From NCBI RefSeq assembly GCF_000975035.1, contig NZ_BBRA01000001.1:806001-870000 (forward strand): DNA of 64,000 nt. The letters run 5' to 3'. The notes beneath the pieces are model-generated. The model was not told the DNA's origin. It ran no database searches and saw nothing but the letters and a program-made list of their open reading frames with translations. A program made the position numbers and the translations under genes. Of the stretch, positions 1 through 64,000 are shown in pieces; the first letter of the stretch is position 1, and each line of letters begins with the position of its first letter. Origin of the DNA: Demequina flava. GTDB lineage: Bacteria; Actinomycetota; Actinomycetes; Actinomycetales; Demequinaceae.

Positions 1-32
1 ACGCACCCCGAGCATCGGCCCTCTCCCAGGCA

Positions 33-464
33 CTACTCGCAGTCGACGACCGCCTGGGCCTTGCCCAGAACCTTGGCGCCGTCGAACTCGACGGTCAGGT
101 CAACGCGCGCGGTACGGCGTTCCTCGTCGAGCGCGCCAATCTTGGCGCTGATCGCGACGACGGCCTCGCCGGGGTTCGGAACGGGAATGGGGCGCGTGAA
201 ACGCACCTGGTAATCCGACACATTGCCGGCGCCTGCCCACTCCTCAACAACAGACGCACCCACACCCATGGTGAGCATGCCGTGCGCGATGACGCCGGGA
301 AGCCCGACCTCTTCGGCGATGACGTCGTTGTAGTGAATCGGGTTGAAGTCGCCCGACGCGCCTGCGTAGCGCACGAGGGTGTCGCGGGTGATGATGGCCT
401 CGCGCTCAGCGACGACCTGCCCCACCTCGAGGCCGGCGAAGCTAGGACTCGTTGACTCGGTCAT
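33..464 (-). CDS. MaoC-family dehydratase (HadB-like hot-dog fold)
   Basis: 143 residues, matching the length of mycobacterial HadB. The hydratase motif is clear at residues 31-63: YAGASGDFNPIHYND with the catalytic Asp and His, followed by a GVIAHGMLT segment. This supports a hydratase/dehydratase acting on 3-hydroxyacyl or enoyl thioesters. It overlaps the upstream dehydratase by 4 nt (ATGA at 461-464), so the two are translationally coupled and probably form a heterodimer like HadAB. In mycobacteria the had genes follow rpmG and tRNA-Thr/Met; here the same neighbours lie upstream with a permease in between. Mycolic acid synthesis cannot be inferred; a general fatty-acid or polyketide dehydratase role is equally possible. 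Confidence 0.85.
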   Translation of the reverse strand: MTESTSPSFAGLEVGQVVAEREAIITRDTLVRYAGASGDFNPIHYNDVIAEEVGLPGVIAHGMLTMGVGASVVEEWAGAGNVSDYQVRFTRPIPVPNPGEAVVAISAKIGALDEERRTARVDLTVEFDGAKVLGKAQAVVDCE

Positions 465-907
465 GCGACCTCCCTCACAGCCAGGGTCGAGGTGACGGTG
501 GATACGGGGGCGCCGTCGACATCGGTCAGTTCCGCGCGGGTGGTCACCATGGAGATGCCCGCGCGCTGCTTGATGGAGTCGATGTGCACGGTCGTGTAGA
601 TCACGTCGCCGGCCACGAGTGGGCGCACATGCGTGAAGCGCTCCTCCCCGTGGACCACCATCGAGAAGTCGACGCCGACCTCGGGGTCCGTGACCACATG
701 GAACTCGGACTTCTGGGCGATGATCACGGCGAACGTCGTGGGCGCGACCAGGTCCTCGTAGCCTTCCGCCTGCGCAACCGCGACATCGCGGTGCGCGCCG
801 GAGTAGGCGTCGACGGCGTCGGCGAACTCGCGGATCTTCACGCGAGTCACCTCGTAGGGCTCAAAGGGGCCGTACGAGCGGCCCACTGCATCTGCGTTTA
901 CTGGCAC
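461..907 (-). CDS. MaoC N-terminal-type dehydratase (HadA/HadC-like)
   Basis: 148 residues with the MaoC_dehydrat_N / FAS1-DH pattern: a hot-dog helix region around residues 45-70 (YEDLVAPTTFAVIIAQKSE) and a VVHGEERFTHVRPLVAGDV segment. It lacks the catalytic Asp/His signature found in its downstream partner, as expected for the substrate-binding subunit of HadAB-type heterodimers. The start is GTG at 907. A TAGGCT -10 hexamer at 914-919 lies exactly 6 nt upstream and there is no Shine-Dalgarno sequence, so the mRNA is predicted to be leaderless. It heads the two-gene dehydratase operon. Confidence 0.82.
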   Translation of the reverse strand: MPVNADAVGRSYGPFEPYEVTRVKIREFADAVDAYSGAHRDVAVAQAEGYEDLVAPTTFAVIIAQKSEFHVVTDPEVGVDFSMVVHGEERFTHVRPLVAGDVIYTTVHIDSIKQRAGISMVTTRAELTDVDGAPVSTVTSTLAVREVA

Positions 908-982
908 ACCATCAGCCTAGCGAACCGGTCGCGACCACCGGCGGGCGGGGCGCGCTCCGCGGGAGGCCGGCCGTCGTTTCGT

Positions 983-1006
983 TCATTCTTGGATTTCCGA
1001 GAATGA
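983..1006. promoter_or_regulatory. Palindrome between divergent genes (operator or small hairpin)
   Basis: TCATTCTTGG and CCGAGAATGA form a 10-bp dyad (one G-T pair as RNA) around the tetranucleotide ATTT. It stands out as A+T-rich in a G+C-rich intergenic stretch between the dehydratase start (907) and the small membrane ORF (1076). It has no T-tract and is not at a gene end, so an operator is more likely than a terminator. It matches no regulator box I recognise. Confidence 0.35.
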
Positions 1007-1075
1007 GAAATGCGAGGCCAAGGCCCCTGCGCGATTGCCGTTGCGGCATACGCGTCCCTGCGGTGGACTGGGGAG

Positions 1076-1327
1076 ATGATTCCGACAGTGCTCATCATCG
1101 GCCTCATCGTGGGTATCGCACCAGCGCGGTCTCTGCGCGCGAAGGCCATAGGCGCAGCAGTCCTCGCGACCGCGTGGGCCCTGCTCATCACCTTCACGCT
1201 CGACGGCGGGCTAGCGACCGTCGGCGTCGCGTGGCTCGTCGCGGCCGTCAATGCAGCCCTGGGTATTGCCGTGGGCGCAGGCTTGTGGGCACTCATCGTC
1301 CGGGTCCGTCAGCCGGCGTCCGCCTGA
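1076..1327 (+). CDS. Small hypothetical membrane protein
   Basis: 83 residues from ATG 1076, preceded closely by GGGGAG. The product is hydrophobic, with likely membrane segments at about 2-16, 23-40 and 48-72 and a short basic C-terminus (RVRQPASA). I recognise no family. It is convergent with the purine permease and ends just before the long hairpin at 1348-1399. An in-frame upstream start at 1010 is possible but has no ribosome-binding site. Coding status is moderately supported by composition and the following terminator. Confidence 0.4.
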   Translation: MIPTVLIIGLIVGIAPARSLRAKAIGAAVLATAWALLITFTLDGGLATVGVAWLVAAVNAALGIAVGAGLWALIVRVRQPASA

Positions 1328-1347
1328 CCGGCCCCACAGACACACAC

Positions 1348-1399
1348 GGGCCGATGCTCGGGCTGGCTTCCGTACGTAAGCCAGCCCGAGCATCGGCCC
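1348..1399. terminator. Bidirectional terminator formed by an inverted pair of the 9-mer
   Basis: GGGCCGATGCTCGGGCTGGC (from 1348) and its near-perfect complement (to 1399) give a stem of about 23 bp around a 6-nt loop centred at about 1374. The arms contain the two copies of GGCCGATGC at 1349 and 1390. It sits between convergent genes: the small membrane ORF and the permease. There is no U-tract, as is usual for actinobacterial intrinsic terminators. Confidence 0.75.
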
Positions 1400-1409
1400 T
1401 AGGTCTGTT

Positions 1410-2870
1410 TTACGACAGCGCGGAGAGGATGGGTCCCAGCGCGAAGTAGAGGACGAACGCGCCGGCCGCGCCCCACATCAGCGGGTGAACCTTGCGGGCG
1501 CCGCCGGTGAAGACCTGGAGGACGACGTAGGAGATGAAGCCGACGCCGATTCCTGCGGAGATCGAGTAGCCGAACGGCATGATGATGAAGGTCAGGAAGG
1601 CCGGGATGGCGATCCGGTAGTCCTTCCAGTCGATCCCGGCGACCTGGGCGACCATCAGGAATCCGACCACGACGAGGACGGGCGTTGCGGCCTCGAACGG
1701 CACGAGCGCGTACAGCGGCGTGAGGAAAGTCGACAGCAGGAAGGCGATGCCGGTCACGACGGAGGCGAGACCGGTGCGCGCTCCATCACCCACACCGGCG
1801 GCGGACTCGATGTACGAGGTGTTCGAGCTGACCGAACCCAGACCACCGGCGGCGGCGCCGACCGAGTCGACGAGCAGGATCTGCTGGGTGCGCGGCGGGT
1901 TGCCGTCCTTGTCGTTGAGGCCCGCCTCGGAGCCCACGGCCGTCATGGTGCCCATCGTGTCGAAGAAGTCGGTGATCAGCAGCGAGAAGATCATCAGCAG
2001 CGCGGTCAGAACGGGCAGCGAGGTGAAGCCGCCGAACAGGTCGACCTGGCCCACGAGGGAGAAGTCTGGGGCGGAGACCACGGAGTCGGGGATGGCGGGA
2101 ACAACGAGGGCCCAGCCGTCGGGGTTGTCGGCACTCTTGGCGCCCAGGCCGGCCACGGCCTCGACAATGACCGCGATCACGGTGGCGGCAATGATCGACA
2201 GCAACAGCGCGCCGCGGACCTTTTTAGCCATCAGCACGATCGCGATGAACAGGCCAATAACGAACACGACCATGGGCCAGGTGGAGATGTATCCGCCGTT
2301 GCCGAACTGGGTGGGGGTGCCTGCGCCGGTGGTGACGATGCCTGCGTCGTAGAGACCGATGAAGGCGAGGAAGAGGCCAATGCCGACGGCGATCGCCTGC
2401 TTGAGGAACGTCGGGACGGCGGCAAAGACCGCCTTGCGGAAGTTCGTCAGCACCAAGATGAAGATGATGATGCCCTCGATGACCACGAAGCCCATGGCCT
2501 CCGGCCACGACATCCCTTCGCGCGAGGCGATCGAGTAGGCGAGGAAGGCGTTGATGCCCAGGCCAGCAGCCATGGCGAGCGGGAAGCGCGCCCACACGCC
2601 CATCAGGATGGACAACAAGCCCGCGACGAGCGCGGTGGCTGCGGCGACAAGCGCGAGGTTGGGCTCGGAGCCGCCTCCCAGGAAGTTGCCCTCACCGTCG
2701 GCGACTGTGCCGATGATGAGCGGGTTGAGGACCACGATGTAGGCCATCGTGAAGAAGGTGGTCAGACCTCCCCGAATCTCCTGCCCGAAGGATGACCCCC
2801 GGGCGGTGACGTCGAAGTAGGTGTCGATCTTCCCGGCGAAGCCGGTGCGCTCAGTGGCGGGCGCGGACAT
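1410..2870 (-). CDS. NCS2-family purine (hypoxanthine/guanine/adenine) permease, AzgA-like
   Basis: 486 residues with about 12-14 membrane segments. The N-terminal GLTTFFTMAYIVVLNP signature, the GINAFLAYS segment and the TDFFDTMGTMTAVGSEAGL and SNTSYIESAAGV blocks are those of the AzgA/PbuG branch rather than the UraA or XanP branches. It should import a purine base by proton symport across the cytoplasmic membrane. The start codon ATG at 2870 has GAGGAGC upstream. I looked for a purine riboswitch in the upstream 210 bp and saw none. It ends at the hairpin at 1348-1399. Exact substrate is not determinable here. Confidence 0.9.
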   Translation of the reverse strand: MSAPATERTGFAGKIDTYFDVTARGSSFGQEIRGGLTTFFTMAYIVVLNPLIIGTVADGEGNFLGGGSEPNLALVAAATALVAGLLSILMGVWARFPLAMAAGLGINAFLAYSIASREGMSWPEAMGFVVIEGIIIFILVLTNFRKAVFAAVPTFLKQAIAVGIGLFLAFIGLYDAGIVTTGAGTPTQFGNGGYISTWPMVVFVIGLFIAIVLMAKKVRGALLLSIIAATVIAVIVEAVAGLGAKSADNPDGWALVVPAIPDSVVSAPDFSLVGQVDLFGGFTSLPVLTALLMIFSLLITDFFDTMGTMTAVGSEAGLNDKDGNPPRTQQILLVDSVGAAAGGLGSVSSNTSYIESAAGVGDGARTGLASVVTGIAFLLSTFLTPLYALVPFEAATPVLVVVGFLMVAQVAGIDWKDYRIAIPAFLTFIIMPFGYSISAGIGVGFISYVVLQVFTGGARKVHPLMWGAAGAFVLYFALGPILSALS

Positions 2871-3031
2871 AAGTGCTCCTCAGTAACTTGATGGGTGCTG
2901 AGTTCCCAACGGTGATGGCCATCTGGTGCGCTCGGCGAAGCCTGACTGCGTGCTTGTGCAGCACGCGCGCGGCTGAGCGCGGTCACAGCCTACTGGTGAG
3001 AAAGGCACGCCCTGGCCACGCCCTCCAGACG

Positions 3032-3069
3032 CACGAAGGCCCGGCACCTTGCGGTACCGGGCCTTCGTG
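3032..3069 (-). terminator. Terminator after rpmG
   Basis: CACGAAGGCCCGG (3032-3044) pairs perfectly with CCGGGCCTTCGTG (3057-3069) around a 12-nt loop, 13 nt downstream of the rpmG stop codon on the minus strand. No U-tract is present. It separates the tRNA/rpmG unit from the permease. Confidence 0.75.
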
Positions 3070-3082
3070 GAAAAGGTTGTGC

Positions 3083-3247
3083 TTAGCGCGTCTCGCGGTG
3101 CGCGGTGTGCTTGCCGCACTTCCGGCAGAACTTGGAGAGTTCCACGCGGTCGGGGTTGTTGCGACGGTTCTTGCGCGTGATGTAGTTGCGGTCCTTGCAC
3201 TCGGTGCATGCCAGCGTGATCTTCGGGCGAACGTCGTTCTTTGCCAT
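3083..3247 (-). CDS. rpmG: 50S ribosomal protein L33
   Basis: A 54-residue basic protein beginning [20 protein letters not shown] and ending HTAHRETR. CxxC pairs at residues 14/17 and 41/44 make it the zinc-binding (C+) form of L33, part of the large ribosomal subunit. The context, tRNA-Thr and tRNA-Met immediately upstream on the same strand, is the standard actinobacterial arrangement. GGGAGAG lies upstream of the ATG. A C- paralogue under zinc control is common in actinobacteria but is not in this window. Confidence 0.96.
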
Positions 3248-3314
3248 GGGTCTCTCCCAGCCTTGTGATGACGCGCTCTTGCGAAGCGCGGTCGCAGATT
3301 GAACACCTGCGTCG

Positions 3315-3388
3315 TAGCGAGGGCGGGACTTGAACCCGCGACCCCACGATTATGAGTCGTGTGCTCTAACCAACTGAGCTACCCCGCC
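3315..3388 (-). tRNA. tRNA-Met (CAT)
   Basis: On the minus strand GGCGGGG opens a 7-bp acceptor stem, with a D-arm (AGCTCAGTTGGTTAGAGC), an anticodon loop CTCATAA giving anticodon CAT, and a T-loop TTCAAGT. The first acceptor pair is G-U and the 3' CCA is not encoded. The fully paired acceptor stem suggests the elongator rather than the initiator tRNA. Confidence 0.95.
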
Positions 3389-3441
3389 GCGAGAATGGGA
3401 CAGCCGCCGCGTCTCTGGCGAGATGCGACGGCACCCATTCT

Positions 3442-3517
3442 TGGAGCCCCGACAGGGAATCGAACCCTGGACCTTTTCCTTACCATGGAAACGCTCTACC
3501 GACTGAGCTATCGGGGC
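3442..3517 (-). tRNA. tRNA-Thr (GGT)
   Basis: On the minus strand the acceptor stem GCCCCGA pairs with TCGGGGC, the anticodon loop ATGGTAA gives anticodon GGT, the T-loop is TTCGATT, and CCA is encoded at the 3' end. It is the first element of the tRNA-Thr/tRNA-Met/rpmG unit. Confidence 0.95.
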
Positions 3518-3635
3518 CAGCCGGACTAGGGTACACGGACTTGAGCCCGGAAGTGAAATCGGCGGCTGGGGTGCCTGGAAGCGCATCGGCGCGCGACCCC
3601 TCCACTGTGTCACACAGCCCCTCTAGGGTGACAAC

Positions 3636-4922
3636 GTGACCTCAGACTTGAGCGCGGCAGAGGCTCGCCGCATCTTCCTTCACGCCCAGGACCTGGGCCG
3701 CGCAAGACCACGCAAGACACCGCGCCCCCGCGACATTGAGGCCTACCTGGAGCGTCAGGGGGTTTTGCAGCTCGACACGGTCAACGTGCTCGCCCGCGCC
3801 CACTACATGCCGCTGTACTCGCGCTTGGGGCCCTACGACACCGCCATGGCCGACCACACTCTCTGGGGGCATGAAGCAGGCCACGCCGCGGAGGCCTTCG
3901 AGCACTGGGGCCACGAGGCATCCGTGATGCCGCGCACCTTGGTGCCGCTGATGCACCACCGCATGGTCTCGCCGTCGTCGTGGCAGGCACGCACGCGAGA
4001 AAAACTGGAGGCCGAGCGGCCGGGCCTCATCGCCGCCGTCCAAGAGGCGGTCGAGTCAGAAGGTCCCGTCACCGCGGGCGCTTTGGACCACCTCGCACCG
4101 CGGGAGCGACCCAAGGGACAGTGGTGGGATGCCAGCCACGTGAAGGTGGCGCTCGAATACCTCTTCATCACCGGGCGTGTGGCCGCTTCGCGAGGGCGTC
4201 ACTTTGCACGGACCTATGACTCGACGCAACGGGCGTGGGGCCTGCCGCCATCGGACCAGGGCGATTGGGGGCAGCCTGCGCGCGAAGCGCACCAAGCGCT
4301 GTTCGATCACGCGCTCACCGCGTCCGGCATCGGCACTGTCAAGGACCTGTGCGATCACTTCCGGTTGCCGTTCCAGGCAGGCGCGCGTAGCCCCGATGTC
4401 GCGGGCGGCATGGCGTGGGCGACCTCCGCGGTCGAGCGGGGGCTCGCGCAGTGGGTGACGGTAGAGGGCTGGGAAGAACCCACCTTGCTGAGGGCCGATG
4501 CCGAGGTTCCCTCCCGCATGACCGGCGCCACCTTGCTCAGCCCCTTTGATCCGGTGTGCTGGTTCCGACCGCGCCTGAAGCGCATGTTCGGTATGGACTA
4601 CCGGATCGAGATCTACACCCCTGCCCACAAGCGCCAGTACGGGTACTACTGCCTGCCGCTGCTCATCGGCGATCAACTCGTGGGACGGTTCGATCTCAAG
4701 GCGGATCGCAAAGCAGGGACCCTCTTAGTGCAGGCAGCATGGTCGGAGCCGACCCCCGCACCCGGTGCCCGGCGAATCTCAGCCGCGACGACGGCGAATG
4801 TCGCGTCGCGGGAATTCCTCACCGTGGCGCGATGGTTAGGACTGCAGTCAGTGCGCTCGGGCCCCCGCGGCAACTTAGCTCCGTCGCTAGTACCGGCCAT
4901 CGTGAACGCCGCGCGCGACTGA
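3636..4922 (+). CDS. AlkX/YcaQ-type DNA glycosylase (winged-helix, HTH_42)
   Basis: 428 residues of the YcaQ/AlkZ (COG3214) family, which unhooks alkylated bases and interstrand crosslinks. Residues 45-47 are Gln-Leu-Asp within GVLQLDTVNVLARAHYMPLYSRLG, the QxD catalytic motif of the YcaQ (AlkX) subgroup, rather than the QxQ of AlkZ. The C-terminal half carries the family blocks LLSPFDPVCWFRPRLKRMFG and YYCLPLLIGDQLVGRFDLKADR. The start is GTG 3636; a TAGGGT -10 box at 3624-3629 lies 6 nt upstream, so the mRNA is predicted leaderless. It stands alone. A copy of the 9-mer at 4493 encodes an Ala-Asp-Ala. Confidence 0.85.
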   Translation: MTSDLSAAEARRIFLHAQDLGRARPRKTPRPRDIEAYLERQGVLQLDTVNVLARAHYMPLYSRLGPYDTAMADHTLWGHEAGHAAEAFEHWGHEASVMPRTLVPLMHHRMVSPSSWQARTREKLEAERPGLIAAVQEAVESEGPVTAGALDHLAPRERPKGQWWDASHVKVALEYLFITGRVAASRGRHFARTYDSTQRAWGLPPSDQGDWGQPAREAHQALFDHALTASGIGTVKDLCDHFRLPFQAGARSPDVAGGMAWATSAVERGLAQWVTVEGWEEPTLLRADAEVPSRMTGATLLSPFDPVCWFRPRLKRMFGMDYRIEIYTPAHKRQYGYYCLPLLIGDQLVGRFDLKADRKAGTLLVQAAWSEPTPAPGARRISAATTANVASREFLTVARWLGLQSVRSGPRGNLAPSLVPAIVNAARD

Positions 4923-5001
4923 GACGAAGCCGCGTTATGGTGAGCAAAGTGGCAATCGCGGCGAGGTCCGTCGCTACAGTCGGGAAAGCGAGAACTTCAC
5001 C

Positions 5002-6483
5002 TTGAGTACACCAGCAACGGCCGCGACGCCGTCGTCTCGGCTCAATCGTCGAGTAGTCGCCATCAGTATTGGAGCCGCGCTTGGCGGGTTCCTCTTCGGC
5101 TTCGACTCCTCCGTGATCAACGGCGCCGTCGACTCGATTCAGGGGGAGTACGAACTCTCCGACGCGTTCACCGGGTTCGCGGTCGCATCAACACTGTTGG
5201 GGTGCGCCGTTGGCGCCTGGTTCGCGGGCACAGTCGCCAACCGGCATGGCCGAATCCGAGTCATGGTGCTGGCATCGATCCTGTTCCTCGCGTCGGCACT
5301 GGGATCGGGCCTGGCCTTCGGGATCTGGGACCTCGTCCTGTGGCGCGTGCTTGGCGGCCTCGCGGTCGGAGCAGCTTCCGTCATCGCGCCCGCGTACATT
5401 GCCGAGGTGTCGCCGTCAAAGTTCCGCGGCCGGCTCGGCTCCCTCCAGCAACTTGCGATCGTCACAGGAATCTTCACCGCACTGTTGACCGGGCAGCTCT
5501 TCGCGGGCGCCGCCGGTGGAGCGTCCGAGGAGCTCTGGCTTGGCCTAGAAGCCTGGCGCTGGATGTTTATGGCCGAAGCGGTACCAGCCCTCGTATACGG
5601 GCTCGCAGCGTTGCGGCTCCCCGAGTCGCCGCGCTACCTCGTGGGTCGCGGCAAAGACACCGAGGCCGCAGAGGTCCTCAGGCTGTTCTCCGGCGTACAA
5701 GACGTGGACCACAAGATCGACGACATCAAGCAGTCGCTCCACCTCGAAGAAAAGCAAAGCTTGCGCGACCTTCGGGGCAAGGCCCTGGGGCTCAAGCCCA
5801 TCGTGTGGACCGGAATCTTGCTGTCGGTGTTCCAGCAGTTTGTCGGTATCAACGTCATCTTCTACTACTCCACCACACTGTGGCAGTCCGTCGGGTTCGA
5901 CGAGAGTCAGGCTTTCCTCACGTCGACTATCACGTCGGTCACAAACATCGTCGTCACGATCGTCGCGATCCTGCTGGTCGATCGGATCGGGCGCCGACTC
6001 ATGTTGCTCATCGGTTCGGCCGGCATGACTCTGTCCTTGGGCCTGATGGCAATCGCCTTCTCCCAAGCAATCACCAATGACGCAGGAGAAGTCACAGACT
6101 TCGTGGGCGCGTGGGGCACGGTGGCCGTCGTGGGCGCGAACGCCTTCGTCGTCTTCTTCGGCGCAACCTGGGGGCCAGTCGTGTGGGTTCTGCTGGGTGA
6201 GATGTTCCCCAACCGCATCCGCGCCTCCGCACTGGCCGTCGCAGCCGCGGCGCAGTGGCTTGCAAACTGGGCTATCACGGTTTCGTTCCCTCAGATGGCC
6301 TCGATCGGCTTGACCTTCGCGTACGGCTTCTACGCCTCGATGGCTCTGCTGTCGCTGGTCTTTGTATTCTTCCGAGTCCCTGAGACCAAGGGCATGGAGC
6401 TTGAGGAAATGAGCTCCGACGTGAAGGTGAAGCGCGGCAAGTTCGTCGAGATCAAGGGCGGCGAGACTAAGATCGTCGACTAG
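5002..6483 (+). CDS. MFS sugar porter (sugar:proton symporter)
   Basis: 493 residues, 12 predicted membrane helices, Sugar_tr family. Family marks are GGFLFGFDSSVINGA in helix 1, NRHGRIRV (loop 2-3), PESPRYLVGRG after helix 6, DRIGRRLML (loop 8-9) and PETKGMELEEM at the C-terminus. It should import a hexose or pentose with protons; the substrate is not predictable. The best start is TTG 5002; no other in-frame start has a better context, and only a weak AAGCGAG precedes it. Two hairpins follow the stop codon. Confidence 0.88.
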   Translation: MSTPATAATPSSRLNRRVVAISIGAALGGFLFGFDSSVINGAVDSIQGEYELSDAFTGFAVASTLLGCAVGAWFAGTVANRHGRIRVMVLASILFLASALGSGLAFGIWDLVLWRVLGGLAVGAASVIAPAYIAEVSPSKFRGRLGSLQQLAIVTGIFTALLTGQLFAGAAGGASEELWLGLEAWRWMFMAEAVPALVYGLAALRLPESPRYLVGRGKDTEAAEVLRLFSGVQDVDHKIDDIKQSLHLEEKQSLRDLRGKALGLKPIVWTGILLSVFQQFVGINVIFYYSTTLWQSVGFDESQAFLTSTITSVTNIVVTIVAILLVDRIGRRLMLLIGSAGMTLSLGLMAIAFSQAITNDAGEVTDFVGAWGTVAVVGANAFVVFFGATWGPVVWVLLGEMFPNRIRASALAVAAAAQWLANWAITVSFPQMASIGLTFAYGFYASMALLSLVFVFFRVPETKGMELEEMSSDVKVKRGKFVEIKGGETKIVD

Positions 6484-6492
6484 TCGTCCTTT

Positions 6493-6560
6493 GCGCCGCT
6501 CGCGGCGCCTCACGTGACATCGAAGCCCGCTGGCCCGGAAGTCCCGGTCAGCGGGCTTCG
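6493..6560 (+). terminator. Double-hairpin terminator after the sugar porter
   Basis: The first hairpin is GCGCCG/CGGCGC at 6493-6508. The second has a perfect 12-bp outer stem, CGAAGCCCGCTG (6521-6532) with CAGCGGGCTTCG (6549-6560), and an inner CCCGG pair. The second stem ends directly at 6560, which argues against a start at GTG 6561 for the next gene. Confidence 0.7.
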
Positions 6561-6581
6561 GTGCGCCATAGGGTCGGCCAC

Positions 6582-7688
6582 GTGACTTGGTTCTACGACC
6601 CACGGGCAAGCTACGAGCACAACCTTGCGCACGGGCCCTTTGGCGAGTTCGCCGAGCGACCCCGGCCTGCGAGCCGCCCGGACGTCCAACGAATGACGCC
6701 ACCGAGCCTGACCTTCCTCGGCCAGCCCGTGCATCGGCCCTTCGGAATCCCAGCCGGCCCCCTGGTCAACGCGAGGTTCTGCGCGGCCGCCTTCAGCCAC
6801 GGCTTCGACCTCGCCGTCTACAAGACCGTCCGCACCCGCGCCCACGACGCACATCCGTTCCCGAACACGCTCGCCGTGCATGTCGACGGCGACCTGTCGC
6901 CCGCACGCGGCGCGACCCTTCTCGCCGACGACGACCTCGACAGCGCCACAAGCATCTCCAACTCATTCGGCGTCCCGTCGCGCGATCCCGATGACTGGCA
7001 GCCCGACATGGCACGCGCCGTGGCTGCGGCGAGCGACGGCCAGGCGCTCATTGGCTCGTTCCAGGGCACGCGGCCAGAGTGGCACCGGCGCGACAGTGAA
7101 GCCGCCTACATCGCGGACCACGTCACGGCTGCCCGTCTCACTGCGGCGACGGGCGCACCCATCCTGGAGATGAACCTGTCGTGCCCCAACGAGGGCACCG
7201 GCGAACTGCTGTGCTTCGACACCGCGCTCGTCACGCGCATCTGCGTAGCGGTCAAGGATGAGGTTGGCGACACCCCGCTGGTCCTCAAGCTCGCGCACTT
7301 CGCTACAGACGCGCAGCTCCATGCGTTACTGCGCGCGACCTCCGACATTGTCGAGGGCTATGCGGCGATCAACACGATTCCGGCGACGCTTGTGGACCGG
7401 ACGGGACGGCAGGCACTATCGGGGCACGGCCGCGAACGCGCGGGCGTGTGCGGGGCGAGCATTCGGTGGGCTGGCCTGGACATGGTCGTGCGGCTTGCCC
7501 GGTGGAGGGCCGATGCCGGCGCTGACTTCGCGATCGTTGGCGTCGGTGGAGTCATGGGGGCCGATGACGCGGTGCGGTACGCCACGGAGGGTGCCAATGC
7601 GGTGATGAGCGCGACCGGAGCGATGATCAATCCGGGCCTGGGGCAGGACGTGCGCGGCGTGTCGTGGCCGATTTCTCACGGCGTCTGA
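6582..7688 (+). CDS. Dihydroorotate-dehydrogenase-like flavoprotein
   Basis: 368 residues with an FMN-binding TIM barrel. Family marks are FGIPAGPLVNARF, YKTVRTRAHDAHPFPN, EMNLSCPNEGTGELL (the active-site Ser/Cys loop region) and a C-terminal IVGVGGVMGADDAVRYATEGA phosphate-binding segment. DHOD-family enzymes oxidise dihydroorotate in pyrimidine synthesis, but no pyr genes are nearby and the family also contains other oxidoreductases. GTG 6582 is chosen because TAGGGT at 6569-6574 lies 7 nt upstream (leaderless); GTG 6561 would sit against a terminator stem. Substrate uncertain. Confidence 0.75.
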   Translation: MTWFYDPRASYEHNLAHGPFGEFAERPRPASRPDVQRMTPPSLTFLGQPVHRPFGIPAGPLVNARFCAAAFSHGFDLAVYKTVRTRAHDAHPFPNTLAVHVDGDLSPARGATLLADDDLDSATSISNSFGVPSRDPDDWQPDMARAVAAASDGQALIGSFQGTRPEWHRRDSEAAYIADHVTAARLTAATGAPILEMNLSCPNEGTGELLCFDTALVTRICVAVKDEVGDTPLVLKLAHFATDAQLHALLRATSDIVEGYAAINTIPATLVDRTGRQALSGHGRERAGVCGASIRWAGLDMVVRLARWRADAGADFAIVGVGGVMGADDAVRYATEGANAVMSATGAMINPGLGQDVRGVSWPISHGV

Positions 7689-7723
7689 GCGCACCCGGGA
7701 CCTTGGGCCCAGGCCACCATTCC

Positions 7724-7769
7724 AACCAGATCTAGTGTCAGTTCCACGACATGGCACTAGATGTTGTGG
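7724..7769 (+). promoter_or_regulatory. Two NrdR-box-like sites upstream of nrdD
   Basis: AACCAGATCTAGTGTC (7724-7739) and GCACTAGATGTTGTGG (7754-7769, matching the first when read on the other strand) are 16-bp imperfect palindromes with a start-to-start distance of 30 bp, about three helical turns. This is the arrangement of paired NrdR operators that repress ribonucleotide reductase genes. nrdR itself is not in the window. Confidence 0.65.
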
Positions 7770-7831
7770 TTCACCGTGGTGATCCGCCAGGACAGTGCCT
7801 AAAGCGCACGCGTCACCACTGGAGGGGACCC

Positions 7832-10081
7832 ATGACCACGATCGACCTCGGCGCCGACACCACCACGACCGCCACGCCCACGCCCTCGCCCTCGCCCCTC
7901 ACCGTCGTCAAACGCGACGGGCGAGTTCTCAACTTTCAGGCCGAGCGCATCGGCGCTGCCCTCCGCAAGGCCTTCACCGCAGCCCACGGAGACCTCGGTG
8001 CGGAGCGTGAGGCGAGCATCGGCGCTGTGACGACGCGAGTCGTCGAGGAACTGGCGGGACGCGGCTCCGTGAAAATCTACGAGATCCAGTCCGCAGTCGA
8101 GCACGAGCTTCTTGAGGCCGGCGAGTACGACGCCGCCCGCGCGTATATCGACTACCGCGTGGCTCGCGACTTCGCTCGCGCCAAGGCCACGGACCTCAAC
8201 CACACCATCTCGACGCTCCTGGACAAGGACTCGAGCGTCGTGAACGAGAACGCGAACAAGGATGCCGATGTCTTCAACACGCAGCGCGACCTCACCGCGG
8301 GGCTCGTCGGCAAAGCGATCGGCCTTCGCCTGCTGCCCGAGCACGTCGCAAACGCCCACGCCAAGGGCGACATCCACTTCCACGACCTCGACTATCAGCC
8401 GTACTCGCCCATGACGAACTGCTGCCTCATCGACGTGCCCGAGATGTTCGCGCACGGGTTCCGGATGGGCAACGCGGAGATCGAGCCACCCCGGTCCATT
8501 CAGACCGCTACGGCGCAGATCTCGCAGATCATCGCGAATGTGTCGTCGAGTCAGTACGGCGGGTGCACGGTGGACCGGATCGACGAGGTCCTGGCGCCCT
8601 ACGCGGAGCTCAACCACGACAAGCACATGGCAGAGGCCGCGCAGTGGATCGGGGACCTCGCGCGGCATGAGGACTACGCCCGCGAGCGCACGCGCAAGGA
8701 CATCGAGGACGCGATGCAGTCGCTCGAATACGAGATCAACACGCTCTTCACCTCCAACGGACAGACGCCGTTTACGTCCATCGGGTTCGGACTCGGGACC
8801 GGCTGGTACGAGCGCGAGATCCAGAAGGCGATCCTGCGAATCCGTCTTCGTGGCCTGGGCAAGGAGGGACGCACCGCGATCTTCCCCAAGCTGCTGTTCA
8901 CGCTCCGCCGCGGTGTGAACCTGGAGCCACAGGACCCCAACTACGACGTCAAGCAGTTGGCCGTCCAGTGCGCCACGGAGCGCATGTACCCGGACGTGCT
9001 GAACTACGACAAGATCACCGAGCTCACCGGCTCGTTCAAGGCCCCGATGGGCTGCCGGTCGTTCTTGCAGGGCTGGGAGGATGCGGACGGCAACAGCGTG
9101 GTCAATGGCCGCATGAACCTCGGCGTCGTCACCCTCAACCTGCCGCGCATCGCGATGGAAGCCGCCGGCTCGCTCGAGACCTTCTGGCGCCTCCTCGACG
9201 AGCGCTTGGTGACGGTCCACGATGCGCTGAACTACCGCATCGGCCGATGTAAAGAGGCGGTACCGGCGAACGCCCCCATCCTCTACGTGCACGGCGCCTT
9301 CGGGCAACGGCTCAGCGTCGACGACGATGTGGATGCACTCTTCCGCGACGGGCGCGCGACCATCTCCATGGGGTACATCGGGCTGTATGAGGTCGCAGCG
9401 GCGTTCTACGGCGGGTCGTGGGAGGACAACCCGGAAGCGAAGGATCTGACGCTCGCGGTGCTTGGGCGTCTGGCCGGCGCCGCGGCGCAGTGGAAGGCCG
9501 AGTCCGGCTACCACTTCTCCGTCTACTCCACGCCGTCGGAGTCCCTCACGGACCGGTTCTGCCGACTCGACCGCGAGCGCTTTGGCGCCGTCCCGGACAT
9601 CACGGACAAGGACTATTACACGAACTCGTTCCACTATGACGTGCGCAAGAGCCCAACCCCGTTCGAGAAGCTCGACTTCGAGGCGCCCTATCCCGAGTTC
9701 GCTTCCGGCGGCTTCATCCACTACGTCGAGTACCCCGTGCTGCGCACCAACCCCAAGGGCCTCGAAGCTGTGTGGGACTACGCCTACGACCGCGTCGGAT
9801 ACCTGGGCACCAATACCCCGATCGACCGCTGCTACGCCTGCGGGTACACCGGCGACTTTGACCCCACGGCCCGCGGCTTCGCGTGCCCGGACTGCGGCAA
9901 CGACGACCCCCGCACGTGCGATGTTGTCAAGCGCACGTGCGGGTATCTGGGCAACCCGCAGCAGCGCCCCATGGTGCACGGCCGTCACGAGGAGATCGCC
10001 GCGCGGGTGAAGCACATGCCGGGATCCGTGAGGGCCGATGCTGGGGCTGAGTTGGGTGCCGGCGACCACCCTGGGGAGTAG
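7832..10081 (+). CDS. nrdD: Anaerobic (class III) ribonucleoside-triphosphate reductase
   Basis: 749 residues from ATG 7832, which has GGAGGGG 6 nt upstream. After a Thr/Pro-rich N-terminus (about 1-25), an ATP-cone allosteric domain begins at VVKRDGRVLNFQ. The barrel contains FHDLDYQPYSPMTNCCLIDV. Near the C-terminus are zinc ligands Cys667, Cys670, Cys685 and Cys688, then KRTCGYLG with the predicted glycyl-radical Gly704. It reduces NTPs to dNTPs without oxygen, using the radical installed by NrdG encoded 2 nt downstream. The C-terminal tail carries a copy of the 9-mer (10033), encoding RADAGA. Confidence 0.96.
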   Translation: MTTIDLGADTTTTATPTPSPSPLTVVKRDGRVLNFQAERIGAALRKAFTAAHGDLGAEREASIGAVTTRVVEELAGRGSVKIYEIQSAVEHELLEAGEYDAARAYIDYRVARDFARAKATDLNHTISTLLDKDSSVVNENANKDADVFNTQRDLTAGLVGKAIGLRLLPEHVANAHAKGDIHFHDLDYQPYSPMTNCCLIDVPEMFAHGFRMGNAEIEPPRSIQTATAQISQIIANVSSSQYGGCTVDRIDEVLAPYAELNHDKHMAEAAQWIGDLARHEDYARERTRKDIEDAMQSLEYEINTLFTSNGQTPFTSIGFGLGTGWYEREIQKAILRIRLRGLGKEGRTAIFPKLLFTLRRGVNLEPQDPNYDVKQLAVQCATERMYPDVLNYDKITELTGSFKAPMGCRSFLQGWEDADGNSVVNGRMNLGVVTLNLPRIAMEAAGSLETFWRLLDERLVTVHDALNYRIGRCKEAVPANAPILYVHGAFGQRLSVDDDVDALFRDGRATISMGYIGLYEVAAAFYGGSWEDNPEAKDLTLAVLGRLAGAAAQWKAESGYHFSVYSTPSESLTDRFCRLDRERFGAVPDITDKDYYTNSFHYDVRKSPTPFEKLDFEAPYPEFASGGFIHYVEYPVLRTNPKGLEAVWDYAYDRVGYLGTNTPIDRCYACGYTGDFDPTARGFACPDCGNDDPRTCDVVKRTCGYLGNPQQRPMVHGRHEEIAARVKHMPGSVRADAGAELGAGDHPGE

Positions 10082-10083
10082 GC

Positions 10084-10665
10084 ATGGCGCTTGAGCCGAA
10101 CGTCCGCACGTGGGTCGCCTCCAAGGTGTCCCACTCGTACGTTGCGGACTACAAGCCGTTCAGTTTTGTCGACGGCGAGGGCGTGCGGTGCTCGCTGTAT
10201 GTGGCCGGCTGCCTCTTCAAGTGCGACGGCTGCTACAACGAGGCGGCGTGGTCATTTCGGTACGGGAAGCCCTTCTCGCGCGACCTCGAGGATCGCATCA
10301 TGGCCGACCTCGCCCACCCGTCCGTCCAGGGGCTGTCGCTGCTGGGCGGTGAGCCGTTCCTCAATACTCAAGTGGCGTTGTCCGTGGTGCGGCGCTTGCG
10401 GGATGAGTTTGGTGACTCTCGAGATGTGTGGGCCTGGTCGGGGTACACGTTCGAGCAACTCGCGGTGGACTCGGAGGACAAGCGCGCGTTGCTGGCGGAG
10501 CTCGATGTGCTGGTGGACGGGCGCTACGAGGAATCGCAGCGCGACCTGTCACTCGCGTTCCGGGGCTCCCGCAACCAGCGCGTCCTGGATGCCCGCGCCT
10601 CGGTTGCCACAGGCACCGCTGTTCCCTACTCGCAGACCACTCCGTCGCCGTCGCGGTCCTGGTAG
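10084..10665 (+). CDS. nrdG: Anaerobic ribonucleotide reductase activating protein (radical SAM)
   Basis: 193 residues. Cys43, Cys47 and Cys50 (CLFKCDGC) form the CxxxCxxC site of a [4Fe-4S] cluster, and LSLLGGEPFLN is the SAM-binding GGE motif. It generates the glycyl radical on NrdD. The gene starts 2 nt after the nrdD stop codon with GGGGAG upstream, so the two are co-transcribed. The last 40 nt overlap the 3' end of the convergent nuclease gene. The C-terminal 20 residues (Ser/Thr/Pro rich) look non-conserved. Confidence 0.95.
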   Translation: MALEPNVRTWVASKVSHSYVADYKPFSFVDGEGVRCSLYVAGCLFKCDGCYNEAAWSFRYGKPFSRDLEDRIMADLAHPSVQGLSLLGGEPFLNTQVALSVVRRLRDEFGDSRDVWAWSGYTFEQLAVDSEDKRALLAELDVLVDGRYEESQRDLSLAFRGSRNQRVLDARASVATGTAVPYSQTTPSPSRSW

Positions 10666-11825
10666 TACTCGTACTCGGGGTCTTCTCCCTTAATGTACGG
10701 ACCCTTGCCGGCGGGGAGCTTGTAGCAGGCGCCGTAATCGGGATCGACATCGTTTGAGCCGCCGCTGGACTCGCTCGTCTCGACGGGTTCGGGCTCTGGT
10801 TCCGGCTTGGGCGCGGGTTCCGTGATGTCGACCACGATCGTGTCTCCGGCCGCTGGGAGTTCTTGGTTGGGGCAAGAGTCGAGGACGTCCTCCATGACTC
10901 CTGCTTCCCCCGTCGTGACCCACAGGTCGTATTTGGTCTTCACCGCGATCTGGCGGGCGACGTACTGGCAGCGAAAGTCCGCGTGCGGTGGGAGCCATTC
11001 CTCGGCGTCATCGTCGCCTTTGGAGCGGTTCTCGCCGGCGTCCACGGGCTCGAGGTTGAGGGGGTCGTTGGCGAAAGCCACGCGGGTGCCGTAGTCCCAC
11101 TCGGACGCACCGGTCACCCACGCCGCCGACAGCGCCACGAGGTGATCAACATCAACCTCTGACGCACCGCCACGCTCAAACCAGATCGAGGTGCCGGTGA
11201 AGGGGTCGGCCAGGCGGCCGGACAGCACGGTGCACGAGCCACTCATCTCGCGCTCTTCCAGCCGCAGAATGAGCATGTCGTTGCGGGTGTCGCATCCGTT
11301 GTGATCCACGTCGATCCAGCCGTCGCCGAAGGCTTCACGCTCGTAGTCGCTCGACGCGCTCTCGGGCTTCACGTGGAGAGCCGCCAGCGCCGCCGCGGCC
11401 GTGCCCGACACCGTCGCCGGCTCGGTCGGTGTCGCAGTAGCGCTGGGCGACGGGGACGCGCTCGGGGTGGGCGATGCGCTCGGGGTCGCGAAAGTGTTCG
11501 AAGGCGTGGGCGTGGGCGAGGTGGCCGTGGCGGACGGGCTTGGCTCACTGGTGACTTGCGCCGCGGCATCCAACCCCGCCGGCTCATCTGTGTCATCCGC
11601 AGTGGCAACGGCGATGACCATCAGGAAAATAAAGAAGCCCACCACGGTCAACGGGATCTTCACCAGTAGCGAGGTACCCCGGCGTAGCCACAGCAGAACG
11701 ACGCCAGGTACCACCCAGAAGAACGACGCAACGATGATCGCTGGCCACGACGTCCACCAGCGGCGCTGTGGCGCAGGTGCGTTGACCGGCGCAGTTTCAG
11801 GCATGGCGTTGCCACGGTTCGTCAT
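10626..11825 (-). CDS. Membrane-anchored/extracytoplasmic HNH nuclease with excalibur domain
   Basis: 399 residues. Two N-terminal hydrophobic segments (about 28-48 and 56-76) are followed by a Ser/Thr/Pro-rich linker (about 90-140). The HNH (DUF1524/GmrSD-like) nuclease core lies at about 160-320, with DVDHLVALSAAW (general-base His), a FANDPLNLEPVDAGENRSKGDD block and WLPP. A second low-complexity linker leads to a C-terminal excalibur motif, YQDRDGDGVVCE, a calcium-binding-like DxDxDGxxCE. The topology implies the nuclease lies outside the cytoplasm. Start ATG 11825 has GAGGGAG upstream. Possible roles are nutrient DNA scavenging, biofilm turnover or DNA processing. Confidence 0.82.
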   Translation of the reverse strand: MTNRGNAMPETAPVNAPAPQRRWWTSWPAIIVASFFWVVPGVVLLWLRRGTSLLVKIPLTVVGFFIFLMVIAVATADDTDEPAGLDAAAQVTSEPSPSATATSPTPTPSNTFATPSASPTPSASPSPSATATPTEPATVSGTAAAALAALHVKPESASSDYEREAFGDGWIDVDHNGCDTRNDMLILRLEEREMSGSCTVLSGRLADPFTGTSIWFERGGASEVDVDHLVALSAAWVTGASEWDYGTRVAFANDPLNLEPVDAGENRSKGDDDAEEWLPPHADFRCQYVARQIAVKTKYDLWVTTGEAGVMEDVLDSCPNQELPAAGDTIVVDITEPAPKPEPEPEPVETSESSGGSNDVDPDYGACYKLPAGKGPYIKGEDPEYEYYQDRDGDGVVCE

Positions 11826-12081
11826 GGTGCTCCCTCAGCGTGTGACTGAGAGTGACTGTAGTCGGGGGCCTGGGCGGTATTCACGCCCGTGTGACGAAGG
11901 CCTCATTGGCGACTCCGTGATGTTCCTGACAAGGGATCGCCCGGGCGCTCGGCGCGTCGCACGCGACACCGCGGGGCTCAGGCTTCGACGATGTCGGGAA
12001 CGTCACGAAAGCGAGCGGCCAACAAACATCAAAGACGTCGAGCGACGTCACCGCATGCACGCGAGCTACCCCCGGGAAAGC

Positions 12082-12109
12082 AGAAGGCCCGGCGCGAGCC
12101 GGGCCTTCT
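12082..12109 (-). terminator. Terminator after tRNA-Tyr
   Basis: AGAAGGCCCGGC pairs perfectly over 12 bp with GCCGGGCCTTCT around a GCGA tetraloop, 5 nt past the 3' end of tRNA-Tyr. The region from here to 11826 (about 250 bp) shows no gene or other feature that I can support. Confidence 0.8.
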
Positions 12110-12114
12110 CAGTG

Positions 12115-12196
12115 TGGCAGGTGAGGGATTCGAACCCACGTAGTCAGTGACGGCTGATTTACAGTCAGCTCCCTTTGGCCGCTCGGGCAACCTGCC
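12115..12196 (-). tRNA. tRNA-Tyr (GTA)
   Basis: An 82-nt class II tRNA. The acceptor stem GGCAGGT pairs with ACCTGCC, the anticodon stem-loop CTGACTGTAAATCAG gives anticodon GTA, a long variable arm follows, and the T-loop is TTCGAAT. CCA is not encoded. Confidence 0.95.
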
Positions 12197-12331
12197 ATGC
12201 TCCGGGTCCAACTGCAACCTGGCGCGCATGGAAGGATAGCAAGCAAATGGCCTACAACGCGAACTGGCCTCCCGCACGCTGGGGGACCACCGCATCGGCC
12301 GGACCCACCGACCACAATTCAGGAGGACACC

Positions 12332-12823
12332 ATGGCAGGTGACAGTAGCTTCGACGTCGTTTCCAAGATCGATCGCCAGGAGGTCGACAACGCCGTCAAC
12401 CAGGCGTACAAGGAGATCAACCAGCGCTACGACTTCCGTGGCGTGGGGGCCTCGATTGAACCGTCGGGCGACGCGATCCTTATGAAGGCAAACTCCGAGG
12501 AGCGCGTGAAGGCTGTCCTCGACGTGCTCATCGCGAAGCTCGCCAAGCGCGGCATCTCGATGAAGTCACTCGACTACGGCGACCCCGTCGCATCCGGCAA
12601 GGAGTTTCGCCTGGTCGCCGACCTCAAGGAAGGCATCACCCAGGAGATCGCCAAGAAGCTCGGCAAGCTGATCCGCGAAGAGGGACCCAAGTCCGTGAAG
12701 TCGCAGATTCAGGGAGACGAACTGCGCGTGTCTAGCAAGTCGCGCGACGACCTCCAGAAGACCATCTCGTTGCTCAAGGGCGCGGACGTGGACGTCGACC
12801 TGCAGTTCGTCAACATGCGCTAA
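12332..12823 (+). CDS. yajQ: YajQ-family cyclic-di-GMP/nucleotide-binding protein
   Basis: 163 residues, the usual YajQ (UPF0234) length. It starts [20 protein letters not shown] and carries NQRYDFRG near residue 30 and a C-terminal [21 protein letters not shown], all diagnostic of the family. Start ATG 12332 has a consensus AGGAGG 7 nt upstream. Members bind c-di-GMP in some bacteria and RNA/nucleotides in others; the role in actinobacteria is not settled. It stands alone, facing poxB, with a shared terminator. Confidence 0.93.
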
Positions 12824-12834
12824 AGCGGGCTACT

Positions 12835-12863
12835 GGCGGCCGGACATCACTGCGCCGGCCGCC
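12835..12863. terminator. Bidirectional terminator between yajQ and poxB
   Basis: GGCGGCCGG (12835-12843) and CCGGCCGCC (12855-12863) form a perfect 9-bp stem with an 11-nt loop between the two convergent stop codons. A copy of the 9-mer (12867) follows directly. Confidence 0.7.
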
Positions 12864-12878
12864 GTAGCATCGGCCCTA

Positions 12879-14606
12879 TCAACGGCTCTCGAGAGCTTCC
12901 GTGACCTTGGCGACCGCGTAGCCCCACGCCTGCTTGGCCTTGGGATTGGGGGGAACGGCGATCTCGTCGGGGTTGGTGACAACGTCCAGGAGCACGGGCC
13001 CATCCTGGGCGAAGGCCCATTCCAGTGCACCGTTCACATCGTTCGGGTCTTCCACGCGCCGGGTCGCCAGGCCCATGGCCTCGCCCACGGCAGCGAAATC
13101 CGGGTTGTCTAGCCCGGTTCCGAACGACGCGATGCCGCCCTCCTGCTGCTCAAGTTGCACCATGCCCAGCGAGGCGTTGTCGAAGACCACCACGACGATG
13201 GGCAGGCGGTAGGTGACCGCAGTGCGGAGGTCTCCCAAGAGCATCATGAGGCCACCATCGCCGGACATCGACACCACCCGGCGCGAACGATCGAGCGCTT
13301 GGGCGCCGAGTGCCTGCGGGAGCGCGTTGGCCATCGACCCGAGGTTGAAGGAACCAAGCAGCTCGCGGCCCTCGCGCATCTCGATGAAGCGCGCGAGCCA
13401 CGTCGTCGACATACCGGTATCAACGGTGAAGATCGCGTCGTCCGGGGCGTGGCGGTCCACGGCCGCGGCGAGCGCCTCGGGGCGGATCCGATCATCGGGA
13501 TTGTCGAACGTGGAGCGAACCTTTGCGACCAGTCCTGAGTCCTCGTAGTCAGGATCCGCGACCTGGGCCTGCCGTTCCTGCCAGTCGGTATAGGTGGACC
13601 GGCACTTGTCGAGGTGCTTAGAGTCATCGCGGGTGTCGAGCATGGGCAGGAGCGCGGCGAGAACCTCGCCTGCGTCACCCACGACGGGAACGTCCACGCT
13701 CACGCGGCGGCCGATGTGCCGGGCCTCACGGTCAATCTGGATCACGGTGGCGTCATCCGGATAGAAGTCGCGATACGGGAAGTCGGTGCCAACCATGAGC
13801 AACGCGTCGGCCTCGCCGAGGGCCTCGATTGCCCCTGGGTTACCGAGCAAGCCCGCCTGTCCCACCTGGTAATCATTGCCGCCATCAAAGCCGGTCTTGC
13901 CCTTGAGAGTCACGACCATGGGTGCCTGGAGACACTCGGCGGTGGCGACGGTCTCCTTGCGGGAGTGCTCGGCGCCGCGGCCCACGAGCATCGTGACTGT
14001 CTTTGCGCCGTTGAGCGCCTTGGCGGCGGCAGCGAGAGCCTCGGTGTCCGGCTGTGCGGAGGCTGGGGGCGCACTGAGGGCGGGCATTGAAGCATTGCCA
14101 GGTAGATCGAGGTCTCCGACGTCGCCGGGGATCGTGAGCACAGCCACGCCATTGTCGGCGTAGGCGGCGCTGACTGCCTGCACCAGCATCTGTGGGAGCT
14201 GCTCCGGCGAGGTCAGGGTCTGGTTCCACACCGACACGTCCTCGAAAACGCGGCCGTTGTTGACCTCCTGGAAGTAGTCGGTGCCGATCTCCTGCGTCGG
14301 GACTTGTCCGCAGATGGCGAGCACTGGCCCGTGGGACTTCTTTGCGTCATAGAGGCCGTTGATGAGGTGGAGCGACCCGGGTCCCACTGTGCCCATGACG
14401 ACTCCGATACGGCCGGTCAACTGGGCCTGCGCGGAGGCGCCGAACGCTCCGGCTTCCTCGTGCCTGACCCCGACCCACTCCATGCGGTCTTCGGTACGGA
14501 TCGCGTCGGTCAGGGGGTTGAGGGCGTCGCCGACGACGCCCCAGACTTGACCGACTCCGTGGTCGGCCAGTGCTTTGACGATTCCTTGTGCAACGGTCGT
14601 ACTGAT
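12879..14606 (-). CDS. poxB: Pyruvate dehydrogenase (quinone)/pyruvate oxidase-like ThDP enzyme
   Basis: About 575 residues. The N-terminal ThDP domain has the catalytic Glu in RHEEAGAFGASAQAQLTG, and the C-terminal domain has the ThDP/Mg motif GDGGLMMLLGDLRTA...VVVFDNASLG. Best family match is PoxB, which decarboxylates pyruvate to acetate and passes electrons to the membrane quinone pool, here menaquinone. Start choice is unusual: a consensus GGAGG at 14612-14616 is followed 5 nt later by ATC (14606), with no ATG, GTG or TTG at the right spacing. In-frame GTG and TTG codons about 50 nt upstream lack a ribosome-binding site. I use the ATC position with caution. Confidence 0.8.
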   Translation of the reverse strand: MSTTVAQGIVKALADHGVGQVWGVVGDALNPLTDAIRTEDRMEWVGVRHEEAGAFGASAQAQLTGRIGVVMGTVGPGSLHLINGLYDAKKSHGPVLAICGQVPTQEIGTDYFQEVNNGRVFEDVSVWNQTLTSPEQLPQMLVQAVSAAYADNGVAVLTIPGDVGDLDLPGNASMPALSAPPASAQPDTEALAAAAKALNGAKTVTMLVGRGAEHSRKETVATAECLQAPMVVTLKGKTGFDGGNDYQVGQAGLLGNPGAIEALGEADALLMVGTDFPYRDFYPDDATVIQIDREARHIGRRVSVDVPVVGDAGEVLAALLPMLDTRDDSKHLDKCRSTYTDWQERQAQVADPDYEDSGLVAKVRSTFDNPDDRIRPEALAAAVDRHAPDDAIFTVDTGMSTTWLARFIEMREGRELLGSFNLGSMANALPQALGAQALDRSRRVVSMSGDGGLMMLLGDLRTAVTYRLPIVVVVFDNASLGMVQLEQQEGGIASFGTGLDNPDFAAVGEAMGLATRRVEDPNDVNGALEWAFAQDGPVLLDVVTNPDEIAVPPNPKAKQAWGYAVAKVTEALESR

Positions 14607-14718
14607 CGTGACCTCCGGGCTCTTGGTGCCGCACGGTCGGCGGCAATCCGCGTCCACCTTGGTCAACAGGACCGCCCGCGCCAGGTATTCCCGGGCGCCC
14701 CGGCACCCCCGCCTCACA

Positions 14719-14954
14719 ACTAAACAACTAGGCACGTCATGCACTCGGGAAGGCGCGGGTGCGCCGTCATGAGGCACGTCATGCCTACGAGACGGCTCGC
14801 CCCGAGGACTCAGGGTCTCCTGTCGCGAGAGGCCGTCTCAGACGTCAGGTGTGGGGATGGGAGGCGGGTCCCTGCAGCGGCACTTTGTACATCACGTGCC
14901 TCGTGAGGCGCGCTAAGGCGCGACGCGAGTACATAGCGTGCCTAGTTTGCGGGG
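14719..14954. repeat. Large inverted repeat element between htpX and poxB (family 2 repeats)
   Basis: This 419-bp gap (14607-15025) holds no gene I can support. Two copies of a roughly 65-bp repeat face each other, centred at about 14836. The left copy has AGGCACGTCATG at 14730 and again at 14772. The right copy, on the minus strand, has AGGCACGTGATG ending at 14890 and AGGCACGCTATG ending at 14932. In both, the two motifs are exactly 42 bp apart. An inner dyad GAGACGGC (14889 minus 100, i.e. 14789-14796) with GCCGTCTC (14832-14839) lies in the loop. A third, solo copy is at 48355-48408. Confidence 0.7.
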
Positions 14955-15025
14955 TGGGCGGGGTCAGCGGTGCGCCGGTCAGTGCTGTGCGGGTGCGGGA
15001 CGGCAGAGGTGAGTGATTGCAGTCG

Positions 15026-15901
15026 CTAAAAGTACTGGCCGTTCTTGCGGGCCATCTCTTCCAGCCGGCCAATGCGCTCGTCCATAGGCGGGTGGGTTGC
15101 GAAGAGGTTGGCGAGCCCTTCCGGCTTGAAGGGGTTCGCGATCATCATGTGCGAGACGTTCTCGAGGTTGGGGTCAGCGGGCAGTGGCCGCGCGGCGGTC
15201 CCGGACTCCAGTTTCCGCAGCGCGGACGCCAACGCCAGTGGATCTCCAGTCAATGACGCGCCGTCCTCGTCGGCGTCGTACTCCCGGGTGCGTGAGATTG
15301 CCATGCGAATGAGGGTCGCGGCGATTGGCGCAAGGAACAACATTGCGAGCATCGCGAGGGGGCCAAACGGACTGTCGCGGTTGTTGCCGCCACCGCCGAA
15401 GAAGAACAGCATCTGGGCGAGCGCGGTGATCATTCCTGCGAAGGCCGCCGCGACGGAGCCAATCAGGATGTCGCGGTTGTACACGTGCATGAGTTCGTGG
15501 CCCAGAACCCCGCGCAGTTCTCGCTCATCCAGGAGTTGCAGAATGCCGTCGGTGCAGCACACGGCCGCATTCTTGGGGTTGCGCCCGGTTGCGAAGGCAT
15601 TAGGCGCCGCCGTGGGAGAGACGTACAGGCGCGGCATAGGCTGGTTAGCTTCAGCGGAGAGCTCACGGACAATCCGGTACATCACGGGGTGCTCCACCTC
15701 GGTGACGGGACGGGCACGCATAGCGCGGATCGCGAGCTTGTCAGAGTTCCAGTAGCCGTAGAACGTCCCGAAGACGCCAAAGAGGGCGAAGGCCCATAGG
15801 TACTGGCCACCGCCAACAAACGAACCGATGCCCAAGAGCACGATCCACATGAGCACGAACAAGCCCATAGTCTTGACGCCGTTGAAGTACTTCCCTGACA
15901 C
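15026..15901 (-). CDS. htpX: Membrane zinc metalloprotease HtpX (M48 family)
   Basis: 291 residues. Two N-terminal membrane helices (about 12-30 and 34-50) precede the zinc site HELMH (His135, Glu136, His139). Two further helices (about 145-172 and 182-202) are followed by [10 protein letters not shown], holding the third ligand. HtpX degrades misfolded membrane proteins at the cytoplasmic membrane. GTG 15901 is chosen because CGGAGG lies 8 nt upstream. It is probably monocistronic; the next gene on the strand is poxB beyond the inverted repeat element. Confidence 0.93.
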
Positions 15902-16115
15902 CTGTTTCCTCCGGTCGCACGTTGCTCTTGCTCAACGCGCGGTGCAACGCACGCGTTCCCCGTCATTCTCACTGACGGGAAGGTACCGGCAGCCGCGCGG
16001 CGCACGGCAATGCCACAAGCGGCGATCCGCCTGTCCGGGACGAAAGTCGCGCGCGAACGCATGTTCACCGTGATGGGCTAGACGTAACCTCACACCAACT
16101 GCTCGGGAGCACGTC

Positions 16116-17267
16116 ATGGCACAGCGAATGATCTGGAATCAGACAGCGTACTTTGGAGCGGGGTCCATCTCCGTGATCCCCGAGGAGCTCGCCCGCCGCG
16201 GTTTCACGAAGGCCTTTGTCGTCACCGACCAAGTCCTCGTCGACACTGGCGTAGCCGCGAAAGTCACCACGTTGCTCGATGACGCGAACGTCGACTACGA
16301 GATCTACGCAGACGTTGTGCCGAACCCTCCCATCGAGAACGTCCAAGCCGGCGTGGCTTGCTTCCAAGCCTCGGGTGCCGACGTATTGATCGCGATCGGC
16401 GGAGGCTCCCCTCAGGACACCTGCAAGGCCATCGGCATCATCGTTGCAAACCCAGAGTTCTCCGATGTTCGATCGCTTGAGGGCGTGGCCGACACACGCA
16501 ACCCCTCAATTCCAATCATCGCAGTGCCCACCACCGCCGGAACGGCTTCAGAGACCACTATCAACTACGTCATCACCGACGTCGAGCGCAAGCGCAAGTT
16601 CGTCTGCGTCGACCCCCACGACATCCCCATCCTCGCGGTGGTGGACTCGGAGATGATGTCGACCGCTCCCCGCAGCCTCAAGGTCGCGACCGGGCTCGAC
16701 GCCCTCACTCACGCGATCGAGGGGTACACGACCGCTGGAGCATGGGAGTTGTCTGACCTCTTCCACCTCAAGGCCATCCAAATCATCGCAGGCTCACTCG
16801 CGGCCGCCGCTGACGGCAATCCCGCGGCCGCCGACCGCATGGCGCTCGGTCAGTATGTTGCCGGGATGGGCTACTCGAACGTCGGCCTAGGCCTCGTGCA
16901 TGGCATGGCACACCCGTTGGGAGCTTTCTTTGGGGCGCCTCACGGCGTCGCCAACGGAATCTTGCTCGCCCCGTTGATGGCCTTCAATGCCGCAGAAACC
17001 GGAGAAAAGTACCGTGACATCGCCAGCGCCTTCGGAGTCGAGGACGCTCCCACGATGCCCATCAACGACGCGCGAACGGCAGCCGTCGAGGCTGTGGCCG
17101 CGCTAACCCTGTCGTTGGGCAACCCCACAACGATTACCGAAATCGGCGCATCCGAGTCGGACATCGACGCCCTCGCACAGGCGGCATTTGAGGATGTATG
17201 CACCGGCGGCAATCCCCGCACCGCCACGGTCGAGGACATCGCTGGCCTGTACCGCTCGCTGCTGTAG
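16116..17267 (+). CDS. fucO: Iron-dependent lactaldehyde reductase / 1,2-propanediol oxidoreductase
   Basis: 383 residues, group III iron alcohol dehydrogenase, the same length as E. coli FucO. Iron ligands are Asp195, His199, His262 and His276. The cofactor segment IGGGSPQDTCKAIG and the C-terminal DVCTGGNPRT are FucO-like. It reduces L-lactaldehyde to 1,2-propanediol with NADH, mostly under anaerobic deoxysugar catabolism. No fucose or rhamnose genes are adjacent, so it may serve as a general aldehyde reductase. Start ATG 16116 has GGGAG upstream, and a TAACCT -10 candidate lies at 16084-16089. It converges on fprA. Confidence 0.88.
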   Translation: MAQRMIWNQTAYFGAGSISVIPEELARRGFTKAFVVTDQVLVDTGVAAKVTTLLDDANVDYEIYADVVPNPPIENVQAGVACFQASGADVLIAIGGGSPQDTCKAIGIIVANPEFSDVRSLEGVADTRNPSIPIIAVPTTAGTASETTINYVITDVERKRKFVCVDPHDIPILAVVDSEMMSTAPRSLKVATGLDALTHAIEGYTTAGAWELSDLFHLKAIQIIAGSLAAAADGNPAAADRMALGQYVAGMGYSNVGLGLVHGMAHPLGAFFGAPHGVANGILLAPLMAFNAAETGEKYRDIASAFGVEDAPTMPINDARTAAVEAVAALTLSLGNPTTITEIGASESDIDALAQAAFEDVCTGGNPRTATVEDIAGLYRSLL

Positions 17268-17268
17268 C

Positions 17269-17324
17269 GCAAAAGACGGAGGGCCGATGCCTGGGTCACC
17301 CCGGCGCATCGACCCTCCGTTTGC
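17269..17324. terminator. Bidirectional terminator between fucO and fprA, built on the 9-mer
   Basis: ACGGAGGGCCGATGC (ending 17290) pairs with GCATCGACCCTCCGT (from 17306) with one mismatch, and the stem extends through GCAAA/TTTGC at its base. The left arm contains an exact 9-mer copy (17282); the right arm has a one-base variant. It lies between convergent stop codons. Confidence 0.75.
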
Positions 17325-17337
17325 GTAGTGACTGGCG

Positions 17338-18714
17338 CTAGTCGCGACCCAGCGAGATGTTGGTCATCTCATCGCGAGGAACGACCTTCACGCGCTCGCG
17401 GCCATCGGCCTCACCAAGGGCTAGCTCGTGGGCGTTTAGAATCTCCCAGTCAGCCCACTGAATAACGTCCACGCCGCGGTCCTGAAGCAGGCGCAAAACG
17501 TTGTCGGGACTGCGCTGCTCGGCGCCTGCGGAGGACTCCTCGTACAGCTTGTCGGCGTCCTCGATGATCTTCCGGATGGTCTCCTGCGCGTCCGACTTGG
17601 TGTGGCCAATCAGACCCACGGGACCGCGCTTGATCCAGCCAGTGGTGTACATGCCGTGGACTGGGTTGCCGTCCTCATCGAGCACGCGGCCAGCCTCGTT
17701 GTTGATGGTGCCCTTGCGGTCGTTGAACGGGATTCCATCGATCGGCGTTCCGTAGTAGCCCACCGCGCGGTACACAGCCTGGACGGGGTAGTCGATGAAC
17801 TCGCCCGTGCCCTTTACGGTGCCGTCACCCTGCAGCTCGGTGCGCTCGACGCGCACGCCGGTGACCTTGCCGTCCTCGCCGAGAACCTCGTGAGGCGACT
17901 GCATGAAGTGCAGGTGGATGCGTCGCGATGCGGTGCCAGGCTCGCGCAGCGCGTAGTCCGTGAGGGTCTTGACGACCTGCTTCTGCTGCTTGTTGTTTTC
18001 GGCGATCTCCATCGACGCCTCGTCGAACTCGTAGTCCGTCTCGGGGTAAACCACGATGTCGACGTCAGGCACGTGGCCGAGCTCGCGCAGTTCCAGTGGC
18101 GAGAACTTCACCTGAGCGGGGCCGCGGCGACCAAAGACGTGCACGTCGGTGACGGGCGACTTCTCGAGGATCTCCATGACGTTCGCGGGGATCTCGGTGG
18201 GCGCGAGGTCCTTGGGGTGCTTCGCGAGAATACGCGCGACGTCAAGCGCCACGTTGCCGACACCGAAGATTGCAACTTCCTTGGCCTCGAGCGGCCAGGT
18301 GCGGGCGACATCTGGGTGGCCGTCAAACCACGACACGAAGTCCGCAGCGCCGTACGAGCCGTCGAGATCGATGCCCGGAATGTCGAGGTCCGCGTCCTTG
18401 AACGCACCGGTCGCGAAGATGACCGCGTCATAGTGCTCGCGCATGTCGTCAAGCGACAGGTCCGTACCAATGTTGACGTTGGCGAGTAGGCGGATATCGC
18501 CGCGTCCCAGCACGTTCGCGAGCGCCACGATGATCTGCTTGATGCGCGGGTGGTCAGGCGCCACTCCGTATCGCACCAGGCCGAACGGCGCGGGCAGACG
18601 CTCGATGATGTCGATCGACACATCGATATCCGACTTGGACAGAATGTCGCTGGCGTAGGTGCCGGCAGGGCCAGCTCCCACGACGGCGACGCGCAAAGGG
18701 CGTTCCGTAGTCAC
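17338..18714 (-). CDS. fprA: Ferredoxin--NADP+ reductase, adrenodoxin-reductase type (FprA-like)
   Basis: 458 residues. The FAD-binding GAGPAGTYA begins near residue 12, RLPAPFGLVRYGVAPDHPRIK follows at about 40-60, an NADP-binding GVGNVALDVARIL lies at about 155, and the C-terminal GWIKRGPVGLIGHTKSDAQ completes the mycobacterial FprA/adrenodoxin-reductase pattern. It passes electrons from NADPH to ferredoxin, which the ferredoxin-dependent sulfite reductase 3 kb away would need; the link is inference. GTG 18714 is preferred, with AAGGA upstream; GTG 18723 is too close to it. Confidence 0.92.
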   Translation of the reverse strand: MTTERPLRVAVVGAGPAGTYASDILSKSDIDVSIDIIERLPAPFGLVRYGVAPDHPRIKQIIVALANVLGRGDIRLLANVNIGTDLSLDDMREHYDAVIFATGAFKDADLDIPGIDLDGSYGAADFVSWFDGHPDVARTWPLEAKEVAIFGVGNVALDVARILAKHPKDLAPTEIPANVMEILEKSPVTDVHVFGRRGPAQVKFSPLELRELGHVPDVDIVVYPETDYEFDEASMEIAENNKQQKQVVKTLTDYALREPGTASRRIHLHFMQSPHEVLGEDGKVTGVRVERTELQGDGTVKGTGEFIDYPVQAVYRAVGYYGTPIDGIPFNDRKGTINNEAGRVLDEDGNPVHGMYTTGWIKRGPVGLIGHTKSDAQETIRKIIEDADKLYEESSAGAEQRSPDNVLRLLQDRGVDVIQWADWEILNAHELALGEADGRERVKVVPRDEMTNISLGRD

Positions 18715-18827
18715 GCTAATCACAATCCTTGGGGGATGGGGTCCGCGAGCCGGGCACGCTCCCGGTCGCAATGGCCCCGAGTATAGACATGCCCGTCAAG
18801 CGTAATTCGCCGGGCCCTGACATTTGG

Positions 18828-19463
18828 TCACTCAGTTTGGGCAGCCTCGGCCTCGTCAAGCGAGCCCAATCCGGCCAGCGCGACGGTCAGCGTGAGCGTT
18901 TCCTCCGTGAGGTTCCCGCCACGCGTAGCCACCTCGTCCACGAGGTCCGCGTAGAGCGCGAACGTCGCGTCCGAGTACGTGCCCAATTCGCCGCGCAGAT
19001 ACGTCTCAAACGACGTCGCTTCGAGGGTGTCCTGCGCCGTGCGCAGCACCCGCATGCCCGCACCCAAGCACGGGAAGCGAGAGTGGAAGTCCCGCGCCCA
19101 TTCCACCTGAACACCAATCACGCGTTCCTGGGCAGCCACACGCGCCTCCGCCAAGACCGGCAACCGCGGCGCAATCTCACGGGCGTACCGCTCGGGCTCC
19201 ATGGAGGCCATCATCCGCGCGTACTTCTCGGTCAGCAGGTTCCGACCGGCAGCATCGGCCGCATCCAGGTCCGCCGCGTAGGACGTCAGCAACGGCACCG
19301 GCCACGTGAGGAACTGTGGAAGCCGCTGCCCGTGGAACGTGAGCCAGTCGTCTTGGCACGCCGCGCGACCACCCTCTGCAGGCACCTCGCCCATCTGCGT
19401 GAACTCGTGGCGCACGATTCCCTCGGCCAGGTCCAGGCGCTCGGCCAAGACGTCGCGGTCCAT
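18828..19463 (-). CDS. DUF4125 family protein
   Basis: 211 residues of unknown function. The conserved N-terminal core EGGRAACQDDWLTFHGQRL (about 31-49) and a W at 54 match DUF4125. ATG 19463 has AGGAGG 5 nt upstream, and it begins 9 nt after the stop codon of the TPR-DUF4037 gene, so the two are co-transcribed. DUF4125 and DUF4037 are recurrent partners, sometimes fused. It has no membrane segment and is probably cytoplasmic. Confidence 0.8.
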   Translation of the reverse strand: MDRDVLAERLDLAEGIVRHEFTQMGEVPAEGGRAACQDDWLTFHGQRLPQFLTWPVPLLTSYAADLDAADAAGRNLLTEKYARMMASMEPERYAREIAPRLPVLAEARVAAQERVIGVQVEWARDFHSRFPCLGAGMRVLRTAQDTLEATSFETYLRGELGTYSDATFALYADLVDEVATRGGNLTEETLTLTVALAGLGSLDEAEAAQTE

Positions 19464-19472
19464 GTCAGCCTC

Positions 19473-21404
19473 CTACTGCTGTCGTAGCCACGGGTCGGAA
19501 ATCTTCGCCGCGAGCTCGGGGCGATGGTGCTCAAGGAAGGTGGCATCCGACCCTGACAAGCCCTGGACACGCAGTTCCGCACCGATAGCCGCGCAGACCG
19601 CCTCGATCCGCTCCGTCAGTTGGGCCGATGCGACCGAAGCTCCCTTGCCACCCTCGCCAAAGGCTTCCCCACCAAGGCAGGCGGCCGATGCCACACGCAT
19701 CACCGCAGTCAGCTCACCATAGACCTGGGGTAGCCGGCTAAGGGGGCGGTCGGAAAGGCGGCGCAGCGCCGCGAACTGCCACTTGTAGTACGGCAGATAG
19801 CCCACCTGGGCGGGCTTGTTCAGCAGGAAGACGGTCGAGGCGGCAGAGCGCACAAACTCGCCAACCGCGAGCCATGCCGCCTCGCCATCACCACGCGACA
19901 ACATCCGCGGCACGTTGTACTGCCCCGCCTGAGCGAGCATCCCCAACCTGCGCGACAGGTGCGTGAGCCACACGTCCGGCGGCATCCGCTGGAAGCCACC
20001 ACGCGCTGCTCCGAACGCGCCGTGCGGATCCGCGAACACTTCACCGTTGGTGGCCGCCGCGAGTGTAGCCTCGTCGAGGCTGAGCCACACATGCGGTTCG
20101 TCGGCGCTCGGCGCCTGGCGCAGGCCCGTGATGGACTCAAAAAAAGCACCGATCTCGAACACACCCGACCGCTTCTGACCGTGAGCGGCGAGCGCGGGGC
20201 GGACCGGGACGCCCTCGAACGTGTCCGGCAGACCGTCGTAGGCACGCTGCAGATCGGCACCAATCAGTTCGTGATCAGCCTCCGTGAGCCACAGGCAGAA
20301 CCCCACCCCAAAGTCGTGATCCGTGCTCACCGCGTCGTCGAAGCCGTAGCACTCAGACCCGTGCCCCACGAGCCCCGCGGCGATGCGTCCTGCGAAATCG
20401 GGGAACTGCGCGTCGAGCATGGGCTTGCCGTGCTCGAGCCAGTAGCGGCGGGCCAGCTCCAGTCCGGGGACATGCTGGACGCGGGCCGATGCTGGGGCCG
20501 GGTCACGCACCTCAGCGGGCGTGGGTGCGGGGTCGGGGTCGACGGCCGCGGCGCCCGACTCACCGGCAATCGCGTCACGGAGCTGCCGCGCCTGGTCGAG
20601 GTTGTCGCGGGTGACCTCGGCGGCTTCGGACTGTGGACCGTACGCACGCTCGACGATCGCGAGCGCCTCCTCGTAGCGGTCCACTGCCCCGGCGGCGTCG
20701 CCAGCGCTGATGAGGGTCGACGCATGGGCCGCGAGCGCGGCTGCCATGTGCGGGTCGTCGGTGGCTCCCGCGGCGCGGAACAGGTCGATCGCGCGGCGGG
20801 CATGCTCATCCGCCCCGCCCGGATCACCGACTGCGGCGCACGAGTGCGCGAGGTTCGCATGGGTCATTGCGATGTCGACATCCGCGTCCGGGTCCGTGGT
20901 GGCCCGGGTGAGGATCGCAAGGGCTTCGCGTTGCTCGGCCAGAGCCGCTTCGGGCTCGCCCGCATCCGCGATAGCGAGCGACAGGTTGTTGTGCAGCGCG
21001 GCCAGTCGCCGGTCGTCGGGACCAAACAGTCGCCGCGCTCCGTCGAGGGCTTGCGCGTAGGTGACCCGAGCATCGGCCGTCTTCCCCGCTGCCCGCTGAG
21101 CCGTTGCCACGTTGATGAGCGTCGTGGTCTGGGCGTCCGTACCCTCCAGGCCGAGGTCGGCGACCAAGGTGAGTGCAGCATCGGCCGCTTCCAGTGCCTC
21201 GTCGTGCGCGCCGATCGACCTGAAGAACCCCGCCTGCTCATTGCGAAGCGTCAGCAATGCCGGTTGGTCGTCGAGTTCCTGCGCCCGCGCGACCCCCTCC
21301 TCGAGAAGCATGCGCGCAACCTCGGGCCCGCGCTGCTCGGCGAACACCTGATCGAGGCGGTTGAGGAAACCCTCCATGGGGAATCGTGCCTGGGACGTGC
21401 TCAC
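19473..21404 (-). CDS. TPR protein with C-terminal DUF4037 nucleotidyltransferase-like domain
   Basis: 643 residues. Residues about 10-270 are tetratricopeptide-like repeats, then an acidic/Pro-rich linker, then DUF4037 at about 305-640. The latter has GHGSECYGFDDAVS followed by TDHDFGVGF, matching the G-S...DxD metal site of the polymerase-beta nucleotidyltransferase fold. Start GTG 21404 has AGGAG 7 nt upstream. The substrate is unknown; the TPR part suggests a protein partner, possibly the DUF4125 protein encoded next. Five copies of the 9-mer lie in this gene (19623, 19683, 20484, 21070, 21178). Confidence 0.75.
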   Translation of the reverse strand: MSTSQARFPMEGFLNRLDQVFAEQRGPEVARMLLEEGVARAQELDDQPALLTLRNEQAGFFRSIGAHDEALEAADAALTLVADLGLEGTDAQTTTLINVATAQRAAGKTADARVTYAQALDGARRLFGPDDRRLAALHNNLSLAIADAGEPEAALAEQREALAILTRATTDPDADVDIAMTHANLAHSCAAVGDPGGADEHARRAIDLFRAAGATDDPHMAAALAAHASTLISAGDAAGAVDRYEEALAIVERAYGPQSEAAEVTRDNLDQARQLRDAIAGESGAAAVDPDPAPTPAEVRDPAPASARVQHVPGLELARRYWLEHGKPMLDAQFPDFAGRIAAGLVGHGSECYGFDDAVSTDHDFGVGFCLWLTEADHELIGADLQRAYDGLPDTFEGVPVRPALAAHGQKRSGVFEIGAFFESITGLRQAPSADEPHVWLSLDEATLAAATNGEVFADPHGAFGAARGGFQRMPPDVWLTHLSRRLGMLAQAGQYNVPRMLSRGDGEAAWLAVGEFVRSAASTVFLLNKPAQVGYLPYYKWQFAALRRLSDRPLSRLPQVYGELTAVMRVASAACLGGEAFGEGGKGASVASAQLTERIEAVCAAIGAELRVQGLSGSDATFLEHHRPELAAKISDPWLRQQ

Positions 21405-21512
21405 CGGAAACTCCTGCCGGACGGGGGCGAATGGGCGGTGGGGACGGTACCGCAATTCCAGTCTACGAACCGGGGGTAGCCACCACCTAGGCCGTATGGC
21501 ACAATCACTGAC

Positions 21513-21584
21513 ATGTCACACCAGCTCACCATGCGCGCATCGATGATGTGCCGTTGCTGCTGTGTCATGTGTCTGCAGGCCTAG
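21513..21584 (+). CDS. Cysteine-rich leader peptide (sulfur-operon attenuator)
   Basis: A 23-codon ORF, MSHQLTMRASMMCRCCCVMCLQA, with five Cys in an eight-residue stretch (residues 13-20), ends 115 nt before the sulfite reductase gene. Polycysteine leader ORFs upstream of actinobacterial sulfur genes are known to sense cysteine: when Cys-tRNA is scarce, ribosomes stall on the Cys run and the downstream genes are translated. CACAAT at 21500-21505 lies 7 nt before the ATG and there is no Shine-Dalgarno sequence, so it is probably leaderless. An internal start at 21531 is possible. Confidence 0.82.
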   Translation: MSHQLTMRASMMCRCCCVMCLQA

Positions 21585-21613
21585 TCGCCCGCGGATACGC
21601 AACGTAGCCCTGG

Positions 21614-21694
21614 GCGCTCGGCCTTACGAGCGCGAACCAGCAGCGCTCTGACGGCCTCGCTCCCACAGTGATTGTGAACGAACGAGTCGAGGAG
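21614..21694 (+). promoter_or_regulatory. Attenuator region with mutually exclusive stems ahead of the sulfite reductase gene
   Basis: GAGCGC at 21628-21633 can pair either with GCGCTC at 21614-21619 (6-nt-loop hairpin, stem extended to 7 bp) or with GCGCTC at 21643-21648. Downstream, CCTCG (21655-21659) can pair with CGAGG (21688-21692), which overlaps the GAGGAG ribosome-binding site (21689-21694) of the GTG start at 21700. This layout fits leader-peptide control of translation initiation; the actual fold is untested. Confidence 0.55.
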
Positions 21695-21699
21695 ATTCG

Positions 21700-23481
21700 G
21701 TGACTGACGCCGACACCACCACCCCGGGTGGTACCACCGCACTGACGGACGCTGAAGAGCGCCGCCGCCACCGCGAGGAGGCGCGCCTCATCCGCACCCG
21801 TGAGGCTGCCGCGCGCAAGAACACCGCGTCGAAGGACGGCCAGTGGGCAGCGGGCGACCGCACGCCGCTGAACCCCAACGAGGAGATGAAGGCTGCGAGC
21901 GACCCTCTCGAGGTTCGCCAGCGCATCGAGTCGATGTACTCCAAGTGGGGCTTCTGGTCGATCCCTCCCGGTGACCTGCGCGGCCGCTTCCGTTGGTGGG
22001 GCCTGTACACGCAGCGCCGTCCCGGGATCGATGGCGGCAAGACCGCCGTGCTCGAGCCGCACCAGCTCGACGACGAGTACTTCATGCTCCGCATCCGCTC
22101 GGACGGCGGTCAGCTGTCCGTGGCGCAGGCTCGCGAGATCGGCAAGATCTCCGCTGAGTTCGCCCGCGATACCGCGGACGTGTCCGACCGCCAGAACATC
22201 CAGCTGCACTGGATCCGCATCGAGGACGTGCCAGAGATTTTCCGCCGCGTCGAAGAAGTGGGCCTGCTGTGCACCGAGGCCTGCGGCGACGTGCCGCGCG
22301 TGCTGCTGGGCTCCCCCGTTGCGGGCGTGGCCAAGGACGAGCTGATCGACCCCACGCCGCAGATCCGCGAAATCATGGACAAGTACATCGGCAGCCCGGA
22401 GTTTTCCAACCTGCCGCGTAAGTTCAAGACCGCCTTCACCGGCCAGCCCGTGCCGGACATCCTGCACGAGGTCCAGGACATCGCGTTCTGCGCCGTCGAG
22501 CACCCCGAGCTCGGCGTTGGCTACGACCTGTGGGTGGGCGGCGGCCTGTCCGTGAGCCCGTTCCTGGGTAAGCGCCTGGGAGTCTTCGTCAAGCCAGACA
22601 TCGCACACGACGTGTGGCGCGGTGTGGTCAGCATCTTCCGCGACCACGGCTACCGCCGCCTGCGCACCCGCGCTCGCCTTAAGTTCCTCGTCAAGGCTTG
22701 GGGAGCGGAGAAGTTCCTCCAGGTACTGCAAGACGACTACCTCGGCTACGAACTGCCGAAGGGCCCGGCCCCCAAGCTTGCTGAGCGTGGCGACCGCGGT
22801 GACCACGTTGGGATCCACGAGCAGGCCGACGGCAACTACTACGTAGGCGTTGCCCCCGTGGCCGGTCGCGTCTCCGGCGAGAAGATGAAGAAAATCGCCG
22901 ACATCGCCGAGTCCGTCGGTTCCGACCGCGTGCGCCTGACGCCCCTGCAGAAGGTGCTCGTTCTCGACATCCCCAAGGATCGCGTGAGCGACGTCGTCAA
23001 CGGCCTGCGTGCCCTCGAGCTCGACTCCGAGCCCGGCGAGTTCCACCGCAACGTAATCGCCTGCACCGGCATCGAGTACTGCAAGCTCGCGATCGTCGAG
23101 ACCAAGGCCACGGCCCGTGAGGTCGTCAAGGTCCTGGACGACAAGTTCCCCACGCTGGACAACCCCATCACCGTGCACGTCAACGGCTGCCCTAACTCCT
23201 GCGCCCGTGTGCAGATCGCGGACATTGGTTTCAAGGGTCAGTTGGTGCTGGACGAGGAGTCCGGCGAGCAGGTGCCCGGCTTCCAGGTTCACCTGGGTGG
23301 CCGTCTGGGCCGCGGCGACGACAACGACTTTGGTCGCAAGATCCGCGGTCACAAGGTAACGGAGAAGGGCATGCCCGACTACGTCGAGCGCGTCACCGCG
23401 AACTACCTCGAGGACCGCACCAGCGAGACCGAGACGTTCGCCGAGTGGGCCTTCCGGGCTGAGGAGGAACTGATCAAGTGA
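21700..23481 (+). CDS. sirA: Ferredoxin-dependent assimilatory sulfite reductase (SirA/NirA type)
   Basis: 593 residues, siroheme/[4Fe-4S] enzyme that reduces sulfite to sulfide. Cluster ligands are in ACTGIEYC (about residues 452-459) and NGCPNSCAR. Tyr103 (GLYTQR) and Cys195 (TEACGD) correspond to the covalently linked Tyr69-Cys161 pair of Mycobacterium tuberculosis SirA, which supports sulfite rather than nitrite as substrate. A charged N-terminal extension of about 40 residues is unusual. Start GTG 21700 has GAGGAG upstream. It overlaps cysH by 4 nt. Siroheme synthesis genes are not in the window. Confidence 0.92.
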   Translation: MTDADTTTPGGTTALTDAEERRRHREEARLIRTREAAARKNTASKDGQWAAGDRTPLNPNEEMKAASDPLEVRQRIESMYSKWGFWSIPPGDLRGRFRWWGLYTQRRPGIDGGKTAVLEPHQLDDEYFMLRIRSDGGQLSVAQAREIGKISAEFARDTADVSDRQNIQLHWIRIEDVPEIFRRVEEVGLLCTEACGDVPRVLLGSPVAGVAKDELIDPTPQIREIMDKYIGSPEFSNLPRKFKTAFTGQPVPDILHEVQDIAFCAVEHPELGVGYDLWVGGGLSVSPFLGKRLGVFVKPDIAHDVWRGVVSIFRDHGYRRLRTRARLKFLVKAWGAEKFLQVLQDDYLGYELPKGPAPKLAERGDRGDHVGIHEQADGNYYVGVAPVAGRVSGEKMKKIADIAESVGSDRVRLTPLQKVLVLDIPKDRVSDVVNGLRALELDSEPGEFHRNVIACTGIEYCKLAIVETKATAREVVKVLDDKFPTLDNPITVHVNGCPNSCARVQIADIGFKGQLVLDEESGEQVPGFQVHLGGRLGRGDDNDFGRKIRGHKVTEKGMPDYVERVTANYLEDRTSETETFAEWAFRAEEELIK

Positions 23482-24212
23482 GTGCGATCCTTCCCGCCGC
23501 GGCTTCGCTGACGCTCCTGAACCCTCAGGAGTGGAACGCTGAGTCGTGCGCAGAGGTCAATGCGCGACTTGAGAGCGCATCGGCCGCTCACATTGCGGAT
23601 TGGGCCGTGGCCACGTTTGGTCGCAACCTGATCGTTGCCGCGTCAATGCAGGACACGATCCTGCCCCACATGTTCGGCACCCGCCTCGAGGACGTCGACG
23701 TGCTGTTCTTGGAGACCGGCTATCACTTTGACGAGACCATCGCCACGCGCGATGAGGCGGCGCGCCGCTTCCCGATCACGATCGTGAACGCCGAGCCCGA
23801 GCTCACGATCGACGAGCAGACCGAGAAGTACGGCAAGGACCTCTTCCGGACCGACCCCAACCTGTGCTGCCAGATCCGCAAAGTGGAACCACTCAAGCGT
23901 GAGCTCGCCAAGTACGACGCGTGGGTCACCGGAGTGCGCCGTGTCGACGCGATCACGCGTTCCGAGATGCCCGTCATTTCGTGGGACGCCAAGCACGGCC
24001 TGGTGAAGATCAACCCGCTGGCCCTGTGGGACGATCCCGCCGTCGAGAACTACCAGGCTGCCAACGACCTCCCCCGCAATCCTTTGGTCGCGGACGGTTA
24101 CCCCAGCATCGGCTGTGCTCCTTGCACCCGTAAGGTCGCGCCCGGCGAGGACCCGCGCGCCGGCCGGTGGGCTGGACAGAACAAGACCGAGTGCGGCCTG
24201 CACAGTGAGTAA
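23478..24212 (+). CDS. cysH: Adenylyl-sulfate (APS) reductase
   Basis: 244 residues. The Cys130-Cys131 and Cys213-x2-Cys216 pairs bind the [4Fe-4S] cluster that marks APS (not PAPS) reductases, and the C-terminal KTECGLHSE carries catalytic Cys239. It reduces APS to sulfite. This fits the absence of an APS kinase in the operon. Its GTG start overlaps the sulfite reductase stop codon (GTGA), indicating coupled translation. A 9-mer copy at 23577 encodes Ala-Ser-Ala. Confidence 0.94.
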   Translation: MSAILPAAASLTLLNPQEWNAESCAEVNARLESASAAHIADWAVATFGRNLIVAASMQDTILPHMFGTRLEDVDVLFLETGYHFDETIATRDEAARRFPITIVNAEPELTIDEQTEKYGKDLFRTDPNLCCQIRKVEPLKRELAKYDAWVTGVRRVDAITRSEMPVISWDAKHGLVKINPLALWDDPAVENYQAANDLPRNPLVADGYPSIGCAPCTRKVAPGEDPRAGRWAGQNKTECGLHSE

Positions 24213-24240
24213 TCGTGAAGCAGTGAGTGAAGAGGAATTC

Positions 24241-25158
24241 GTGACGACTGACACCCCAGCCCCCGCGCGCCTGAGCACCCTCGACTCGCTCGAGGCCGAG
24301 GGCATCCACATCATCCGTGAGGCCGTGGGCACCGCCCGCAAGCCCGTACTGCTGTTCTCCGGCGGCAAGGACTCCGTCGTGGTGCTGCACCTGGCGACCA
24401 AGGCGTTCTGGCCCGGCAAGGTGCCCTTCGAGCTCCTGCACGTGGACACCGGCCACAACTTCGACGAGGTCATCGAGTTCCGCGACCGCACCGTCGAGAA
24501 GCTGGGCCTGCGCCTGCAAGTTGCCAAGGTCCAGGACTACATCGACGATGGCCGCCTCCGCGAGCGCCCCGACGGGACCCGTAACCCACTCCAGACGGTG
24601 CCGCTGCTGGACGCCATCACCGAGCACAAGTACGACGTCGTCTTTGGCGGCGCGCGTCGTGACGAGGAGAAGGCCCGTGCCAAGGAACGCGTGGTGTCGC
24701 TGCGCGACGAGTTTGGCGCGTGGGACCCGCGCAATCAGCGCCCCGAGCTGTGGAACCTCTACAACCCTCGCCACCTGCCCGGCCAGCACGTCCGCGTGTT
24801 CCCGCTGAGCAACTGGACCGAGCTGGACGTGTGGCGCTACATCGAGGCCGAGGGCATCGAGCTGCCACCTCTGTATTACGCGCACGAGCGCGAGGTCTTC
24901 CAGCGCGACGGGATGTGGCTCACTCCCCACGACAGCGTCCGCGTGCGCGACACCGACGTGATCGAGAAGCGCACGGTTCGCTACCGCACGGTCGGCGACG
25001 CCTCGTGCACCGGTGCGGTCGAGTCCCCCGCCGTCAGCATTCAGGACGTGATCGCCGAGGTCGCCTCCACCCGCATCACCGAACGAGGCGCAACCCGCGC
25101 CGATGACCGCATGTCCGAGGCGGCCATGGAGGATCGCAAGAAGGAGGGCTACTTCTAA
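24241..25158 (+). CDS. cysD: Sulfate adenylyltransferase subunit 2
   Basis: 305 residues of the PP-loop ATPase family; LLFSGGKDSVVVLHL (about residues 36-50) is the ATP-pyrophosphate-binding loop, and GGARRDEEKARAKER and the C-terminal EDRKKEGYF are CysD marks. With the CysN GTPase it makes APS from sulfate and ATP. GTG 24241 is chosen for its upstream GAGG (6-nt spacing); in-frame GTG codons at 24205 and 24223 lack one. It overlaps cysN by 1 nt (TAATG). Confidence 0.95.
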   Translation: MTTDTPAPARLSTLDSLEAEGIHIIREAVGTARKPVLLFSGGKDSVVVLHLATKAFWPGKVPFELLHVDTGHNFDEVIEFRDRTVEKLGLRLQVAKVQDYIDDGRLRERPDGTRNPLQTVPLLDAITEHKYDVVFGGARRDEEKARAKERVVSLRDEFGAWDPRNQRPELWNLYNPRHLPGQHVRVFPLSNWTELDVWRYIEAEGIELPPLYYAHEREVFQRDGMWLTPHDSVRVRDTDVIEKRTVRYRTVGDASCTGAVESPAVSIQDVIAEVASTRITERGATRADDRMSEAAMEDRKKEGYF

Positions 25159-26597
25159 TGAGTGCCGCACCCCAGACCACGGACGCCCTCGATTCAGCGG
25201 GCGTGCCTGACACGACCCGCACCTCGCTGCTGCGTTTCGCCACCGCCGGTTCCGTCGACGACGGCAAGTCCACCCTCGTGGGCCGCCTGCTTCACGACAC
25301 CAAGTCGATCCTCGCCGATGCCTACGAGGCCGTCGAGCGCGTGTCCAAGGAGCGCGGCTCCGAGGAAGTCGACCTGGCGCTGCTGACCGACGGCCTGCGC
25401 GCCGAGCGCGAGCAGGGCATCACGATCGACGTCGCATACCGCTACTTCTCGACCCCGCGCCGCACCTTCATCCTCGCGGACTGCCCCGGGCACGTGCAGT
25501 ACACCCGGAACACGGTGACCGGAGCGTCGACGGCCGATGCTTTGGTCGTGTTGATCGACGCCCGTTACGGCGTCGTAGAGCAGACCAAGCGCCACCTCGC
25601 GGTGGCGGCACTGCTACGGGTTCCGCACGTGATCATCGCGGTTAACAAGATCGACCTGCTCGACTACGCGTCCGGGCCCTTCCGCTCGATCTCGCAGCAC
25701 GTGCAGACGCACGCCGAGTCGCTGGGCCTGCCCAACGTCATCTGCGTTCCCGTCTCCGCACTCAACGGCGACAACGTTGCCGAGCGCTCCGACAACACCC
25801 CCTGGTACGAGGGCCCCACGGTGCTCGAGATCCTGGAGACTGTCCCCTCGATCGACCAGGGCGCGGACGCCTTTGCGGCGGCTCACCGTCACGGGGTGAC
25901 GCACCCCGGGAGGGCCGATGCTGCGGCTGAGGAGATCGGTTGGCGCCTGCCCGTACAGCTTGTGTTGCGTCCCCAGGATGCGGCCGTGTCCGAGGAGTAC
26001 CGCGAGTACCGCGGCTACGCCGGTCAGGTCGCCGAGGGCACGATTCGTGTGGGCGATGAGGTCGTGGTGCAGCCCTCGGGCAAGCGCACCACGGTTGCCG
26101 GGATCGACACGGCCACCGGGCCGCTCGACGAGGCACACACGGGCCAGTCCGTTGCGGTGCGCTTGGCTGATGAAGTCGACATTGCGCGTGGAGACCTGCT
26201 GTCCTCTGCGTCCGACGCCACCGAGTCCACCAAGACGTTCCACGCCCACGTGGCCTGGCTCACCGACCGTCCGTTGCGCGTGCGCGACCGGGTGCTCGTG
26301 CAGCACGGCTCCGCGGTGGTGCAGGCCATGGTGACGACGATCGACGGCATCCTCGACATCTCGCTCCCGGGCGGAACGCTGGACTCCTCGATCGCGAAGG
26401 GCCACGAGCTGCAGCTCAATGACATCGGCGTGGTGTCGCTTCAGCTGGCTCAGCCGCTGGCCGTCGAGGACTACGGCAACCACCGCCGCACGGGCGCCTT
26501 CTGCCTGCTGGACCCCCAGGATGGCAACACCCTGGCGGCAGGCACGGCCCGCGCGCAGGTGCCTGGCACCGCGGATGAGTCGTATATCTCGATCTAG
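25158..26597 (+). CDS. cysN: Sulfate adenylyltransferase subunit 1 (GTPase)
   Basis: 479 residues, EF-Tu-like. G1 is AGSVDDGKSTLVGRLL, switch region EREQGITIDVAYRYF, G3 DCPGH and G4 NKIDL, followed by two beta-barrel domains. GTP hydrolysis drives APS formation by CysD. There is no fused APS kinase (CysC) domain, matching the APS-specific CysH next door. Two copies of the 9-mer (25532, 25913) encode Ala-Asp-Ala; the second lies in a probably variable linker (HPGRADAAAEE). Confidence 0.95.
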   Translation: MSAAPQTTDALDSAGVPDTTRTSLLRFATAGSVDDGKSTLVGRLLHDTKSILADAYEAVERVSKERGSEEVDLALLTDGLRAEREQGITIDVAYRYFSTPRRTFILADCPGHVQYTRNTVTGASTADALVVLIDARYGVVEQTKRHLAVAALLRVPHVIIAVNKIDLLDYASGPFRSISQHVQTHAESLGLPNVICVPVSALNGDNVAERSDNTPWYEGPTVLEILETVPSIDQGADAFAAAHRHGVTHPGRADAAAEEIGWRLPVQLVLRPQDAAVSEEYREYRGYAGQVAEGTIRVGDEVVVQPSGKRTTVAGIDTATGPLDEAHTGQSVAVRLADEVDIARGDLLSSASDATESTKTFHAHVAWLTDRPLRVRDRVLVQHGSAVVQAMVTTIDGILDISLPGGTLDSSIAKGHELQLNDIGVVSLQLAQPLAVEDYGNHRRTGAFCLLDPQDGNTLAAGTARAQVPGTADESYISI

Positions 26598-27401
26598 ATG
26601 AGCGCATCCGTATCCCTCACCGACGTCGCCCAGGCGTTCCCTGGGCGCGAGCGTGCCCGCTTGGCGCTGGACGGCATCACCCTGGACATTGAGCCCGGGC
26701 AGTTCGTGTGTGTCGTGGGACCGTCAGGATGCGGAAAGTCGACCCTGTTGGACCTCGTTGCCGGGCACACCCGCCCGGCGCGCGGTGCGGTATCCGTCGA
26801 TGGCGCCGCGGTGAAGGGACCCGGGCTGGACCGCGTGATGGTCTTCCAGGACCACGCGCTGTTTCCCTGGATGTCCGTCGCGGACAACGTCGCATTTGGC
26901 CTCAAGAACGCCGGCATCCCCGAGGCCGAGCGTGAAGCACGCGTCGCGAAGTGGCTGGGCAAGGTCGGTCTGACCGATGCCGCCTCACTCCACCCGCACC
27001 AGCTCTCTGGCGGCATGCGTCAGCGCGCGGCGTTGGCCCGCGCCTTCGCCATGAAGCCGCAAGTGCTCCTGATGGACGAGCCGTTCTCCGCACTCGACGC
27101 ACCCTCGCGCGACCGCCTGCACGTCGAGCTCCAGGAACTGTGGGCGGACACGGAAACCACCATCATCTTCGTAACCCACAACGTCCGTGAGGCGATTGCG
27201 CTCGGTGACCGCGTCATCGTCCTGTCCTCGGGCCCCGGCCGCATCATCGGTGACGTTCCCGTTGCCCTGAACCGGCCCCGTGTCGTCGAGTCGGAGCGCG
27301 TCGTTGCGCTCGCGCACAAGGTCCGCGGACTGCTCGACGAGGCCGACCAACTCGGCATCACCACCCCACGCGAGGGTGGTGACTCGTATGTCTCGATCTG
27401 A
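26598..27401 (+). CDS. ABC transporter ATP-binding protein (nitrate/sulfonate/taurine type)
   Basis: 267 residues with Walker A GPSGCGKSTLLDL, signature LSGGMRQRAALARAFA, Walker B VLLMDEPFSALD and the switch His (FVTHN). It resembles SsuB/TauB. Its ATG directly abuts the cysN stop codon, so it belongs to the sulfate operon and probably energises uptake of an organosulfur compound or sulfate. The permease start overlaps its 3' end by 14 nt. No substrate-binding protein gene is in the cluster. Confidence 0.88.
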   Translation: MSASVSLTDVAQAFPGRERARLALDGITLDIEPGQFVCVVGPSGCGKSTLLDLVAGHTRPARGAVSVDGAAVKGPGLDRVMVFQDHALFPWMSVADNVAFGLKNAGIPEAEREARVAKWLGKVGLTDAASLHPHQLSGGMRQRAALARAFAMKPQVLLMDEPFSALDAPSRDRLHVELQELWADTETTIIFVTHNVREAIALGDRVIVLSSGPGRIIGDVPVALNRPRVVESERVVALAHKVRGLLDEADQLGITTPREGGDSYVSI

Positions 27402-28221
27402 TGTGGAGCTGACGACCGAGCAGAGCGTTCAGGCGAGGTCGCAGGCCCCCTGGTGGAAAGCATCGGCCCCCATTCTCATCACCGGCCTGGTACTGGTGGT
27501 TGTGTGGGCGGTGCTGTCACTGTTCGTCGACACGTTGCCCGGCCCGGGTGACACGGCGGCGGAGCTTGCCCGGATGGCCTCCGACGGTGAGCTGTTCTCG
27601 ATCTTTGGGCGCATCACCCTGTTCATGGGCGTGTGCTTCGTGATCGCGGCCGTCGGCGGCGTGGCTCTGGGGCTGTTGCTCGGTTCCAAGCGCTGGTTGG
27701 ACCGCGGACTGTCGCCGTACTTGGCAGCGCTGCAGGGAATGCCGACGTCGATGTGGATCCCGGTCGCGGCTGTCGTTCTCGGCACCTCGCCCTGGTCGCT
27801 CGCTGCGGTGGTGTCGATCGGCGCGATGCCGGCCATCATGCTCGGCACTCGCTCCGCTGTCGCCAATGTGCCGCCGCTGCTGATCCGTGCGGGGCGTACC
27901 TATGGCGCCGACGGCGGGACGTTGCTGCGTCACGTCGTCCTGCCAGCGGCTCTTCCGGGCATCATGACCGGTTTGGAGTTGGGCTGGTCGATCGCGTTCC
28001 GCTGCCTCGTCGCAGGTGAGATCTTCTCCGGCGCGCTGTCCGGCACCGGGATTGGCGACGTGATTGACCGTTCACGCGAGACGGGCGACCTCACCGAGAT
28101 GATGGCGACCATCATGATCGTGCTGGCCTTCACACTGATCGTGGACCGCCTGGTGTTCGCCAAGGTGCAGCACCGCCTGCGCGTCTCGCGTGGCCTGGTG
28201 GACACAGGGCTGCCGCACTAA
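27388..28221 (+). CDS. ABC transporter permease (SsuC/TauC-like)
   Basis: 277 residues, about six membrane helices. The EAA-like loop is RAGRTYGADGGTLLRHVVLPAALPGIMTGLELGWS, typical of the BPD_transp_1 nitrate/sulfonate/taurine permeases. ATG 27388 is used, with AGGGTGG upstream, overlapping the ATPase gene. It closes the operon; a 9-mer copy (28239) follows 17 nt after the stop codon. A second 9-mer copy (27460) encodes KASAP near the N-terminus. Confidence 0.87.
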   Translation: MSRSDVELTTEQSVQARSQAPWWKASAPILITGLVLVVVWAVLSLFVDTLPGPGDTAAELARMASDGELFSIFGRITLFMGVCFVIAAVGGVALGLLLGSKRWLDRGLSPYLAALQGMPTSMWIPVAAVVLGTSPWSLAAVVSIGAMPAIMLGTRSAVANVPPLLIRAGRTYGADGGTLLRHVVLPAALPGIMTGLELGWSIAFRCLVAGEIFSGALSGTGIGDVIDRSRETGDLTEMMATIMIVLAFTLIVDRLVFAKVQHRLRVSRGLVDTGLPH

Positions 28222-28380
28222 CCGCGTTGCCGATCCAAGCATCGGCCCGTCATCGCAGTTGATTCCGCCTCGGTAGGCAATCAGTGTCACTGGAATCGCT
28301 GCATGTGGCCCTCAGTGCCCACCGGCACGTTCGCGCGGGCTGGCGGGAATTCTGTCAGACCCTCGTCGTACGCTGTCTTC

Positions 28381-28962
28381 ATGATCCACGTTGAACCCGC
28401 AACCGCCTCCCGCTGGGATGACGTGCGCACCATGCTCGGGCCCAAGAGCGTCGACACACCTTCCTGCTGGTGCCTATCGATGCGGATCAGTTCGGGCGAC
28501 CCGCGCGTCAAAGGCCAACCGGCTAGTGCGCGTGCGGATGTCGCGCGCGAGCTCTGTTCCGCTGAAGTGCCGCCCGGAGTTCTCGCATACGACGGCGACA
28601 AAGTTGTGGGCTGGTGTTCCGTGTCTCCTCGTTCGTCGTATCACCGGCTGGTGAAGTCTCGTGTGATTCCCCACGTCGACGATCAGCCGGTGTGGTCCGT
28701 GGTGTGCTTTGTCGTCCGCGCGGGTCATCGACGGCAAGGCGTGGCGGGATCGTTGCTGGATGGCGCGGTGGAGTTCGCTCGCACTCACGGTGCCACCATC
28801 ATCGAGGGATACCCCTCCGACACCGGTGGCGCCCGCATGAACACGACGTCCGCCTACGTGGGGACTCGTACGCTGTTCGAACGGCACGGGTTTGAGTTTG
28901 CCAGTGACACTAAGTCCGCGGCCGGGGGGCATCCGCGCGTCATCATGCGCCGGGAAGTGTGA
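28381..28962 (+). CDS. GNAT-family N-acetyltransferase
   Basis: 193 residues. The acetyl-CoA-binding motif A is VCFVVRAGHRRQGVAGSLLDGAVEFA (about residues 116-141, read in two parts: VVRAGHRRQGVAGSLL then DGAVEFA), with a YVGTRTLFERHGF motif B region near the end. The acceptor is unknown. ATG 28381 lies 6 nt after TACGCT (28369-28374), so the transcript is predicted leaderless. Gene stands alone between the sulfate operon and rarD. Confidence 0.8.
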   Translation: MIHVEPATASRWDDVRTMLGPKSVDTPSCWCLSMRISSGDPRVKGQPASARADVARELCSAEVPPGVLAYDGDKVVGWCSVSPRSSYHRLVKSRVIPHVDDQPVWSVVCFVVRAGHRRQGVAGSLLDGAVEFARTHGATIIEGYPSDTGGARMNTTSAYVGTRTLFERHGFEFASDTKSAAGGHPRVIMRREV

Positions 28963-29136
28963 GCGCACCCGCGTCCCAGTAGTGCAGGACGCCGGTGCGT
29001 GGCACGGAAATCGGGCTCAGGTCCTCCCGGCGCGTGAGTGCGGTGAACCCGCCACCTGACTGCCGACTGGCCCCTCAATGCCCCGGCGACCACGGCATCG
29101 GCCCTTCGCTATCCAATTGGGTGACAGACTCGTCCC

Positions 29137-30075
29137 GTGAACGCACCTCTCTCCCGCTCGGGCCTGATGTTTGGCGCCGGTGCCTACCTCATGTGGGGAC
29201 TGTTTCCCCTACTCATGGCAGCCCTCAAGCCTGCCGGTGCAGTGGAGATCACCGCGCACCGTGCGGTGTGGTCGCTGGTGGTGTGCCTGATTGCGGTGGC
29301 AATTGTGCGCGGGTGGAAGCGACTGCGGACCGTTCTCACCTCCAGACGAACCGTCCTGATCCTCGCCGCAGCTGCTCTCGTGGTGTCGATCAACTGGCTG
29401 GCGTACGTATATGCGGTCGTGACCGATCACGTGAACTCGGCGTCGCTAGGCTATTACATCAACCCGCTGTTCACGGTTGCGTTGGGCGTCATCTTCTTGG
29501 GGGAGCGTCTCACCCGCGCCCAGATAGTCGCCATCAGCATCGCGGCCGGCGCCGTGATCGTCATTGGTGTTGGCATGGGCGAAGTGCCGTGGCTGTCCCT
29601 GATCATGGCCGTGTCCTTTGGGCTCTACGGGCTTCTCAAGAAGCAGGTGGGCGGCAAGGTCGATGCCCTTACTGGCCTCACCGTCGAGACGATGGTGCTC
29701 GCTCCCCTAGGGCTCATCGCCATCGTCTTTCTGGAGCGCGCGGGCCAGACCACCTTTGGGCACCGCGGCGCGGACGGGCTTGGACTGTCGCACGATCTGC
29801 TGATGATGTCGACGGGACTGTTCACCGCGGGGGCGCTGTTGCTATTTGCCGCTGGCGCGCGCCGGCTGCCCCTCTTCGTGACCGGGCTGCTGCAGTACAT
29901 CGCCCCCACCATGATGTTCATCCTGGCCGTGTGGCACTTTGGCGAGCCGATGCCGGTCTCGCGCTGGATCGGGTTCGTGCTCGTGTGGATCGCGTTGGTG
30001 ATTCTCACGGTCGACGGGTGGCGGCGTAGGCCACGAAAGGCCGAGGCTCGGGTGGAGCCAGCCGAGCCCGTGTGA
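29137..30075 (+). CDS. rarD: RarD-type EamA transporter
   Basis: 312 residues with ten predicted membrane helices. MFGAGAYLMWGLFPL at the N-terminus, the AHRAVWSL block and NPLFTVALGVIFLGERLTRAQ are characteristic of RarD (DMT superfamily). The substrate is not established. Start GTG 29137 has no ribosome-binding site; a weak CAGACT -10-like box is 6 nt upstream (29125-29130). The preceding 174-bp gap contains a 9-mer copy at 29095 and nothing else I can identify. Confidence 0.85.
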   Translation: MNAPLSRSGLMFGAGAYLMWGLFPLLMAALKPAGAVEITAHRAVWSLVVCLIAVAIVRGWKRLRTVLTSRRTVLILAAAALVVSINWLAYVYAVVTDHVNSASLGYYINPLFTVALGVIFLGERLTRAQIVAISIAAGAVIVIGVGMGEVPWLSLIMAVSFGLYGLLKKQVGGKVDALTGLTVETMVLAPLGLIAIVFLERAGQTTFGHRGADGLGLSHDLLMMSTGLFTAGALLLFAAGARRLPLFVTGLLQYIAPTMMFILAVWHFGEPMPVSRWIGFVLVWIALVILTVDGWRRRPRKAEARVEPAEPV

Positions 30076-30162
30076 CCGCGCCAGCCTTCGCAGCCGCGGT
30101 TGACTGGTCAGCCGTTCAGGCCCGCGTCTTCAGGTATGCCTTTCTCGCCGTGGATGCCCGTG

Positions 30163-30242
30163 AAGAATCTGCGGTCAGGTGGGTCAGGTTTGTCGTCCCG
30201 TTCGGGGCTGCGTGGACCCGGTGCGGCTCACCGCAGATTCTT
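30163..30242. other. Large nested RNA hairpin in the rarD/polyprenyl synthase gap
   Basis: AAGAATCTGCGGT (30163-30175) pairs perfectly over 13 bp with ACCGCAGATTCTT (30230-30242). Within the loop, GGGTC (30181-30185) can pair with GACCC (30215-30219), and CCCG/CGGG forms a small hairpin at about 30197-30206. The 349-bp convergent gap (30076-30424) holds this structure and the repeat at 30351-30407 but no convincing ORF. It may be a terminator of rarD or a structured RNA. Confidence 0.5.
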
Positions 30243-30350
30243 GACGATGTGCGGCGGCGAGGACTGACCTGGTGGACGTAGCGGACGTGACGGGCACGTG
30301 CTCGAGATCCGCCACACCGGTGCTGAACAGGCGCGGGACATCACCGCAGA

Positions 30351-30407
30351 GTTACGGCCAGGAGGCCGCGGGCGCCGAAACCCCGCCGAGTATGTACGGC
30401 CAGGGGA
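30351..30407 (+). repeat. Family 1 intergenic repeat, copy 1
   Basis: Two direct TACGGCCAGG motifs, starting at 30353 and 30395 (42 bp apart), flank the conserved block CCGAAACCCCGCCGAGTATG. The 3' half, CCCCGCC...GGCCAGGGG, can fold into a weak hairpin. It lies 18 bp from the stop codon of the polyprenyl synthase. Other copies are at 51030, 57684 (inverted) and 58928. Confidence 0.8.
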
Positions 30408-30424
30408 AAGAGCACGGCGCGTGG

Positions 30425-31420
30425 TTAGGCGGCTCGGGCTACCAGGGCGTCCGCGAAGGAATTGAGCGCGTCCTTGACGGCACCATCGGGCAGCGGCGCG
30501 ACCGACTCGGAAGCGCGAACCGCCCATTCACGCGCCTTGGCGCTGGTCTCGTCAACCACCGAATGCACGGCGAGGCGGCCCACAACATCTGCGAGCGCCT
30601 CATCGGACGTAAGGTCACCGTCGATGTCAGCGAGGAGCTTCTCATCGTCGGCTGTGCCGCGACCGGCGGCGATGCGCTCACGCAAAAGCAGAACTGGCAT
30701 TGTCGGCACGCCCTCACGGAGGTCGGTGCCGGGAGTCTTGCCGGTCTCTTCGGCGCTGGAGCGTACGTCGATCACATCGTCGGCCAATTGGAAGGCAACG
30801 CCCGCCAGCTCGCCATAGCGGGTGACCCGCTCGACGGTCATGGGGTCGCAGCCCGCGAACAGCGCGCCAAATCGAGCCGAGGTGGCGATGAGCGACCCGG
30901 TCTTGTCGGCGAGCACCTGAATGTAGTGCTCGACGGGGTCGTCGCCCTCTTGCGGACCCACGGTCTCGTGGAGCTGACCCAGGCACAGGCGCTCGAAGGT
31001 CTGCGCCTGAATGCGCACGGCCTCCGGACCCAGCCCAGCCACCACGCGCGAGGCGCGGGCGAACAGCAGGTCGCCCGTAAGGATCGCGACCGAGTTGCCC
31101 CACACTTCATGAGCCGCGGGAGCACCGCGCCGCGTGGGCGCGGAGTCCATGACGTCGTCGTGATAGAGCGTCGCGAGGTGGGTCAGTTCGACCACCACGG
31201 ACGCCTCGACGATCTCCGGGCGCGCGCCGTCTCCCAGCTGCGCAGTGAGCAGCGTCAGCATGGGACGCAGTCGCTTGCCCCCAGCGTTGACGAGGTGCTT
31301 CGACGTGGAATCGGCAAGCGAGTCCGCCTGCCCCACCGCGTCGCGGAGGCGCTCCTCGACGATCTCCAGACGCGGGGTCAGGATCTCGTCGAGCTCAGTG
31401 CTGCCCAGAGGAAGTGACAT
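30425..31420 (-). CDS. Polyprenyl diphosphate synthase (menaquinone side chain)
   Basis: 331 residues, trans-prenyltransferase fold. The first Asp-rich motif is DDVMD (residues 88-92, in LYHDDVMDSA) and the second is DDVID (in FQLADDVIDV); the GGKRLRP motif is at 47-53. It builds the long-chain isoprenyl diphosphate that MenA attaches to dihydroxynaphthoate. It lies 4 nt after nuoN, so it is the last gene of the menJ-nuo unit. The residues before DDxxD (TLYH) are those of long-chain enzymes; the exact chain length is not determinable. Confidence 0.9.
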   Translation of the reverse strand: MSLPLGSTELDEILTPRLEIVEERLRDAVGQADSLADSTSKHLVNAGGKRLRPMLTLLTAQLGDGARPEIVEASVVVELTHLATLYHDDVMDSAPTRRGAPAAHEVWGNSVAILTGDLLFARASRVVAGLGPEAVRIQAQTFERLCLGQLHETVGPQEGDDPVEHYIQVLADKTGSLIATSARFGALFAGCDPMTVERVTRYGELAGVAFQLADDVIDVRSSAEETGKTPGTDLREGVPTMPVLLLRERIAAGRGTADDEKLLADIDGDLTSDEALADVVGRLAVHSVVDETSAKAREWAVRASESVAPLPDGAVKDALNSFADALVARAA

Positions 31421-31424
31421 CAGA

Positions 31425-33005
31425 TCAGCCCGCGCTCACCAGAAGGTGTGCGGCGCTTTCGAAGATGTTCAGTACGCCCGAGGGCAGGATTCCCAGGATG
31501 ACAATTGCTGCCGCGGTGATACCGATCACGACGCGCGTGAGGGTCTCGGTCTCGACTGCAATCGCCTCGTCGGCGCCCTCGGGGGCATCCGTGAAGAACA
31601 TCAGCACAATGAGGCGAACGTAGAAGAACGCGGCCACCATCGAAGCGATCACAGCAACGAGCACGAGCGGCCATGCGCCGCCAGCGATCGCAGCGGAGAA
31701 GACCTCGAACTTACCGATGAATCCTGCGGTCAGCGGGATTCCAGCGAAGGACAGCAGGAACAGTGCCATCGCTCCGGCGAGGAACGGTGAGCGCTTGCCC
31801 AGCCCGGCCCATTGGCCCAGGCGCACGGCCTCGGCACCGATTCCGCCATCCTCGGCACGTTCGCGCACCTGCGTGATGATCGCGAAGGCACCGATGGTCG
31901 CAAGACCGTAGGTGAGGAGGTAGAACGGCAAGGCGACGAGCGCTTCCGGCGTGAGGCCGGCGAACGCCACCAGGATGAATCCGGCGTGAGCCACAGCCGA
32001 GTAAGCGAGCATGCGCTTGATATCGGTCTGCACCAGTGCTGCGAGCGTTCCGATGATCATCGACGTGATGGCCACGGCCCAGAACATCCATGACAGTTCC
32101 CACTCGAGCGGGTAGAACGCCAGGTACATGACCCGCACCAGCGCGGCCGTCGCGGCCGCCTTGGTGGCGGCACCCATGAACGCGGTAACCGGGGTGGGGG
32201 CACCCTGGTAAACGTCCGGGACCCACGAGTGGAACGGCGCGGCTCCGATCTTGAACATCAGACCAGCGACCACCATCACCGCACCCGCGAGGAGCATGCC
32301 GTCGCGGTTGGGGATGAAGTCGATCGCGATGCCAATGGACTCGAGGTCGATCTGCGTGGTCGCACCGTAAACGAGTGCGGCACCGAACAGGTAGATCGCG
32401 GAGGAGAACGCGCCCAGCAGGAAGTACTTCAGCGCGGCTTCCTGCGACAGCAGGCGGCGTCGGCGTGCCAGCGCCACCATGATGTACAGCGGCAGCGAGA
32501 ACAGCTCCAGCGCCACGAACAGGAAGATCAGATCCGTGATGCAGGTGAAGAGCATCATGCCGCCCACTGCGAACAGCAGCAGCGGGAAGACCTCGGTCAC
32601 CTTGAGGCCCGCACGGCGTGCAAGGCGCTCCTTGGTGGAGCCCGGAGGTACGGAGCCCAGGGGCGTGAAGGCATCCTCACCATCGGAGGTGCGGGCCGCG
32701 AACAGCAGCGCGCCCAGGATTCCGAAGACGAGCAGCATTGCCTGCCACGCGAGCGACTGAGCATCGACCGTGATCTTGCCGGTCATCACGACATCGCCAG
32801 CGGAGCCGTCAAGGCCAACCCACTGCACGATCACGAAGCCGAGCGCGACCAGCAAAGCGCCGATCGTCACCGTGAGCTGCACCGTGCGACGCGTGGCCGG
32901 CGACTTGATGAACGCCTCGATCAGGATGGCCACCGCGGCGGTGCCCAGGACGATCAGGATGGGCGTCAGTGGAGCCCAAGCGATCTCGGGGGTCACGAAG
33001 TTCAC
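31425..33005 (-). CDS. nuoN: NADH-quinone oxidoreductase subunit N
   Basis: 526 residues, proton-pumping antiporter-like membrane subunit of complex I with about 14 helices. The region FKIGAAPFHSWVPDVYQGAPTP (quoted from KIGAAPFHSW onward) and the conserved Lys/Glu helices identify NuoN. It overlaps nuoM by 4 nt. Confidence 0.95.
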   Translation of the reverse strand: MNFVTPEIAWAPLTPILIVLGTAAVAILIEAFIKSPATRRTVQLTVTIGALLVALGFVIVQWVGLDGSAGDVVMTGKITVDAQSLAWQAMLLVFGILGALLFAARTSDGEDAFTPLGSVPPGSTKERLARRAGLKVTEVFPLLLFAVGGMMLFTCITDLIFLFVALELFSLPLYIMVALARRRRLLSQEAALKYFLLGAFSSAIYLFGAALVYGATTQIDLESIGIAIDFIPNRDGMLLAGAVMVVAGLMFKIGAAPFHSWVPDVYQGAPTPVTAFMGAATKAAATAALVRVMYLAFYPLEWELSWMFWAVAITSMIIGTLAALVQTDIKRMLAYSAVAHAGFILVAFAGLTPEALVALPFYLLTYGLATIGAFAIITQVRERAEDGGIGAEAVRLGQWAGLGKRSPFLAGAMALFLLSFAGIPLTAGFIGKFEVFSAAIAGGAWPLVLVAVIASMVAAFFYVRLIVLMFFTDAPEGADEAIAVETETLTRVVIGITAAAIVILGILPSGVLNIFESAAHLLVSAG

Positions 33006-34495
33006 GCGTTCGCCTCCTCTAGCTGAACGTGGGCCACGGCGTCAGCCGATGGTGCACTCACGTAGTCGATGGCCAGACCGGGCACGAAGCCCAGCACCAG
33101 CATCGCGATGATCAGCGGCCACACAGCCAGCTTCTCTCGCAGGCTCAGGTCCTTGGTGCCGGCGAGCGAGGGAACCTCGGGGCCGGTGAAGACCTTCTTG
33201 TAAGTCAGCAGGATGTACAGCGCTGCCAGAACCACGGAGATCGCGGACACGATGACCGCAACCTTCGCGACCGGGTAGGCGCCGATGAACACCATGATCT
33301 CCGACACGAACGGCGACAGACCAGGCAGGGCTGCGGCCGACATACCGACAATCAGGAAGCTGCCAGCGAAGATCGGCACCACACGCTGCAGGCCGCCGTA
33401 CGTGGACAGTTCCGCGGAGCCGGTGCGCTTGATGAGGAAGCCCACCAGGAAGAACAGTGCGGCCGTCGACAGTCCGTGGTTGAACATGTACAGCGCCGCG
33501 CCTTCCATGGCGGTGGGCTGGAACACGAAGATACCGAGGATCATCACACCGAAGTGGCTCACCGAGGTGAACGCCACCAGGCGCAGCATATTCTTCTGGC
33601 CGATTGCCAGCAGGGCGCCGTAGATGACCGAGATCACCGCGAACACGATGATGACCGGCGCCGCCCACTGGGAGGCGTTCGGGAACATCACCAGGCACAG
33701 CGTGATCATGCCGAAGGTACCGATCTTGTCCAGCACGGCCACGAGGAGCGCGGTGGTGCTGGGCGGTGCCTCTTCTGCCACGGTGGGCAGCCACGTGTGC
33801 AGCGGAACCATGGGCGCCTTGATCGCGAACGCGATGAAGAAGCCAAGGAACAGCAGTCGCTCCGTGGTGGCGGACATCTCGATGCCGGTGAGGTTGTCGA
33901 TCAGGAAGGCCTGCTCGCCACCGGGGCCCACGAAGTACAGCGCGACGACGGCGACCAGCATGATGAGGCCACCGACGAGCGAGTACAGCAGGAACTTCAC
34001 CGCGGCGTAGCGTCGCTGAGCGCCACCGAATCCACCGATGAGGAAGTACAGGGGCACGAGCATGGCCTCGAAGAGGACGTAGAACAAGAAGACGTCGCGC
34101 GCGGCGAAGATGCCGACCATGAACGCCTGGCTCAGGAGCACCAGCGCCATGTAGTTGCGGATGCGCGTCGCGTCAGTCTCGTCGCGCCATCCGGACATCA
34201 TTGCCAGCGGCACCAGAATCGCGGCGAGGCCGACCATCAGCAGGCCGATGCCGCTGACGCCCAAAGCCCAGCTTGCGCCAATCTGCGGAATCCACGAATA
34301 CGTCTCGGAGAACTGGATGGCACCAGCATCGGCCTTGTCGAACTGCAGCGCCATGACGGCGAACAGTGCGAACTCGATGACGGTGACGCCCAGTGCGATC
34401 TGGCGCGCCTTGGAGCGGGCCGATGCGGGCAACGCCCACAGCGCGGCCGCGCCCACTGCGGGCAGCGCGATCAGGACAGTCAGGTAAGGAAACAC
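33002..34495 (-). CDS. nuoM: NADH-quinone oxidoreductase subunit M
   Basis: 497 residues, antiporter-like membrane subunit of complex I. KAPMVPLHTWLPTVAEEAPP and the FNHGLSTAALF block are NuoM marks. It follows nuoL by 3 nt. Two 9-mer copies (34326 and 34418) fall near the N-terminal coding end, encoding KADAGA and PASAR. Confidence 0.95.
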   Translation of the reverse strand: MFPYLTVLIALPAVGAAALWALPASARSKARQIALGVTVIEFALFAVMALQFDKADAGAIQFSETYSWIPQIGASWALGVSGIGLLMVGLAAILVPLAMMSGWRDETDATRIRNYMALVLLSQAFMVGIFAARDVFLFYVLFEAMLVPLYFLIGGFGGAQRRYAAVKFLLYSLVGGLIMLVAVVALYFVGPGGEQAFLIDNLTGIEMSATTERLLFLGFFIAFAIKAPMVPLHTWLPTVAEEAPPSTTALLVAVLDKIGTFGMITLCLVMFPNASQWAAPVIIVFAVISVIYGALLAIGQKNMLRLVAFTSVSHFGVMILGIFVFQPTAMEGAALYMFNHGLSTAALFFLVGFLIKRTGSAELSTYGGLQRVVPIFAGSFLIVGMSAAALPGLSPFVSEIMVFIGAYPVAKVAVIVSAISVVLAALYILLTYKKVFTGPEVPSLAGTKDLSLREKLAVWPLIIAMLVLGFVPGLAIDYVSAPSADAVAHVQLEEANA

Positions 34496-34498
34496 GGT

Positions 34499-36379
34499 TT
34501 AGAGACCCCCGACCACGATGATGAGAGCAATGACGATCACGCCGACCAGCATGGTCGCGGCGTAAGAGCGCGCTTGTCCCGTTTGCAGCTTGCGTGACGC
34601 TTCACCCAAGCGAGCCCAGCCGCGAGCCTGCTTGTTGACGGCGCCGTCCACGATGGTGGCATCGGCGTAGACCAGGGTCCGGGTGAGGTGCTGTCCGGGA
34701 CGCTGGAAGACCGCACGGTTGACCGAGTCCTGGAAGAAGTCGTTGCGCGCTGTGATGGTGCCGAGCGATCCAGCGGGAGCTTCGACGGGCACGTCCGCGC
34801 GGCCGTAACGCATCCAGGCGAGCACGGTGCCAACAGCGACCAGTGCGAGCGTCAGACCAATGATGACCGGAATCGAGATCACCGGATCGTGGTGCTCTGC
34901 GTGGCCGGTGACGGGCTCAAGGAAGTGCGTGAACTTGTCACCGGTTGCGAGGAACAGACCCAGGAAGGCGGACCCGACAGCCAGGATCATCATGGGCACG
35001 GTCATGAGGGCCGACGACTCGTGCGGATGCATGTCGTCCTCCCAACGCGCCTTGCCGTGGAATGTCATGAAGAACAGTCGCGACATGTAGAACGCGGTCA
35101 TACCCGCACCCACGAGGGCCGCGCCACCGAGGACCCAGGGCTGCCAGCCCTCGCCGACGAAGGCGGCCTCGATGATCTTGTCCTTGGACCAGTAGCCAGA
35201 GAACGGCGGGACACCCAGGATGGCGAGCCAGCCAAGTCCGAACGTCACCCACGTGATGACCATGACGCCGCGCAGTGCACCGAAGCGGCGCATGTTGACG
35301 GTGTCGTTCATGGCGTGCATGACGGATCCGGCACCCAGGAACATGCCGGCCTTGAAGAAGCCGTGCGTGACCAGGTGGAAGATCGCGAAGGCGTAACCGA
35401 TGGGTCCCAGACCCGCGGCGAGCATCATGTAACCGATCTGCGACATCGTCGAGGCGGCCAGCGCCTTCTTGATGTCGTCCTTGGCCATACCGATGAACGC
35501 ACCCAGCAGCAGGGTGATGGCACCGACAACGGCGACCACGAGCTGAGCGTCAGGGGCACCGTTGTAGATGGGGGCGGAGCGCACAATCAGGTACACACCC
35601 GCCGTCACCATTGTCGCGGCGTGGATCAGCGCGGAGACCGGCGTGGGGCCAGCCATGGCGTCACCGAGCCAGGACTGCAGCGGGAACTGCGCAGACTTTC
35701 CGCAGGCGGCAAGCAACAGAGCCAGGCCGATGCCGGTAAGGGTTGCGGTCGAGGCTTCCGGTGCCTGCGCGAAGACCGTGGCGAAGTCGAGCGAACCGAA
35801 CGCGGCGAAGATCATTCCCATCGCGATGATGAGGCCGATGTCACCGATGCGGTTGACGACGAACGCCTTGTTCGCGGCAGTGGCGTACTCGTCCTTGAAG
35901 TTCCAGAAGCCAATGAGCAGGTACGAAGCAAGACCCACGCCCTCCCAGCCAAAGAACAGCAGGAGGTAGGAGTCAGCCAGCACCAGCAGCAACATGGCCG
36001 CGATGAACAGGTTGAGGTAGGCAAAGAAGCGACGGCGTGCGACGTCGTGCTCCATGTATGCCACCGAGTACAGGTGGATAAGTGTGCCCACGAAGGTGAT
36101 GAGCATCACGAATGTGATGGACAGCGGGTCCAGCAGGAGGCCGGCGCTCACACTCAGGTCGGAACCGGGGATGAACTCCCACAAGGTCACGGTGGTGGCG
36201 CGGTTGGCGGCGTCTTGTCCCAGCATCTCGAGGAGCGCTCCGGCTCCCACGAGGAATGCCGCGGACGAGGCGACCACTCCTACCCAGTGACCCCACGCAT
36301 CGGCCCTCTTGCCAGCAAGCAGCAGGAACGCTGCGCTTGCCAGCGGAATGGCGATGGCGAGCCAGATCAGTGACTGCAT
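34499..36379 (-). CDS. nuoL: NADH-quinone oxidoreductase subunit L
   Basis: 626 residues, the largest antiporter-like subunit, with the long lateral amphipathic helix and C-terminal anchor expected after residue about 520. [18 protein letters not shown] and the [15 protein letters not shown] motif identify it. It ends 3 nt before nuoM begins. The N-terminal loop contains a 9-mer copy (36297) encoding RADAWG. Confidence 0.96.
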
Positions 36380-36382
36380 CCC

Positions 36383-36682
36383 TTACCCCTTCAGCTCGGC
36401 GGGCTCGTCGAGCGAGATGGTCTGACGTGCGCGGAACAGGGCGATGATGATCGCCAGACCCACCACGACCTCGGCCGCCGCAACGACGAGCACGAAGAAG
36501 GCCATGATCTGTCCGTCGAGTTCGGCATACATGTGCGCGAAGGCGACGAGCGCAAGATTGGCGGCGTTCAGCATCAGCTCAACGCCCATGAAAGCCACAA
36601 TCGCGTTGCGTCGCAGCAGCACTGCGGCCGCGCCAATCGCAAACAGGATCGCGGCGAGGTACACGAAGCTCATCGCGGTCAC
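36383..36682 (-). CDS. nuoK: NADH-quinone oxidoreductase subunit K
   Basis: 99 residues with three membrane helices. The conserved glutamates lie in [14 protein letters not shown] and in [18 protein letters not shown]. It is the MrpC-like proton-channel subunit of complex I. It overlaps nuoJ by 4 nt. Confidence 0.96.
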
Positions 36683-37482
36683 TTGGGCTCCTCCCCTTCA
36701 CGGGTGTTGCGCGTATCGGAATCGCGCGACGGGGCACCGTGGGGACGGGCCTCATGGTCGGGGTTGTCGGTGTCCTCAAGCTGGGCGCGGAACTCCGCGC
36801 CGTCCTGCGTCTGGTGACGCACCTCGAGGACACGGGAGACCGAGTCCTCGATGGGGTTGCCCTCGGGGTCAAGTGCCGGAACGTCAAGCGCGTTGTGGCG
36901 GGCGTAGACACCGGGCATCGGCTTGTTGACCGGGTCGGCACCGGCGGCCACGCGAGCGGCCTGGAGCTCGACCTGCGTGCGACGCGGCGTGAGGCGCGGC
37001 ACGTGGGTCAGGACGAGCGCGCCGACGGCGGCGGTGATGAGCAGGAAGCCCAGCACCTCCATCACGAGGACGTACTCGCTGAACAGCACCATCGCGATCT
37101 CTTCGGGGTTACCCACAACGTCGCCCGTGCGGGGCTCAATCGTGGCGTCACCGATGACGGCGATCAGCAGAATCGCCAAACCGCCGGCGGCGGCGAACGC
37201 GATCCACTTCTGACCCTTGATGGTTTCGCGCAGGTCCTCAGCGTTGTCCACGCCTACGAGCATCAGCACGAATAGGAACATCATCATGACCGCGCCGGTG
37301 TAGACGACGATTTGCACCATTCCAAGGAATGGCGCGCCCATGCCGACGTAAGCGGCGGCAAGGCCCACCATCACAAGCACGATCGACATCGCGATGTGCA
37401 CAGGGCGCTTGGCGAAGATCAGCGCGAGCGACGGGATGACCGTGAGGAGTGCCACGGTCCAAAACAGCACCTCGTTAACCAC
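36679..37482 (-). CDS. nuoJ: NADH-quinone oxidoreductase subunit J
   Basis: 267 residues. Five membrane helices occupy about 1-165, with the conserved [19 protein letters not shown] segment. A hydrophilic C-terminal tail of roughly 95 residues, rich in charged residues and Pro, is longer than in E. coli NuoJ (184 residues) and resembles other actinobacterial NuoJ proteins. It overlaps nuoI by 8 nt. Confidence 0.94.
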
Positions 37483-38161
37483 GGGCGGTTTCCGCCTTTC
37501 GGTTCTCCGGCAGGGTGGGCTCCTCGGGACGGTTCTCGCGAACCCATGCCACCTGCTCGTCCACTACCTGGGTGACGTCACCCTTGTAGTAGTCGTCGTC
37601 CGTGGTGCCGGGCACCATGGGGTGGGGTGCGTCGAGCTGACCCTCGGACAGGGGCGCGAGCAGATCCTGCTTCTCGTAGATGAGTCCTTCACGGGTGGGG
37701 CCCGCGAGTTCGAAGTCGTTGGTCATCGTGAGTGCACGCGTGGGGCACGCCTCGATGCACAGACCACAGAAGATGCAGCGCAAATAGTTGATCTGGTAGA
37801 CGCGGCCGTAGCGCTCACCTGGCGAGTACTGCGCGTCCGGGGTGTTCGAGTCGGCCTCGACGTAGATCGCGTCCGCGGGGCACGCCCACGCACACAGTTC
37901 GCAGCCAATGCACTTCTCTAGCCCGTCCTCGTAGCGGTTGAGCTGGTGACGGCCGTGGTAGCGCGGCATCGCGGTGTCGCGCTTTTCCGGGTACTGCTCG
38001 GTCACGGTCGGCTTGAAGAAGTTGCGGATGGTCACGCCGAATCCGGCGACCGGCGCAAACACCTTGCCGACCGGTCCAGGCTCGGGGAAGTTCGACACGA
38101 ACTTCTGGTTTTCACCGTCGCGTTCGCGGTTGACCTTCCAGACGTCGTCAGAGTCAGTCAT
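37475..38161 (-). CDS. nuoI: NADH-quinone oxidoreductase subunit I
   Basis: 228 residues from ATG 38161. Two ferredoxin-type [4Fe-4S] motifs, [12 protein letters not shown] and [12 protein letters not shown], carry electrons of complex I towards NuoB. The start was chosen by its overlap with the nuoH stop codon and the GGAGGC sequence upstream. The C-terminal tail after about residue 180 is acidic. Confidence 0.96.
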
Positions 38162-39506
38162 CGTCGCCTCCTTCGGTGGCGGCTCGGCTGGCGCTCGCCT
38201 CAACGGTGCGACCCGATCGAGGTGAGGGGGGCAGGGTCTGGTGCGGCAGTGGCGGAACCGGGTAGCCGCCAGCGAAGGCGTCGAGCACCTCTGGCTCCGG
38301 TTCTGTCTCTTCCGGCTTCTTAGATTCCTTGGCATCCTTGATGAAGCTGATCACGGAGATCGTCAGCAGGATGCCGACAAGTCCGGCCACCGCGTCGTAC
38401 ACGGCGAGGTCGCGGCCCCATGAGTCGAAGATCTGGCGACCCACGGAGAAGAACACGAGCCAGCCCAGACCCACGGGGATCAGGACCTTCCAGCCGAACT
38501 TCATGAACTGGTCGTAGCGGAATCGCAAGAGCGAACCGCGGACCCACACAAAGAAGAACATGAGTGCCCAGATCTTCAGGATCAGCCATACGGGGCCAAG
38601 CCAGGCGGAGTTGAGGAACTCCCCTCCGACCCAATCCATTGGCCACGGCGCATGCCAACCTCCCAAGAACAGGGTGGCTGCCACAGCGGACACGTTGATC
38701 ATGTTCATGTACTCGGCGAGGAAGAACCAGGCGAACTTCATCGAGGAGTATTCGGTCATGAAGCCGGCGACCAGCTCGCCCTCTGCCTCGGGGAGGTCGA
38801 AAGGCAGACGGTTGGTCTCGCCGACCATGGAAATCACGTAGATGATGAATGCCGGGAACAACGGCCAGATCCACCAGCGGTCATCCTGCGCGGCGACGAT
38901 GCCCGATGTGGACATCGTTCCCGACAGGAGGAACACGGTGACGAGCGACAGGCCCATGGCCAGCTCGTAGGAAATCACCTGTGCGGTGGAGCGGACGGCA
39001 CCCATCAGCGGGTACGTCGAGCCCGAGGCCCAACCACCCAGGACGATGCCGTACACACCCAGCGCGGCACACGCGAGGACGTAGAGCACGGCGACCGGGA
39101 AGTCTGTGAGCATCATCGGCGTGGACTCGTCGGTGAAGGGGATGTCCACCACGGGGCCGAACGGAATCACGGCGAAGATCAAGAACGCGCAGAACACGGA
39201 GATCATGGGGGCTGCGATGTACAGCACCTTGTCTGCCGCGCGCACGGTGATGTCTTCCTTGAACAGCAGCTTCATCGCATCGGACACCGACTGCAGGAGG
39301 CCGAACGGACCCAAACGGTTGGGGCCGGGGCGCAACTGCAGGCGACCGATGACGCGGCGCTCAAACCACACCGCGAACAGCACGCTCGTCAGCAGGAAGA
39401 TCAGCAGGAATACGGCCTTGGCGATCGGCACCCACAACGGGTCATCCGCCAGGGCCTCGGTCGTCACGGCGACCGGGTCCACTGCTGTCAGCAGGTTGGT
39501 GAACAT
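38154..39506 (-). CDS. nuoH: NADH-quinone oxidoreductase subunit H
   Basis: 450 residues, eight membrane helices, lining the quinone-entry chamber of complex I. The [18 protein letters not shown] segment and the [19 protein letters not shown] loop (quinone site) are diagnostic. A C-terminal extension of about 60 residues, charged and Pro-rich, is longer than in E. coli. Its ATG overlaps the nuoG stop codon. Confidence 0.96.
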
Positions 39507-41995
39507 CAGATGCCTCCCTTGACGGTGACGCGCGCACCCGGCTCAACGCCGAGTTCTTGCGCGACCCATGAGCCGGGCGACTTCGCCGGCACCCACACCA
39601 CGCCATCGATCATGTCAGTGATCGCGACGGGAAGTTCGAGCGATCCGAACTCCGTCGACACCGTGACCAAGCCATCCTGGATGCCCACGGCATCGGCCGT
39701 CTTGCGAGACAAGCGCGCGACCGAGGTGCGGCCCGTTCCTGCAAGGTAGGGCTCGCCATCCTGGAGGGCGCCCTCGTCGACCAGCTGGTGCCAGGCGGCG
39801 AGGATGAGCTCAGCGCCGGGCTTGGCGTCCACCTTGGGGGCGTCCACCTTGGGAGCGGCGGGGCGCTCCTTGGCGGCCGCGGCACCGAGCGAACCGAGCT
39901 GCTGCGAAACCTCAGCGACCGTGCCGGTGCCGAGGTGCACTCCGAGCTCGCGAGCCAGAATGTCGAGCACGCGGTGGTCGCTCATGGCGTCGGTCTTCAG
40001 CGCCGTGGCAAAACCGCGCAGGCGGCCTTCCCAGTTCACGAAGGTGCCGGACTTCTCCGACGGCGGTGCGACGGGGAGGACAACGTCGGCGGCCTCAGCA
40101 GCCTCCGATCGGCGAACCTCAAGCGACAGGACGAACGGCGTGCGCTCGATTGCGGCCTGCAGGTCACCAGTGAGGTCCGATGGGGTGACGCCACCCACGA
40201 TGAGCGCGTCCACCTTGCCGGCCTCGGCATCGGCGATGATCTGCGCAGCTCCGCGACCAGCGGCCTCGGGAAGCGAGTCAACGCCCCAAGCCTGAGCAAC
40301 GGCGGTACGGGCCGATGCTTCGGTCACCGCACGGGCACCCGGCAGCAAGCCTGGGAGGGCTCCCGCTTCGAGCGCGCCACGCTCACCGGCGCGACGGGGA
40401 ATCCACGCCAGCTTTGCGCCGGTGCGCTTGGCCAGCGCGAGCGCCTGCGTGAACGCTCCGGGCGATCCGGCCAGGCGCTCACCTACGACGATGATGGCGC
40501 CGTCTTCCTTGAGGGCCTCGGCGGCGTCCGTCGAGCCCTTGACGGCGGCGAGCGCCTTGCCCTCGCCGCCGGGGGCGGTGGGAAGGAGCGTCGCGTTGAG
40601 TTTTTCGGCGCCGCGGGTCAGGAACGGCGCGATCGAGAAGACCTGCTGCTTGCCTGTCGACTTGTGCAGGCGGAGGAAGACGATGCCGCCCTCATCCTCG
40701 GGCTCAAAGCCGGCCAGCAGCACGGCGGGAGCCTTTTCAAGGTCGGCGAAGGTGACGCCCATGCCTTTTGCGGCCACCGACGAGCCGAGGAAGTCCTGCT
40801 CCTCGTCGGACGCGGTGCGGGTGCGGATGTCGACGTCGTTGGTGCCGAGGACCGTGCGGGCGAACTTTTGGTACGCGTAGGCGTCCTCAAGTGTGACGCG
40901 GCCACCGGGAAGCACTGCGGCGCCCTGAGCCTCGTCGCCGGTAATGGCAGCACGCAGACCCTTGGCTGCAGCGGCGAGCGCGTCGGGCCACGAGGACTCG
41001 TGCAGTTCGCCGTCTTCGCCACGCACGAGCGGGCGGGTGATGCGGTCGTTCAGGTTCTGCCACGAGAAGGCGAAACGGTCCTTGTCGGTGATCCACTCTT
41101 CGTTCACGACGGGGTCGTTGTCCGCGAGGCGGCGCAGGATCTTGCCGCGGCGGTGGTCCGTGCGGATCGCGGCGCCCGAGGAGTCGTGCTCCGAGATTCC
41201 GGGGCTCGAGACCAGGTCGAACGGACGCGAACGGAAGCGGTACGAGGCGCTGGTGAGCGCGCCGACCGGGCAGATCTGGATGGTGTTGCCCGAGTAGTAC
41301 GAGGAGAAAGCACGGCCGGACTCGTCCTCAGCGGCAACGCCGATGGGCTCGTAGCCGTCGAACTCCAGGACGTCCTCGTTGAAGGTACCGATCTGCTGCA
41401 TCGCACCGCGGTTCTGAAGATCGATGAACGCGTCTCCCGCAATCTCCTTCGAGAAGCGGGTGCAGCGCTGGCACAGGATGCAGCGCTCGCGGTCCAGCAG
41501 AATCTGCGAGCTGAGCGACAGCGGCTTCTCGAATACGCGCTTCACGTCGATGAAGCGGCTCTCGGTACGGCCGTTGCTCATGGCCTGGTTCTGCAAGGGG
41601 CATTCGCCACCCTTGTCACACACCGGGCAGTCGAGCGGGTGGTTGATGAGCAGGAGCTCCATCACACCCTCTTGTGCCTTCGCAGCCGTGTCCGAGGAGT
41701 GCTGGGTGTTGACGATCATGCCGTCCATCACCGTCATGGTGCACGAGGCCTGCGGCTTGGGGAACGGACGAACGTTGCCCTCGCGGTCTGGAGCAGCAAC
41801 ATCCACCAGGCACTGGCGGCATGCGCCGGCGGGCTTCAGCAACGGGTGGTCGCAAAAGCGCGGGATGTCGATACCGACCTGCTCAGCGGCACGGATGATG
41901 AGGGTGCCCTTGGGCACGGTCACCTCGGCGCCGTCGATCGTCAGCGAGACGGTCTCGACGGCCTGCGTGGTGGCCTTGTCCGCGGTCGAGGTCAT
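39506..41995 (-). CDS. nuoG: NADH-quinone oxidoreductase subunit G
   Basis: 829 residues. The N-terminal iron-sulfur region has CDHPLLKPAGACRQC (2Fe-2S), HPLDCPVCDKGGECPLQ and DRERCILCQRCTRFS ([4Fe-4S] sites), followed by a molybdopterin-oxidoreductase-like domain that binds no molybdenum in complex I. It overlaps nuoF and nuoH by 4 and 1 nt. Two 9-mer copies (39690, 40310) lie in the poorly conserved C-terminal half. Confidence 0.96.
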   Translation of the reverse strand: MTSTADKATTQAVETVSLTIDGAEVTVPKGTLIIRAAEQVGIDIPRFCDHPLLKPAGACRQCLVDVAAPDREGNVRPFPKPQASCTMTVMDGMIVNTQHSSDTAAKAQEGVMELLLINHPLDCPVCDKGGECPLQNQAMSNGRTESRFIDVKRVFEKPLSLSSQILLDRERCILCQRCTRFSKEIAGDAFIDLQNRGAMQQIGTFNEDVLEFDGYEPIGVAAEDESGRAFSSYYSGNTIQICPVGALTSASYRFRSRPFDLVSSPGISEHDSSGAAIRTDHRRGKILRRLADNDPVVNEEWITDKDRFAFSWQNLNDRITRPLVRGEDGELHESSWPDALAAAAKGLRAAITGDEAQGAAVLPGGRVTLEDAYAYQKFARTVLGTNDVDIRTRTASDEEQDFLGSSVAAKGMGVTFADLEKAPAVLLAGFEPEDEGGIVFLRLHKSTGKQQVFSIAPFLTRGAEKLNATLLPTAPGGEGKALAAVKGSTDAAEALKEDGAIIVVGERLAGSPGAFTQALALAKRTGAKLAWIPRRAGERGALEAGALPGLLPGARAVTEASARTAVAQAWGVDSLPEAAGRGAAQIIADAEAGKVDALIVGGVTPSDLTGDLQAAIERTPFVLSLEVRRSEAAEAADVVLPVAPPSEKSGTFVNWEGRLRGFATALKTDAMSDHRVLDILARELGVHLGTGTVAEVSQQLGSLGAAAAKERPAAPKVDAPKVDAKPGAELILAAWHQLVDEGALQDGEPYLAGTGRTSVARLSRKTADAVGIQDGLVTVSTEFGSLELPVAITDMIDGVVWVPAKSPGSWVAQELGVEPGARVTVKGGI

Positions 41996-43320
41996 GCGTG
42001 AGCCTCCTCGGTGGCCTTCGCGGGGGCGTCGTAGTCAAACAACGCCGCGGCGGAGTGGTCGAACGGGCAGGCGCCCTCAGCGATGTGCTGCTCGAACTCC
42101 TCCCGGAAGTACTGGATGGAACTGGAGATACAGCTAGTCGCACCGTCGCCGAGTGCGCAGAACGCGCGGCCCAGGATGGACTCGCAGGTGTCCAGCAGCT
42201 GCTGGATGTCTGCCTCGGTGCCCTGGCCGCCCTCAACTCGCTTGAGGATCTGAGTGAGCCAGAAGGTGCCCTCGCGGCACGGGGTGCACTTTCCGCAGGA
42301 CTCGTGCTTGTAGAACTCGGTCCAGCGGGTCACGACGCGCACCACACAGGTGGTCTCGTCGAAGATCTGGAGGGCGCGGGTTCCGAGCATGGAGCCGGCG
42401 GCGCCCACGGACTCGTAGTCCAGCGGGGTGTCCAGGTGCTCATCGGTGAAGATGGGCGTGGACGATCCGCCGGGAGTCCAGAACTTGAGCTGGTGGCCAG
42501 CACGAATGCCGCCTGCCATGTCGATCAGTTCGCGCAGGGTGATGCCCAGCGGGGCCTCGTACTGGCCGGGGCGCTCGACGTGGCCGGACAGGGAGAACAG
42601 GCCCATGCCCTTGGAGCGCTCGGTACCCATCGAGGTGAACCAGTCAACGCCGCGGTCGATGATCGCGGGCACGGAGGCCACGGACTCGACGTTGTTGACG
42701 ACCGTGGGACGGGCGTAGAGACCTGCGACGGCAGGGAACGGGGGCTTGAGGCGCGGCTGACCGCGGCGGCCCTCGAGGGAATCCAGTAGCGCGGTCTCTT
42801 CACCACAGATGTAGGCACCAGCGCCGGCGTGGACGGTGACGTCCAAGTCGAACCCAGAACCGTGAATGTTCTTGCCGAGGTGGCCGGCGGCATACGCCTC
42901 GCGCACAGCCTGCAGCAGGCGGCGGTACACGTGAGTGACCTCGCCGCGCACGTAGATGAAGGCGTGGTTGCAGCCAATGGCGAAGGACGTGATGGCCACG
43001 CCCTCGACCAGGACCTGCGGGGCCGACAGCATGGTCGGGATGTCCTTGCAGGTGCCGGGCTCGGACTCATCGGCGTTGACGACGAGGTAGCGGGGGCCGC
43101 CGTCGTCCGGGGGCAGGAAGCCCCACTTCATGCCGGTGGGGAAGCCCGCACCGCCACGACCGCGCAGACCGGAGTCCTTCACGGCCTGGATGATGTCAGC
43201 CTTGTCCATGCCGAGCGCCTTCTTGAGCGCACGGTAGCCGCCGTGGTCTTCATAGGTCGACAACTTCCAGGACTCCTGAGCGTCCCAAGTCGCCGACAGG
43301 ACGGGGGTGAGGTCGGTCAT
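41992..43320 (-). CDS. nuoF: NADH-quinone oxidoreductase subunit F
   Basis: 442 residues. GLRGRGGAGFPTGMKW and GAGAYICGEETALLDSLEG bind NADH and FMN, and ESCGKCTPCREGT holds the N3 [4Fe-4S] cluster. It is the NADH-oxidising subunit. ATG 43320 is used because GGGAGGAG lies upstream; it overlaps nuoE by 4 nt. Confidence 0.96.
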   Translation of the reverse strand: MTDLTPVLSATWDAQESWKLSTYEDHGGYRALKKALGMDKADIIQAVKDSGLRGRGGAGFPTGMKWGFLPPDDGGPRYLVVNADESEPGTCKDIPTMLSAPQVLVEGVAITSFAIGCNHAFIYVRGEVTHVYRRLLQAVREAYAAGHLGKNIHGSGFDLDVTVHAGAGAYICGEETALLDSLEGRRGQPRLKPPFPAVAGLYARPTVVNNVESVASVPAIIDRGVDWFTSMGTERSKGMGLFSLSGHVERPGQYEAPLGITLRELIDMAGGIRAGHQLKFWTPGGSSTPIFTDEHLDTPLDYESVGAAGSMLGTRALQIFDETTCVVRVVTRWTEFYKHESCGKCTPCREGTFWLTQILKRVEGGQGTEADIQQLLDTCESILGRAFCALGDGATSCISSSIQYFREEFEQHIAEGACPFDHSAAALFDYDAPAKATEEAHA

Positions 43321-43970
43321 CGCTGCTCCTCCCAACCCTGCTCGCGAGCAATCTTGAGGCCCACCAGCGTGGGGTCGCCCACGCCCTGGTCCTCGTCAAC
43401 CTTGCCGTCCTCGAAGCCGGCGAGCACGCGCTCGGTCTCCTTGAACGTGGACACCTTGTTCGAGCCACGGGTGGGCTTCACGTCGCGTCCCTCGAGGATG
43501 TCGTCCACGACGCGCAACGCGCGGTCGGGCGTCATGTTGTCGAAGAACTCCCAGTTGACCATCATCACGGGTGCGTAGTCGCAGGCAGCGTTGCACTCGA
43601 TGCGCTCAAGCGAAATCTTGCCGTCCGCCGTGGTCTCGTCGTGGCCCACGCCGCACTCGTCGGACAGCTGGCGCCAGATCTCGTCGCCGCCCATCGTCGC
43701 GCACAGCGCCGTGGTGCACACGCCCACCTGGTACTCACCGTTGGGACGGCGCTTGTACTGGGTGTAGAACGTCGCAACAGCGGAGACCTCGGCACTGGTG
43801 AGGCTGACGGCCTCAGCACAGAAGCCGATGCCGTCGGGGCTCACGTAGCCGTCTACCGACTGCACGAGGTGCAGCAGCGGCAGCAACGCCGAGCGCTTGA
43901 CCGGGTAGCGGTCCAGGATCTCGTCGGCGTCCTTGCGCAGCTGCGCGAGGGTGTCTGCGTCGTAGGTCAT
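43317..43970 (-). CDS. nuoE: NADH-quinone oxidoreductase subunit E
   Basis: 217 residues. The thioredoxin-like domain carries the 2Fe-2S ligands in CTTALC and in CNAACDYAP. It pairs with NuoF. The C-terminal 50 residues are variable. It overlaps nuoD by 4 nt. Confidence 0.95.
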
Positions 43971-45310
43971 CGGTCAACGCCTCCCAGGACCATGTCGATC
44001 GACGCGATGGCGACCACGACGTCGGCGACCTGGCCGCCCTCAGTCATGATCGACAGCGCCTGCAGGTTGTTGAAGCCTGGGTCGCGGAAGTGCGCGCGCC
44101 ACGGCTTGGCTCCGCCGTCGGACACGAGGTGCACGCCGAGCAGACCCTTGGGACCCTCAATGGCTTGGTACACCTGGCCAGCAGGGACATCGAAGCCCTC
44201 GGTCACCAGCTTGAAGTGATGAATCAGCGCTTCCATCGACTCGCCCATGATGTGACGGATGTGCTCGGGCGAGTTGCCCTGGCCGTCGCCACCGATGGAC
44301 AGCTGTGCAGGCCACGCGATCTTCTTGTCGGCGACCATGACGGGGCCGTCTCCAAGCTTTTCGAGGCGGTCGGTGCACTGCTCGACGATCTTGAGCGACT
44401 CGTAGCACTCCTCCATGCGCAGGACCATGCGGGCCCACGCGTCGGAGTCTGTCGAGGTAGGAACCTGGAAGTCGTACGTCTCGTAGCCGCAGTAGGGCTC
44501 GGACTTACGCAGGTCGTATGGCAGACCAGTCGCACGCAGAATGGGCCCGGTGATTCCGAGCGCCATCGCGGCAGGCAGGTCCACCTTCGCGACGTTCTTA
44601 AGGCGTCCCTTGAGGATCGGGTTTTCCATCTGGAGCTCGACGAGCTCGTCCAGACGCAGCTTCACCTCGGGGATCATCGCGCGCAGTGCGTCAATGCCGC
44701 CCTCGGGCAGGCCCTGGGCCACGCCGCCGGGACGGATGTAAGCGTTGTTGGTGCGCAGACCCGTGATCATCTCGATGACCTTGAAGGTCTCTTCGCGACC
44801 AATGAAGCCGGTCGTCATGATCGTGGTCGCGCCCAGCTCGTTACCGCCGGTGCCGATGGCGACCAGGTGCGAGCCAATGCGGGTCAGTTCCGCCATGAGC
44901 ACGCGCAGGATCGAGGCGCGCTCAGGGATGTCGTCCGTGATGCCCAGCAGGCGCTCAATGCCGAGGCAGTATGCGAGCTCCTGGGTCATGGAGGCGACGT
45001 AGTCCATACGGGTGCAGAACGTCACGCCCTGGGTCCACGTGCGGTACTCCATGTTCTTTTCGATACCGGTGTGGAGATAGCCGATGCCGGCACGGGCTTC
45101 CGTGACGGTCTCGCCTTCGATTTCCAGCATCACGCGCAGCACGCCGTGCGTGGACGGGTGCTGCGGACCCATGTTCATCACGATGCGCTGCTGGCCCAGA
45201 CGGATGGCCTCTTCGACCGTTTCCGACCAGTCAGCTCCGTAGACGTTGTACTCGGGGACGTCGGCGTCTTCGGGAATCGCGCCCGTGGCCTGTGCGGTGG
45301 GGTTGTTCAT
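43967..45310 (-). CDS. nuoD: NADH-quinone oxidoreductase subunit D
   Basis: 447 residues, hydrogenase-like 49-kDa subunit that helps form the quinone site. [37 protein letters not shown] and the C-terminal DMVLGGVDR are diagnostic. Its reading frame overlaps nuoC by 4 nt. Confidence 0.96.
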
Positions 45311-46002
45311 CGGTACTGCCTCCGCTCGCCGGGCGAAGGTACTTCTGCGCCCTTGTATTCGATCGGGATGCCGCCCAGCGGGTAGTCCTTACGCTGCGGG
45401 TGGCCTACCCAGTCGTCGGGCATCTCAATGCGTGCCAGCGACGGGTGTCCGTCAAAGATGATTCCGAAGAAGTCCCAGGTCTCGCGCTCGTGCCAGTTGT
45501 TCATCGGATAGATCGCGCACAGCGACGGGATGTGGGGATCGTTCTCATCGATCGCGACCTCAACGCGCAGGCGACGGTTGTGCGTAATCGACTGCAACGG
45601 GTACACGGCGTGAAGCTCGCGTCCCTTGTCTGCCGGGTAGTGCACACCGGAGACGCCCAGGCACATTTCGAAACGCAGGTCCTGGTCGTCGCGCAGGTGC
45701 TGAGCAACCTCCGCGAGGTGCTTGGCGGCGATGTAGAGCGTGAGCTCGTCGCGGTCAACCACGACGGACTCGATCGCTTCGTCGGCCTTGTCACCGAGCA
45801 ACTCGGTCAGGACGTCGACGACGCCATCGAACCATTCGCCGTAGGGACGCTCAGACGCGCCGGGCATCTGGACGGGCTTGACCAGTCCGTCAAAACCGGA
45901 GGTGTCGCCCTTGGCGCCAAAGAGTCCTTCGCGGACGTTGATGAGTGTGAGTGGTTCACGCCCCTCCGCCTCGACCGGCTGGATCTCGCTGTTGTCGGTC
46001 AA
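45307..46002 (-). CDS. nuoC: NADH-quinone oxidoreductase subunit C
   Basis: 231 residues, 30-kDa subunit. The signature [21 protein letters not shown] and the PLRKDYPL-like [11 protein letters not shown] end segment identify it. It begins with TTG at 46002, fused to the nuoB stop codon as TTGA, so translation is presumably by re-initiation after nuoB. Confidence 0.95.
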
Positions 46003-46550
46003 CGCAGCAGCCCCTTCTGGTCGACGGTCGGCGTGGCCTTGAGCGCGGCAGCCTCAGCGGCGGCAGCCATCTCGCGACGGTTGGCGCCCATGGGAGCGTT
46101 CTTCACCTGCTCCTGCAGTTCCGTGAGCGCGTACAGCAGCATCTCGGGACGGGGCGGGCAGCCGGGGAGGTAGATGTCCACGGGCACGACGTGGTCGACG
46201 CCGGGAACAATCGCGTAGTTGTTGAACATGCCGCCAGAGGACGCGCAGACGCCCATCGACAGCACCCACTTGGGCTCGGCCATCTGGTCGTAGACCTGAC
46301 GGACGATCGGGGCCATCTTGTTGGACACGCGACCGGCGACGATCATCATGTCGGCCTGACGAGGCGAGCCACGGAAGACCTCGGAGCCAAAGCGCGAGAT
46401 GTCGAAGCGGGACGTACCCGTTCCCATCATCTCGATCGCACAGCACGCCAGTCCGAAGGTCGCCGGCCACAGCGAGCCTGCTCGCATATAACCCACGAAC
46501 TTCTCGACAGTGCCGAGCATGAACGGTGGTGCACTCTCTTCAATACCCAT
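45999..46550 (-). CDS. nuoB: NADH-quinone oxidoreductase subunit B
   Basis: 183 residues. Ligands of the terminal N2 [4Fe-4S] cluster lie in [21 protein letters not shown] and [11 protein letters not shown]2 donates electrons to the quinone. ATG 46550 lies 3 nt after the nuoA stop codon. Confidence 0.96.
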
Positions 46551-46553
46551 AAG

Positions 46554-46913
46554 TCAGTCCCAATCAAATCCGCCGCGGCGCCACTCGTACACGAAGGGAA
46601 TCGTGATGAGGGCGAGGAAGGTCATGGTCGCGATGAGGCCGAACCATCCCAATGCATCGTGGGCCACGGCCCACGGATACAGGAACACGACCTCAATGTC
46701 GAAGACGATGAAGGTCATCGCCACGAGGTAGTACTTAATCGGAACACGTCCGCCGCCGACCGCGCCCGGGGTGGGCTGCAGGCCGGACTCGTACTGGTCC
46801 ACCTTCGCTGAGTTGTAGCGCTGGGGGCCCACGATGCGGCTGACGATGAGGCCAGCCACAGCCATCAGTGCGGCGATGGTCACCATCACCACGATCGGCA
46901 CGTAGGGGTTCAC
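46554..46913 (-). CDS. nuoA: NADH-quinone oxidoreductase subunit A
   Basis: 119 residues, three membrane helices, with the conserved VAMTFIVFDIEVVFLYPWAV loop. GTG 46913 has AAGGAG 8 nt upstream. Only 46 bp separate it from the menJ stop codon, with no terminator visible, so it is probably read from the menJ promoter; a promoter inside menJ cannot be excluded. Confidence 0.95.
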   Translation of the reverse strand: MNPYVPIVVMVTIAALMAVAGLIVSRIVGPQRYNSAKVDQYESGLQPTPGAVGGGRVPIKYYLVAMTFIVFDIEVVFLYPWAVAHDALGWFGLIATMTFLALITIPFVYEWRRGGFDWD

Positions 46914-46959
46914 GAGGCAGCTCCTTCGTATGTCTCGTCGGAAGCGGTGCGGACGGTCA

Positions 46960-48243
46960 TCATGCTGCTGGTGCCACCTTAGTCAGTGTTGACATCAGAC
47001 GGTCGGCCCAGTCGCCGCCAGTCGGTTCGTAGACGTCCGCGAGAAGTTTATGCGTGAAATGCATCACGAATGGCCGGGGAAGGCCGTACTTGGTGCAGAT
47101 CTTCATGACAGCGGGGTGCGCGATCAGTTCAGCGAACACGCGCCCCAAAGAGTAGTAGCCGCCCAGATCGTCCTTCATCTGGCCCGCATAGGCCTCAAGT
47201 GCAGCCTCACGTGCGCCGTCGGTGGGAGCCTCGCGCCAGTTGACCAACGCCTCGGCCGCGCGGCGCGCAGAGTGCATCGCGTACGCAATGCCTTCGCCGT
47301 TGAACGGGCTCACCATGCCGCCGGAGTCGCCCACGAGCATGAGACCCGGGACGTAGTGGGGCTGGCGGTTGAAAGCCATCGGGATTGCGGCGCCCTGGAC
47401 CTTCGACACAGGCGAGTCCGGATCGACACCCCAGTCGCCAAGGCTGTTGCGGACCCAACCGTCAAACAGACCGCGGTGGTCAAGGCCGGACGGAGCACCG
47501 TTAGGACTCAGGGTTCCGAGCCCAATGTTTGCGGTGCCGTCCCCCAGCGGGAAGATCCAGCCGTAGCCAGGAAGAAGATTCGACTTGCCGGGCTCGCCGT
47601 CCCAGATGGTGAGGTGCCCCTCCATCCACTCCTCGTCGTGGCGGGGGGTTTCGAAGTAGGTGCGCACGGCCACGCCCATGGGCCGGTTGTCCATGCGTTC
47701 CATACCCAGGCCCAGCGCGATGCGCGCACTCACACCATCGGCGGCAATGACGATCGGCGCCGAGTAGGTGACCTCGTCGCCCACCTTGCGGCCCTTCTCG
47801 TCCGTCGCCTTCGCCGTCACCCCGGTGACCCGGCCGGTGAGCTCATCGCGAACGGAACCTGTGACGAACCAACCCTCGCGAACATCGGCCCCTGCAGAAC
47901 GAGCATGCTCGGCAAGACGGTGATCGAAGTTGGCGCGCGTGAGGCTCAGCCCATAGTCCGGGTAGGACTCCTGCTCGTGCCAGGGGAATTCGAGGCGGTG
48001 GCCGCCACCGACCATGCGCAGACCCCAGTTCGGGATCCATCCCTCATCGCGAGGCGTTGGAAGATCAAGGAGCTGAAGTTCCTTCACCGCACGCGGGGTA
48101 AGACCGTCGCCGCAGACCTTCTCGCGGGGGAACCGGGACTTCTCGAGCGCGATGACGTCAAAGCCCTCGCGTGCGAGGTAATACGCGACGGCGGAGCCAC
48201 CAGGCCCAGCGCCCACCACGATTACGTCGGCTTGTGTTTTCAC
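46960..48243 (-). CDS. menJ: Menaquinone reductase MenJ (geranylgeranyl-reductase family)
   Basis: 427 residues, FAD-dependent. VIVVGAGPGGSAVAYYLA is the dinucleotide motif, EKVCGDGLTPRAV the family box, and VGDSGGMVSPFNGEGIAYAM the second FAD site. MenJ saturates one isoprene unit of the menaquinone side chain. GTG 48243 is preferred to ATG 48249: TAGGCT at 48250-48255 sits 6 nt before the GTG, which predicts a leaderless start, while the ATG directly abuts that box. It heads the minus-strand nuo unit. Confidence 0.88.
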   Translation of the reverse strand: MKTQADVIVVGAGPGGSAVAYYLAREGFDVIALEKSRFPREKVCGDGLTPRAVKELQLLDLPTPRDEGWIPNWGLRMVGGGHRLEFPWHEQESYPDYGLSLTRANFDHRLAEHARSAGADVREGWFVTGSVRDELTGRVTGVTAKATDEKGRKVGDEVTYSAPIVIAADGVSARIALGLGMERMDNRPMGVAVRTYFETPRHDEEWMEGHLTIWDGEPGKSNLLPGYGWIFPLGDGTANIGLGTLSPNGAPSGLDHRGLFDGWVRNSLGDWGVDPDSPVSKVQGAAIPMAFNRQPHYVPGLMLVGDSGGMVSPFNGEGIAYAMHSARRAAEALVNWREAPTDGAREAALEAYAGQMKDDLGGYYSLGRVFAELIAHPAVMKICTKYGLPRPFVMHFTHKLLADVYEPTGGDWADRLMSTLTKVAPAA

Positions 48244-48309
48244 GCCCATAGCCTACGCGGTCCGGGACCATGGTCACGAACGCAAAAATACGGCATCCCC
48301 GCACGCAAA

Positions 48310-48412
48310 ACGCAATAAGAGCGTTGCGTAATTCACCTCCGCCTCCCCAAAACTAGGCAACTCATGTATGCACCGCCCCGCCCCAGCGCACTCACGAGGC
48401 AAGCCATGCCTA
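48310..48412. repeat. Family 2 intergenic repeat (solo copy) and adjacent palindrome
   Basis: AGGCAACTCATG at 48355 and AGGCAAGCCATG at 48397 are 42 bp apart and preceded by AACT and CACG, as in the two copies near 14.8 kb. A separate dyad, ACGCAA/TTGCGT, lies at 48310-48329. Both lie in the gap between divergent menJ and the alditol oxidase gene, so either could be regulatory. Confidence 0.65.
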
Positions 48413-48442
48413 CGCCCTCCCCCGCGCCCGTACGCTGGCCCC

Positions 48443-49699
48443 ATGAGCATCGGCGGTACTTGGGCAGGCACTCACACCTTTGGCGCGCAGCGCCTGATCG
48501 AGGCGACCACCATCGATGAAGTGCGAGACGCGGTCGCAAGCACTGCTGGGCCCATCCGCGCGCTCGGCACGCGCCACAGTTTCAACGATCTTGCCGACAC
48601 AACCGGCACGCTCGTCACCGTGACGGGCATCCCGCCGGCTCCCGAGCTCGACGAAAACGCGCGGACTGTCACGGTCGGCGCCGGAATCCGGTACGGCGAA
48701 CTGGCGCTGTGGCTCGAGGAACGCGGCTGGGCCCTCCACAACATGGGGTCGCTGCCTCACATCTCGGTAGGCGGCGCGGTTGCGACGGGGACGCACGGAT
48801 CCGGCGTCACCAATGGCTGCCTGTCCGATGCCGTGGCAGGCCTCGAGTACGTGAACGCCAGTGGCGACCTCGTGACGGCGCGGCGCGGCGGCGAGGGCTT
48901 CGACGGCCTCGTCGTGAGCCTGGGCGCATACGGCATCGTGGTGCGCCTCACGCTCGACATTCAGCCCACCTACCTGGTCCGCCAGGATGTCTACCGCGAC
49001 CTCCCGTGGCCCACGCTCCTCGACGAACTCCCTGCGGTGATGAGCGCTGGTTACTCCGTGAGCGCGTTCACGATGTGGGAGGAAGAGACCGTCCAGCAGG
49101 TGTGGCGGAAGACGCGCATTGGCGCCGGCGACGAGCCCACACCCGAGTGGCTCGGCGCGCGCCTCGAGCTTGCCGCCGAGGCCGGGCTGGTCGACGTCCC
49201 GCCAAACAATCTCACGGTGAAGGAAGGCCTCGAGGGCCCCTGGCTCGAGCGGTTGCCGCACTTCCGCCTTGACTCGACGCCCTCCAATGGCGACGAGATC
49301 CAGACGGAGTACTTCGTTGACTTGGCCGACGGTCCCGCCGCCTTGCGCGCCGTCCGCGAACTCGCCGCCGACATCGCTCCGCACCTCCTCGTCACCGAAC
49401 TGCGCACGGTCGCCGCGGATCGGCTGTGGCTCTCTGGCGCCTACGGCCGTGACACGCTCGCCATCCACTTCACGTGGCGCAACGACCCCGCCGCCGTGGC
49501 AGCTCTCACGCCTCGCATCGAGGCTGCGCTGGCCCCGTTTGGCGCACGACCGCACTGGGGCAAGGTGAACTCGATGACGGCCGGCGCGGTGGCACAGGTG
49601 ACGCCACGTCTCGCCGACGCTCGGGCCCAGTTTGAGCGGCTCGATCCCGATGGCCGCTTCGCGAACGACCATCTGCGCAGGCTCGGTGTACGCACCTAG
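48443..49699 (+). CDS. Alditol oxidase (AldO-like FAD flavoprotein)
   Basis: 418 residues, the length of Streptomyces AldO. RALGTRHSFND places His45 at the position of the covalent FAD-linking His46 of AldO. The PHISVGGAVATGTHGSG segment of the VAO/FAD_binding_4 fold follows, and the C-terminal ALO-type domain contains HWGKVN. It oxidises sugar alcohols (xylitol, sorbitol) to aldoses, producing hydrogen peroxide. ATG 48443 is 6 nt after TACGCT (48431-48436), so it is probably leaderless. Its position between men genes seems incidental. Confidence 0.88.
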   Translation: MSIGGTWAGTHTFGAQRLIEATTIDEVRDAVASTAGPIRALGTRHSFNDLADTTGTLVTVTGIPPAPELDENARTVTVGAGIRYGELALWLEERGWALHNMGSLPHISVGGAVATGTHGSGVTNGCLSDAVAGLEYVNASGDLVTARRGGEGFDGLVVSLGAYGIVVRLTLDIQPTYLVRQDVYRDLPWPTLLDELPAVMSAGYSVSAFTMWEEETVQQVWRKTRIGAGDEPTPEWLGARLELAAEAGLVDVPPNNLTVKEGLEGPWLERLPHFRLDSTPSNGDEIQTEYFVDLADGPAALRAVRELAADIAPHLLVTELRTVAADRLWLSGAYGRDTLAIHFTWRNDPAAVAALTPRIEAALAPFGARPHWGKVNSMTAGAVAQVTPRLADARAQFERLDPDGRFANDHLRRLGVRT

Positions 49700-49747
49700 C
49701 GCCCGTCGCGTCGAAGTCTGCGTGCGGACGGACGTAGGCTTGCTTAG

Positions 49748-51007
49748 GTGAGTGTTCAGCCCGCTACTCCCGGCCCCCTGACCGTCCGCACGGTCGAGAT
49801 CGAGGCCCCTGACGACCTGTTCGCGCTGCTGCCCGAAGGTGGCATGTCGTGGGTCCGGCGCGGCGAAGGCATGGTCGCGTGGGGAGAAGTTGCCCGCCTG
49901 GACACAGCTGGCACCCACCGCATTGATGAGGCCGATGCCTGGTGGCGCCGCATCTGCCGGCACGCACTCGTGCGCGACGACGTCCACGTTCCCGGCACGG
50001 GACTCGTGGCGTTCGGCTCGTTCTCCTTCGCTGACTCATCCGCGTCAGGGGGCGCGCTCATCGTGCCCCGCTATGTCGTCGGAGTTCGAGGGAACGATGC
50101 TTGGCTCACCGTGATGAGCGAAGACGGCTTGGGCGAAATGCCCGACCTGGCCCAAGCATCGGCCGGAAATACGCCTGCCGGGCCGATGCCGAGTGTCAGC
50201 CTCGCACCCGGCGACAAGGAATCGTGGGGTACCGCGGTGACGCAAGCCGTGGCGCGGATTGGCGCCGGCGAGCTGGACAAGGTGGTGCTCGCGCGAGCTG
50301 TCGAGGCCACCGCGGATGCGCCGATTGACGTGCGCCCGGTCCTGACCACGCTCGCGGAAGCCTACGAGACGTGCTGGACGTTCCACGTCGATGGGCTCGT
50401 GGGTGCGACGCCCGAACTTCTTGCTCGCGTGGATCACGGGCTCGTGACGTCGCGCGTGCTCGCCGGCACCATCCGGCCCACAGGTGACGAGACCGCGGAC
50501 CTGGCTCACGCCGCCGCGTTGGCGCGCTCGTCCAAGGACCTTGAAGAGCACGAGTACGCGGTGCAGTCGGTGACTCAGGTCTTGGCCGCCCACTGTGGTT
50601 CCGTCAACGTGCCCGAGGCGCCGTCGGTCCTGCACCTGCCCAACGTCATGCACCTCGCGACCGACGTAACTGGCGTGCTGAGCCACAACGCCTCCGCACT
50701 GGAACTGATCCGCGAGCTTCATCCCTCTGCCGCGGTGTGCGGCACGCCGACTTTGACCGCCGCTGGCGTCATCGACCAGCTCGAGGGCTTGGACCGCGGG
50801 CGCTACGCCGGACCCGTGGGATGGATCAATGCGGCAGGCGATGGCGAGTGGTGCATTGGACTGCGCTCGGCAGAGGTGTCCCCGGCGGATCCCACACGCC
50901 TGCGCCTCTTTGCTGGGTGTGGGATCGTCGCGGCGTCTGAGCCCGAATCGGAGTGGGCCGAGTCGGAGGCGAAACTCGAGCCGATGCGCAAGGCGCTGGG
51001 CGCGTAG
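49748..51007 (+). CDS. menF: Isochorismate synthase
   Basis: 419 residues, chorismate-binding family. The C-terminal catalytic half includes ELDKVVLARAVEA, VSRVLAGTIRPTG-like TSRVLAGTIRPTGDETADL, HAAALARSSKDLEEHEYAV and the end motif LFAGCGIVAASEPESEWAESEAKLEPM (given here in parts). It converts chorismate to isochorismate, the entry step of menaquinone synthesis. GTG 49748 lies 7 nt after TAGGCT (49735-49740), predicted leaderless. Three 9-mer copies (49930, 50156, 50181) fall in the variable N-terminal half. Confidence 0.9.
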   Translation: MSVQPATPGPLTVRTVEIEAPDDLFALLPEGGMSWVRRGEGMVAWGEVARLDTAGTHRIDEADAWWRRICRHALVRDDVHVPGTGLVAFGSFSFADSSASGGALIVPRYVVGVRGNDAWLTVMSEDGLGEMPDLAQASAGNTPAGPMPSVSLAPGDKESWGTAVTQAVARIGAGELDKVVLARAVEATADAPIDVRPVLTTLAEAYETCWTFHVDGLVGATPELLARVDHGLVTSRVLAGTIRPTGDETADLAHAAALARSSKDLEEHEYAVQSVTQVLAAHCGSVNVPEAPSVLHLPNVMHLATDVTGVLSHNASALELIRELHPSAAVCGTPTLTAAGVIDQLEGLDRGRYAGPVGWINAAGDGEWCIGLRSAEVSPADPTRLRLFAGCGIVAASEPESEWAESEAKLEPMRKALGA

Positions 51008-51029
51008 GCCGCCGCCGGACCACCGAAAA

Positions 51030-51087
51030 GGTACGGCCACGAGGCTGCGGAGCCGAAATCCCCGCCGCGTATGTACGGCTAGGGGTT
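51030..51087 (+). repeat. Family 1 intergenic repeat, copy 2
   Basis: TACGGCCACG (51032) and TACGGCTAGG (51074) are 42 bp apart with GCCGAAATCCCCGCCGCGTATG between them read in two blocks (GCCGAAAT, CCCCGCCGCGTATG). It is the most diverged of the four copies. It lies 24 bp after the menF stop codon and upstream of the methyltransferase gene. Confidence 0.75.
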
Positions 51088-51131
51088 AGTTTGGACAAGA
51101 GACTCGTACGCGCGCCGCATTTGGAGGCACC

Positions 51132-51791
51132 ATGTCCCACTCGCACTCCCACCCAGAGCAGCAGCCCACCCCTCCCATGAACGACTTTTCCCGTCAGTCG
51201 TGGGAGGAGCGCTACAAGTCGCGCGAGTCGGTGTGGAGCGGGCGCCCCAACGGCGTGCTGACCGAAGAGGTCGAGACGCTTGAGCCCGCGCACGCGCTGG
51301 ACGTGGGGTGCGGTGAAGGCGCCGATGCCGTGTGGCTCGCGGGCAAGGGCTGGCACGTGACCGCCGTTGACCTGTCTGCGACCGCTCTTGCGCGAGCGGC
51401 GGCCCACGCCGAGCAGGCCGGGGTCGACTCCCACATCACCTTCACGGACGGCGAGCTCGACGAAGTCATTGCCAACGAGGGCCCCTGGAACCTGGTGTCC
51501 AGCCAGTACACGCACCCCGGCCAGGGCAGTCGCTGGTTGGTGTCGACGCTCGCCGAGGCCGTCGCCCCCGGAGGAATGCTGCTCATCGTCGGCCACCACC
51601 CCACCGACCCACACGCCGCCGATCACCCCGACCTGAAGGACGCTGCCTTCGCCGCAGAGGACGTCGCGGACGTGCTCAGCCGCGACGCCTGGGAGGTGTC
51701 CGCCACGATGCGCGAGCGGACCACCTACGAAGCTGATGGCCGCGAGCGACTGTGGCGTGACTCCGTCCTCATCGCCCGTCGGCACGGATAG
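51132..51791 (+). CDS. Class I SAM-dependent methyltransferase (TehB-like)
   Basis: 219 residues. The SAM-binding motif I is ALDVGCGEGADAVWLA (about 55-70) and VTAVDLSATAL follows as motif II. The N-terminus is His-rich (HSHSH). RYKSRESVWSGRPN resembles TehB and thiol/chalcogen methyltransferases. It lacks the UbiE/MenG signature (YDxxN...RxWR), so it is probably not the menaquinone methylase despite its position after menF. ATG 51132 has GGAGG 5 nt upstream. Confidence 0.72.
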   Translation: MSHSHSHPEQQPTPPMNDFSRQSWEERYKSRESVWSGRPNGVLTEEVETLEPAHALDVGCGEGADAVWLAGKGWHVTAVDLSATALARAAAHAEQAGVDSHITFTDGELDEVIANEGPWNLVSSQYTHPGQGSRWLVSTLAEAVAPGGMLLIVGHHPTDPHAADHPDLKDAAFAAEDVADVLSRDAWEVSATMRERTTYEADGRERLWRDSVLIARRHG

Positions 51792-51877
51792 AAAGGCGTT
51801 ACCCGAGCCCACCTAAGATCAGCGTGCCGGGCCAAGGTCCCGGCTCCCGGGCATCCGCCATTGCTACGTTCCCAATC

Positions 51878-52831
51878 ATGGACACCACCTGGGCATACCG
51901 GCTGACAGCTCCCCTCGAGTTCGAACGCGTAGAGGTACCGGTGCCACAAGCCCCGAGCGCCGGCGAACTGGTCGTGGAACTCACCGCGGGCGCGGTGTGC
52001 GGTTCCGACTTGCCATTCGCGCGGGGCGCTCTGATCCCGGCAGGAGGCGCGGGGCAACCGGGCCGGCCGATGCACGAGGTCGTAGGCGTAGTGCTCGCCA
52101 GTGCACACACTGATTTTGCGCCAGGAGACAAGGTTGTGGGGTGGGCGTCGAACTGGGATGCGTTGCGCGGTGTGTTCGTGACGCATGGCTCACAAGTCGC
52201 GAAGGTCCGCATGGACACGACGGATCCACTCGCGACCGTCGCGCAGTCCGTTGCGTGCCTGATGACTGTGTTCGATCGCTTGGGTCCGCTCGCCGGACGC
52301 TCGGTGGGGATCGTGGGCGTGGGGCCATTTGGCCTGATGACCTCGGTGCTAGCGAAGCACTTTGGCGCTGGGCACATTGTCGGGGTGGACCCGCTTGAGC
52401 GTGCGGGAGACGCGGAAGGTCTGCCCTTTGACGAGTTGGTGCGCAAGAACTCGCGAATCTGGGCGGCTGAGATTGCTGACGCGGACCGACCGGACATCGT
52501 CATAGAAATGGTGGGACATCAGTCCTCGACGGTCGCAGATGCCATGAACGCGGTGGGCCAGGCGGGCACAGTGCTCGCGTTCGGTGTGCCCGACGATGAT
52601 TGGTACTCGCTGCCCATGCGAAGCTTCTTCCGCCGCAACGGCACACTCATCACGGGCGTGACCAGCGAGCACCGCGACACCCTTGAGCGTGCTCAGGACT
52701 ACCTCGTTGACAATCCGTGGTTCGCGCCGCGGATGGTGACGGACGTCATTCCGATGGACCAGGTGGGCGACGCTTTCGCCGCCGCATGCCACCCCAAGCC
52801 CGGCCAGCGCAAGATCGTTCTGTCCGTGTGA
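51878..52831 (+). CDS. Zinc-type alcohol dehydrogenase-like (MDR) oxidoreductase
   Basis: 317 residues. The GroES-like domain has AVCGSDLPFARG and MHEVVGVV, which retain the catalytic Cys, His and Glu of the zinc site, but no four-Cys structural-zinc loop is seen. GIVGVGPFGLMTSVLAKHFGA is the NAD(P)-binding Rossmann motif. The substrate is unknown. ATG 51878 follows TACGTT (51865-51870) by 7 nt and lacks a ribosome-binding site, so it is probably leaderless. A 9-mer copy (52065) encodes GRPMHE. Confidence 0.78.
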   Translation: MDTTWAYRLTAPLEFERVEVPVPQAPSAGELVVELTAGAVCGSDLPFARGALIPAGGAGQPGRPMHEVVGVVLASAHTDFAPGDKVVGWASNWDALRGVFVTHGSQVAKVRMDTTDPLATVAQSVACLMTVFDRLGPLAGRSVGIVGVGPFGLMTSVLAKHFGAGHIVGVDPLERAGDAEGLPFDELVRKNSRIWAAEIADADRPDIVIEMVGHQSSTVADAMNAVGQAGTVLAFGVPDDDWYSLPMRSFFRRNGTLITGVTSEHRDTLERAQDYLVDNPWFAPRMVTDVIPMDQVGDAFAAACHPKPGQRKIVLSV

Positions 52832-52870
52832 CAGCAAGCCTCAACCCCGCGCGCGTCGCCTAGGTGCCCC

Positions 52871-52980
52871 TTGATGCGCAACGCCCCGTAGGTCTATCCT
52901 GTAAATGCCGCTCGTTGCGACGAGTTAGGAAGAGGACCTTAGAACCCCAGCCGGACGACTGGATCTAGGGTCCTTCGTCA
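52871..52980 (+). ncRNA. Candidate small RNA with its own promoter and terminator-like stem
   Basis: TTGATG (52871-52876) and TATCCT (52895-52900), 18 bp apart, resemble a housekeeping promoter, yet no ORF follows on this strand. The predicted transcript contains CTCGT-TGCG-ACGAG (52911-52924) and then a stem AGGACCTTAGA (52933-52943) with TCTAGGGTCCT (52964-52974), 11 bp with one G-U, followed by TCGTCATTCTC. The second stem also covers the stop codon of the convergent DUF3800 gene, so it could be only that gene's terminator. Confidence 0.4.
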
Positions 52981-53573
52981 TTCTCTGGGAGAAGTGAGTC
53001 AGGCGTTCGAGCCTCAAAGACAACGGTCGATCTCAGTTGCTCGAGGTAGCTCCGGTCACCCTTGGCGTAGGCATTGACAGCGCCCAGCACTGCGTCGGCT
53101 ATCCATAGGAGTGACTCGTCCCCGCCACGAAGGTGCTCAATACGAAGGCGCGGGTCCAGGCCCGCGTGACGTAGCGCAGTCAGGTGAGCAACGTCCTGTC
53201 GGTCCTGAGCGGGGCTTCGACTCTCAAGTGTCAGATCGACAACCTCCATCGAGGCAAGCTCACGGTAAAGCGTTTCTAGACATTTCCGTCTGTACCGGTC
53301 GACTTTGCGGCGTTGCGCGTCGAGATGGGTCACGATCACGTTGAGCGACCCCAGGGAAGAGATCGCCTCGATCATTTCGCGCTTGCGTGAACCCGACTCA
53401 TCCGTCCAGTGCCACTTCACCTGACCGGGCTTCAAGAGACGTCTCAGGGACAGGCGAGTATCAACACAGGCATCTTCAGCGATCAGAGCGGCACACAGCA
53501 GATACTCTTGTTGTGCCTCGCCGCGCATCGCGATTGATTCGTCGACAAACGCGCGAAGCGGCGAATTCGACAT
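52965..53573 (-). CDS. DUF3800-like protein
   Basis: 202 residues. The N-terminal RAFVDESIAMRG has the (F)xDES motif of DUF3800, and a DxTLES segment lies near residue 115; such proteins have an RNase-H-like fold and are often found in mobile or defence contexts, but their function is not established. ATG 53573 is chosen because TAGCGT at 53581-53586 lies 7 nt upstream (leaderless); ATG 53603 is the alternative. It is divergent from an HNH endonuclease gene and interrupts the men gene cluster. Confidence 0.6.
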   Translation of the reverse strand: MSNSPLRAFVDESIAMRGEAQQEYLLCAALIAEDACVDTRLSLRRLLKPGQVKWHWTDESGSRKREMIEAISSLGSLNVIVTHLDAQRRKVDRYRRKCLETLYRELASMEVVDLTLESRSPAQDRQDVAHLTALRHAGLDPRLRIEHLRGGDESLLWIADAVLGAVNAYAKGDRSYLEQLRSTVVFEARTPDSLLPENDEGP

Positions 53574-53655
53574 GACGGTGACGCTACCGACGGCATCCGA
53601 CATGGGCCGCGAGCACGTCCCATGCCGTTGATAGTGGTGGCGATAGCATCGCGCT

Positions 53656-54075
53656 GTGACCAGCCCGCGCCGCCGACGCAATTCCGCGAATCAGTCGGCC
53701 GCGACGCGCGCCCGCTACGCCAAGCGCCGCAAGAACCGCATGGCGCGGGTCGACAACGACCTTGAGCCAGGCCAATGGGATGCGCTCGTCGCCGCATGGG
53801 GTGGGTGCGCCTACTGCGGCGCGACAGGCGGGGCACTCCAGAAGGATTGCGTCCAGCCCATCTCCCGAGGCGGCCGGTACACCCTCGACAACGTGGTGCC
53901 AGCGTGCGCCTCGTGCAATGCGAGCAAGCACAACGACGAGGTCACCGGGTGGCTACGTCGCAAAAAGTACGACGAGGGCGCCTTCCTCCTGAAGCACGCG
54001 CAGATCCAGCGGGCGCTCCGGGCTCAAGGGGACGCCACGCCGGGGGCCGCACCAGAGACCACGCCGGACACATAG
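53656..54075 (+). CDS. HNH endonuclease
   Basis: 139 residues. A basic N-terminus (about 1-30) is followed by a zinc-ribbon HNH fold: CAYCG, then PISRGGRYTLDNVVPACASC and NASKHND. Both CxxC pairs and the final His are present. It may act in DNA repair, restriction or as a homing-type nuclease; no partner methylase is visible. GTG 53656 follows TAGCAT (53644-53649) by 6 nt, so it is predicted leaderless. It converges on menD with an 11-bp gap. Confidence 0.82.
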   Translation: MTSPRRRRNSANQSAATRARYAKRRKNRMARVDNDLEPGQWDALVAAWGGCAYCGATGGALQKDCVQPISRGGRYTLDNVVPACASCNASKHNDEVTGWLRRKKYDEGAFLLKHAQIQRALRAQGDATPGAAPETTPDT

Positions 54076-54086
54076 AGCCCCGGAGG

Positions 54087-55751
54087 TCAGCGCAGCCGCG
54101 CCTCCACGACTTCAATACCCACTGGAGCCTTCGCGAGCGCCTTGGCCAAAGCATCGGCCGACTTCACCGCCGTATGCCCCACCCCGTAGCCCGCGCACAG
54201 GCTCGCGAGATCCGCACCGTGCGGCGTGGTGAAGACCCGCTCGACGTTCTCGGGCGGCGCCGCGGAGTGCTCGAGGCCGCCAAAAATGGTCCCTCCCCCG
54301 TCGTTCACCACCACGATGCGCAAGCGCGGACGCTGCTCGCGCGGGCCCACGAGGAGACCACCAACGTCGTGGAGGAACGTGACGTCCCCCATGAGCGCAT
54401 GCACGGGGCGACCGGCCGCGAGCGCGACACCGACCGCCGTGGCAACCGTCCCGTCAATCCCGGCCAGGCCCCGGTTGGCAAGCAACGTGGGCGCCTGCCC
54501 CACGGCCCACGCCGGCCCAATGCGGTCCAGCGCTCGGATGGAGCCCGAGGAACCAATCACGGCAACGTCGCCCGCTGACAACGCGTCGAGGAAAACCCGG
54601 CCAACCGCCCGCTTGCCCCAGGGCCGCTCGTCGGCGACCACGGCATCGGCCGCCTGCCTCCACTCACGAAGCCACGGCGAATCTCCCAGCTCAATGCGAC
54701 CGTCGTCCCGGCTCGTCCAATTCGCGGGCACGGACCGGAGGATGCGGTCGGCGTGCCGCGGGGCCTCGCGCCAGCGCGCACCGTGGCCTGCAATCATCAA
54801 CGCGGGGGCCCGGGAGATCAGCGCCTGGATGGGTCGGGACAGCGTGGGGCGGCCAATCACGATCACCTGATGCACGCGGTCCGCGAGATCCTGGCCGTCA
54901 CGGGTCGCAAGCAAATCCAAATACCGGCCGATGCAGGCGTCACCTTCGCGCGCACCTGACGTGGGTTCGGCGAGCAGTGGCCAGCCGTGAGCCTCCGCGA
55001 CCTGGCGGGCGACGTCGCCCGCACCGTCACCTGCGATGACGAGTCCGCGCTCGACGTCGGGCAGCGGAGGCGGGGTCTCGACTACGGGCGTGCCATACGA
55101 GCCTTGCGATGGAGATGGGTCCACATGGGGCGGGTCATCCCACACGCCGTTGTCAGGCCCAAGCGGGTCACGGAACTCAAGATCCAGGTGAACGGGACCA
55201 GCGGTACCGGTCATGTCATCGCGTGCCGGGTCGCCCATGGCAACGGCCACGGCGCGAGCGGCGAGGAGGGCGGCGCGGCCTGGCTCGTCCCCTGGCTCGG
55301 GCGCTGCCGAGGTCGCTTCCCAGCGCACAAAAGTGCCGAAGATGCCTTCCTGGTCCGTGGTCTGGTTCGCGCCCACGCCGCGCAGTTCACGCGGGCGGTC
55401 GGCGGTCAGCAGCAAGAGCGGGACGCCTGCGTGGTGGGCCTCCATCACCGCCGGCAAGAGATTGCCCACGGCGGTCCCGGACGTGGTGATGATTGCGACA
55501 GGTCGCGGGGTCCCGGTGGCGGCGCGGCCTCGCGCGATACCGAGTGCGAGGAACGCTGCGCTGCGCTCGTCGATGCGCACGTGAAGGTTGACACGGGGAG
55601 CCCCCAGCGGCGGATTCCCTGAGCCGGCCTCCGCGAGGGCATGCGCCAACGGGCCCGAGCGGGAGCCCGGGCACAGCACGTAGTCCTCGACGCCCAACTG
55701 CGCGAGGGTCGCGACAAGCTCGCGCGCAAAAGGCGCGGAAGGGTTACTCAT
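54087..55751 (-). CDS. menD: SEPHCHC synthase
   Basis: 554 residues, ThDP-dependent. The N-terminal VLCPGSRSGPLAHAL binds ThDP, a MGDVTFLHDVGGLL segment is the ThDP/Mg motif, and VVNDGGGTIFGGLEH is typical of MenD. It joins isochorismate and 2-oxoglutarate. ATG 55751 overlaps the menC stop codon (ATGA), so menC and menD are co-translated. Three 9-mer copies (54151, 54643, 54926) lie in the gene. Confidence 0.94.
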   Translation of the reverse strand: MSNPSAPFARELVATLAQLGVEDYVLCPGSRSGPLAHALAEAGSGNPPLGAPRVNLHVRIDERSAAFLALGIARGRAATGTPRPVAIITTSGTAVGNLLPAVMEAHHAGVPLLLLTADRPRELRGVGANQTTDQEGIFGTFVRWEATSAAPEPGDEPGRAALLAARAVAVAMGDPARDDMTGTAGPVHLDLEFRDPLGPDNGVWDDPPHVDPSPSQGSYGTPVVETPPPLPDVERGLVIAGDGAGDVARQVAEAHGWPLLAEPTSGAREGDACIGRYLDLLATRDGQDLADRVHQVIVIGRPTLSRPIQALISRAPALMIAGHGARWREAPRHADRILRSVPANWTSRDDGRIELGDSPWLREWRQAADAVVADERPWGKRAVGRVFLDALSAGDVAVIGSSGSIRALDRIGPAWAVGQAPTLLANRGLAGIDGTVATAVGVALAAGRPVHALMGDVTFLHDVGGLLVGPREQRPRLRIVVVNDGGGTIFGGLEHSAAPPENVERVFTTPHGADLASLCAGYGVGHTAVKSADALAKALAKAPVGIEVVEARLR

Positions 55752-56638
55752 ACGATCACCTCGAGTGTTCCTGGCACCATGCGGCCATGAGCCGGTAGCC
55801 ACGTGTGAGCGACAGTATCGGTGGCCAGCAGCGCGCCGGTGCCCAGTCCGCACGCAAGGGGTTCGCGTGGGAGCGCCCGTGCGAGCGCGAGCCCGGCCGC
55901 GAGGCCTACCGAAGACTCCATCGCACTGGAGACCACGACGTCTCTGTCGCCCACGCTGTCAGCGATCTCGAGCGCCCTGCGCACCCCTCCCAAAGGCTGA
56001 GCCTTGAGGATAAAGACGTCGGCAGCATCGGCCCTCAGAACGTCCTGGGCGGTACCCGGCATGCGGATGGACTCGTCGGCAGCGATGGGGACCTCGACGT
56101 TGCGGCGCAAATGGGCGAGGTCCTCGACGGATGCGACGGGTTGCTCGGCGTATTGGAGGCCGGCGCCTCCGGCAGAGCGAGCCGCGGCATCGAGGCGTGG
56201 CAGGCAACGGATGGCCTCGTCCAGATCCCAGCCGCCGTTGACGTCGACGCGGATGCGGCCCTTGGGCCCCACAGCGTCCGCGACTGCTTCGATGCGCGCG
56301 ATGTCGTGGGCCAGGTCGGAGCCGCCGCCCACCTTGACCTTCGCGGTCGTGCAGCCGCCACGGGTGGCGAAGTCCCGGGCCTCGTCTGGACCGACAAGAG
56401 GGACGATGCTGTTGGTAGCCACGCTGTCGCGTTGCGCCTGGGGCCACTCACCTCGGGCGGCCTCCATGGCGGAGCGCCACCAGCGGGTCGCGCGCTCGGC
56501 GTCGTAGTCGGGAAACGGGCTGTACTCGCCCCAACGGCGCGTGCCGTCATCGGCAATGGTGGAGATGAGAACGCCGGTGCGGCGGGTGGTCGCGCGGAAA
56601 CGCGTCGAGAGCTCGACGGAAAAGGGCCGGAACTCCAT
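55748..56638 (-). CDS. menC: o-Succinylbenzoate synthase
   Basis: 296 residues of the enolase superfamily. Catalytic lysines lie in TAKVKVGG and in FILKAQPLGG, and the metal ligands in RVDVNGGWD, YAEQPV and AADESI. It dehydrates SHCHC to o-succinylbenzoate. ATG 56638 is supported by TAGTCT (56645-56650) 6 nt upstream; GTG 56644 would abut that box. The gene is divergent from menB; both appear leaderless. Confidence 0.93.
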   Translation of the reverse strand: MEFRPFSVELSTRFRATTRRTGVLISTIADDGTRRWGEYSPFPDYDAERATRWWRSAMEAARGEWPQAQRDSVATNSIVPLVGPDEARDFATRGGCTTAKVKVGGGSDLAHDIARIEAVADAVGPKGRIRVDVNGGWDLDEAIRCLPRLDAAARSAGGAGLQYAEQPVASVEDLAHLRRNVEVPIAADESIRMPGTAQDVLRADAADVFILKAQPLGGVRRALEIADSVGDRDVVVSSAMESSVGLAAGLALARALPREPLACGLGTGALLATDTVAHTWLPAHGRMVPGTLEVIV

Positions 56639-56703
56639 GGCCACAGACTACGCGCCCCGGGCCTGGCGGCGGTGCTTCACCGGTGCCCGACTACCCTGGG
56701 AGC

Positions 56704-57633
56704 ATGAGCATCCCGGCCTCCGTTTCCGACACCTTCGACGCTGAGCAGTGGCGTGCCATTGACGGCTTCCCCGACGGCGACATCACCTATCACCGGTGGG
56801 TCTCGCGCGACGGCGACGAGGTGCGCGATCTGCCGGCCGTGCGCATCGCCTTCAACCGGCCCGAGGTGCGCAACGCCTTCCGCCCGCAGACCGTCGACGA
56901 GCTGTACCGGGCGCTCGACCACGCGCGCATGACCGCCGATGTGGCCGCCGTCATTCTCACCGGCAACGGCCCCGCGCCCAAGGACGGCGTGTGGGCGTTC
57001 TGCTCCGGCGGCGACCAGCGCATCCGTGGACGCGACGGCTATCTCTACGAGGGCTCGGCAGCCGATGCTCCTGCCCACGGCGGGCGCCTACACATCCTCG
57101 AAGTGCAACGCCTCATGCGCACGATGCCCAAGGTGACGATCGCAGCGGTCAACGGCTGGGCCGCCGGTGGTGGGCACTCTTTGAACGTCGTGGCGGACCT
57201 GTCAATCGCGTCGCTCGAGCACGCACGGTTCAAGCAGACGGACGCCAACGTGGGGTCGTTCGATGCTGGGTACGGTTCCGCTCTGTTGGCCCGTCAGGTG
57301 GGCGACAAGCGGGCGCGCGAGATCTTCTTCCTGGCGCGCGAATACTCGGCGACCGATGCCGCCGAGTGGGGTGTCGTCAACGAAGCAGTGCCGCATGCCG
57401 ACCTGGAGGCGACTGCGCTCGAGTACGCGAAGACGATCGCCACCAAGTCGCCGCAGGCGATTCGCATGCTGAAGTACGCGTTCAACTTGGCCGACGATGG
57501 GCTCGCCGGTCAGCAGGTGTTCGCCGGTGAAGCGACCCGCATGGCGTACATGACGGATGAGGCGCAGGAGGGCCGCGATGCGTTCCTCGAACGCCGCGAC
57601 CCGGACTGGCGGAAGTTTCCGTACGCGTTCTAG
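56704..57633 (+). CDS. menB: 1,4-Dihydroxy-2-naphthoyl-CoA synthase
   Basis: 309 residues, crotonase superfamily. PKVTIAAVNGWAAGGGHSLN forms the oxyanion region (first Gly), with the MenB-specific NVGSFDAGYGSALLARQVG and AREIFFLAREYSA blocks. It cyclises o-succinylbenzoyl-CoA. ATG 56704 follows TACCCT (56692-56697) by 6 nt, predicted leaderless. Confidence 0.95.
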   Translation: MSIPASVSDTFDAEQWRAIDGFPDGDITYHRWVSRDGDEVRDLPAVRIAFNRPEVRNAFRPQTVDELYRALDHARMTADVAAVILTGNGPAPKDGVWAFCSGGDQRIRGRDGYLYEGSAADAPAHGGRLHILEVQRLMRTMPKVTIAAVNGWAAGGGHSLNVVADLSIASLEHARFKQTDANVGSFDAGYGSALLARQVGDKRAREIFFLAREYSATDAAEWGVVNEAVPHADLEATALEYAKTIATKSPQAIRMLKYAFNLADDGLAGQQVFAGEATRMAYMTDEAQEGRDAFLERRDPDWRKFPYAF

Positions 57634-57673
57634 GCGAGTCGAACCCGACTTCTCGCTGGGCCGCCCTCTCCGT

Positions 57674-57689
57674 GGGGAGCCTTCTCCCC
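57674..57689 (+). terminator. Terminator after menB
   Basis: GGGGAG-CCTT-CTCCCC is a perfect 6-bp stem with a tetraloop, 40 nt past the menB stop codon. It abuts the inverted family 1 repeat that starts at 57684. Confidence 0.55.
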
Positions 57690-57741
57690 TGGCCGTACAT
57701 ACTCGGCGGGGTTTGGCTGTCCGCGCAGTCGTGGCCGTCAC
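57684..57741 (-). repeat. Family 1 intergenic repeat, copy 3 (inverted)
   Basis: On the minus strand GACGGCCACG is followed 42 bp later by TACGGCCAGG (CCGTC at 57735 and CCGTA at 57693 on the plus strand), with AAACCCCGCCGAGTATG between. It lies between the convergent stop codons of menB and the first DUF3048 gene. Confidence 0.8.
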
Positions 57742-57772
57742 TTATCGGTGAACAGGGACTGTCACGCGGCAC

Positions 57773-58852
57773 CTACTCGATAACGACGCCGCTATCGAAC
57801 TCGGTCCCGGACTCCGGAATCAGCTCGACCCACGTGTTGCCGGGGATCAGTTCAGCGGTCTCACCGGCCGGAGTCTCGATCACGTATGGGTCGAACTGAC
57901 CGGCCTTTGACCAGGTGACGTCGACGTAGGAGTCACCCGCGGCGACGATGCCGGTGCCCTCATCCGTGATGACGATGGTTTCTGGCACGGTCGAGCCGCC
58001 GCCGGAACTATTGGGCTGAATGTCGACAAACAGGACCACGACGTTCGATGCCGACAGTTGCGTTCCGTCCGACATCACGTGCGGCGAGCCTGACTCGGAC
58101 CGCATCCATGCGTCCGCGTCGCCGTCCCACTCCCACGACGGTTGCATGCGCGGCGAGGCCACAATGTCGATCGACGCGACCGACGTGCCCTCTTCCACCA
58201 CGTTCGACTCTTCCGCCGGATACGCGTAGGTGAACTGCTGCGGCGGAGCATCGGCGTCAGTCTGCGCGAGGAAGTCAGCCATGGTGCCGTGCAAGTTGTG
58301 CGGGGCGGGCTTGTCGGACGTGCGGAAGAATCCGTAGCCGCCGGTGTCCTCTGCGATCAGTTCCTGACCCGAGCTACGTGCGTCACTAATGAACCCGCCC
58401 TGAGCGCCGGAGAAGACGAGGGGGCCTTCCATCGAGCCCATGATGTTCTTGTCCATGGGGCGCATCGAGCGGATGGGGCCAACCGTCTCGGGGATGTCCG
58501 ACTGGAAGACCGCAACCAATCGCGAGATTCCGTACTCCACCTGCTCCTCGAACACGATGTCCGCGTACTGCAGGTTGGACTGAGGGCGCGAATCCACCGA
58601 GTTCTCGATTTTGATGGACAGCGCGGGACCAGCGAGAGCTTCCTCGTCAGCGCCCTCGGCATCGACACCGGTCAGGGGCCACACCGACTCCGGAGTCGCG
58701 TCTGCTGGCGGGGGCGGGACCGCGCTGCGCTCCACCGGTGACGTGGACGCCGATGCTGTGGTCGCCGGCCCCTCTTCAACATCGGAGGAACAGGCGGCCA
58801 GGAGGACAACCCCCGCGGCGGCGGCAAACGGGGCAAAGCGACGCGTCATCAT
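57773..58852 (-). CDS. DUF3048 lipoprotein, paralogue 1
   Basis: 359 residues. A lipoprotein signal peptide ends in LLAAC (Cys21), so the protein is predicted to be membrane-anchored on the outside. The DUF3048 (YerB-like) domain starts with LSIKIENSVDSRPQ and contains IRSMRPMDKNIMG and HNLHGTMADFL. Function unknown. ATG 58852 follows TAGACT (58860-58865, minus strand) by 7 nt, predicted leaderless. It is a close tandem paralogue of the next gene. Confidence 0.85.
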   Translation of the reverse strand: MMTRRFAPFAAAAGVVLLAACSSDVEEGPATTASASTSPVERSAVPPPPADATPESVWPLTGVDAEGADEEALAGPALSIKIENSVDSRPQSNLQYADIVFEEQVEYGISRLVAVFQSDIPETVGPIRSMRPMDKNIMGSMEGPLVFSGAQGGFISDARSSGQELIAEDTGGYGFFRTSDKPAPHNLHGTMADFLAQTDADAPPQQFTYAYPAEESNVVEEGTSVASIDIVASPRMQPSWEWDGDADAWMRSESGSPHVMSDGTQLSASNVVVLFVDIQPNSSGGGSTVPETIVITDEGTGIVAAGDSYVDVTWSKAGQFDPYVIETPAGETAELIPGNTWVELIPESGTEFDSGVVIE

Positions 58853-58927
58853 GGGCGCCAGTCTAGGAGCGCACGCACCAGTACGGCATGACCTAGACCA
58901 GAACTATGGCGAGGCGACCGTCAAAGA

Positions 58928-58985
58928 AGTACGGCCAGGAGCAGACGGAACCCAAAATCCCGCCGAGTATGTACGGCCAGGGGAC
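58928..58985 (+). repeat. Family 1 intergenic repeat, copy 4
   Basis: TACGGCCAGG at 58930 and again at 58972, 42 bp apart, with AAATCCCGCCGAGTATG before the second. It lies between the two DUF3048 genes, ending 7 bp before the stop codon of the second paralogue. Confidence 0.82.
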
Positions 58986-58991
58986 AGACGG

Positions 58992-60068
58992 CTAGGAGAT
59001 ATCGACCGTCGGGTTCGTTGCAACGCCCGACTGCGGCACCAGCTCGACCCACGTCTTACCGGGCTTCAGCTGAACAACCTCACCGTCGCCTTTTTCGAGC
59101 ACGTAGGGGTCGAACTGCCCGGCCTTGGACCAGGTGATCTCCACATAGGAATCGCCAGCGGCCACGTAGCCAGTGCCGTCGCGCCCGGCGAGCATGGTCT
59201 CGGGGACCGAGGAGCCGCCGCTGGAGGACGTGTACTCAACATCGACCCACAGCACCACGACGTTGTCCGCGTACAACTGGGTACCGTCATCCTGCGAGTG
59301 CGGGGAGCCACCCTCGAAGCGCTGCCACACGTCGCCGTCCCAGTCCCACGACGGGGCCGAGTACTGCGACATGTAGATGTCGATCGCCGATGCGGTGGTG
59401 CCGCCGGTCACGACGTTCGACTCCTCGTAGGGGTAGGCATACTCGAACTGCTGCGGCGGAGCATCGGCATCAGTCTGCGCGATGAAGTCGGCCATGGTGC
59501 CGTAGAGGTTGTGCGGCGCGGCGCGGTTGGAGACGCGGTAGAAGCCTGCGTCGCCACGGTCGTCGATGATCGACTCTTGCCCCGAGTTGATCGTGTCGTT
59601 CACGAAGCGGCTCTGAGCACCCGAGTAGATCAGCGGACCCTCGAACGAGCCCATGATGTTCTTGTCCATGGGGCGCATCGACCGGATGTTGCCGACGGTC
59701 TCGGGGATGTCGGACTGGTAGATCGCGACCAGACGGGAGATGCCGGACTCGACGTACTCCTCGAAGACCACGTCCGCGTTGACGAGGTTCTGCTGGGGAC
59801 GGGCCGCAGCGGAGTTTTCGATCTTGATGGACAGAGCGGGGATCGCGAGCGCGTCCTCGTCGGCGCCCTCAGCATCCACGCCGGTGAGCGGCCAGACGGT
59901 GTCGGGAGCGGGGTTCTCGGGCGGCGAGGGGACTGCGCTGCGCTCGACCGGTGCCGTCGACGCGGAAGCCGTGGTCGCCGGCGCCTCTTCGACATTGGAG
60001 GCGGAGCACGCGGCCAGGAGAACAACCCCGGCGGCGGCAGCAAACGGGGTGAGGCGACGCGTCTTCAT
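58992..60068 (-). CDS. DUF3048 lipoprotein, paralogue 2
   Basis: 358 residues, lipobox LLAAC near residue 19 and the same domain blocks as its neighbour (SIRSMRPMDKNIMGSFEGP here reads NIRSMRPMDKNIMGSFEGP; HNLYGTMADFI). The two proteins are collinear over their whole length, indicating recent tandem duplication, diverged mainly in the C-terminal 60 residues. ATG 60068 is supported by TACAAT (60076-60081, minus strand) 7 nt upstream. Its promoter region is only 35 bp and is shared with divergent menE. Confidence 0.85.
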   Translation of the reverse strand: MKTRRLTPFAAAAGVVLLAACSASNVEEAPATTASASTAPVERSAVPSPPENPAPDTVWPLTGVDAEGADEDALAIPALSIKIENSAAARPQQNLVNADVVFEEYVESGISRLVAIYQSDIPETVGNIRSMRPMDKNIMGSFEGPLIYSGAQSRFVNDTINSGQESIIDDRGDAGFYRVSNRAAPHNLYGTMADFIAQTDADAPPQQFEYAYPYEESNVVTGGTTASAIDIYMSQYSAPSWDWDGDVWQRFEGGSPHSQDDGTQLYADNVVVLWVDVEYTSSSGGSSVPETMLAGRDGTGYVAAGDSYVEITWSKAGQFDPYVLEKGDGEVVQLKPGKTWVELVPQSGVATNPTVDIS

Positions 60069-60103
60069 GGCCGCCATTGTATGGGTGCGCCTACCCTTGG
60101 GTC

Positions 60104-61123
60104 ATGACATACGCTCGGCTGGTCGACGACGCCGCAACCGCTGTGGACGACGCCCTAAGCGGACGTGCGCGCGGAATCGCCGCACGCACGTCCGGGTCCA
60201 CGGGTGAGCCGCGCGAAGTCTTGCTGTCGGGGAAAGCCCTCAAAGCATCGGCCCTGGCCACGCTGGACCGCCTTGGCGGGCCTGCCCACTGGCTCCTCGC
60301 GGTGCCCGCTGACCGCATCGCGGGGGCGATGGTTCACGCCCGCGTGCAGGTGGCCGATGCTTCGCTCACCCGGATCGGCGACGTCCCCTTCACGCCGGAT
60401 GCGTTTTGCCGGGCGGCCGATGCCATGGAGCCCGGGCGGCGCTACGTTTCCTTGGTCCCGACTCAGGTCAGGCGGCTCCTCGCGGATCCCAGTGGCTCAC
60501 AGGCGCTCGCGAGCTTTGACGCAGTTCTTGTCGGTGGTGCCGCTCCCGGGATGGAACTGCCGGCGAACGCGATCGAGACATACGGCATGACGGAGACTGC
60601 GGGAGGGTGCGTCTACGACGGCGTGCCGCTGCCAGGCGTCCAGGTCCGCACCAACGCCGACAACCGCATCTGCATCGCCGGTCCCACGCTCGCCGACGGG
60701 TATGCCGACAGCGACAACAGCGCCTTCACCTCTGCTCAGGGGCTGCGCTGGTTTGTCACCAATGACGTGGGCTCCTGGGATGGGTCGCTCACGATCCACG
60801 GCCGCGCAGACGACGTCATCATCACCGGCGGACACAACGTGCATCCCTCAACCGTGGAACGCGCTGTGGCCGAGCTGCCCGGGGTGCGCGAGGCGGTGGC
60901 GGTAGGCGTGCCAGACCCCGAGTGGGGCGAGCGCGTCGCCATCGTCATCGACGCCCCTGCGCCCGCGCCAAGCCTGGCCCGCATGCGCGACGCCCTGGAC
61001 CTGCCTCGGCACTCGCTCCCCCGGCAAGTGGTCGTGGTGCGGTCGGTGCCGCGCACGGAGGCTGGCAAAATCGATCGCAGTGCCGCACGCGCTCTCGCAG
61101 CGGCAGCCGACGTCAAGGAGTAA
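60104..61123 (+). CDS. menE: o-Succinylbenzoate--CoA ligase
   Basis: 339 residues, AMP-forming ligase, short like other actinobacterial MenE. Motifs: ARTSGSTGEPREVLLS (AMP/P-loop), ETYGMTETAGG, and TIHGRADDVIITGGHNVHPS (hinge), with the C-terminal Lys in EAGKIDRSA. It activates o-succinylbenzoate with CoA for MenB. ATG 60104 follows TACCCT (60092-60097) by 6 nt, predicted leaderless. Three 9-mer copies (60245, 60352, 60415) crowd into the first third. Confidence 0.92.
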   Translation: MTYARLVDDAATAVDDALSGRARGIAARTSGSTGEPREVLLSGKALKASALATLDRLGGPAHWLLAVPADRIAGAMVHARVQVADASLTRIGDVPFTPDAFCRAADAMEPGRRYVSLVPTQVRRLLADPSGSQALASFDAVLVGGAAPGMELPANAIETYGMTETAGGCVYDGVPLPGVQVRTNADNRICIAGPTLADGYADSDNSAFTSAQGLRWFVTNDVGSWDGSLTIHGRADDVIITGGHNVHPSTVERAVAELPGVREAVAVGVPDPEWGERVAIVIDAPAPAPSLARMRDALDLPRHSLPRQVVVVRSVPRTEAGKIDRSAARALAAAADVKE

Positions 61124-61125
61124 GC

Positions 61126-61995
61126 ATGACCACCGCATCTGACTGGGTTGCTGGCGCGCGTCCGCGCACGCTGTGGGCCGCGATCTCCCCGGTAGCTGTC
61201 GGCACGGGCGCGGCCATTGCCGTCGATGGGTTCGCGCTGATCCCCGCACTCCTGGCGCTCGCGGTGGCGATGGCACTTCAGATCGCCTCGAACTACGCCA
61301 ACGACTACTCGGACGGCATCCGCGGAACTGACCTCGACCGCATCGGCCCTGACCGCCTTGTCGCGACCGGCCGGGCGACGCCTACGTCGGTGAAGTACGC
61401 GGCGTTCGCATCGTTTGGCGTCGCCGCGGTGGCAGGGCTCGCGCTCGTGGCGCTCACCGCGACCTGGTGGCTGATCATCGTCGGCGCCGTGTGCATCGCC
61501 GCCGCGTGGCTCTACACCGGCTCCTCGCGCCCCTACGGCTACTCCGGCTGGGGCGAGGTCAGCGTCTTCATCTTCTTTGGCCCAGTCGCCGTGCTCGGCA
61601 CCATGTACACGCAATCGGGCACCATCACCTGGTGGGCCGCCGTCGCGTCGGTGGGCGTGGGCCTGTACTCCGTGGCCCTGCTCATGGTCAACAACATCCG
61701 CGATATCGCTAGCGACACGGCTGCGGGCAAGATCACGCTGGCAGTGAAGATGGGGGAGGCCGAGTCGCGCCGCCTCTTCATGCTGGTCGTCATGCTGCCG
61801 ATCCTGTGCACGGTCGTCGTGGCGTTCGCCCAGCCGTGGGTGCTGATTGCCACCGTGGTGGCGCTGCCCAGCCTGCTGGTCGCTTTTGCCGGCCGCGTAG
61901 GCGCGGAGGTCATCAACCTGCCGCTGATGTTCAAGGCCATCTCCGGCATCGGCCTGGTCTACGGACTGCTGATGGGCGTGGGGCTGGCGATCTAG
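61126..61995 (+). CDS. menA: 1,4-Dihydroxy-2-naphthoate polyprenyltransferase
   Basis: 289 residues, UbiA family with about nine membrane helices. The two Asp-rich motifs are NYANDYSDGIRGTD (from residue 56) and NNIRDIASDTAAGK. It attaches the polyprenyl chain to dihydroxynaphthoate, giving demethylmenaquinone. ATG 61126 has AAGGAG overlapping the menE stop codon, so the two are translated from one mRNA. Confidence 0.95.
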   Translation: MTTASDWVAGARPRTLWAAISPVAVGTGAAIAVDGFALIPALLALAVAMALQIASNYANDYSDGIRGTDLDRIGPDRLVATGRATPTSVKYAAFASFGVAAVAGLALVALTATWWLIIVGAVCIAAAWLYTGSSRPYGYSGWGEVSVFIFFGPVAVLGTMYTQSGTITWWAAVASVGVGLYSVALLMVNNIRDIASDTAAGKITLAVKMGEAESRRLFMLVVMLPILCTVVVAFAQPWVLIATVVALPSLLVAFAGRVGAEVINLPLMFKAISGIGLVYGLLMGVGLAI

Positions 61996-62009
61996 CTCCG
62001 CTCCCAGTA

Positions 62010-62032
62010 GGCGTTCTGGGTCACCGAACGCC
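62010..62032. terminator. Possible terminator between menA and the DUF4229 gene
   Basis: GGCGTTC (62010-62016) and GAACGCC (62026-62032) form a perfect 7-bp stem with a 9-nt loop between convergent stop codons. Confidence 0.5.
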
Positions 62033-62076
62033 CAAAAAGTGACACGGATGTCCCACGGGGACCCACCGCCAGCGCG

Positions 62077-62346
62077 TCAGCGACTGCTCTGTGAGCCGTC
62101 CTCGCCAATCTCGGCGTCTTCCTCATCGTCGAGGTTGCGGATGCCCTTCTGGGAACGATCAATCACGCCCTCCATTTGGTACCCCGCCGCACGGCGCATC
62201 CCATCGAGGAAGAGGTACGACAGCATCCAGGCGATAATGAACGACGCGATGATCGAGATGATGTCGAACCAGCCCACAAGCGCCAGCAACAACACCACGG
62301 CGAAGAAGATGCCAGTGCGCGCAGCCCAATAGGCAAGGATTTTCAT
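62077..62346 (-). CDS. DUF4229 small membrane protein
   Basis: 89 residues beginning MKILAYWAARTGIFFAVVLL, with two membrane helices (about 10-28 and 31-50) and an acidic tail. The family is a regular neighbour of menA in actinobacteria; function unknown. ATG 62346 follows TACCCT (62354-62359, minus strand) by 7 nt, predicted leaderless. Confidence 0.82.
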   Translation of the reverse strand: MKILAYWAARTGIFFAVVLLLALVGWFDIISIIASFIIAWMLSYLFLDGMRRAAGYQMEGVIDRSQKGIRNLDDEEDAEIGEDGSQSSR

Positions 62347-62441
62347 GCCTACAAGGGTACGACGGCTCGTCGCTCCCACCGCACCGCTGTTCCGCGCGCA
62401 CCACCTACCTCGGGACCCGCTGGGCGCATTACACTGATGCG

Positions 62442-62720
62442 ATGCGTTACCTGGTGTTCGTCGGCCTTTACATCGGACTCGCGGCCTATGCCGTGACCGA
62501 TGTACTCAATCGCGGCCAGCAGTCGTACTTCGGTATGCACCGCTCCCTGTGGATCGCGATCATCATCCTCGCGCCGTATCTGGGTGCGCTGATCTGGATC
62601 GGGATGATCTGGCGCGGCCGCGGTGGCCGTCCTGCGACCGGGCCCAAGGCTCCGGACGACGACCCCGACTACCTGCGTTGGCTCCGCCAGCAGGAGCGTC
62701 GCCGCAACGACGACAAATAG
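62442..62720 (+). CDS. PLDc_N-domain small membrane protein
   Basis: 92 residues, two membrane helices (about 1-20 and 36-58), then a basic/acidic tail. WIAIIILAPYLGALIWIG matches the phospholipase-D N-terminal membrane domain found as a stand-alone protein in actinobacteria. ATG 62442 follows TACACT (62430-62435) by 6 nt, predicted leaderless. A 9-mer copy (62721) begins immediately after the stop codon. Confidence 0.78.
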   Translation: MRYLVFVGLYIGLAAYAVTDVLNRGQQSYFGMHRSLWIAIIILAPYLGALIWIGMIWRGRGGRPATGPKAPDDDPDYLRWLRQQERRRNDDK

Positions 62721-62829
62721 GGCCGATGCTCGGGTCGGGTCCCGCTCAGTGCCCGCCCGCCGCGTCGCTCCCCACGATGGAGCAGCACCCGCCACGTGAG
62801 GCCAGAGATGGCGGTCTGCGCTCCATTTG

Positions 62830-62848
62830 AGCGCCTTTAGTGGGCGCT
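62830..62848 (-). terminator. Possible terminator at the SIS-domain gene end
   Basis: AGCGCC (62830-62835) and GGCGCT (62843-62848) form a 6-bp stem whose loop contains the stop codon of the SIS-domain gene. Confidence 0.4.
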
Positions 62849-63562
62849 GTTCGCCGCGTCACCAATCGCGAGCGCGCTTGAGACCCACAGGTCCGGCTCC
62901 CAGCCGCGCCGAGCTGCGCGTTCAATCGCCTCCGCGACGACAGCATTGAGCAGCGCCGCACCCACCACGGTCGATGTGGGCCCCAGGTGCGTCCCCGCCG
63001 CCTCGACCGGAACGGCTGCGTCGCCGGGCACGCCGTGATTGTCGAGGACGATGTCCGCGACCTCGTGGAGCTTGGCATGAGGGGTCGGCCGCGCGACAGG
63101 GGATGTCGCGTGTCCCACGGAGGTGATCGCGATGGTCGTGAGCCCGCGCTCGCGCGCTTCCTGCACCGCCTCGACTGAAACCGCGTTGCCGCCAGAGTTC
63201 GAGGCCACGATGAGCACGTCACCGGACTGAACTCCGTGGTCATCCAGGAGCTTCGCGGCCAGTCCCTCGATGCGCTCCAACTGCGTCGCAAGCGTGGGCG
63301 ACCCGTGCAACATCAAGCCCTCGAAGAGCAGCGGCTTCACCTGCTTGAGTCCGCCTGCGCGGTAGAAGATTTCCTCCGCCAGCATGTGCGAGTGGCCGGA
63401 TCCAAAGGCGTGAACCGTGCGACCGGCGATCAGGGCATCGGCGATGGCGGCGGCCGCGGCGGACAGCGAGGCGGACTCGGCCTCCGCGGCAGTGGCGAGC
63501 ATCTGCTGGGCGGTCGCGAGGTAGCGCGCACCAGCGCCCTCGGGAGGTAGGGCATCAGACAT
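62837..63562 (-). CDS. SIS-domain sugar-phosphate-binding protein (UPF0309-like)
   Basis: 241 residues. The phosphosugar-binding fold has VHAFGSGHSHMLAEEIFYRAGG (read from FGSGHSHMLAEE) and VLIVASNSGGNAVSVE, both phosphate-binding loops of SIS proteins. It may be a sugar-phosphate isomerase or a regulator without DNA-binding domain. ATG 63562 follows TACAGT (63570-63575, minus strand) by 7 nt, predicted leaderless. Confidence 0.78.
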   Translation of the reverse strand: MSDALPPEGAGARYLATAQQMLATAAEAESASLSAAAAAIADALIAGRTVHAFGSGHSHMLAEEIFYRAGGLKQVKPLLFEGLMLHGSPTLATQLERIEGLAAKLLDDHGVQSGDVLIVASNSGGNAVSVEAVQEARERGLTTIAITSVGHATSPVARPTPHAKLHEVADIVLDNHGVPGDAAVPVEAAGTHLGPTSTVVGAALLNAVVAEAIERAARRGWEPDLWVSSALAIGDAANSAH

Positions 63563-63660
63563 GCGCCCCACTGTACTGGCCGCTTGGGCTGCCACATCTC
63601 TTGACGACCCACGCCCGGGAGGGTGAGGATCAAGCTCTACGCACAGACAGGACTCCGCCC

Positions 63661-64000
63661 ATGACTGCCACATGGCTTCCAGTGGATTTCGCACACCCGT
63701 TGCGTGTCGACCTGTCGGATTCGGCGCACCTGCGCCCCATCAGCGCAGACGACGTCGATATCGATATGCCTGCGGTCATGGGCAATCAGGCCATGCTGTG
63801 GGCCAAGTACGGCGACGCGTGGGGCTGGCCTCCCACCACCATGACCGCTGACGAGGACCGTGAAGATCTTGGTCGGCACGCCCGCGAGATGGTCACGCAC
63901 GAGTCATTCAACTACGCGATTCTGCCCAGCGACGAGAGCGCGCTTTACGGGTGTATCTACATCGACCCAGCCGAGGAATCCGCACACGCGCGCGGCCCTG
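63661..64000 (+). CDS. GNAT-family-like protein, truncated by the window end
   Basis: 113 codons are visible, starting MTATWLPVDFAHPLRVDLSD and still open at 64000. FNYAILPSDESALYGCIYIDP resembles the beta-strand region before the acetyl-CoA loop in GNAT enzymes; the loop itself would lie beyond the window. Identification is therefore tentative. No consensus ribosome-binding site precedes the ATG. Confidence 0.55.
   Translation, partial: MTATWLPVDFAHPLRVDLSDSAHLRPISADDVDIDMPAVMGNQAMLWAKYGDAWGWPPTTMTADEDREDLGRHAREMVTHESFNYAILPSDESALYGCIYIDPAEESAHARGP

Follow-up and report, generated by a model that had tools for sequence, protein, structure and literature searches.

Why should a single nine-base word recur so often along a stretch of the Demequina flava genome? 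Within the 64,000-nucleotide stretch of DNA that was analyzed (the window) there are 44 exact copies of GGCCGATGC, 21 on the plus strand and 23 on the minus strand, spanning 12-20 to 62721-62729. This makes it the top-ranked 9-mer by count, with a chance level of 2.03 (mean of 100 dinucleotide shuffles, maximum 6). The initial annotation had counted 41 copies (22 and 19 by strand), which was slightly low, with about two expected; the strong excess that it described stands. It had also reported nine intergenic copies and no comparable number of the synonym GGCCGACGC, and we find the same, with nine of the 44 sites intergenic by independent gene calling and one copy of GGCCGACGC. The sites are listed below, followed by two stem-loops, with their status taken from simple gene calls made in this analysis.

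Exact copies of GGCCGATGC:
12-20, minus, intergenic
1349-1357, plus, intergenic
1390-1398, minus, intergenic
4493-4501, plus, in gene
6731-6739, minus, in gene
7508-7516, plus, in gene
9237-9245, minus, in gene
10033-10041, plus, in gene
12292-12300, minus, intergenic
12867-12875, minus, intergenic
17282-17290, plus, intergenic
19252-19260, minus, in gene
19623-19631, plus, in gene
19683-19691, plus, in gene
20484-20492, plus, in gene
21070-21078, minus, in gene
21178-21186, minus, in gene
23577-23585, minus, in gene
25532-25540, plus, in gene
25913-25921, plus, in gene
27460-27468, minus, in gene
28239-28247, minus, intergenic
29095-29103, minus, intergenic
34243-34251, plus, in gene
34326-34334, minus, in gene
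34418-34426, plus, in gene
35725-35733, plus, in gene
36297-36305, minus, in gene
39690-39698, minus, in gene
40310-40318, plus, in gene
49930-49938, plus, in gene
50156-50164, minus, in gene
50181-50189, plus, in gene
52065-52073, plus, in gene
54151-54159, minus, in gene
54643-54651, minus, in gene
54926-54934, plus, in gene
56025-56033, minus, in gene
60245-60253, minus, in gene
60352-60360, plus, in gene
60415-60423, plus, in gene
61340-61348, minus, in gene
61946-61954, minus, in gene
62721-62729, plus, intergenic
Stem-loops:
1348-1399, inverted pair of GGCCGATGC (1349-1357 plus, 1390-1398 minus), terminator-like, between convergent genes
17269-17324, near inverted pair, exact arm at 17282-17290, one mismatch in the other arm

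Abundance and placement in the D. flava genome

The excess extends beyond the window and spans the whole genome. The 2.55 Mb of D. flava contain 1261 copies of GGCCGATGC, 626 on one strand and 635 on the other, corresponding to 495 per Mb. The reversed word occurs 73 times and the synonymous GGCCGACGC 89 times. A third-order Markov model predicts 18 copies in a 464 kb sample, against 259 observed. When the genes were shuffled so as to preserve codons, 23.5 copies were expected (200 shuffles, maximum 38) and 181 observed, giving z = 32, and GGCCGACGC fell below its null, with 14 observed against 37.1. Codons or protein sequence do not explain the excess of GGCCGATGC. Neither of the two outcomes that the initial annotation had named as refuting its reading was obtained, since GGCCGATGC far outnumbers the synonym genome-wide and is enriched outside the window as well.

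The sites are concentrated between genes. Intergenic DNA makes up 10.4% of the 464 kb sample and yet contains 77 of the 259 sites, an intergenic to genic density ratio of 3.64. The density peaks in convergent spacers, where 24 sites lie in 6.6 kb, compared with 20 sites in 15.4 kb of divergent spacers. Fifteen adjacent pairs in D. flava are separated by 60 bp or less, where uniform placing would give 8.6 close pairs of all kinds; ten are in the plus-minus orientation, two minus-plus and three on the same strand. An inverted pair had been proposed to form a terminator at 1348-1399, and the pair at 1349-1398 is real, with the region 1335-1420 predicted to fold into a strong hairpin (-57.9 kcal/mol, z = -10.8) whose stem is 22 bp long. 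The near-pair is as described, and the region 17255-17340 folds at -46.6 (z = -4.5). Inverted pairs located between convergent genes probably double as transcription terminators.

Conservation is not confined to the nine bases. Flanking preferences had been suggested from the window and are borne out over 256 sites, lying mostly on the downstream side. With the first G of GGCCGATGC numbered 0, there is T at +9 in 55%, and G at +12 and at +13 in 66% each. The 75 intergenic sites have in addition G at -1 (83%) and A at -2 (53%) upstream. The partly conserved consensus is about A-G before the word and T-S-G-G-G-T-C-R-C-C after it, and the preference dies out around 10 bases from the core. The G at +12 and +13 was seen again downstream in five of six genomes examined singly.

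Dialects within Demequina and the search outside the genus

Three word dialects are found among 44 Demequina genomes, at 659-2018 copies per genome. The GGCCGATGC dialect (dialect 1) occurs in 17, GGACGATGC in 16 and GCCCGACGC in two, and in the remaining nine the word is weak or absent. Bases 1, 4, 5, 6, 8 and 9 are identical in all three words. The counts are largely mutually exclusive within a genome, with the exception of G017 that has two words at 664 and 1294 copies. Individual sites turn over, such that in the pilus region D. globuliformis, itself of dialect 1, keeps one of five alignable sites.

Codon-aware tests cover eight of the 44 genomes, namely D. flava itself, G037, G004, G043, G023, G028, G034 and G020. 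In all four samples of dialects 2 and 3 (G037, G023, G028 and G020) the word or an overlapping word ranks first in genes under the codon-preserving null. The genome's own word is denser between genes in G037 (ratio 1.99), G023 (6.17) and G028 (2.83), and G020 lacks intergenic enrichment (1.10). The excess of inverted pairs was not seen in the smaller samples of these four relatives (100-160 kb each), where the close pairs comprise one plus-minus in G037, two in G023, one together with two on the same strand in G020, and in G028 none, with five on the same strand. Word searches for further dialects, made in sampled sequence from G004, G034 and G043, turned up no strong word. Counts of GGCCGACGC are elevated in G034 (685), G033 (497) and G043 (741). 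We do not call it a fourth dialect because the codon-aware result is weak both in G034 (16 against 10.2, with another 6 between genes) and in G043 (42 against 24.3, plus 3), and for G033 there is the count alone.

Among 361 sampled genomes of other families just one, G351, exceeded 180 copies per Mb, with 1681 copies of GGCCGATGC. Within 140 kb of that genome there were 39 copies in genes against 11.1 expected, with an intergenic density lower than the genic one and no flank. Having neither intergenic excess nor flank, the word in G351, which by count resembled a transferred uptake word, is rejected as an uptake sequence, and counts alone can therefore mislead. For G073, from the same genus as G351, the figures were 227 against 22.

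Candidate functions of the word

The initial annotation proposed an uptake signal, and we consider it very probable that GGCCGATGC with its partly conserved flank is a DNA uptake sequence of a naturally competent Demequina. As judged from sequence, the best reading is an uptake sequence of Actinomycetota that evolved independently. We infer this because of the density, the strand symmetry, the codon-aware excess and the intergenic enrichment peaking between convergent genes, together with the inverted pairs in D. flava itself, the dialects of its sister species, and the presence of comEA-comEC and type IVa pili. A receptor on the path of the pilus would bind the word preferentially, the pilus would then retract, and the DNA would be passed inward via ComEA and ComEC. 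Recombination would swap out the resident copy, so that word-bearing sequences would build up through uptake bias (molecular drive). A shift in receptor preference would lead to replacement of the genome's word, generating dialects that favor exchange within a lineage.

Explanations based on methylation, on recombination or segregation, and on mobile elements fit worse than an uptake sequence. It is unlikely that a DNA methyltransferase, or a nucleoid or chromosome-organizing protein, recognizes GGCCGATGC as its target and that the density of the word is kept for that role. A proposed precedent is HIP1 of cyanobacteria, similarly of very high frequency genome-wide, which the available text of PMC4390886 links to methyltransferases. 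But HIP1 is a palindromic octamer (GCGATCGC) and GGCCGATGC is not palindromic; moreover its conserved positions reach about 10 bases downstream, the excess sits between genes, notably at convergent ends, and sister species show three dialects. We regard it as very unlikely that the word guides a translocating enzyme in recombination or segregation. Chi-like and KOPS-like words are also short, with hundreds to about a thousand copies in each genome, but they are oriented along replication. The lack of strand bias originally claimed for the window holds genome-wide and does not depend on GC skew (63 and 64 by strand where the skew is negative, 67 and 65 where it is positive), and so there is no replication-strand bias. 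Spread as a short mobile element or terminator cassette would be consistent with the strong hairpin at 1349-1398, but is highly improbable given that 182 of the 259 sites in 464 kb are not intergenic, that similarity is confined to some 10 partly conserved bases past the core, and that relatives have the word itself replaced genome-wide. Lastly, a functionless codon or composition bias, which would fit the flankless genic copies of G351, is scarcely credible and is refuted for D. flava by the codon shuffling and by a density that is highest between genes.

Known uptake systems and the competence genes

Strong uptake preference has been placed in two Gram-negative families, Neisseriaceae and Pasteurellaceae (available text of PMC7811141). 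In the part of Frye et al. 2013 (PMC3630211) drawn on here, the Neisseriaceae DUS has species dialects around an invariant core, and inverted pairs tied to terminators. The putative Demequina uptake sequence is likewise a short non-palindromic multi-copy word, with apparently terminator-linked inverted pairs and dialects that share an invariant core. It differs in the word, in the unrelated host phylum and in having no ComP-like electropositive pilin among those examined in D. flava, and uptake here is what we infer. The Pasteurellaceae USS is described in excerpts of PMC12616744 and PMC7811141 as having Hin and Apl dialects, a 9-base core with a less conserved flank, 31-913 copies per Mb in 150 genomes, and PpdA/ComN as predicted receptor. 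The Demequina word shares the 9-base core, the weaker flank and dialects between species (two for the USS), and its density in D. flava falls within the USS range, but its flank is G-rich where that of the USS is A+T-rich, and word and phylum differ. Neither word nor host family matches, and the Demequina word is thus not a DUS or USS by homology. Micrococcus luteus, another member of the Actinomycetota, likewise combines comEA and comEC with a type IV filament. It is naturally competent through Flp/Tad pili, whereas D. flava has type IVa pilus genes; the available text of PMC6370729 does not mention an uptake sequence for M. luteus.

We lean toward a wider conclusion, in which sequence-specific self DNA uptake would have a third origin, in a Gram-positive phylum, and at least three dialects would be recombination barriers within one environmental genus, with GCCCGACGC apparently having arisen twice. 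Given that the pilins examined in D. flava are acidic, such uptake would depend on a new kind of receptor. If so, this third independent case would mean that neither an outer membrane nor a mucosal lifestyle is required, and it would provide a natural replicate for weighing molecular drive against selection for self-recognition as the origin of such words. Three dialects on the tree of one genus would allow receptor and word to be compared. In practice, Demequina may then become transformable with constructs to which the word has been added.

D. flava encodes ComEA and ComEC, with scores under the NCBIfam whole-protein cut-offs and over those of Pfam, and type IVa pilus genes for PilB, PilT, PilC, PilM and pilins. 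Two T2SSF genes lie apart from the latter, and may be Tad. ComEC was detected in 43 of the 44 Demequina genomes, the sole miss being 85% complete, and is therefore uninformative as a co-varying marker. Motif and machinery do not co-vary, because motif-poor species also have ComEC and pilins.

As candidates for the receptor we weighed a lone minor pilin, PilA, and proteins of 632, 227 and 524 aa from the pilus cluster. DNA-binding pilins are described as electropositive in the available text of PMC12616744. The lone minor pilin and PilA are among the acidic pilins of D. flava, and the three cluster proteins are acidic there as well. The 524-aa protein has no Pfam match, and the presence or absence of the 632-aa protein is independent of dialect. 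The predicted structure of the lone pilin (mean pLDDT 88) matched pilins, as did its sequence; with Foldseek by itself no match reached E ≤ 0.001, and ComP was not among the structure-based matches listed. The lone pilin is present in at least 30 of the 44 genomes, and PilA is slightly basic in a few Demequina (G011, G012 and G037).

Excess of the word and codon use

The window holds 44 exact copies of GGCCGATGC (21 on the plus and 23 on the minus strand), compared with 2.03 in shuffled sequences, and this is its most frequent 9-mer. Over the three contigs of the genome (2,546,965 bases; the window is C3:806001-870000) there are 626 + 635 copies, while the reversed word occurs 73 times. In a 464 kb sample of this genome, comprising the window and twenty 20-kb stretches, a third-order Markov model predicts 18 copies where 259 are observed. 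Within the window, one 9.6 kb interval lacks an exact site (40319-49929, beginning inside nuoG).

Codon use was controlled in the sample by shuffling synonymous codons within genes in 200 runs. Genic copies number 181, against 23.5 expected and a maximum of 38. The codon-preferred synonym GGCCGACGC is depleted, with 14 copies observed and 37.1 expected. Where Ala-Asp-Ala begins with GCC, the aspartate codon is GAT 125 times and GAC 37 times, GAC being the commoner aspartate codon (7076 vs 2096). Thus codon use does not explain the excess. Among the 27 one-base neighbours of the word, the clearest excesses are 35 vs 14.9, 31 vs 13.4 and 22 vs 9.7; each differs from the word by a transition (positions 1, 3 and 9), the pattern that decaying copies should leave. 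z ranges from -4.1 to 2.9 for the remaining 24.

Placement, pairing and orientation

By our own gene calls, nine of the 44 window copies are intergenic. Intergenic DNA makes up 10.4% of the sample and contains 77 of its 259 sites, a density of 1.59 per kb compared with 0.44 per kb in genes; each one-base neighbour occurs there only 0-4 times. For the 72 intergenic sites flanked by genes on both sides, we find 24 in 6,591 bp of convergent spacer, 20 in 15,379 bp of divergent spacer and 28 in 22,501 bp of codirectional spacer. The two strands are used evenly, with 63/64 sites at negative and 67/65 at positive local GC skew, summed over the per-stretch table.

Neighbouring sites no more than 60 bp apart are '+-' inverted pairs in ten cases, '-+' in two and on the same strand in three; uniform placing would give 8.6 close pairs of all kinds together. 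The inverted pair at 1349-1398 of the window has a predicted folding energy of -57.9 kcal/mol (z -10.8). In the smaller samples of four other Demequina genomes no excess of inverted pairs was seen, with one '+-' pair in G037, two in G023, one together with two same-strand pairs in G020, and five same-strand and no inverted pairs in G028.

Dialects within Demequina and the word beyond it

Among 44 Demequina genomes the count of GGCCGATGC ranges from 68 to 2018. Word searches of low-count species found GCCCGACGC in G037 and GGACGATGC in G023, G028 and G020. With a cut-off of 650 copies, 17 genomes are assigned to dialect 1 (GGCCGATGC, 659-2018 copies), two to dialect 2 (GCCCGACGC; 1206 in G037 and 1101 in G026) and 16 to dialect 3 (GGACGATGC, 929-1864 copies). 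Nine fall below the cut, of which G032 is clearly still dialect 1 (584 vs 54) and G036 leans towards dialect 2 (274 vs 67). Dialect-1 genomes have 31-275 copies of the other two words, and GGCCGATGC numbers 134-664 in dialect-3 genomes, the highest in G017.

Codon-aware tests agree with the assignments, both for GCCCGACGC in G037 (53 vs 13.9; overlapping CCGACGCTG, 51 vs 7.1) and for GGACGATGC in G023 (27 vs 4.1), G028 (38 vs 8.1) and G020 (37 vs 6.8). The same test gave no word in G004 or G043. The commonest intergenic word is the dialect word or one overlapping it in G037, G023 and G028, and not in G020.

Counting the first base of the word as 0, a downstream G(+12), G(+13) recurs in five of six genomes examined singly (this genome, G037, G023, G028 and G026), and not in G020, with Y, C, R, C less firmly conserved after it; the base at +9 and those upstream of the word differ between genomes. 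On a midpoint-rooted tree of 38 genomes, built from five proteins without support values, dialect 2 falls in two distant lineages and dialect 3 in a large clade plus one pair, which adjoins G026 (dialect 2) and G004 (no dialect).

The order-level set comprised 396 genomes: 34 Demequina, one from another genus of the family, and 361 from other families. G044, likewise of a different genus in the family, has 127 copies against 27, and no strong word was found in the 40 kb searched. Among the 361, the count table shows one outlier, G351, with 1681 copies in 4.2 Mb (about 400 per Mb); all others lie below 180 per Mb. In the 140 kb of G351 examined the excess is genic only and the flank consensus is absent, and therefore we do not count the word in G351 as an uptake sequence. 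Its abundance there is a coding bias of this single species. G073, of the same genus as G351, has 227 copies in 2.7 Mb, against 22 of the reversed control.

Known uptake sequences and the host machinery

Demequina combines the excess, placement and dialects of the word with genes for competence and pilus machinery. In the accounts accessible to us, its closest known counterparts are the DUS of Neisseriaceae, which has both dialects and terminator pairs (PMC3630211), and the USS of Pasteurellaceae (PMC12616744, PMC7811141). The Demequina word differs from both families in word and host and is a member of neither. It probably works like DUS and USS: we infer that DNA carrying the word would be taken up preferentially, that copies would accumulate by drive, and that dialects would change through a change of receptor. 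An account from 2020 assigns strong preference in uptake to two families (PMC7811141), and one from 2023 gives uptake sequences as not reported in mycobacteria (PMC10526031). Among the papers listed in searches of an open-licence library, which leaves most subscription papers outside, we recognised none that describes such a sequence for Demequina or for any other member of the Actinomycetota.

The genome carries comEA and comEC, which overlap each other; their products score above Pfam cut-offs and below the whole-protein NCBIfam cut-offs. ComEC matches are split over two frames in G010, G022 and G037, possibly reflecting disrupted genes or misassembly. The genome also has a type IVa pilus cluster encoding PilB, PilT, PilC, PilM and pilins. 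A PilC search gives Demequina globuliformis as the best named relative (92%), in agreement with placing the genome in Demequina (Actinomycetota). Two further T2SSF genes lie elsewhere, and by size are possibly Tad. Across Demequina the cluster has two forms, one that includes a 632-aa pilin-like protein together with the genes next to it and one that lacks them, independently of dialect.

Away from the cluster, a lone minor pilin whose end carries WC...C (C3:1215462-1215866) sits between metE and the frame of a 2726-aa DUF11-repeat protein. It is similar to pilins of Thermus, among them a competence pilin, and is acidic, as are the remaining pilins that we examined in this genome. Similar lone pilins are present in at least 30 of the 44 Demequina genomes.
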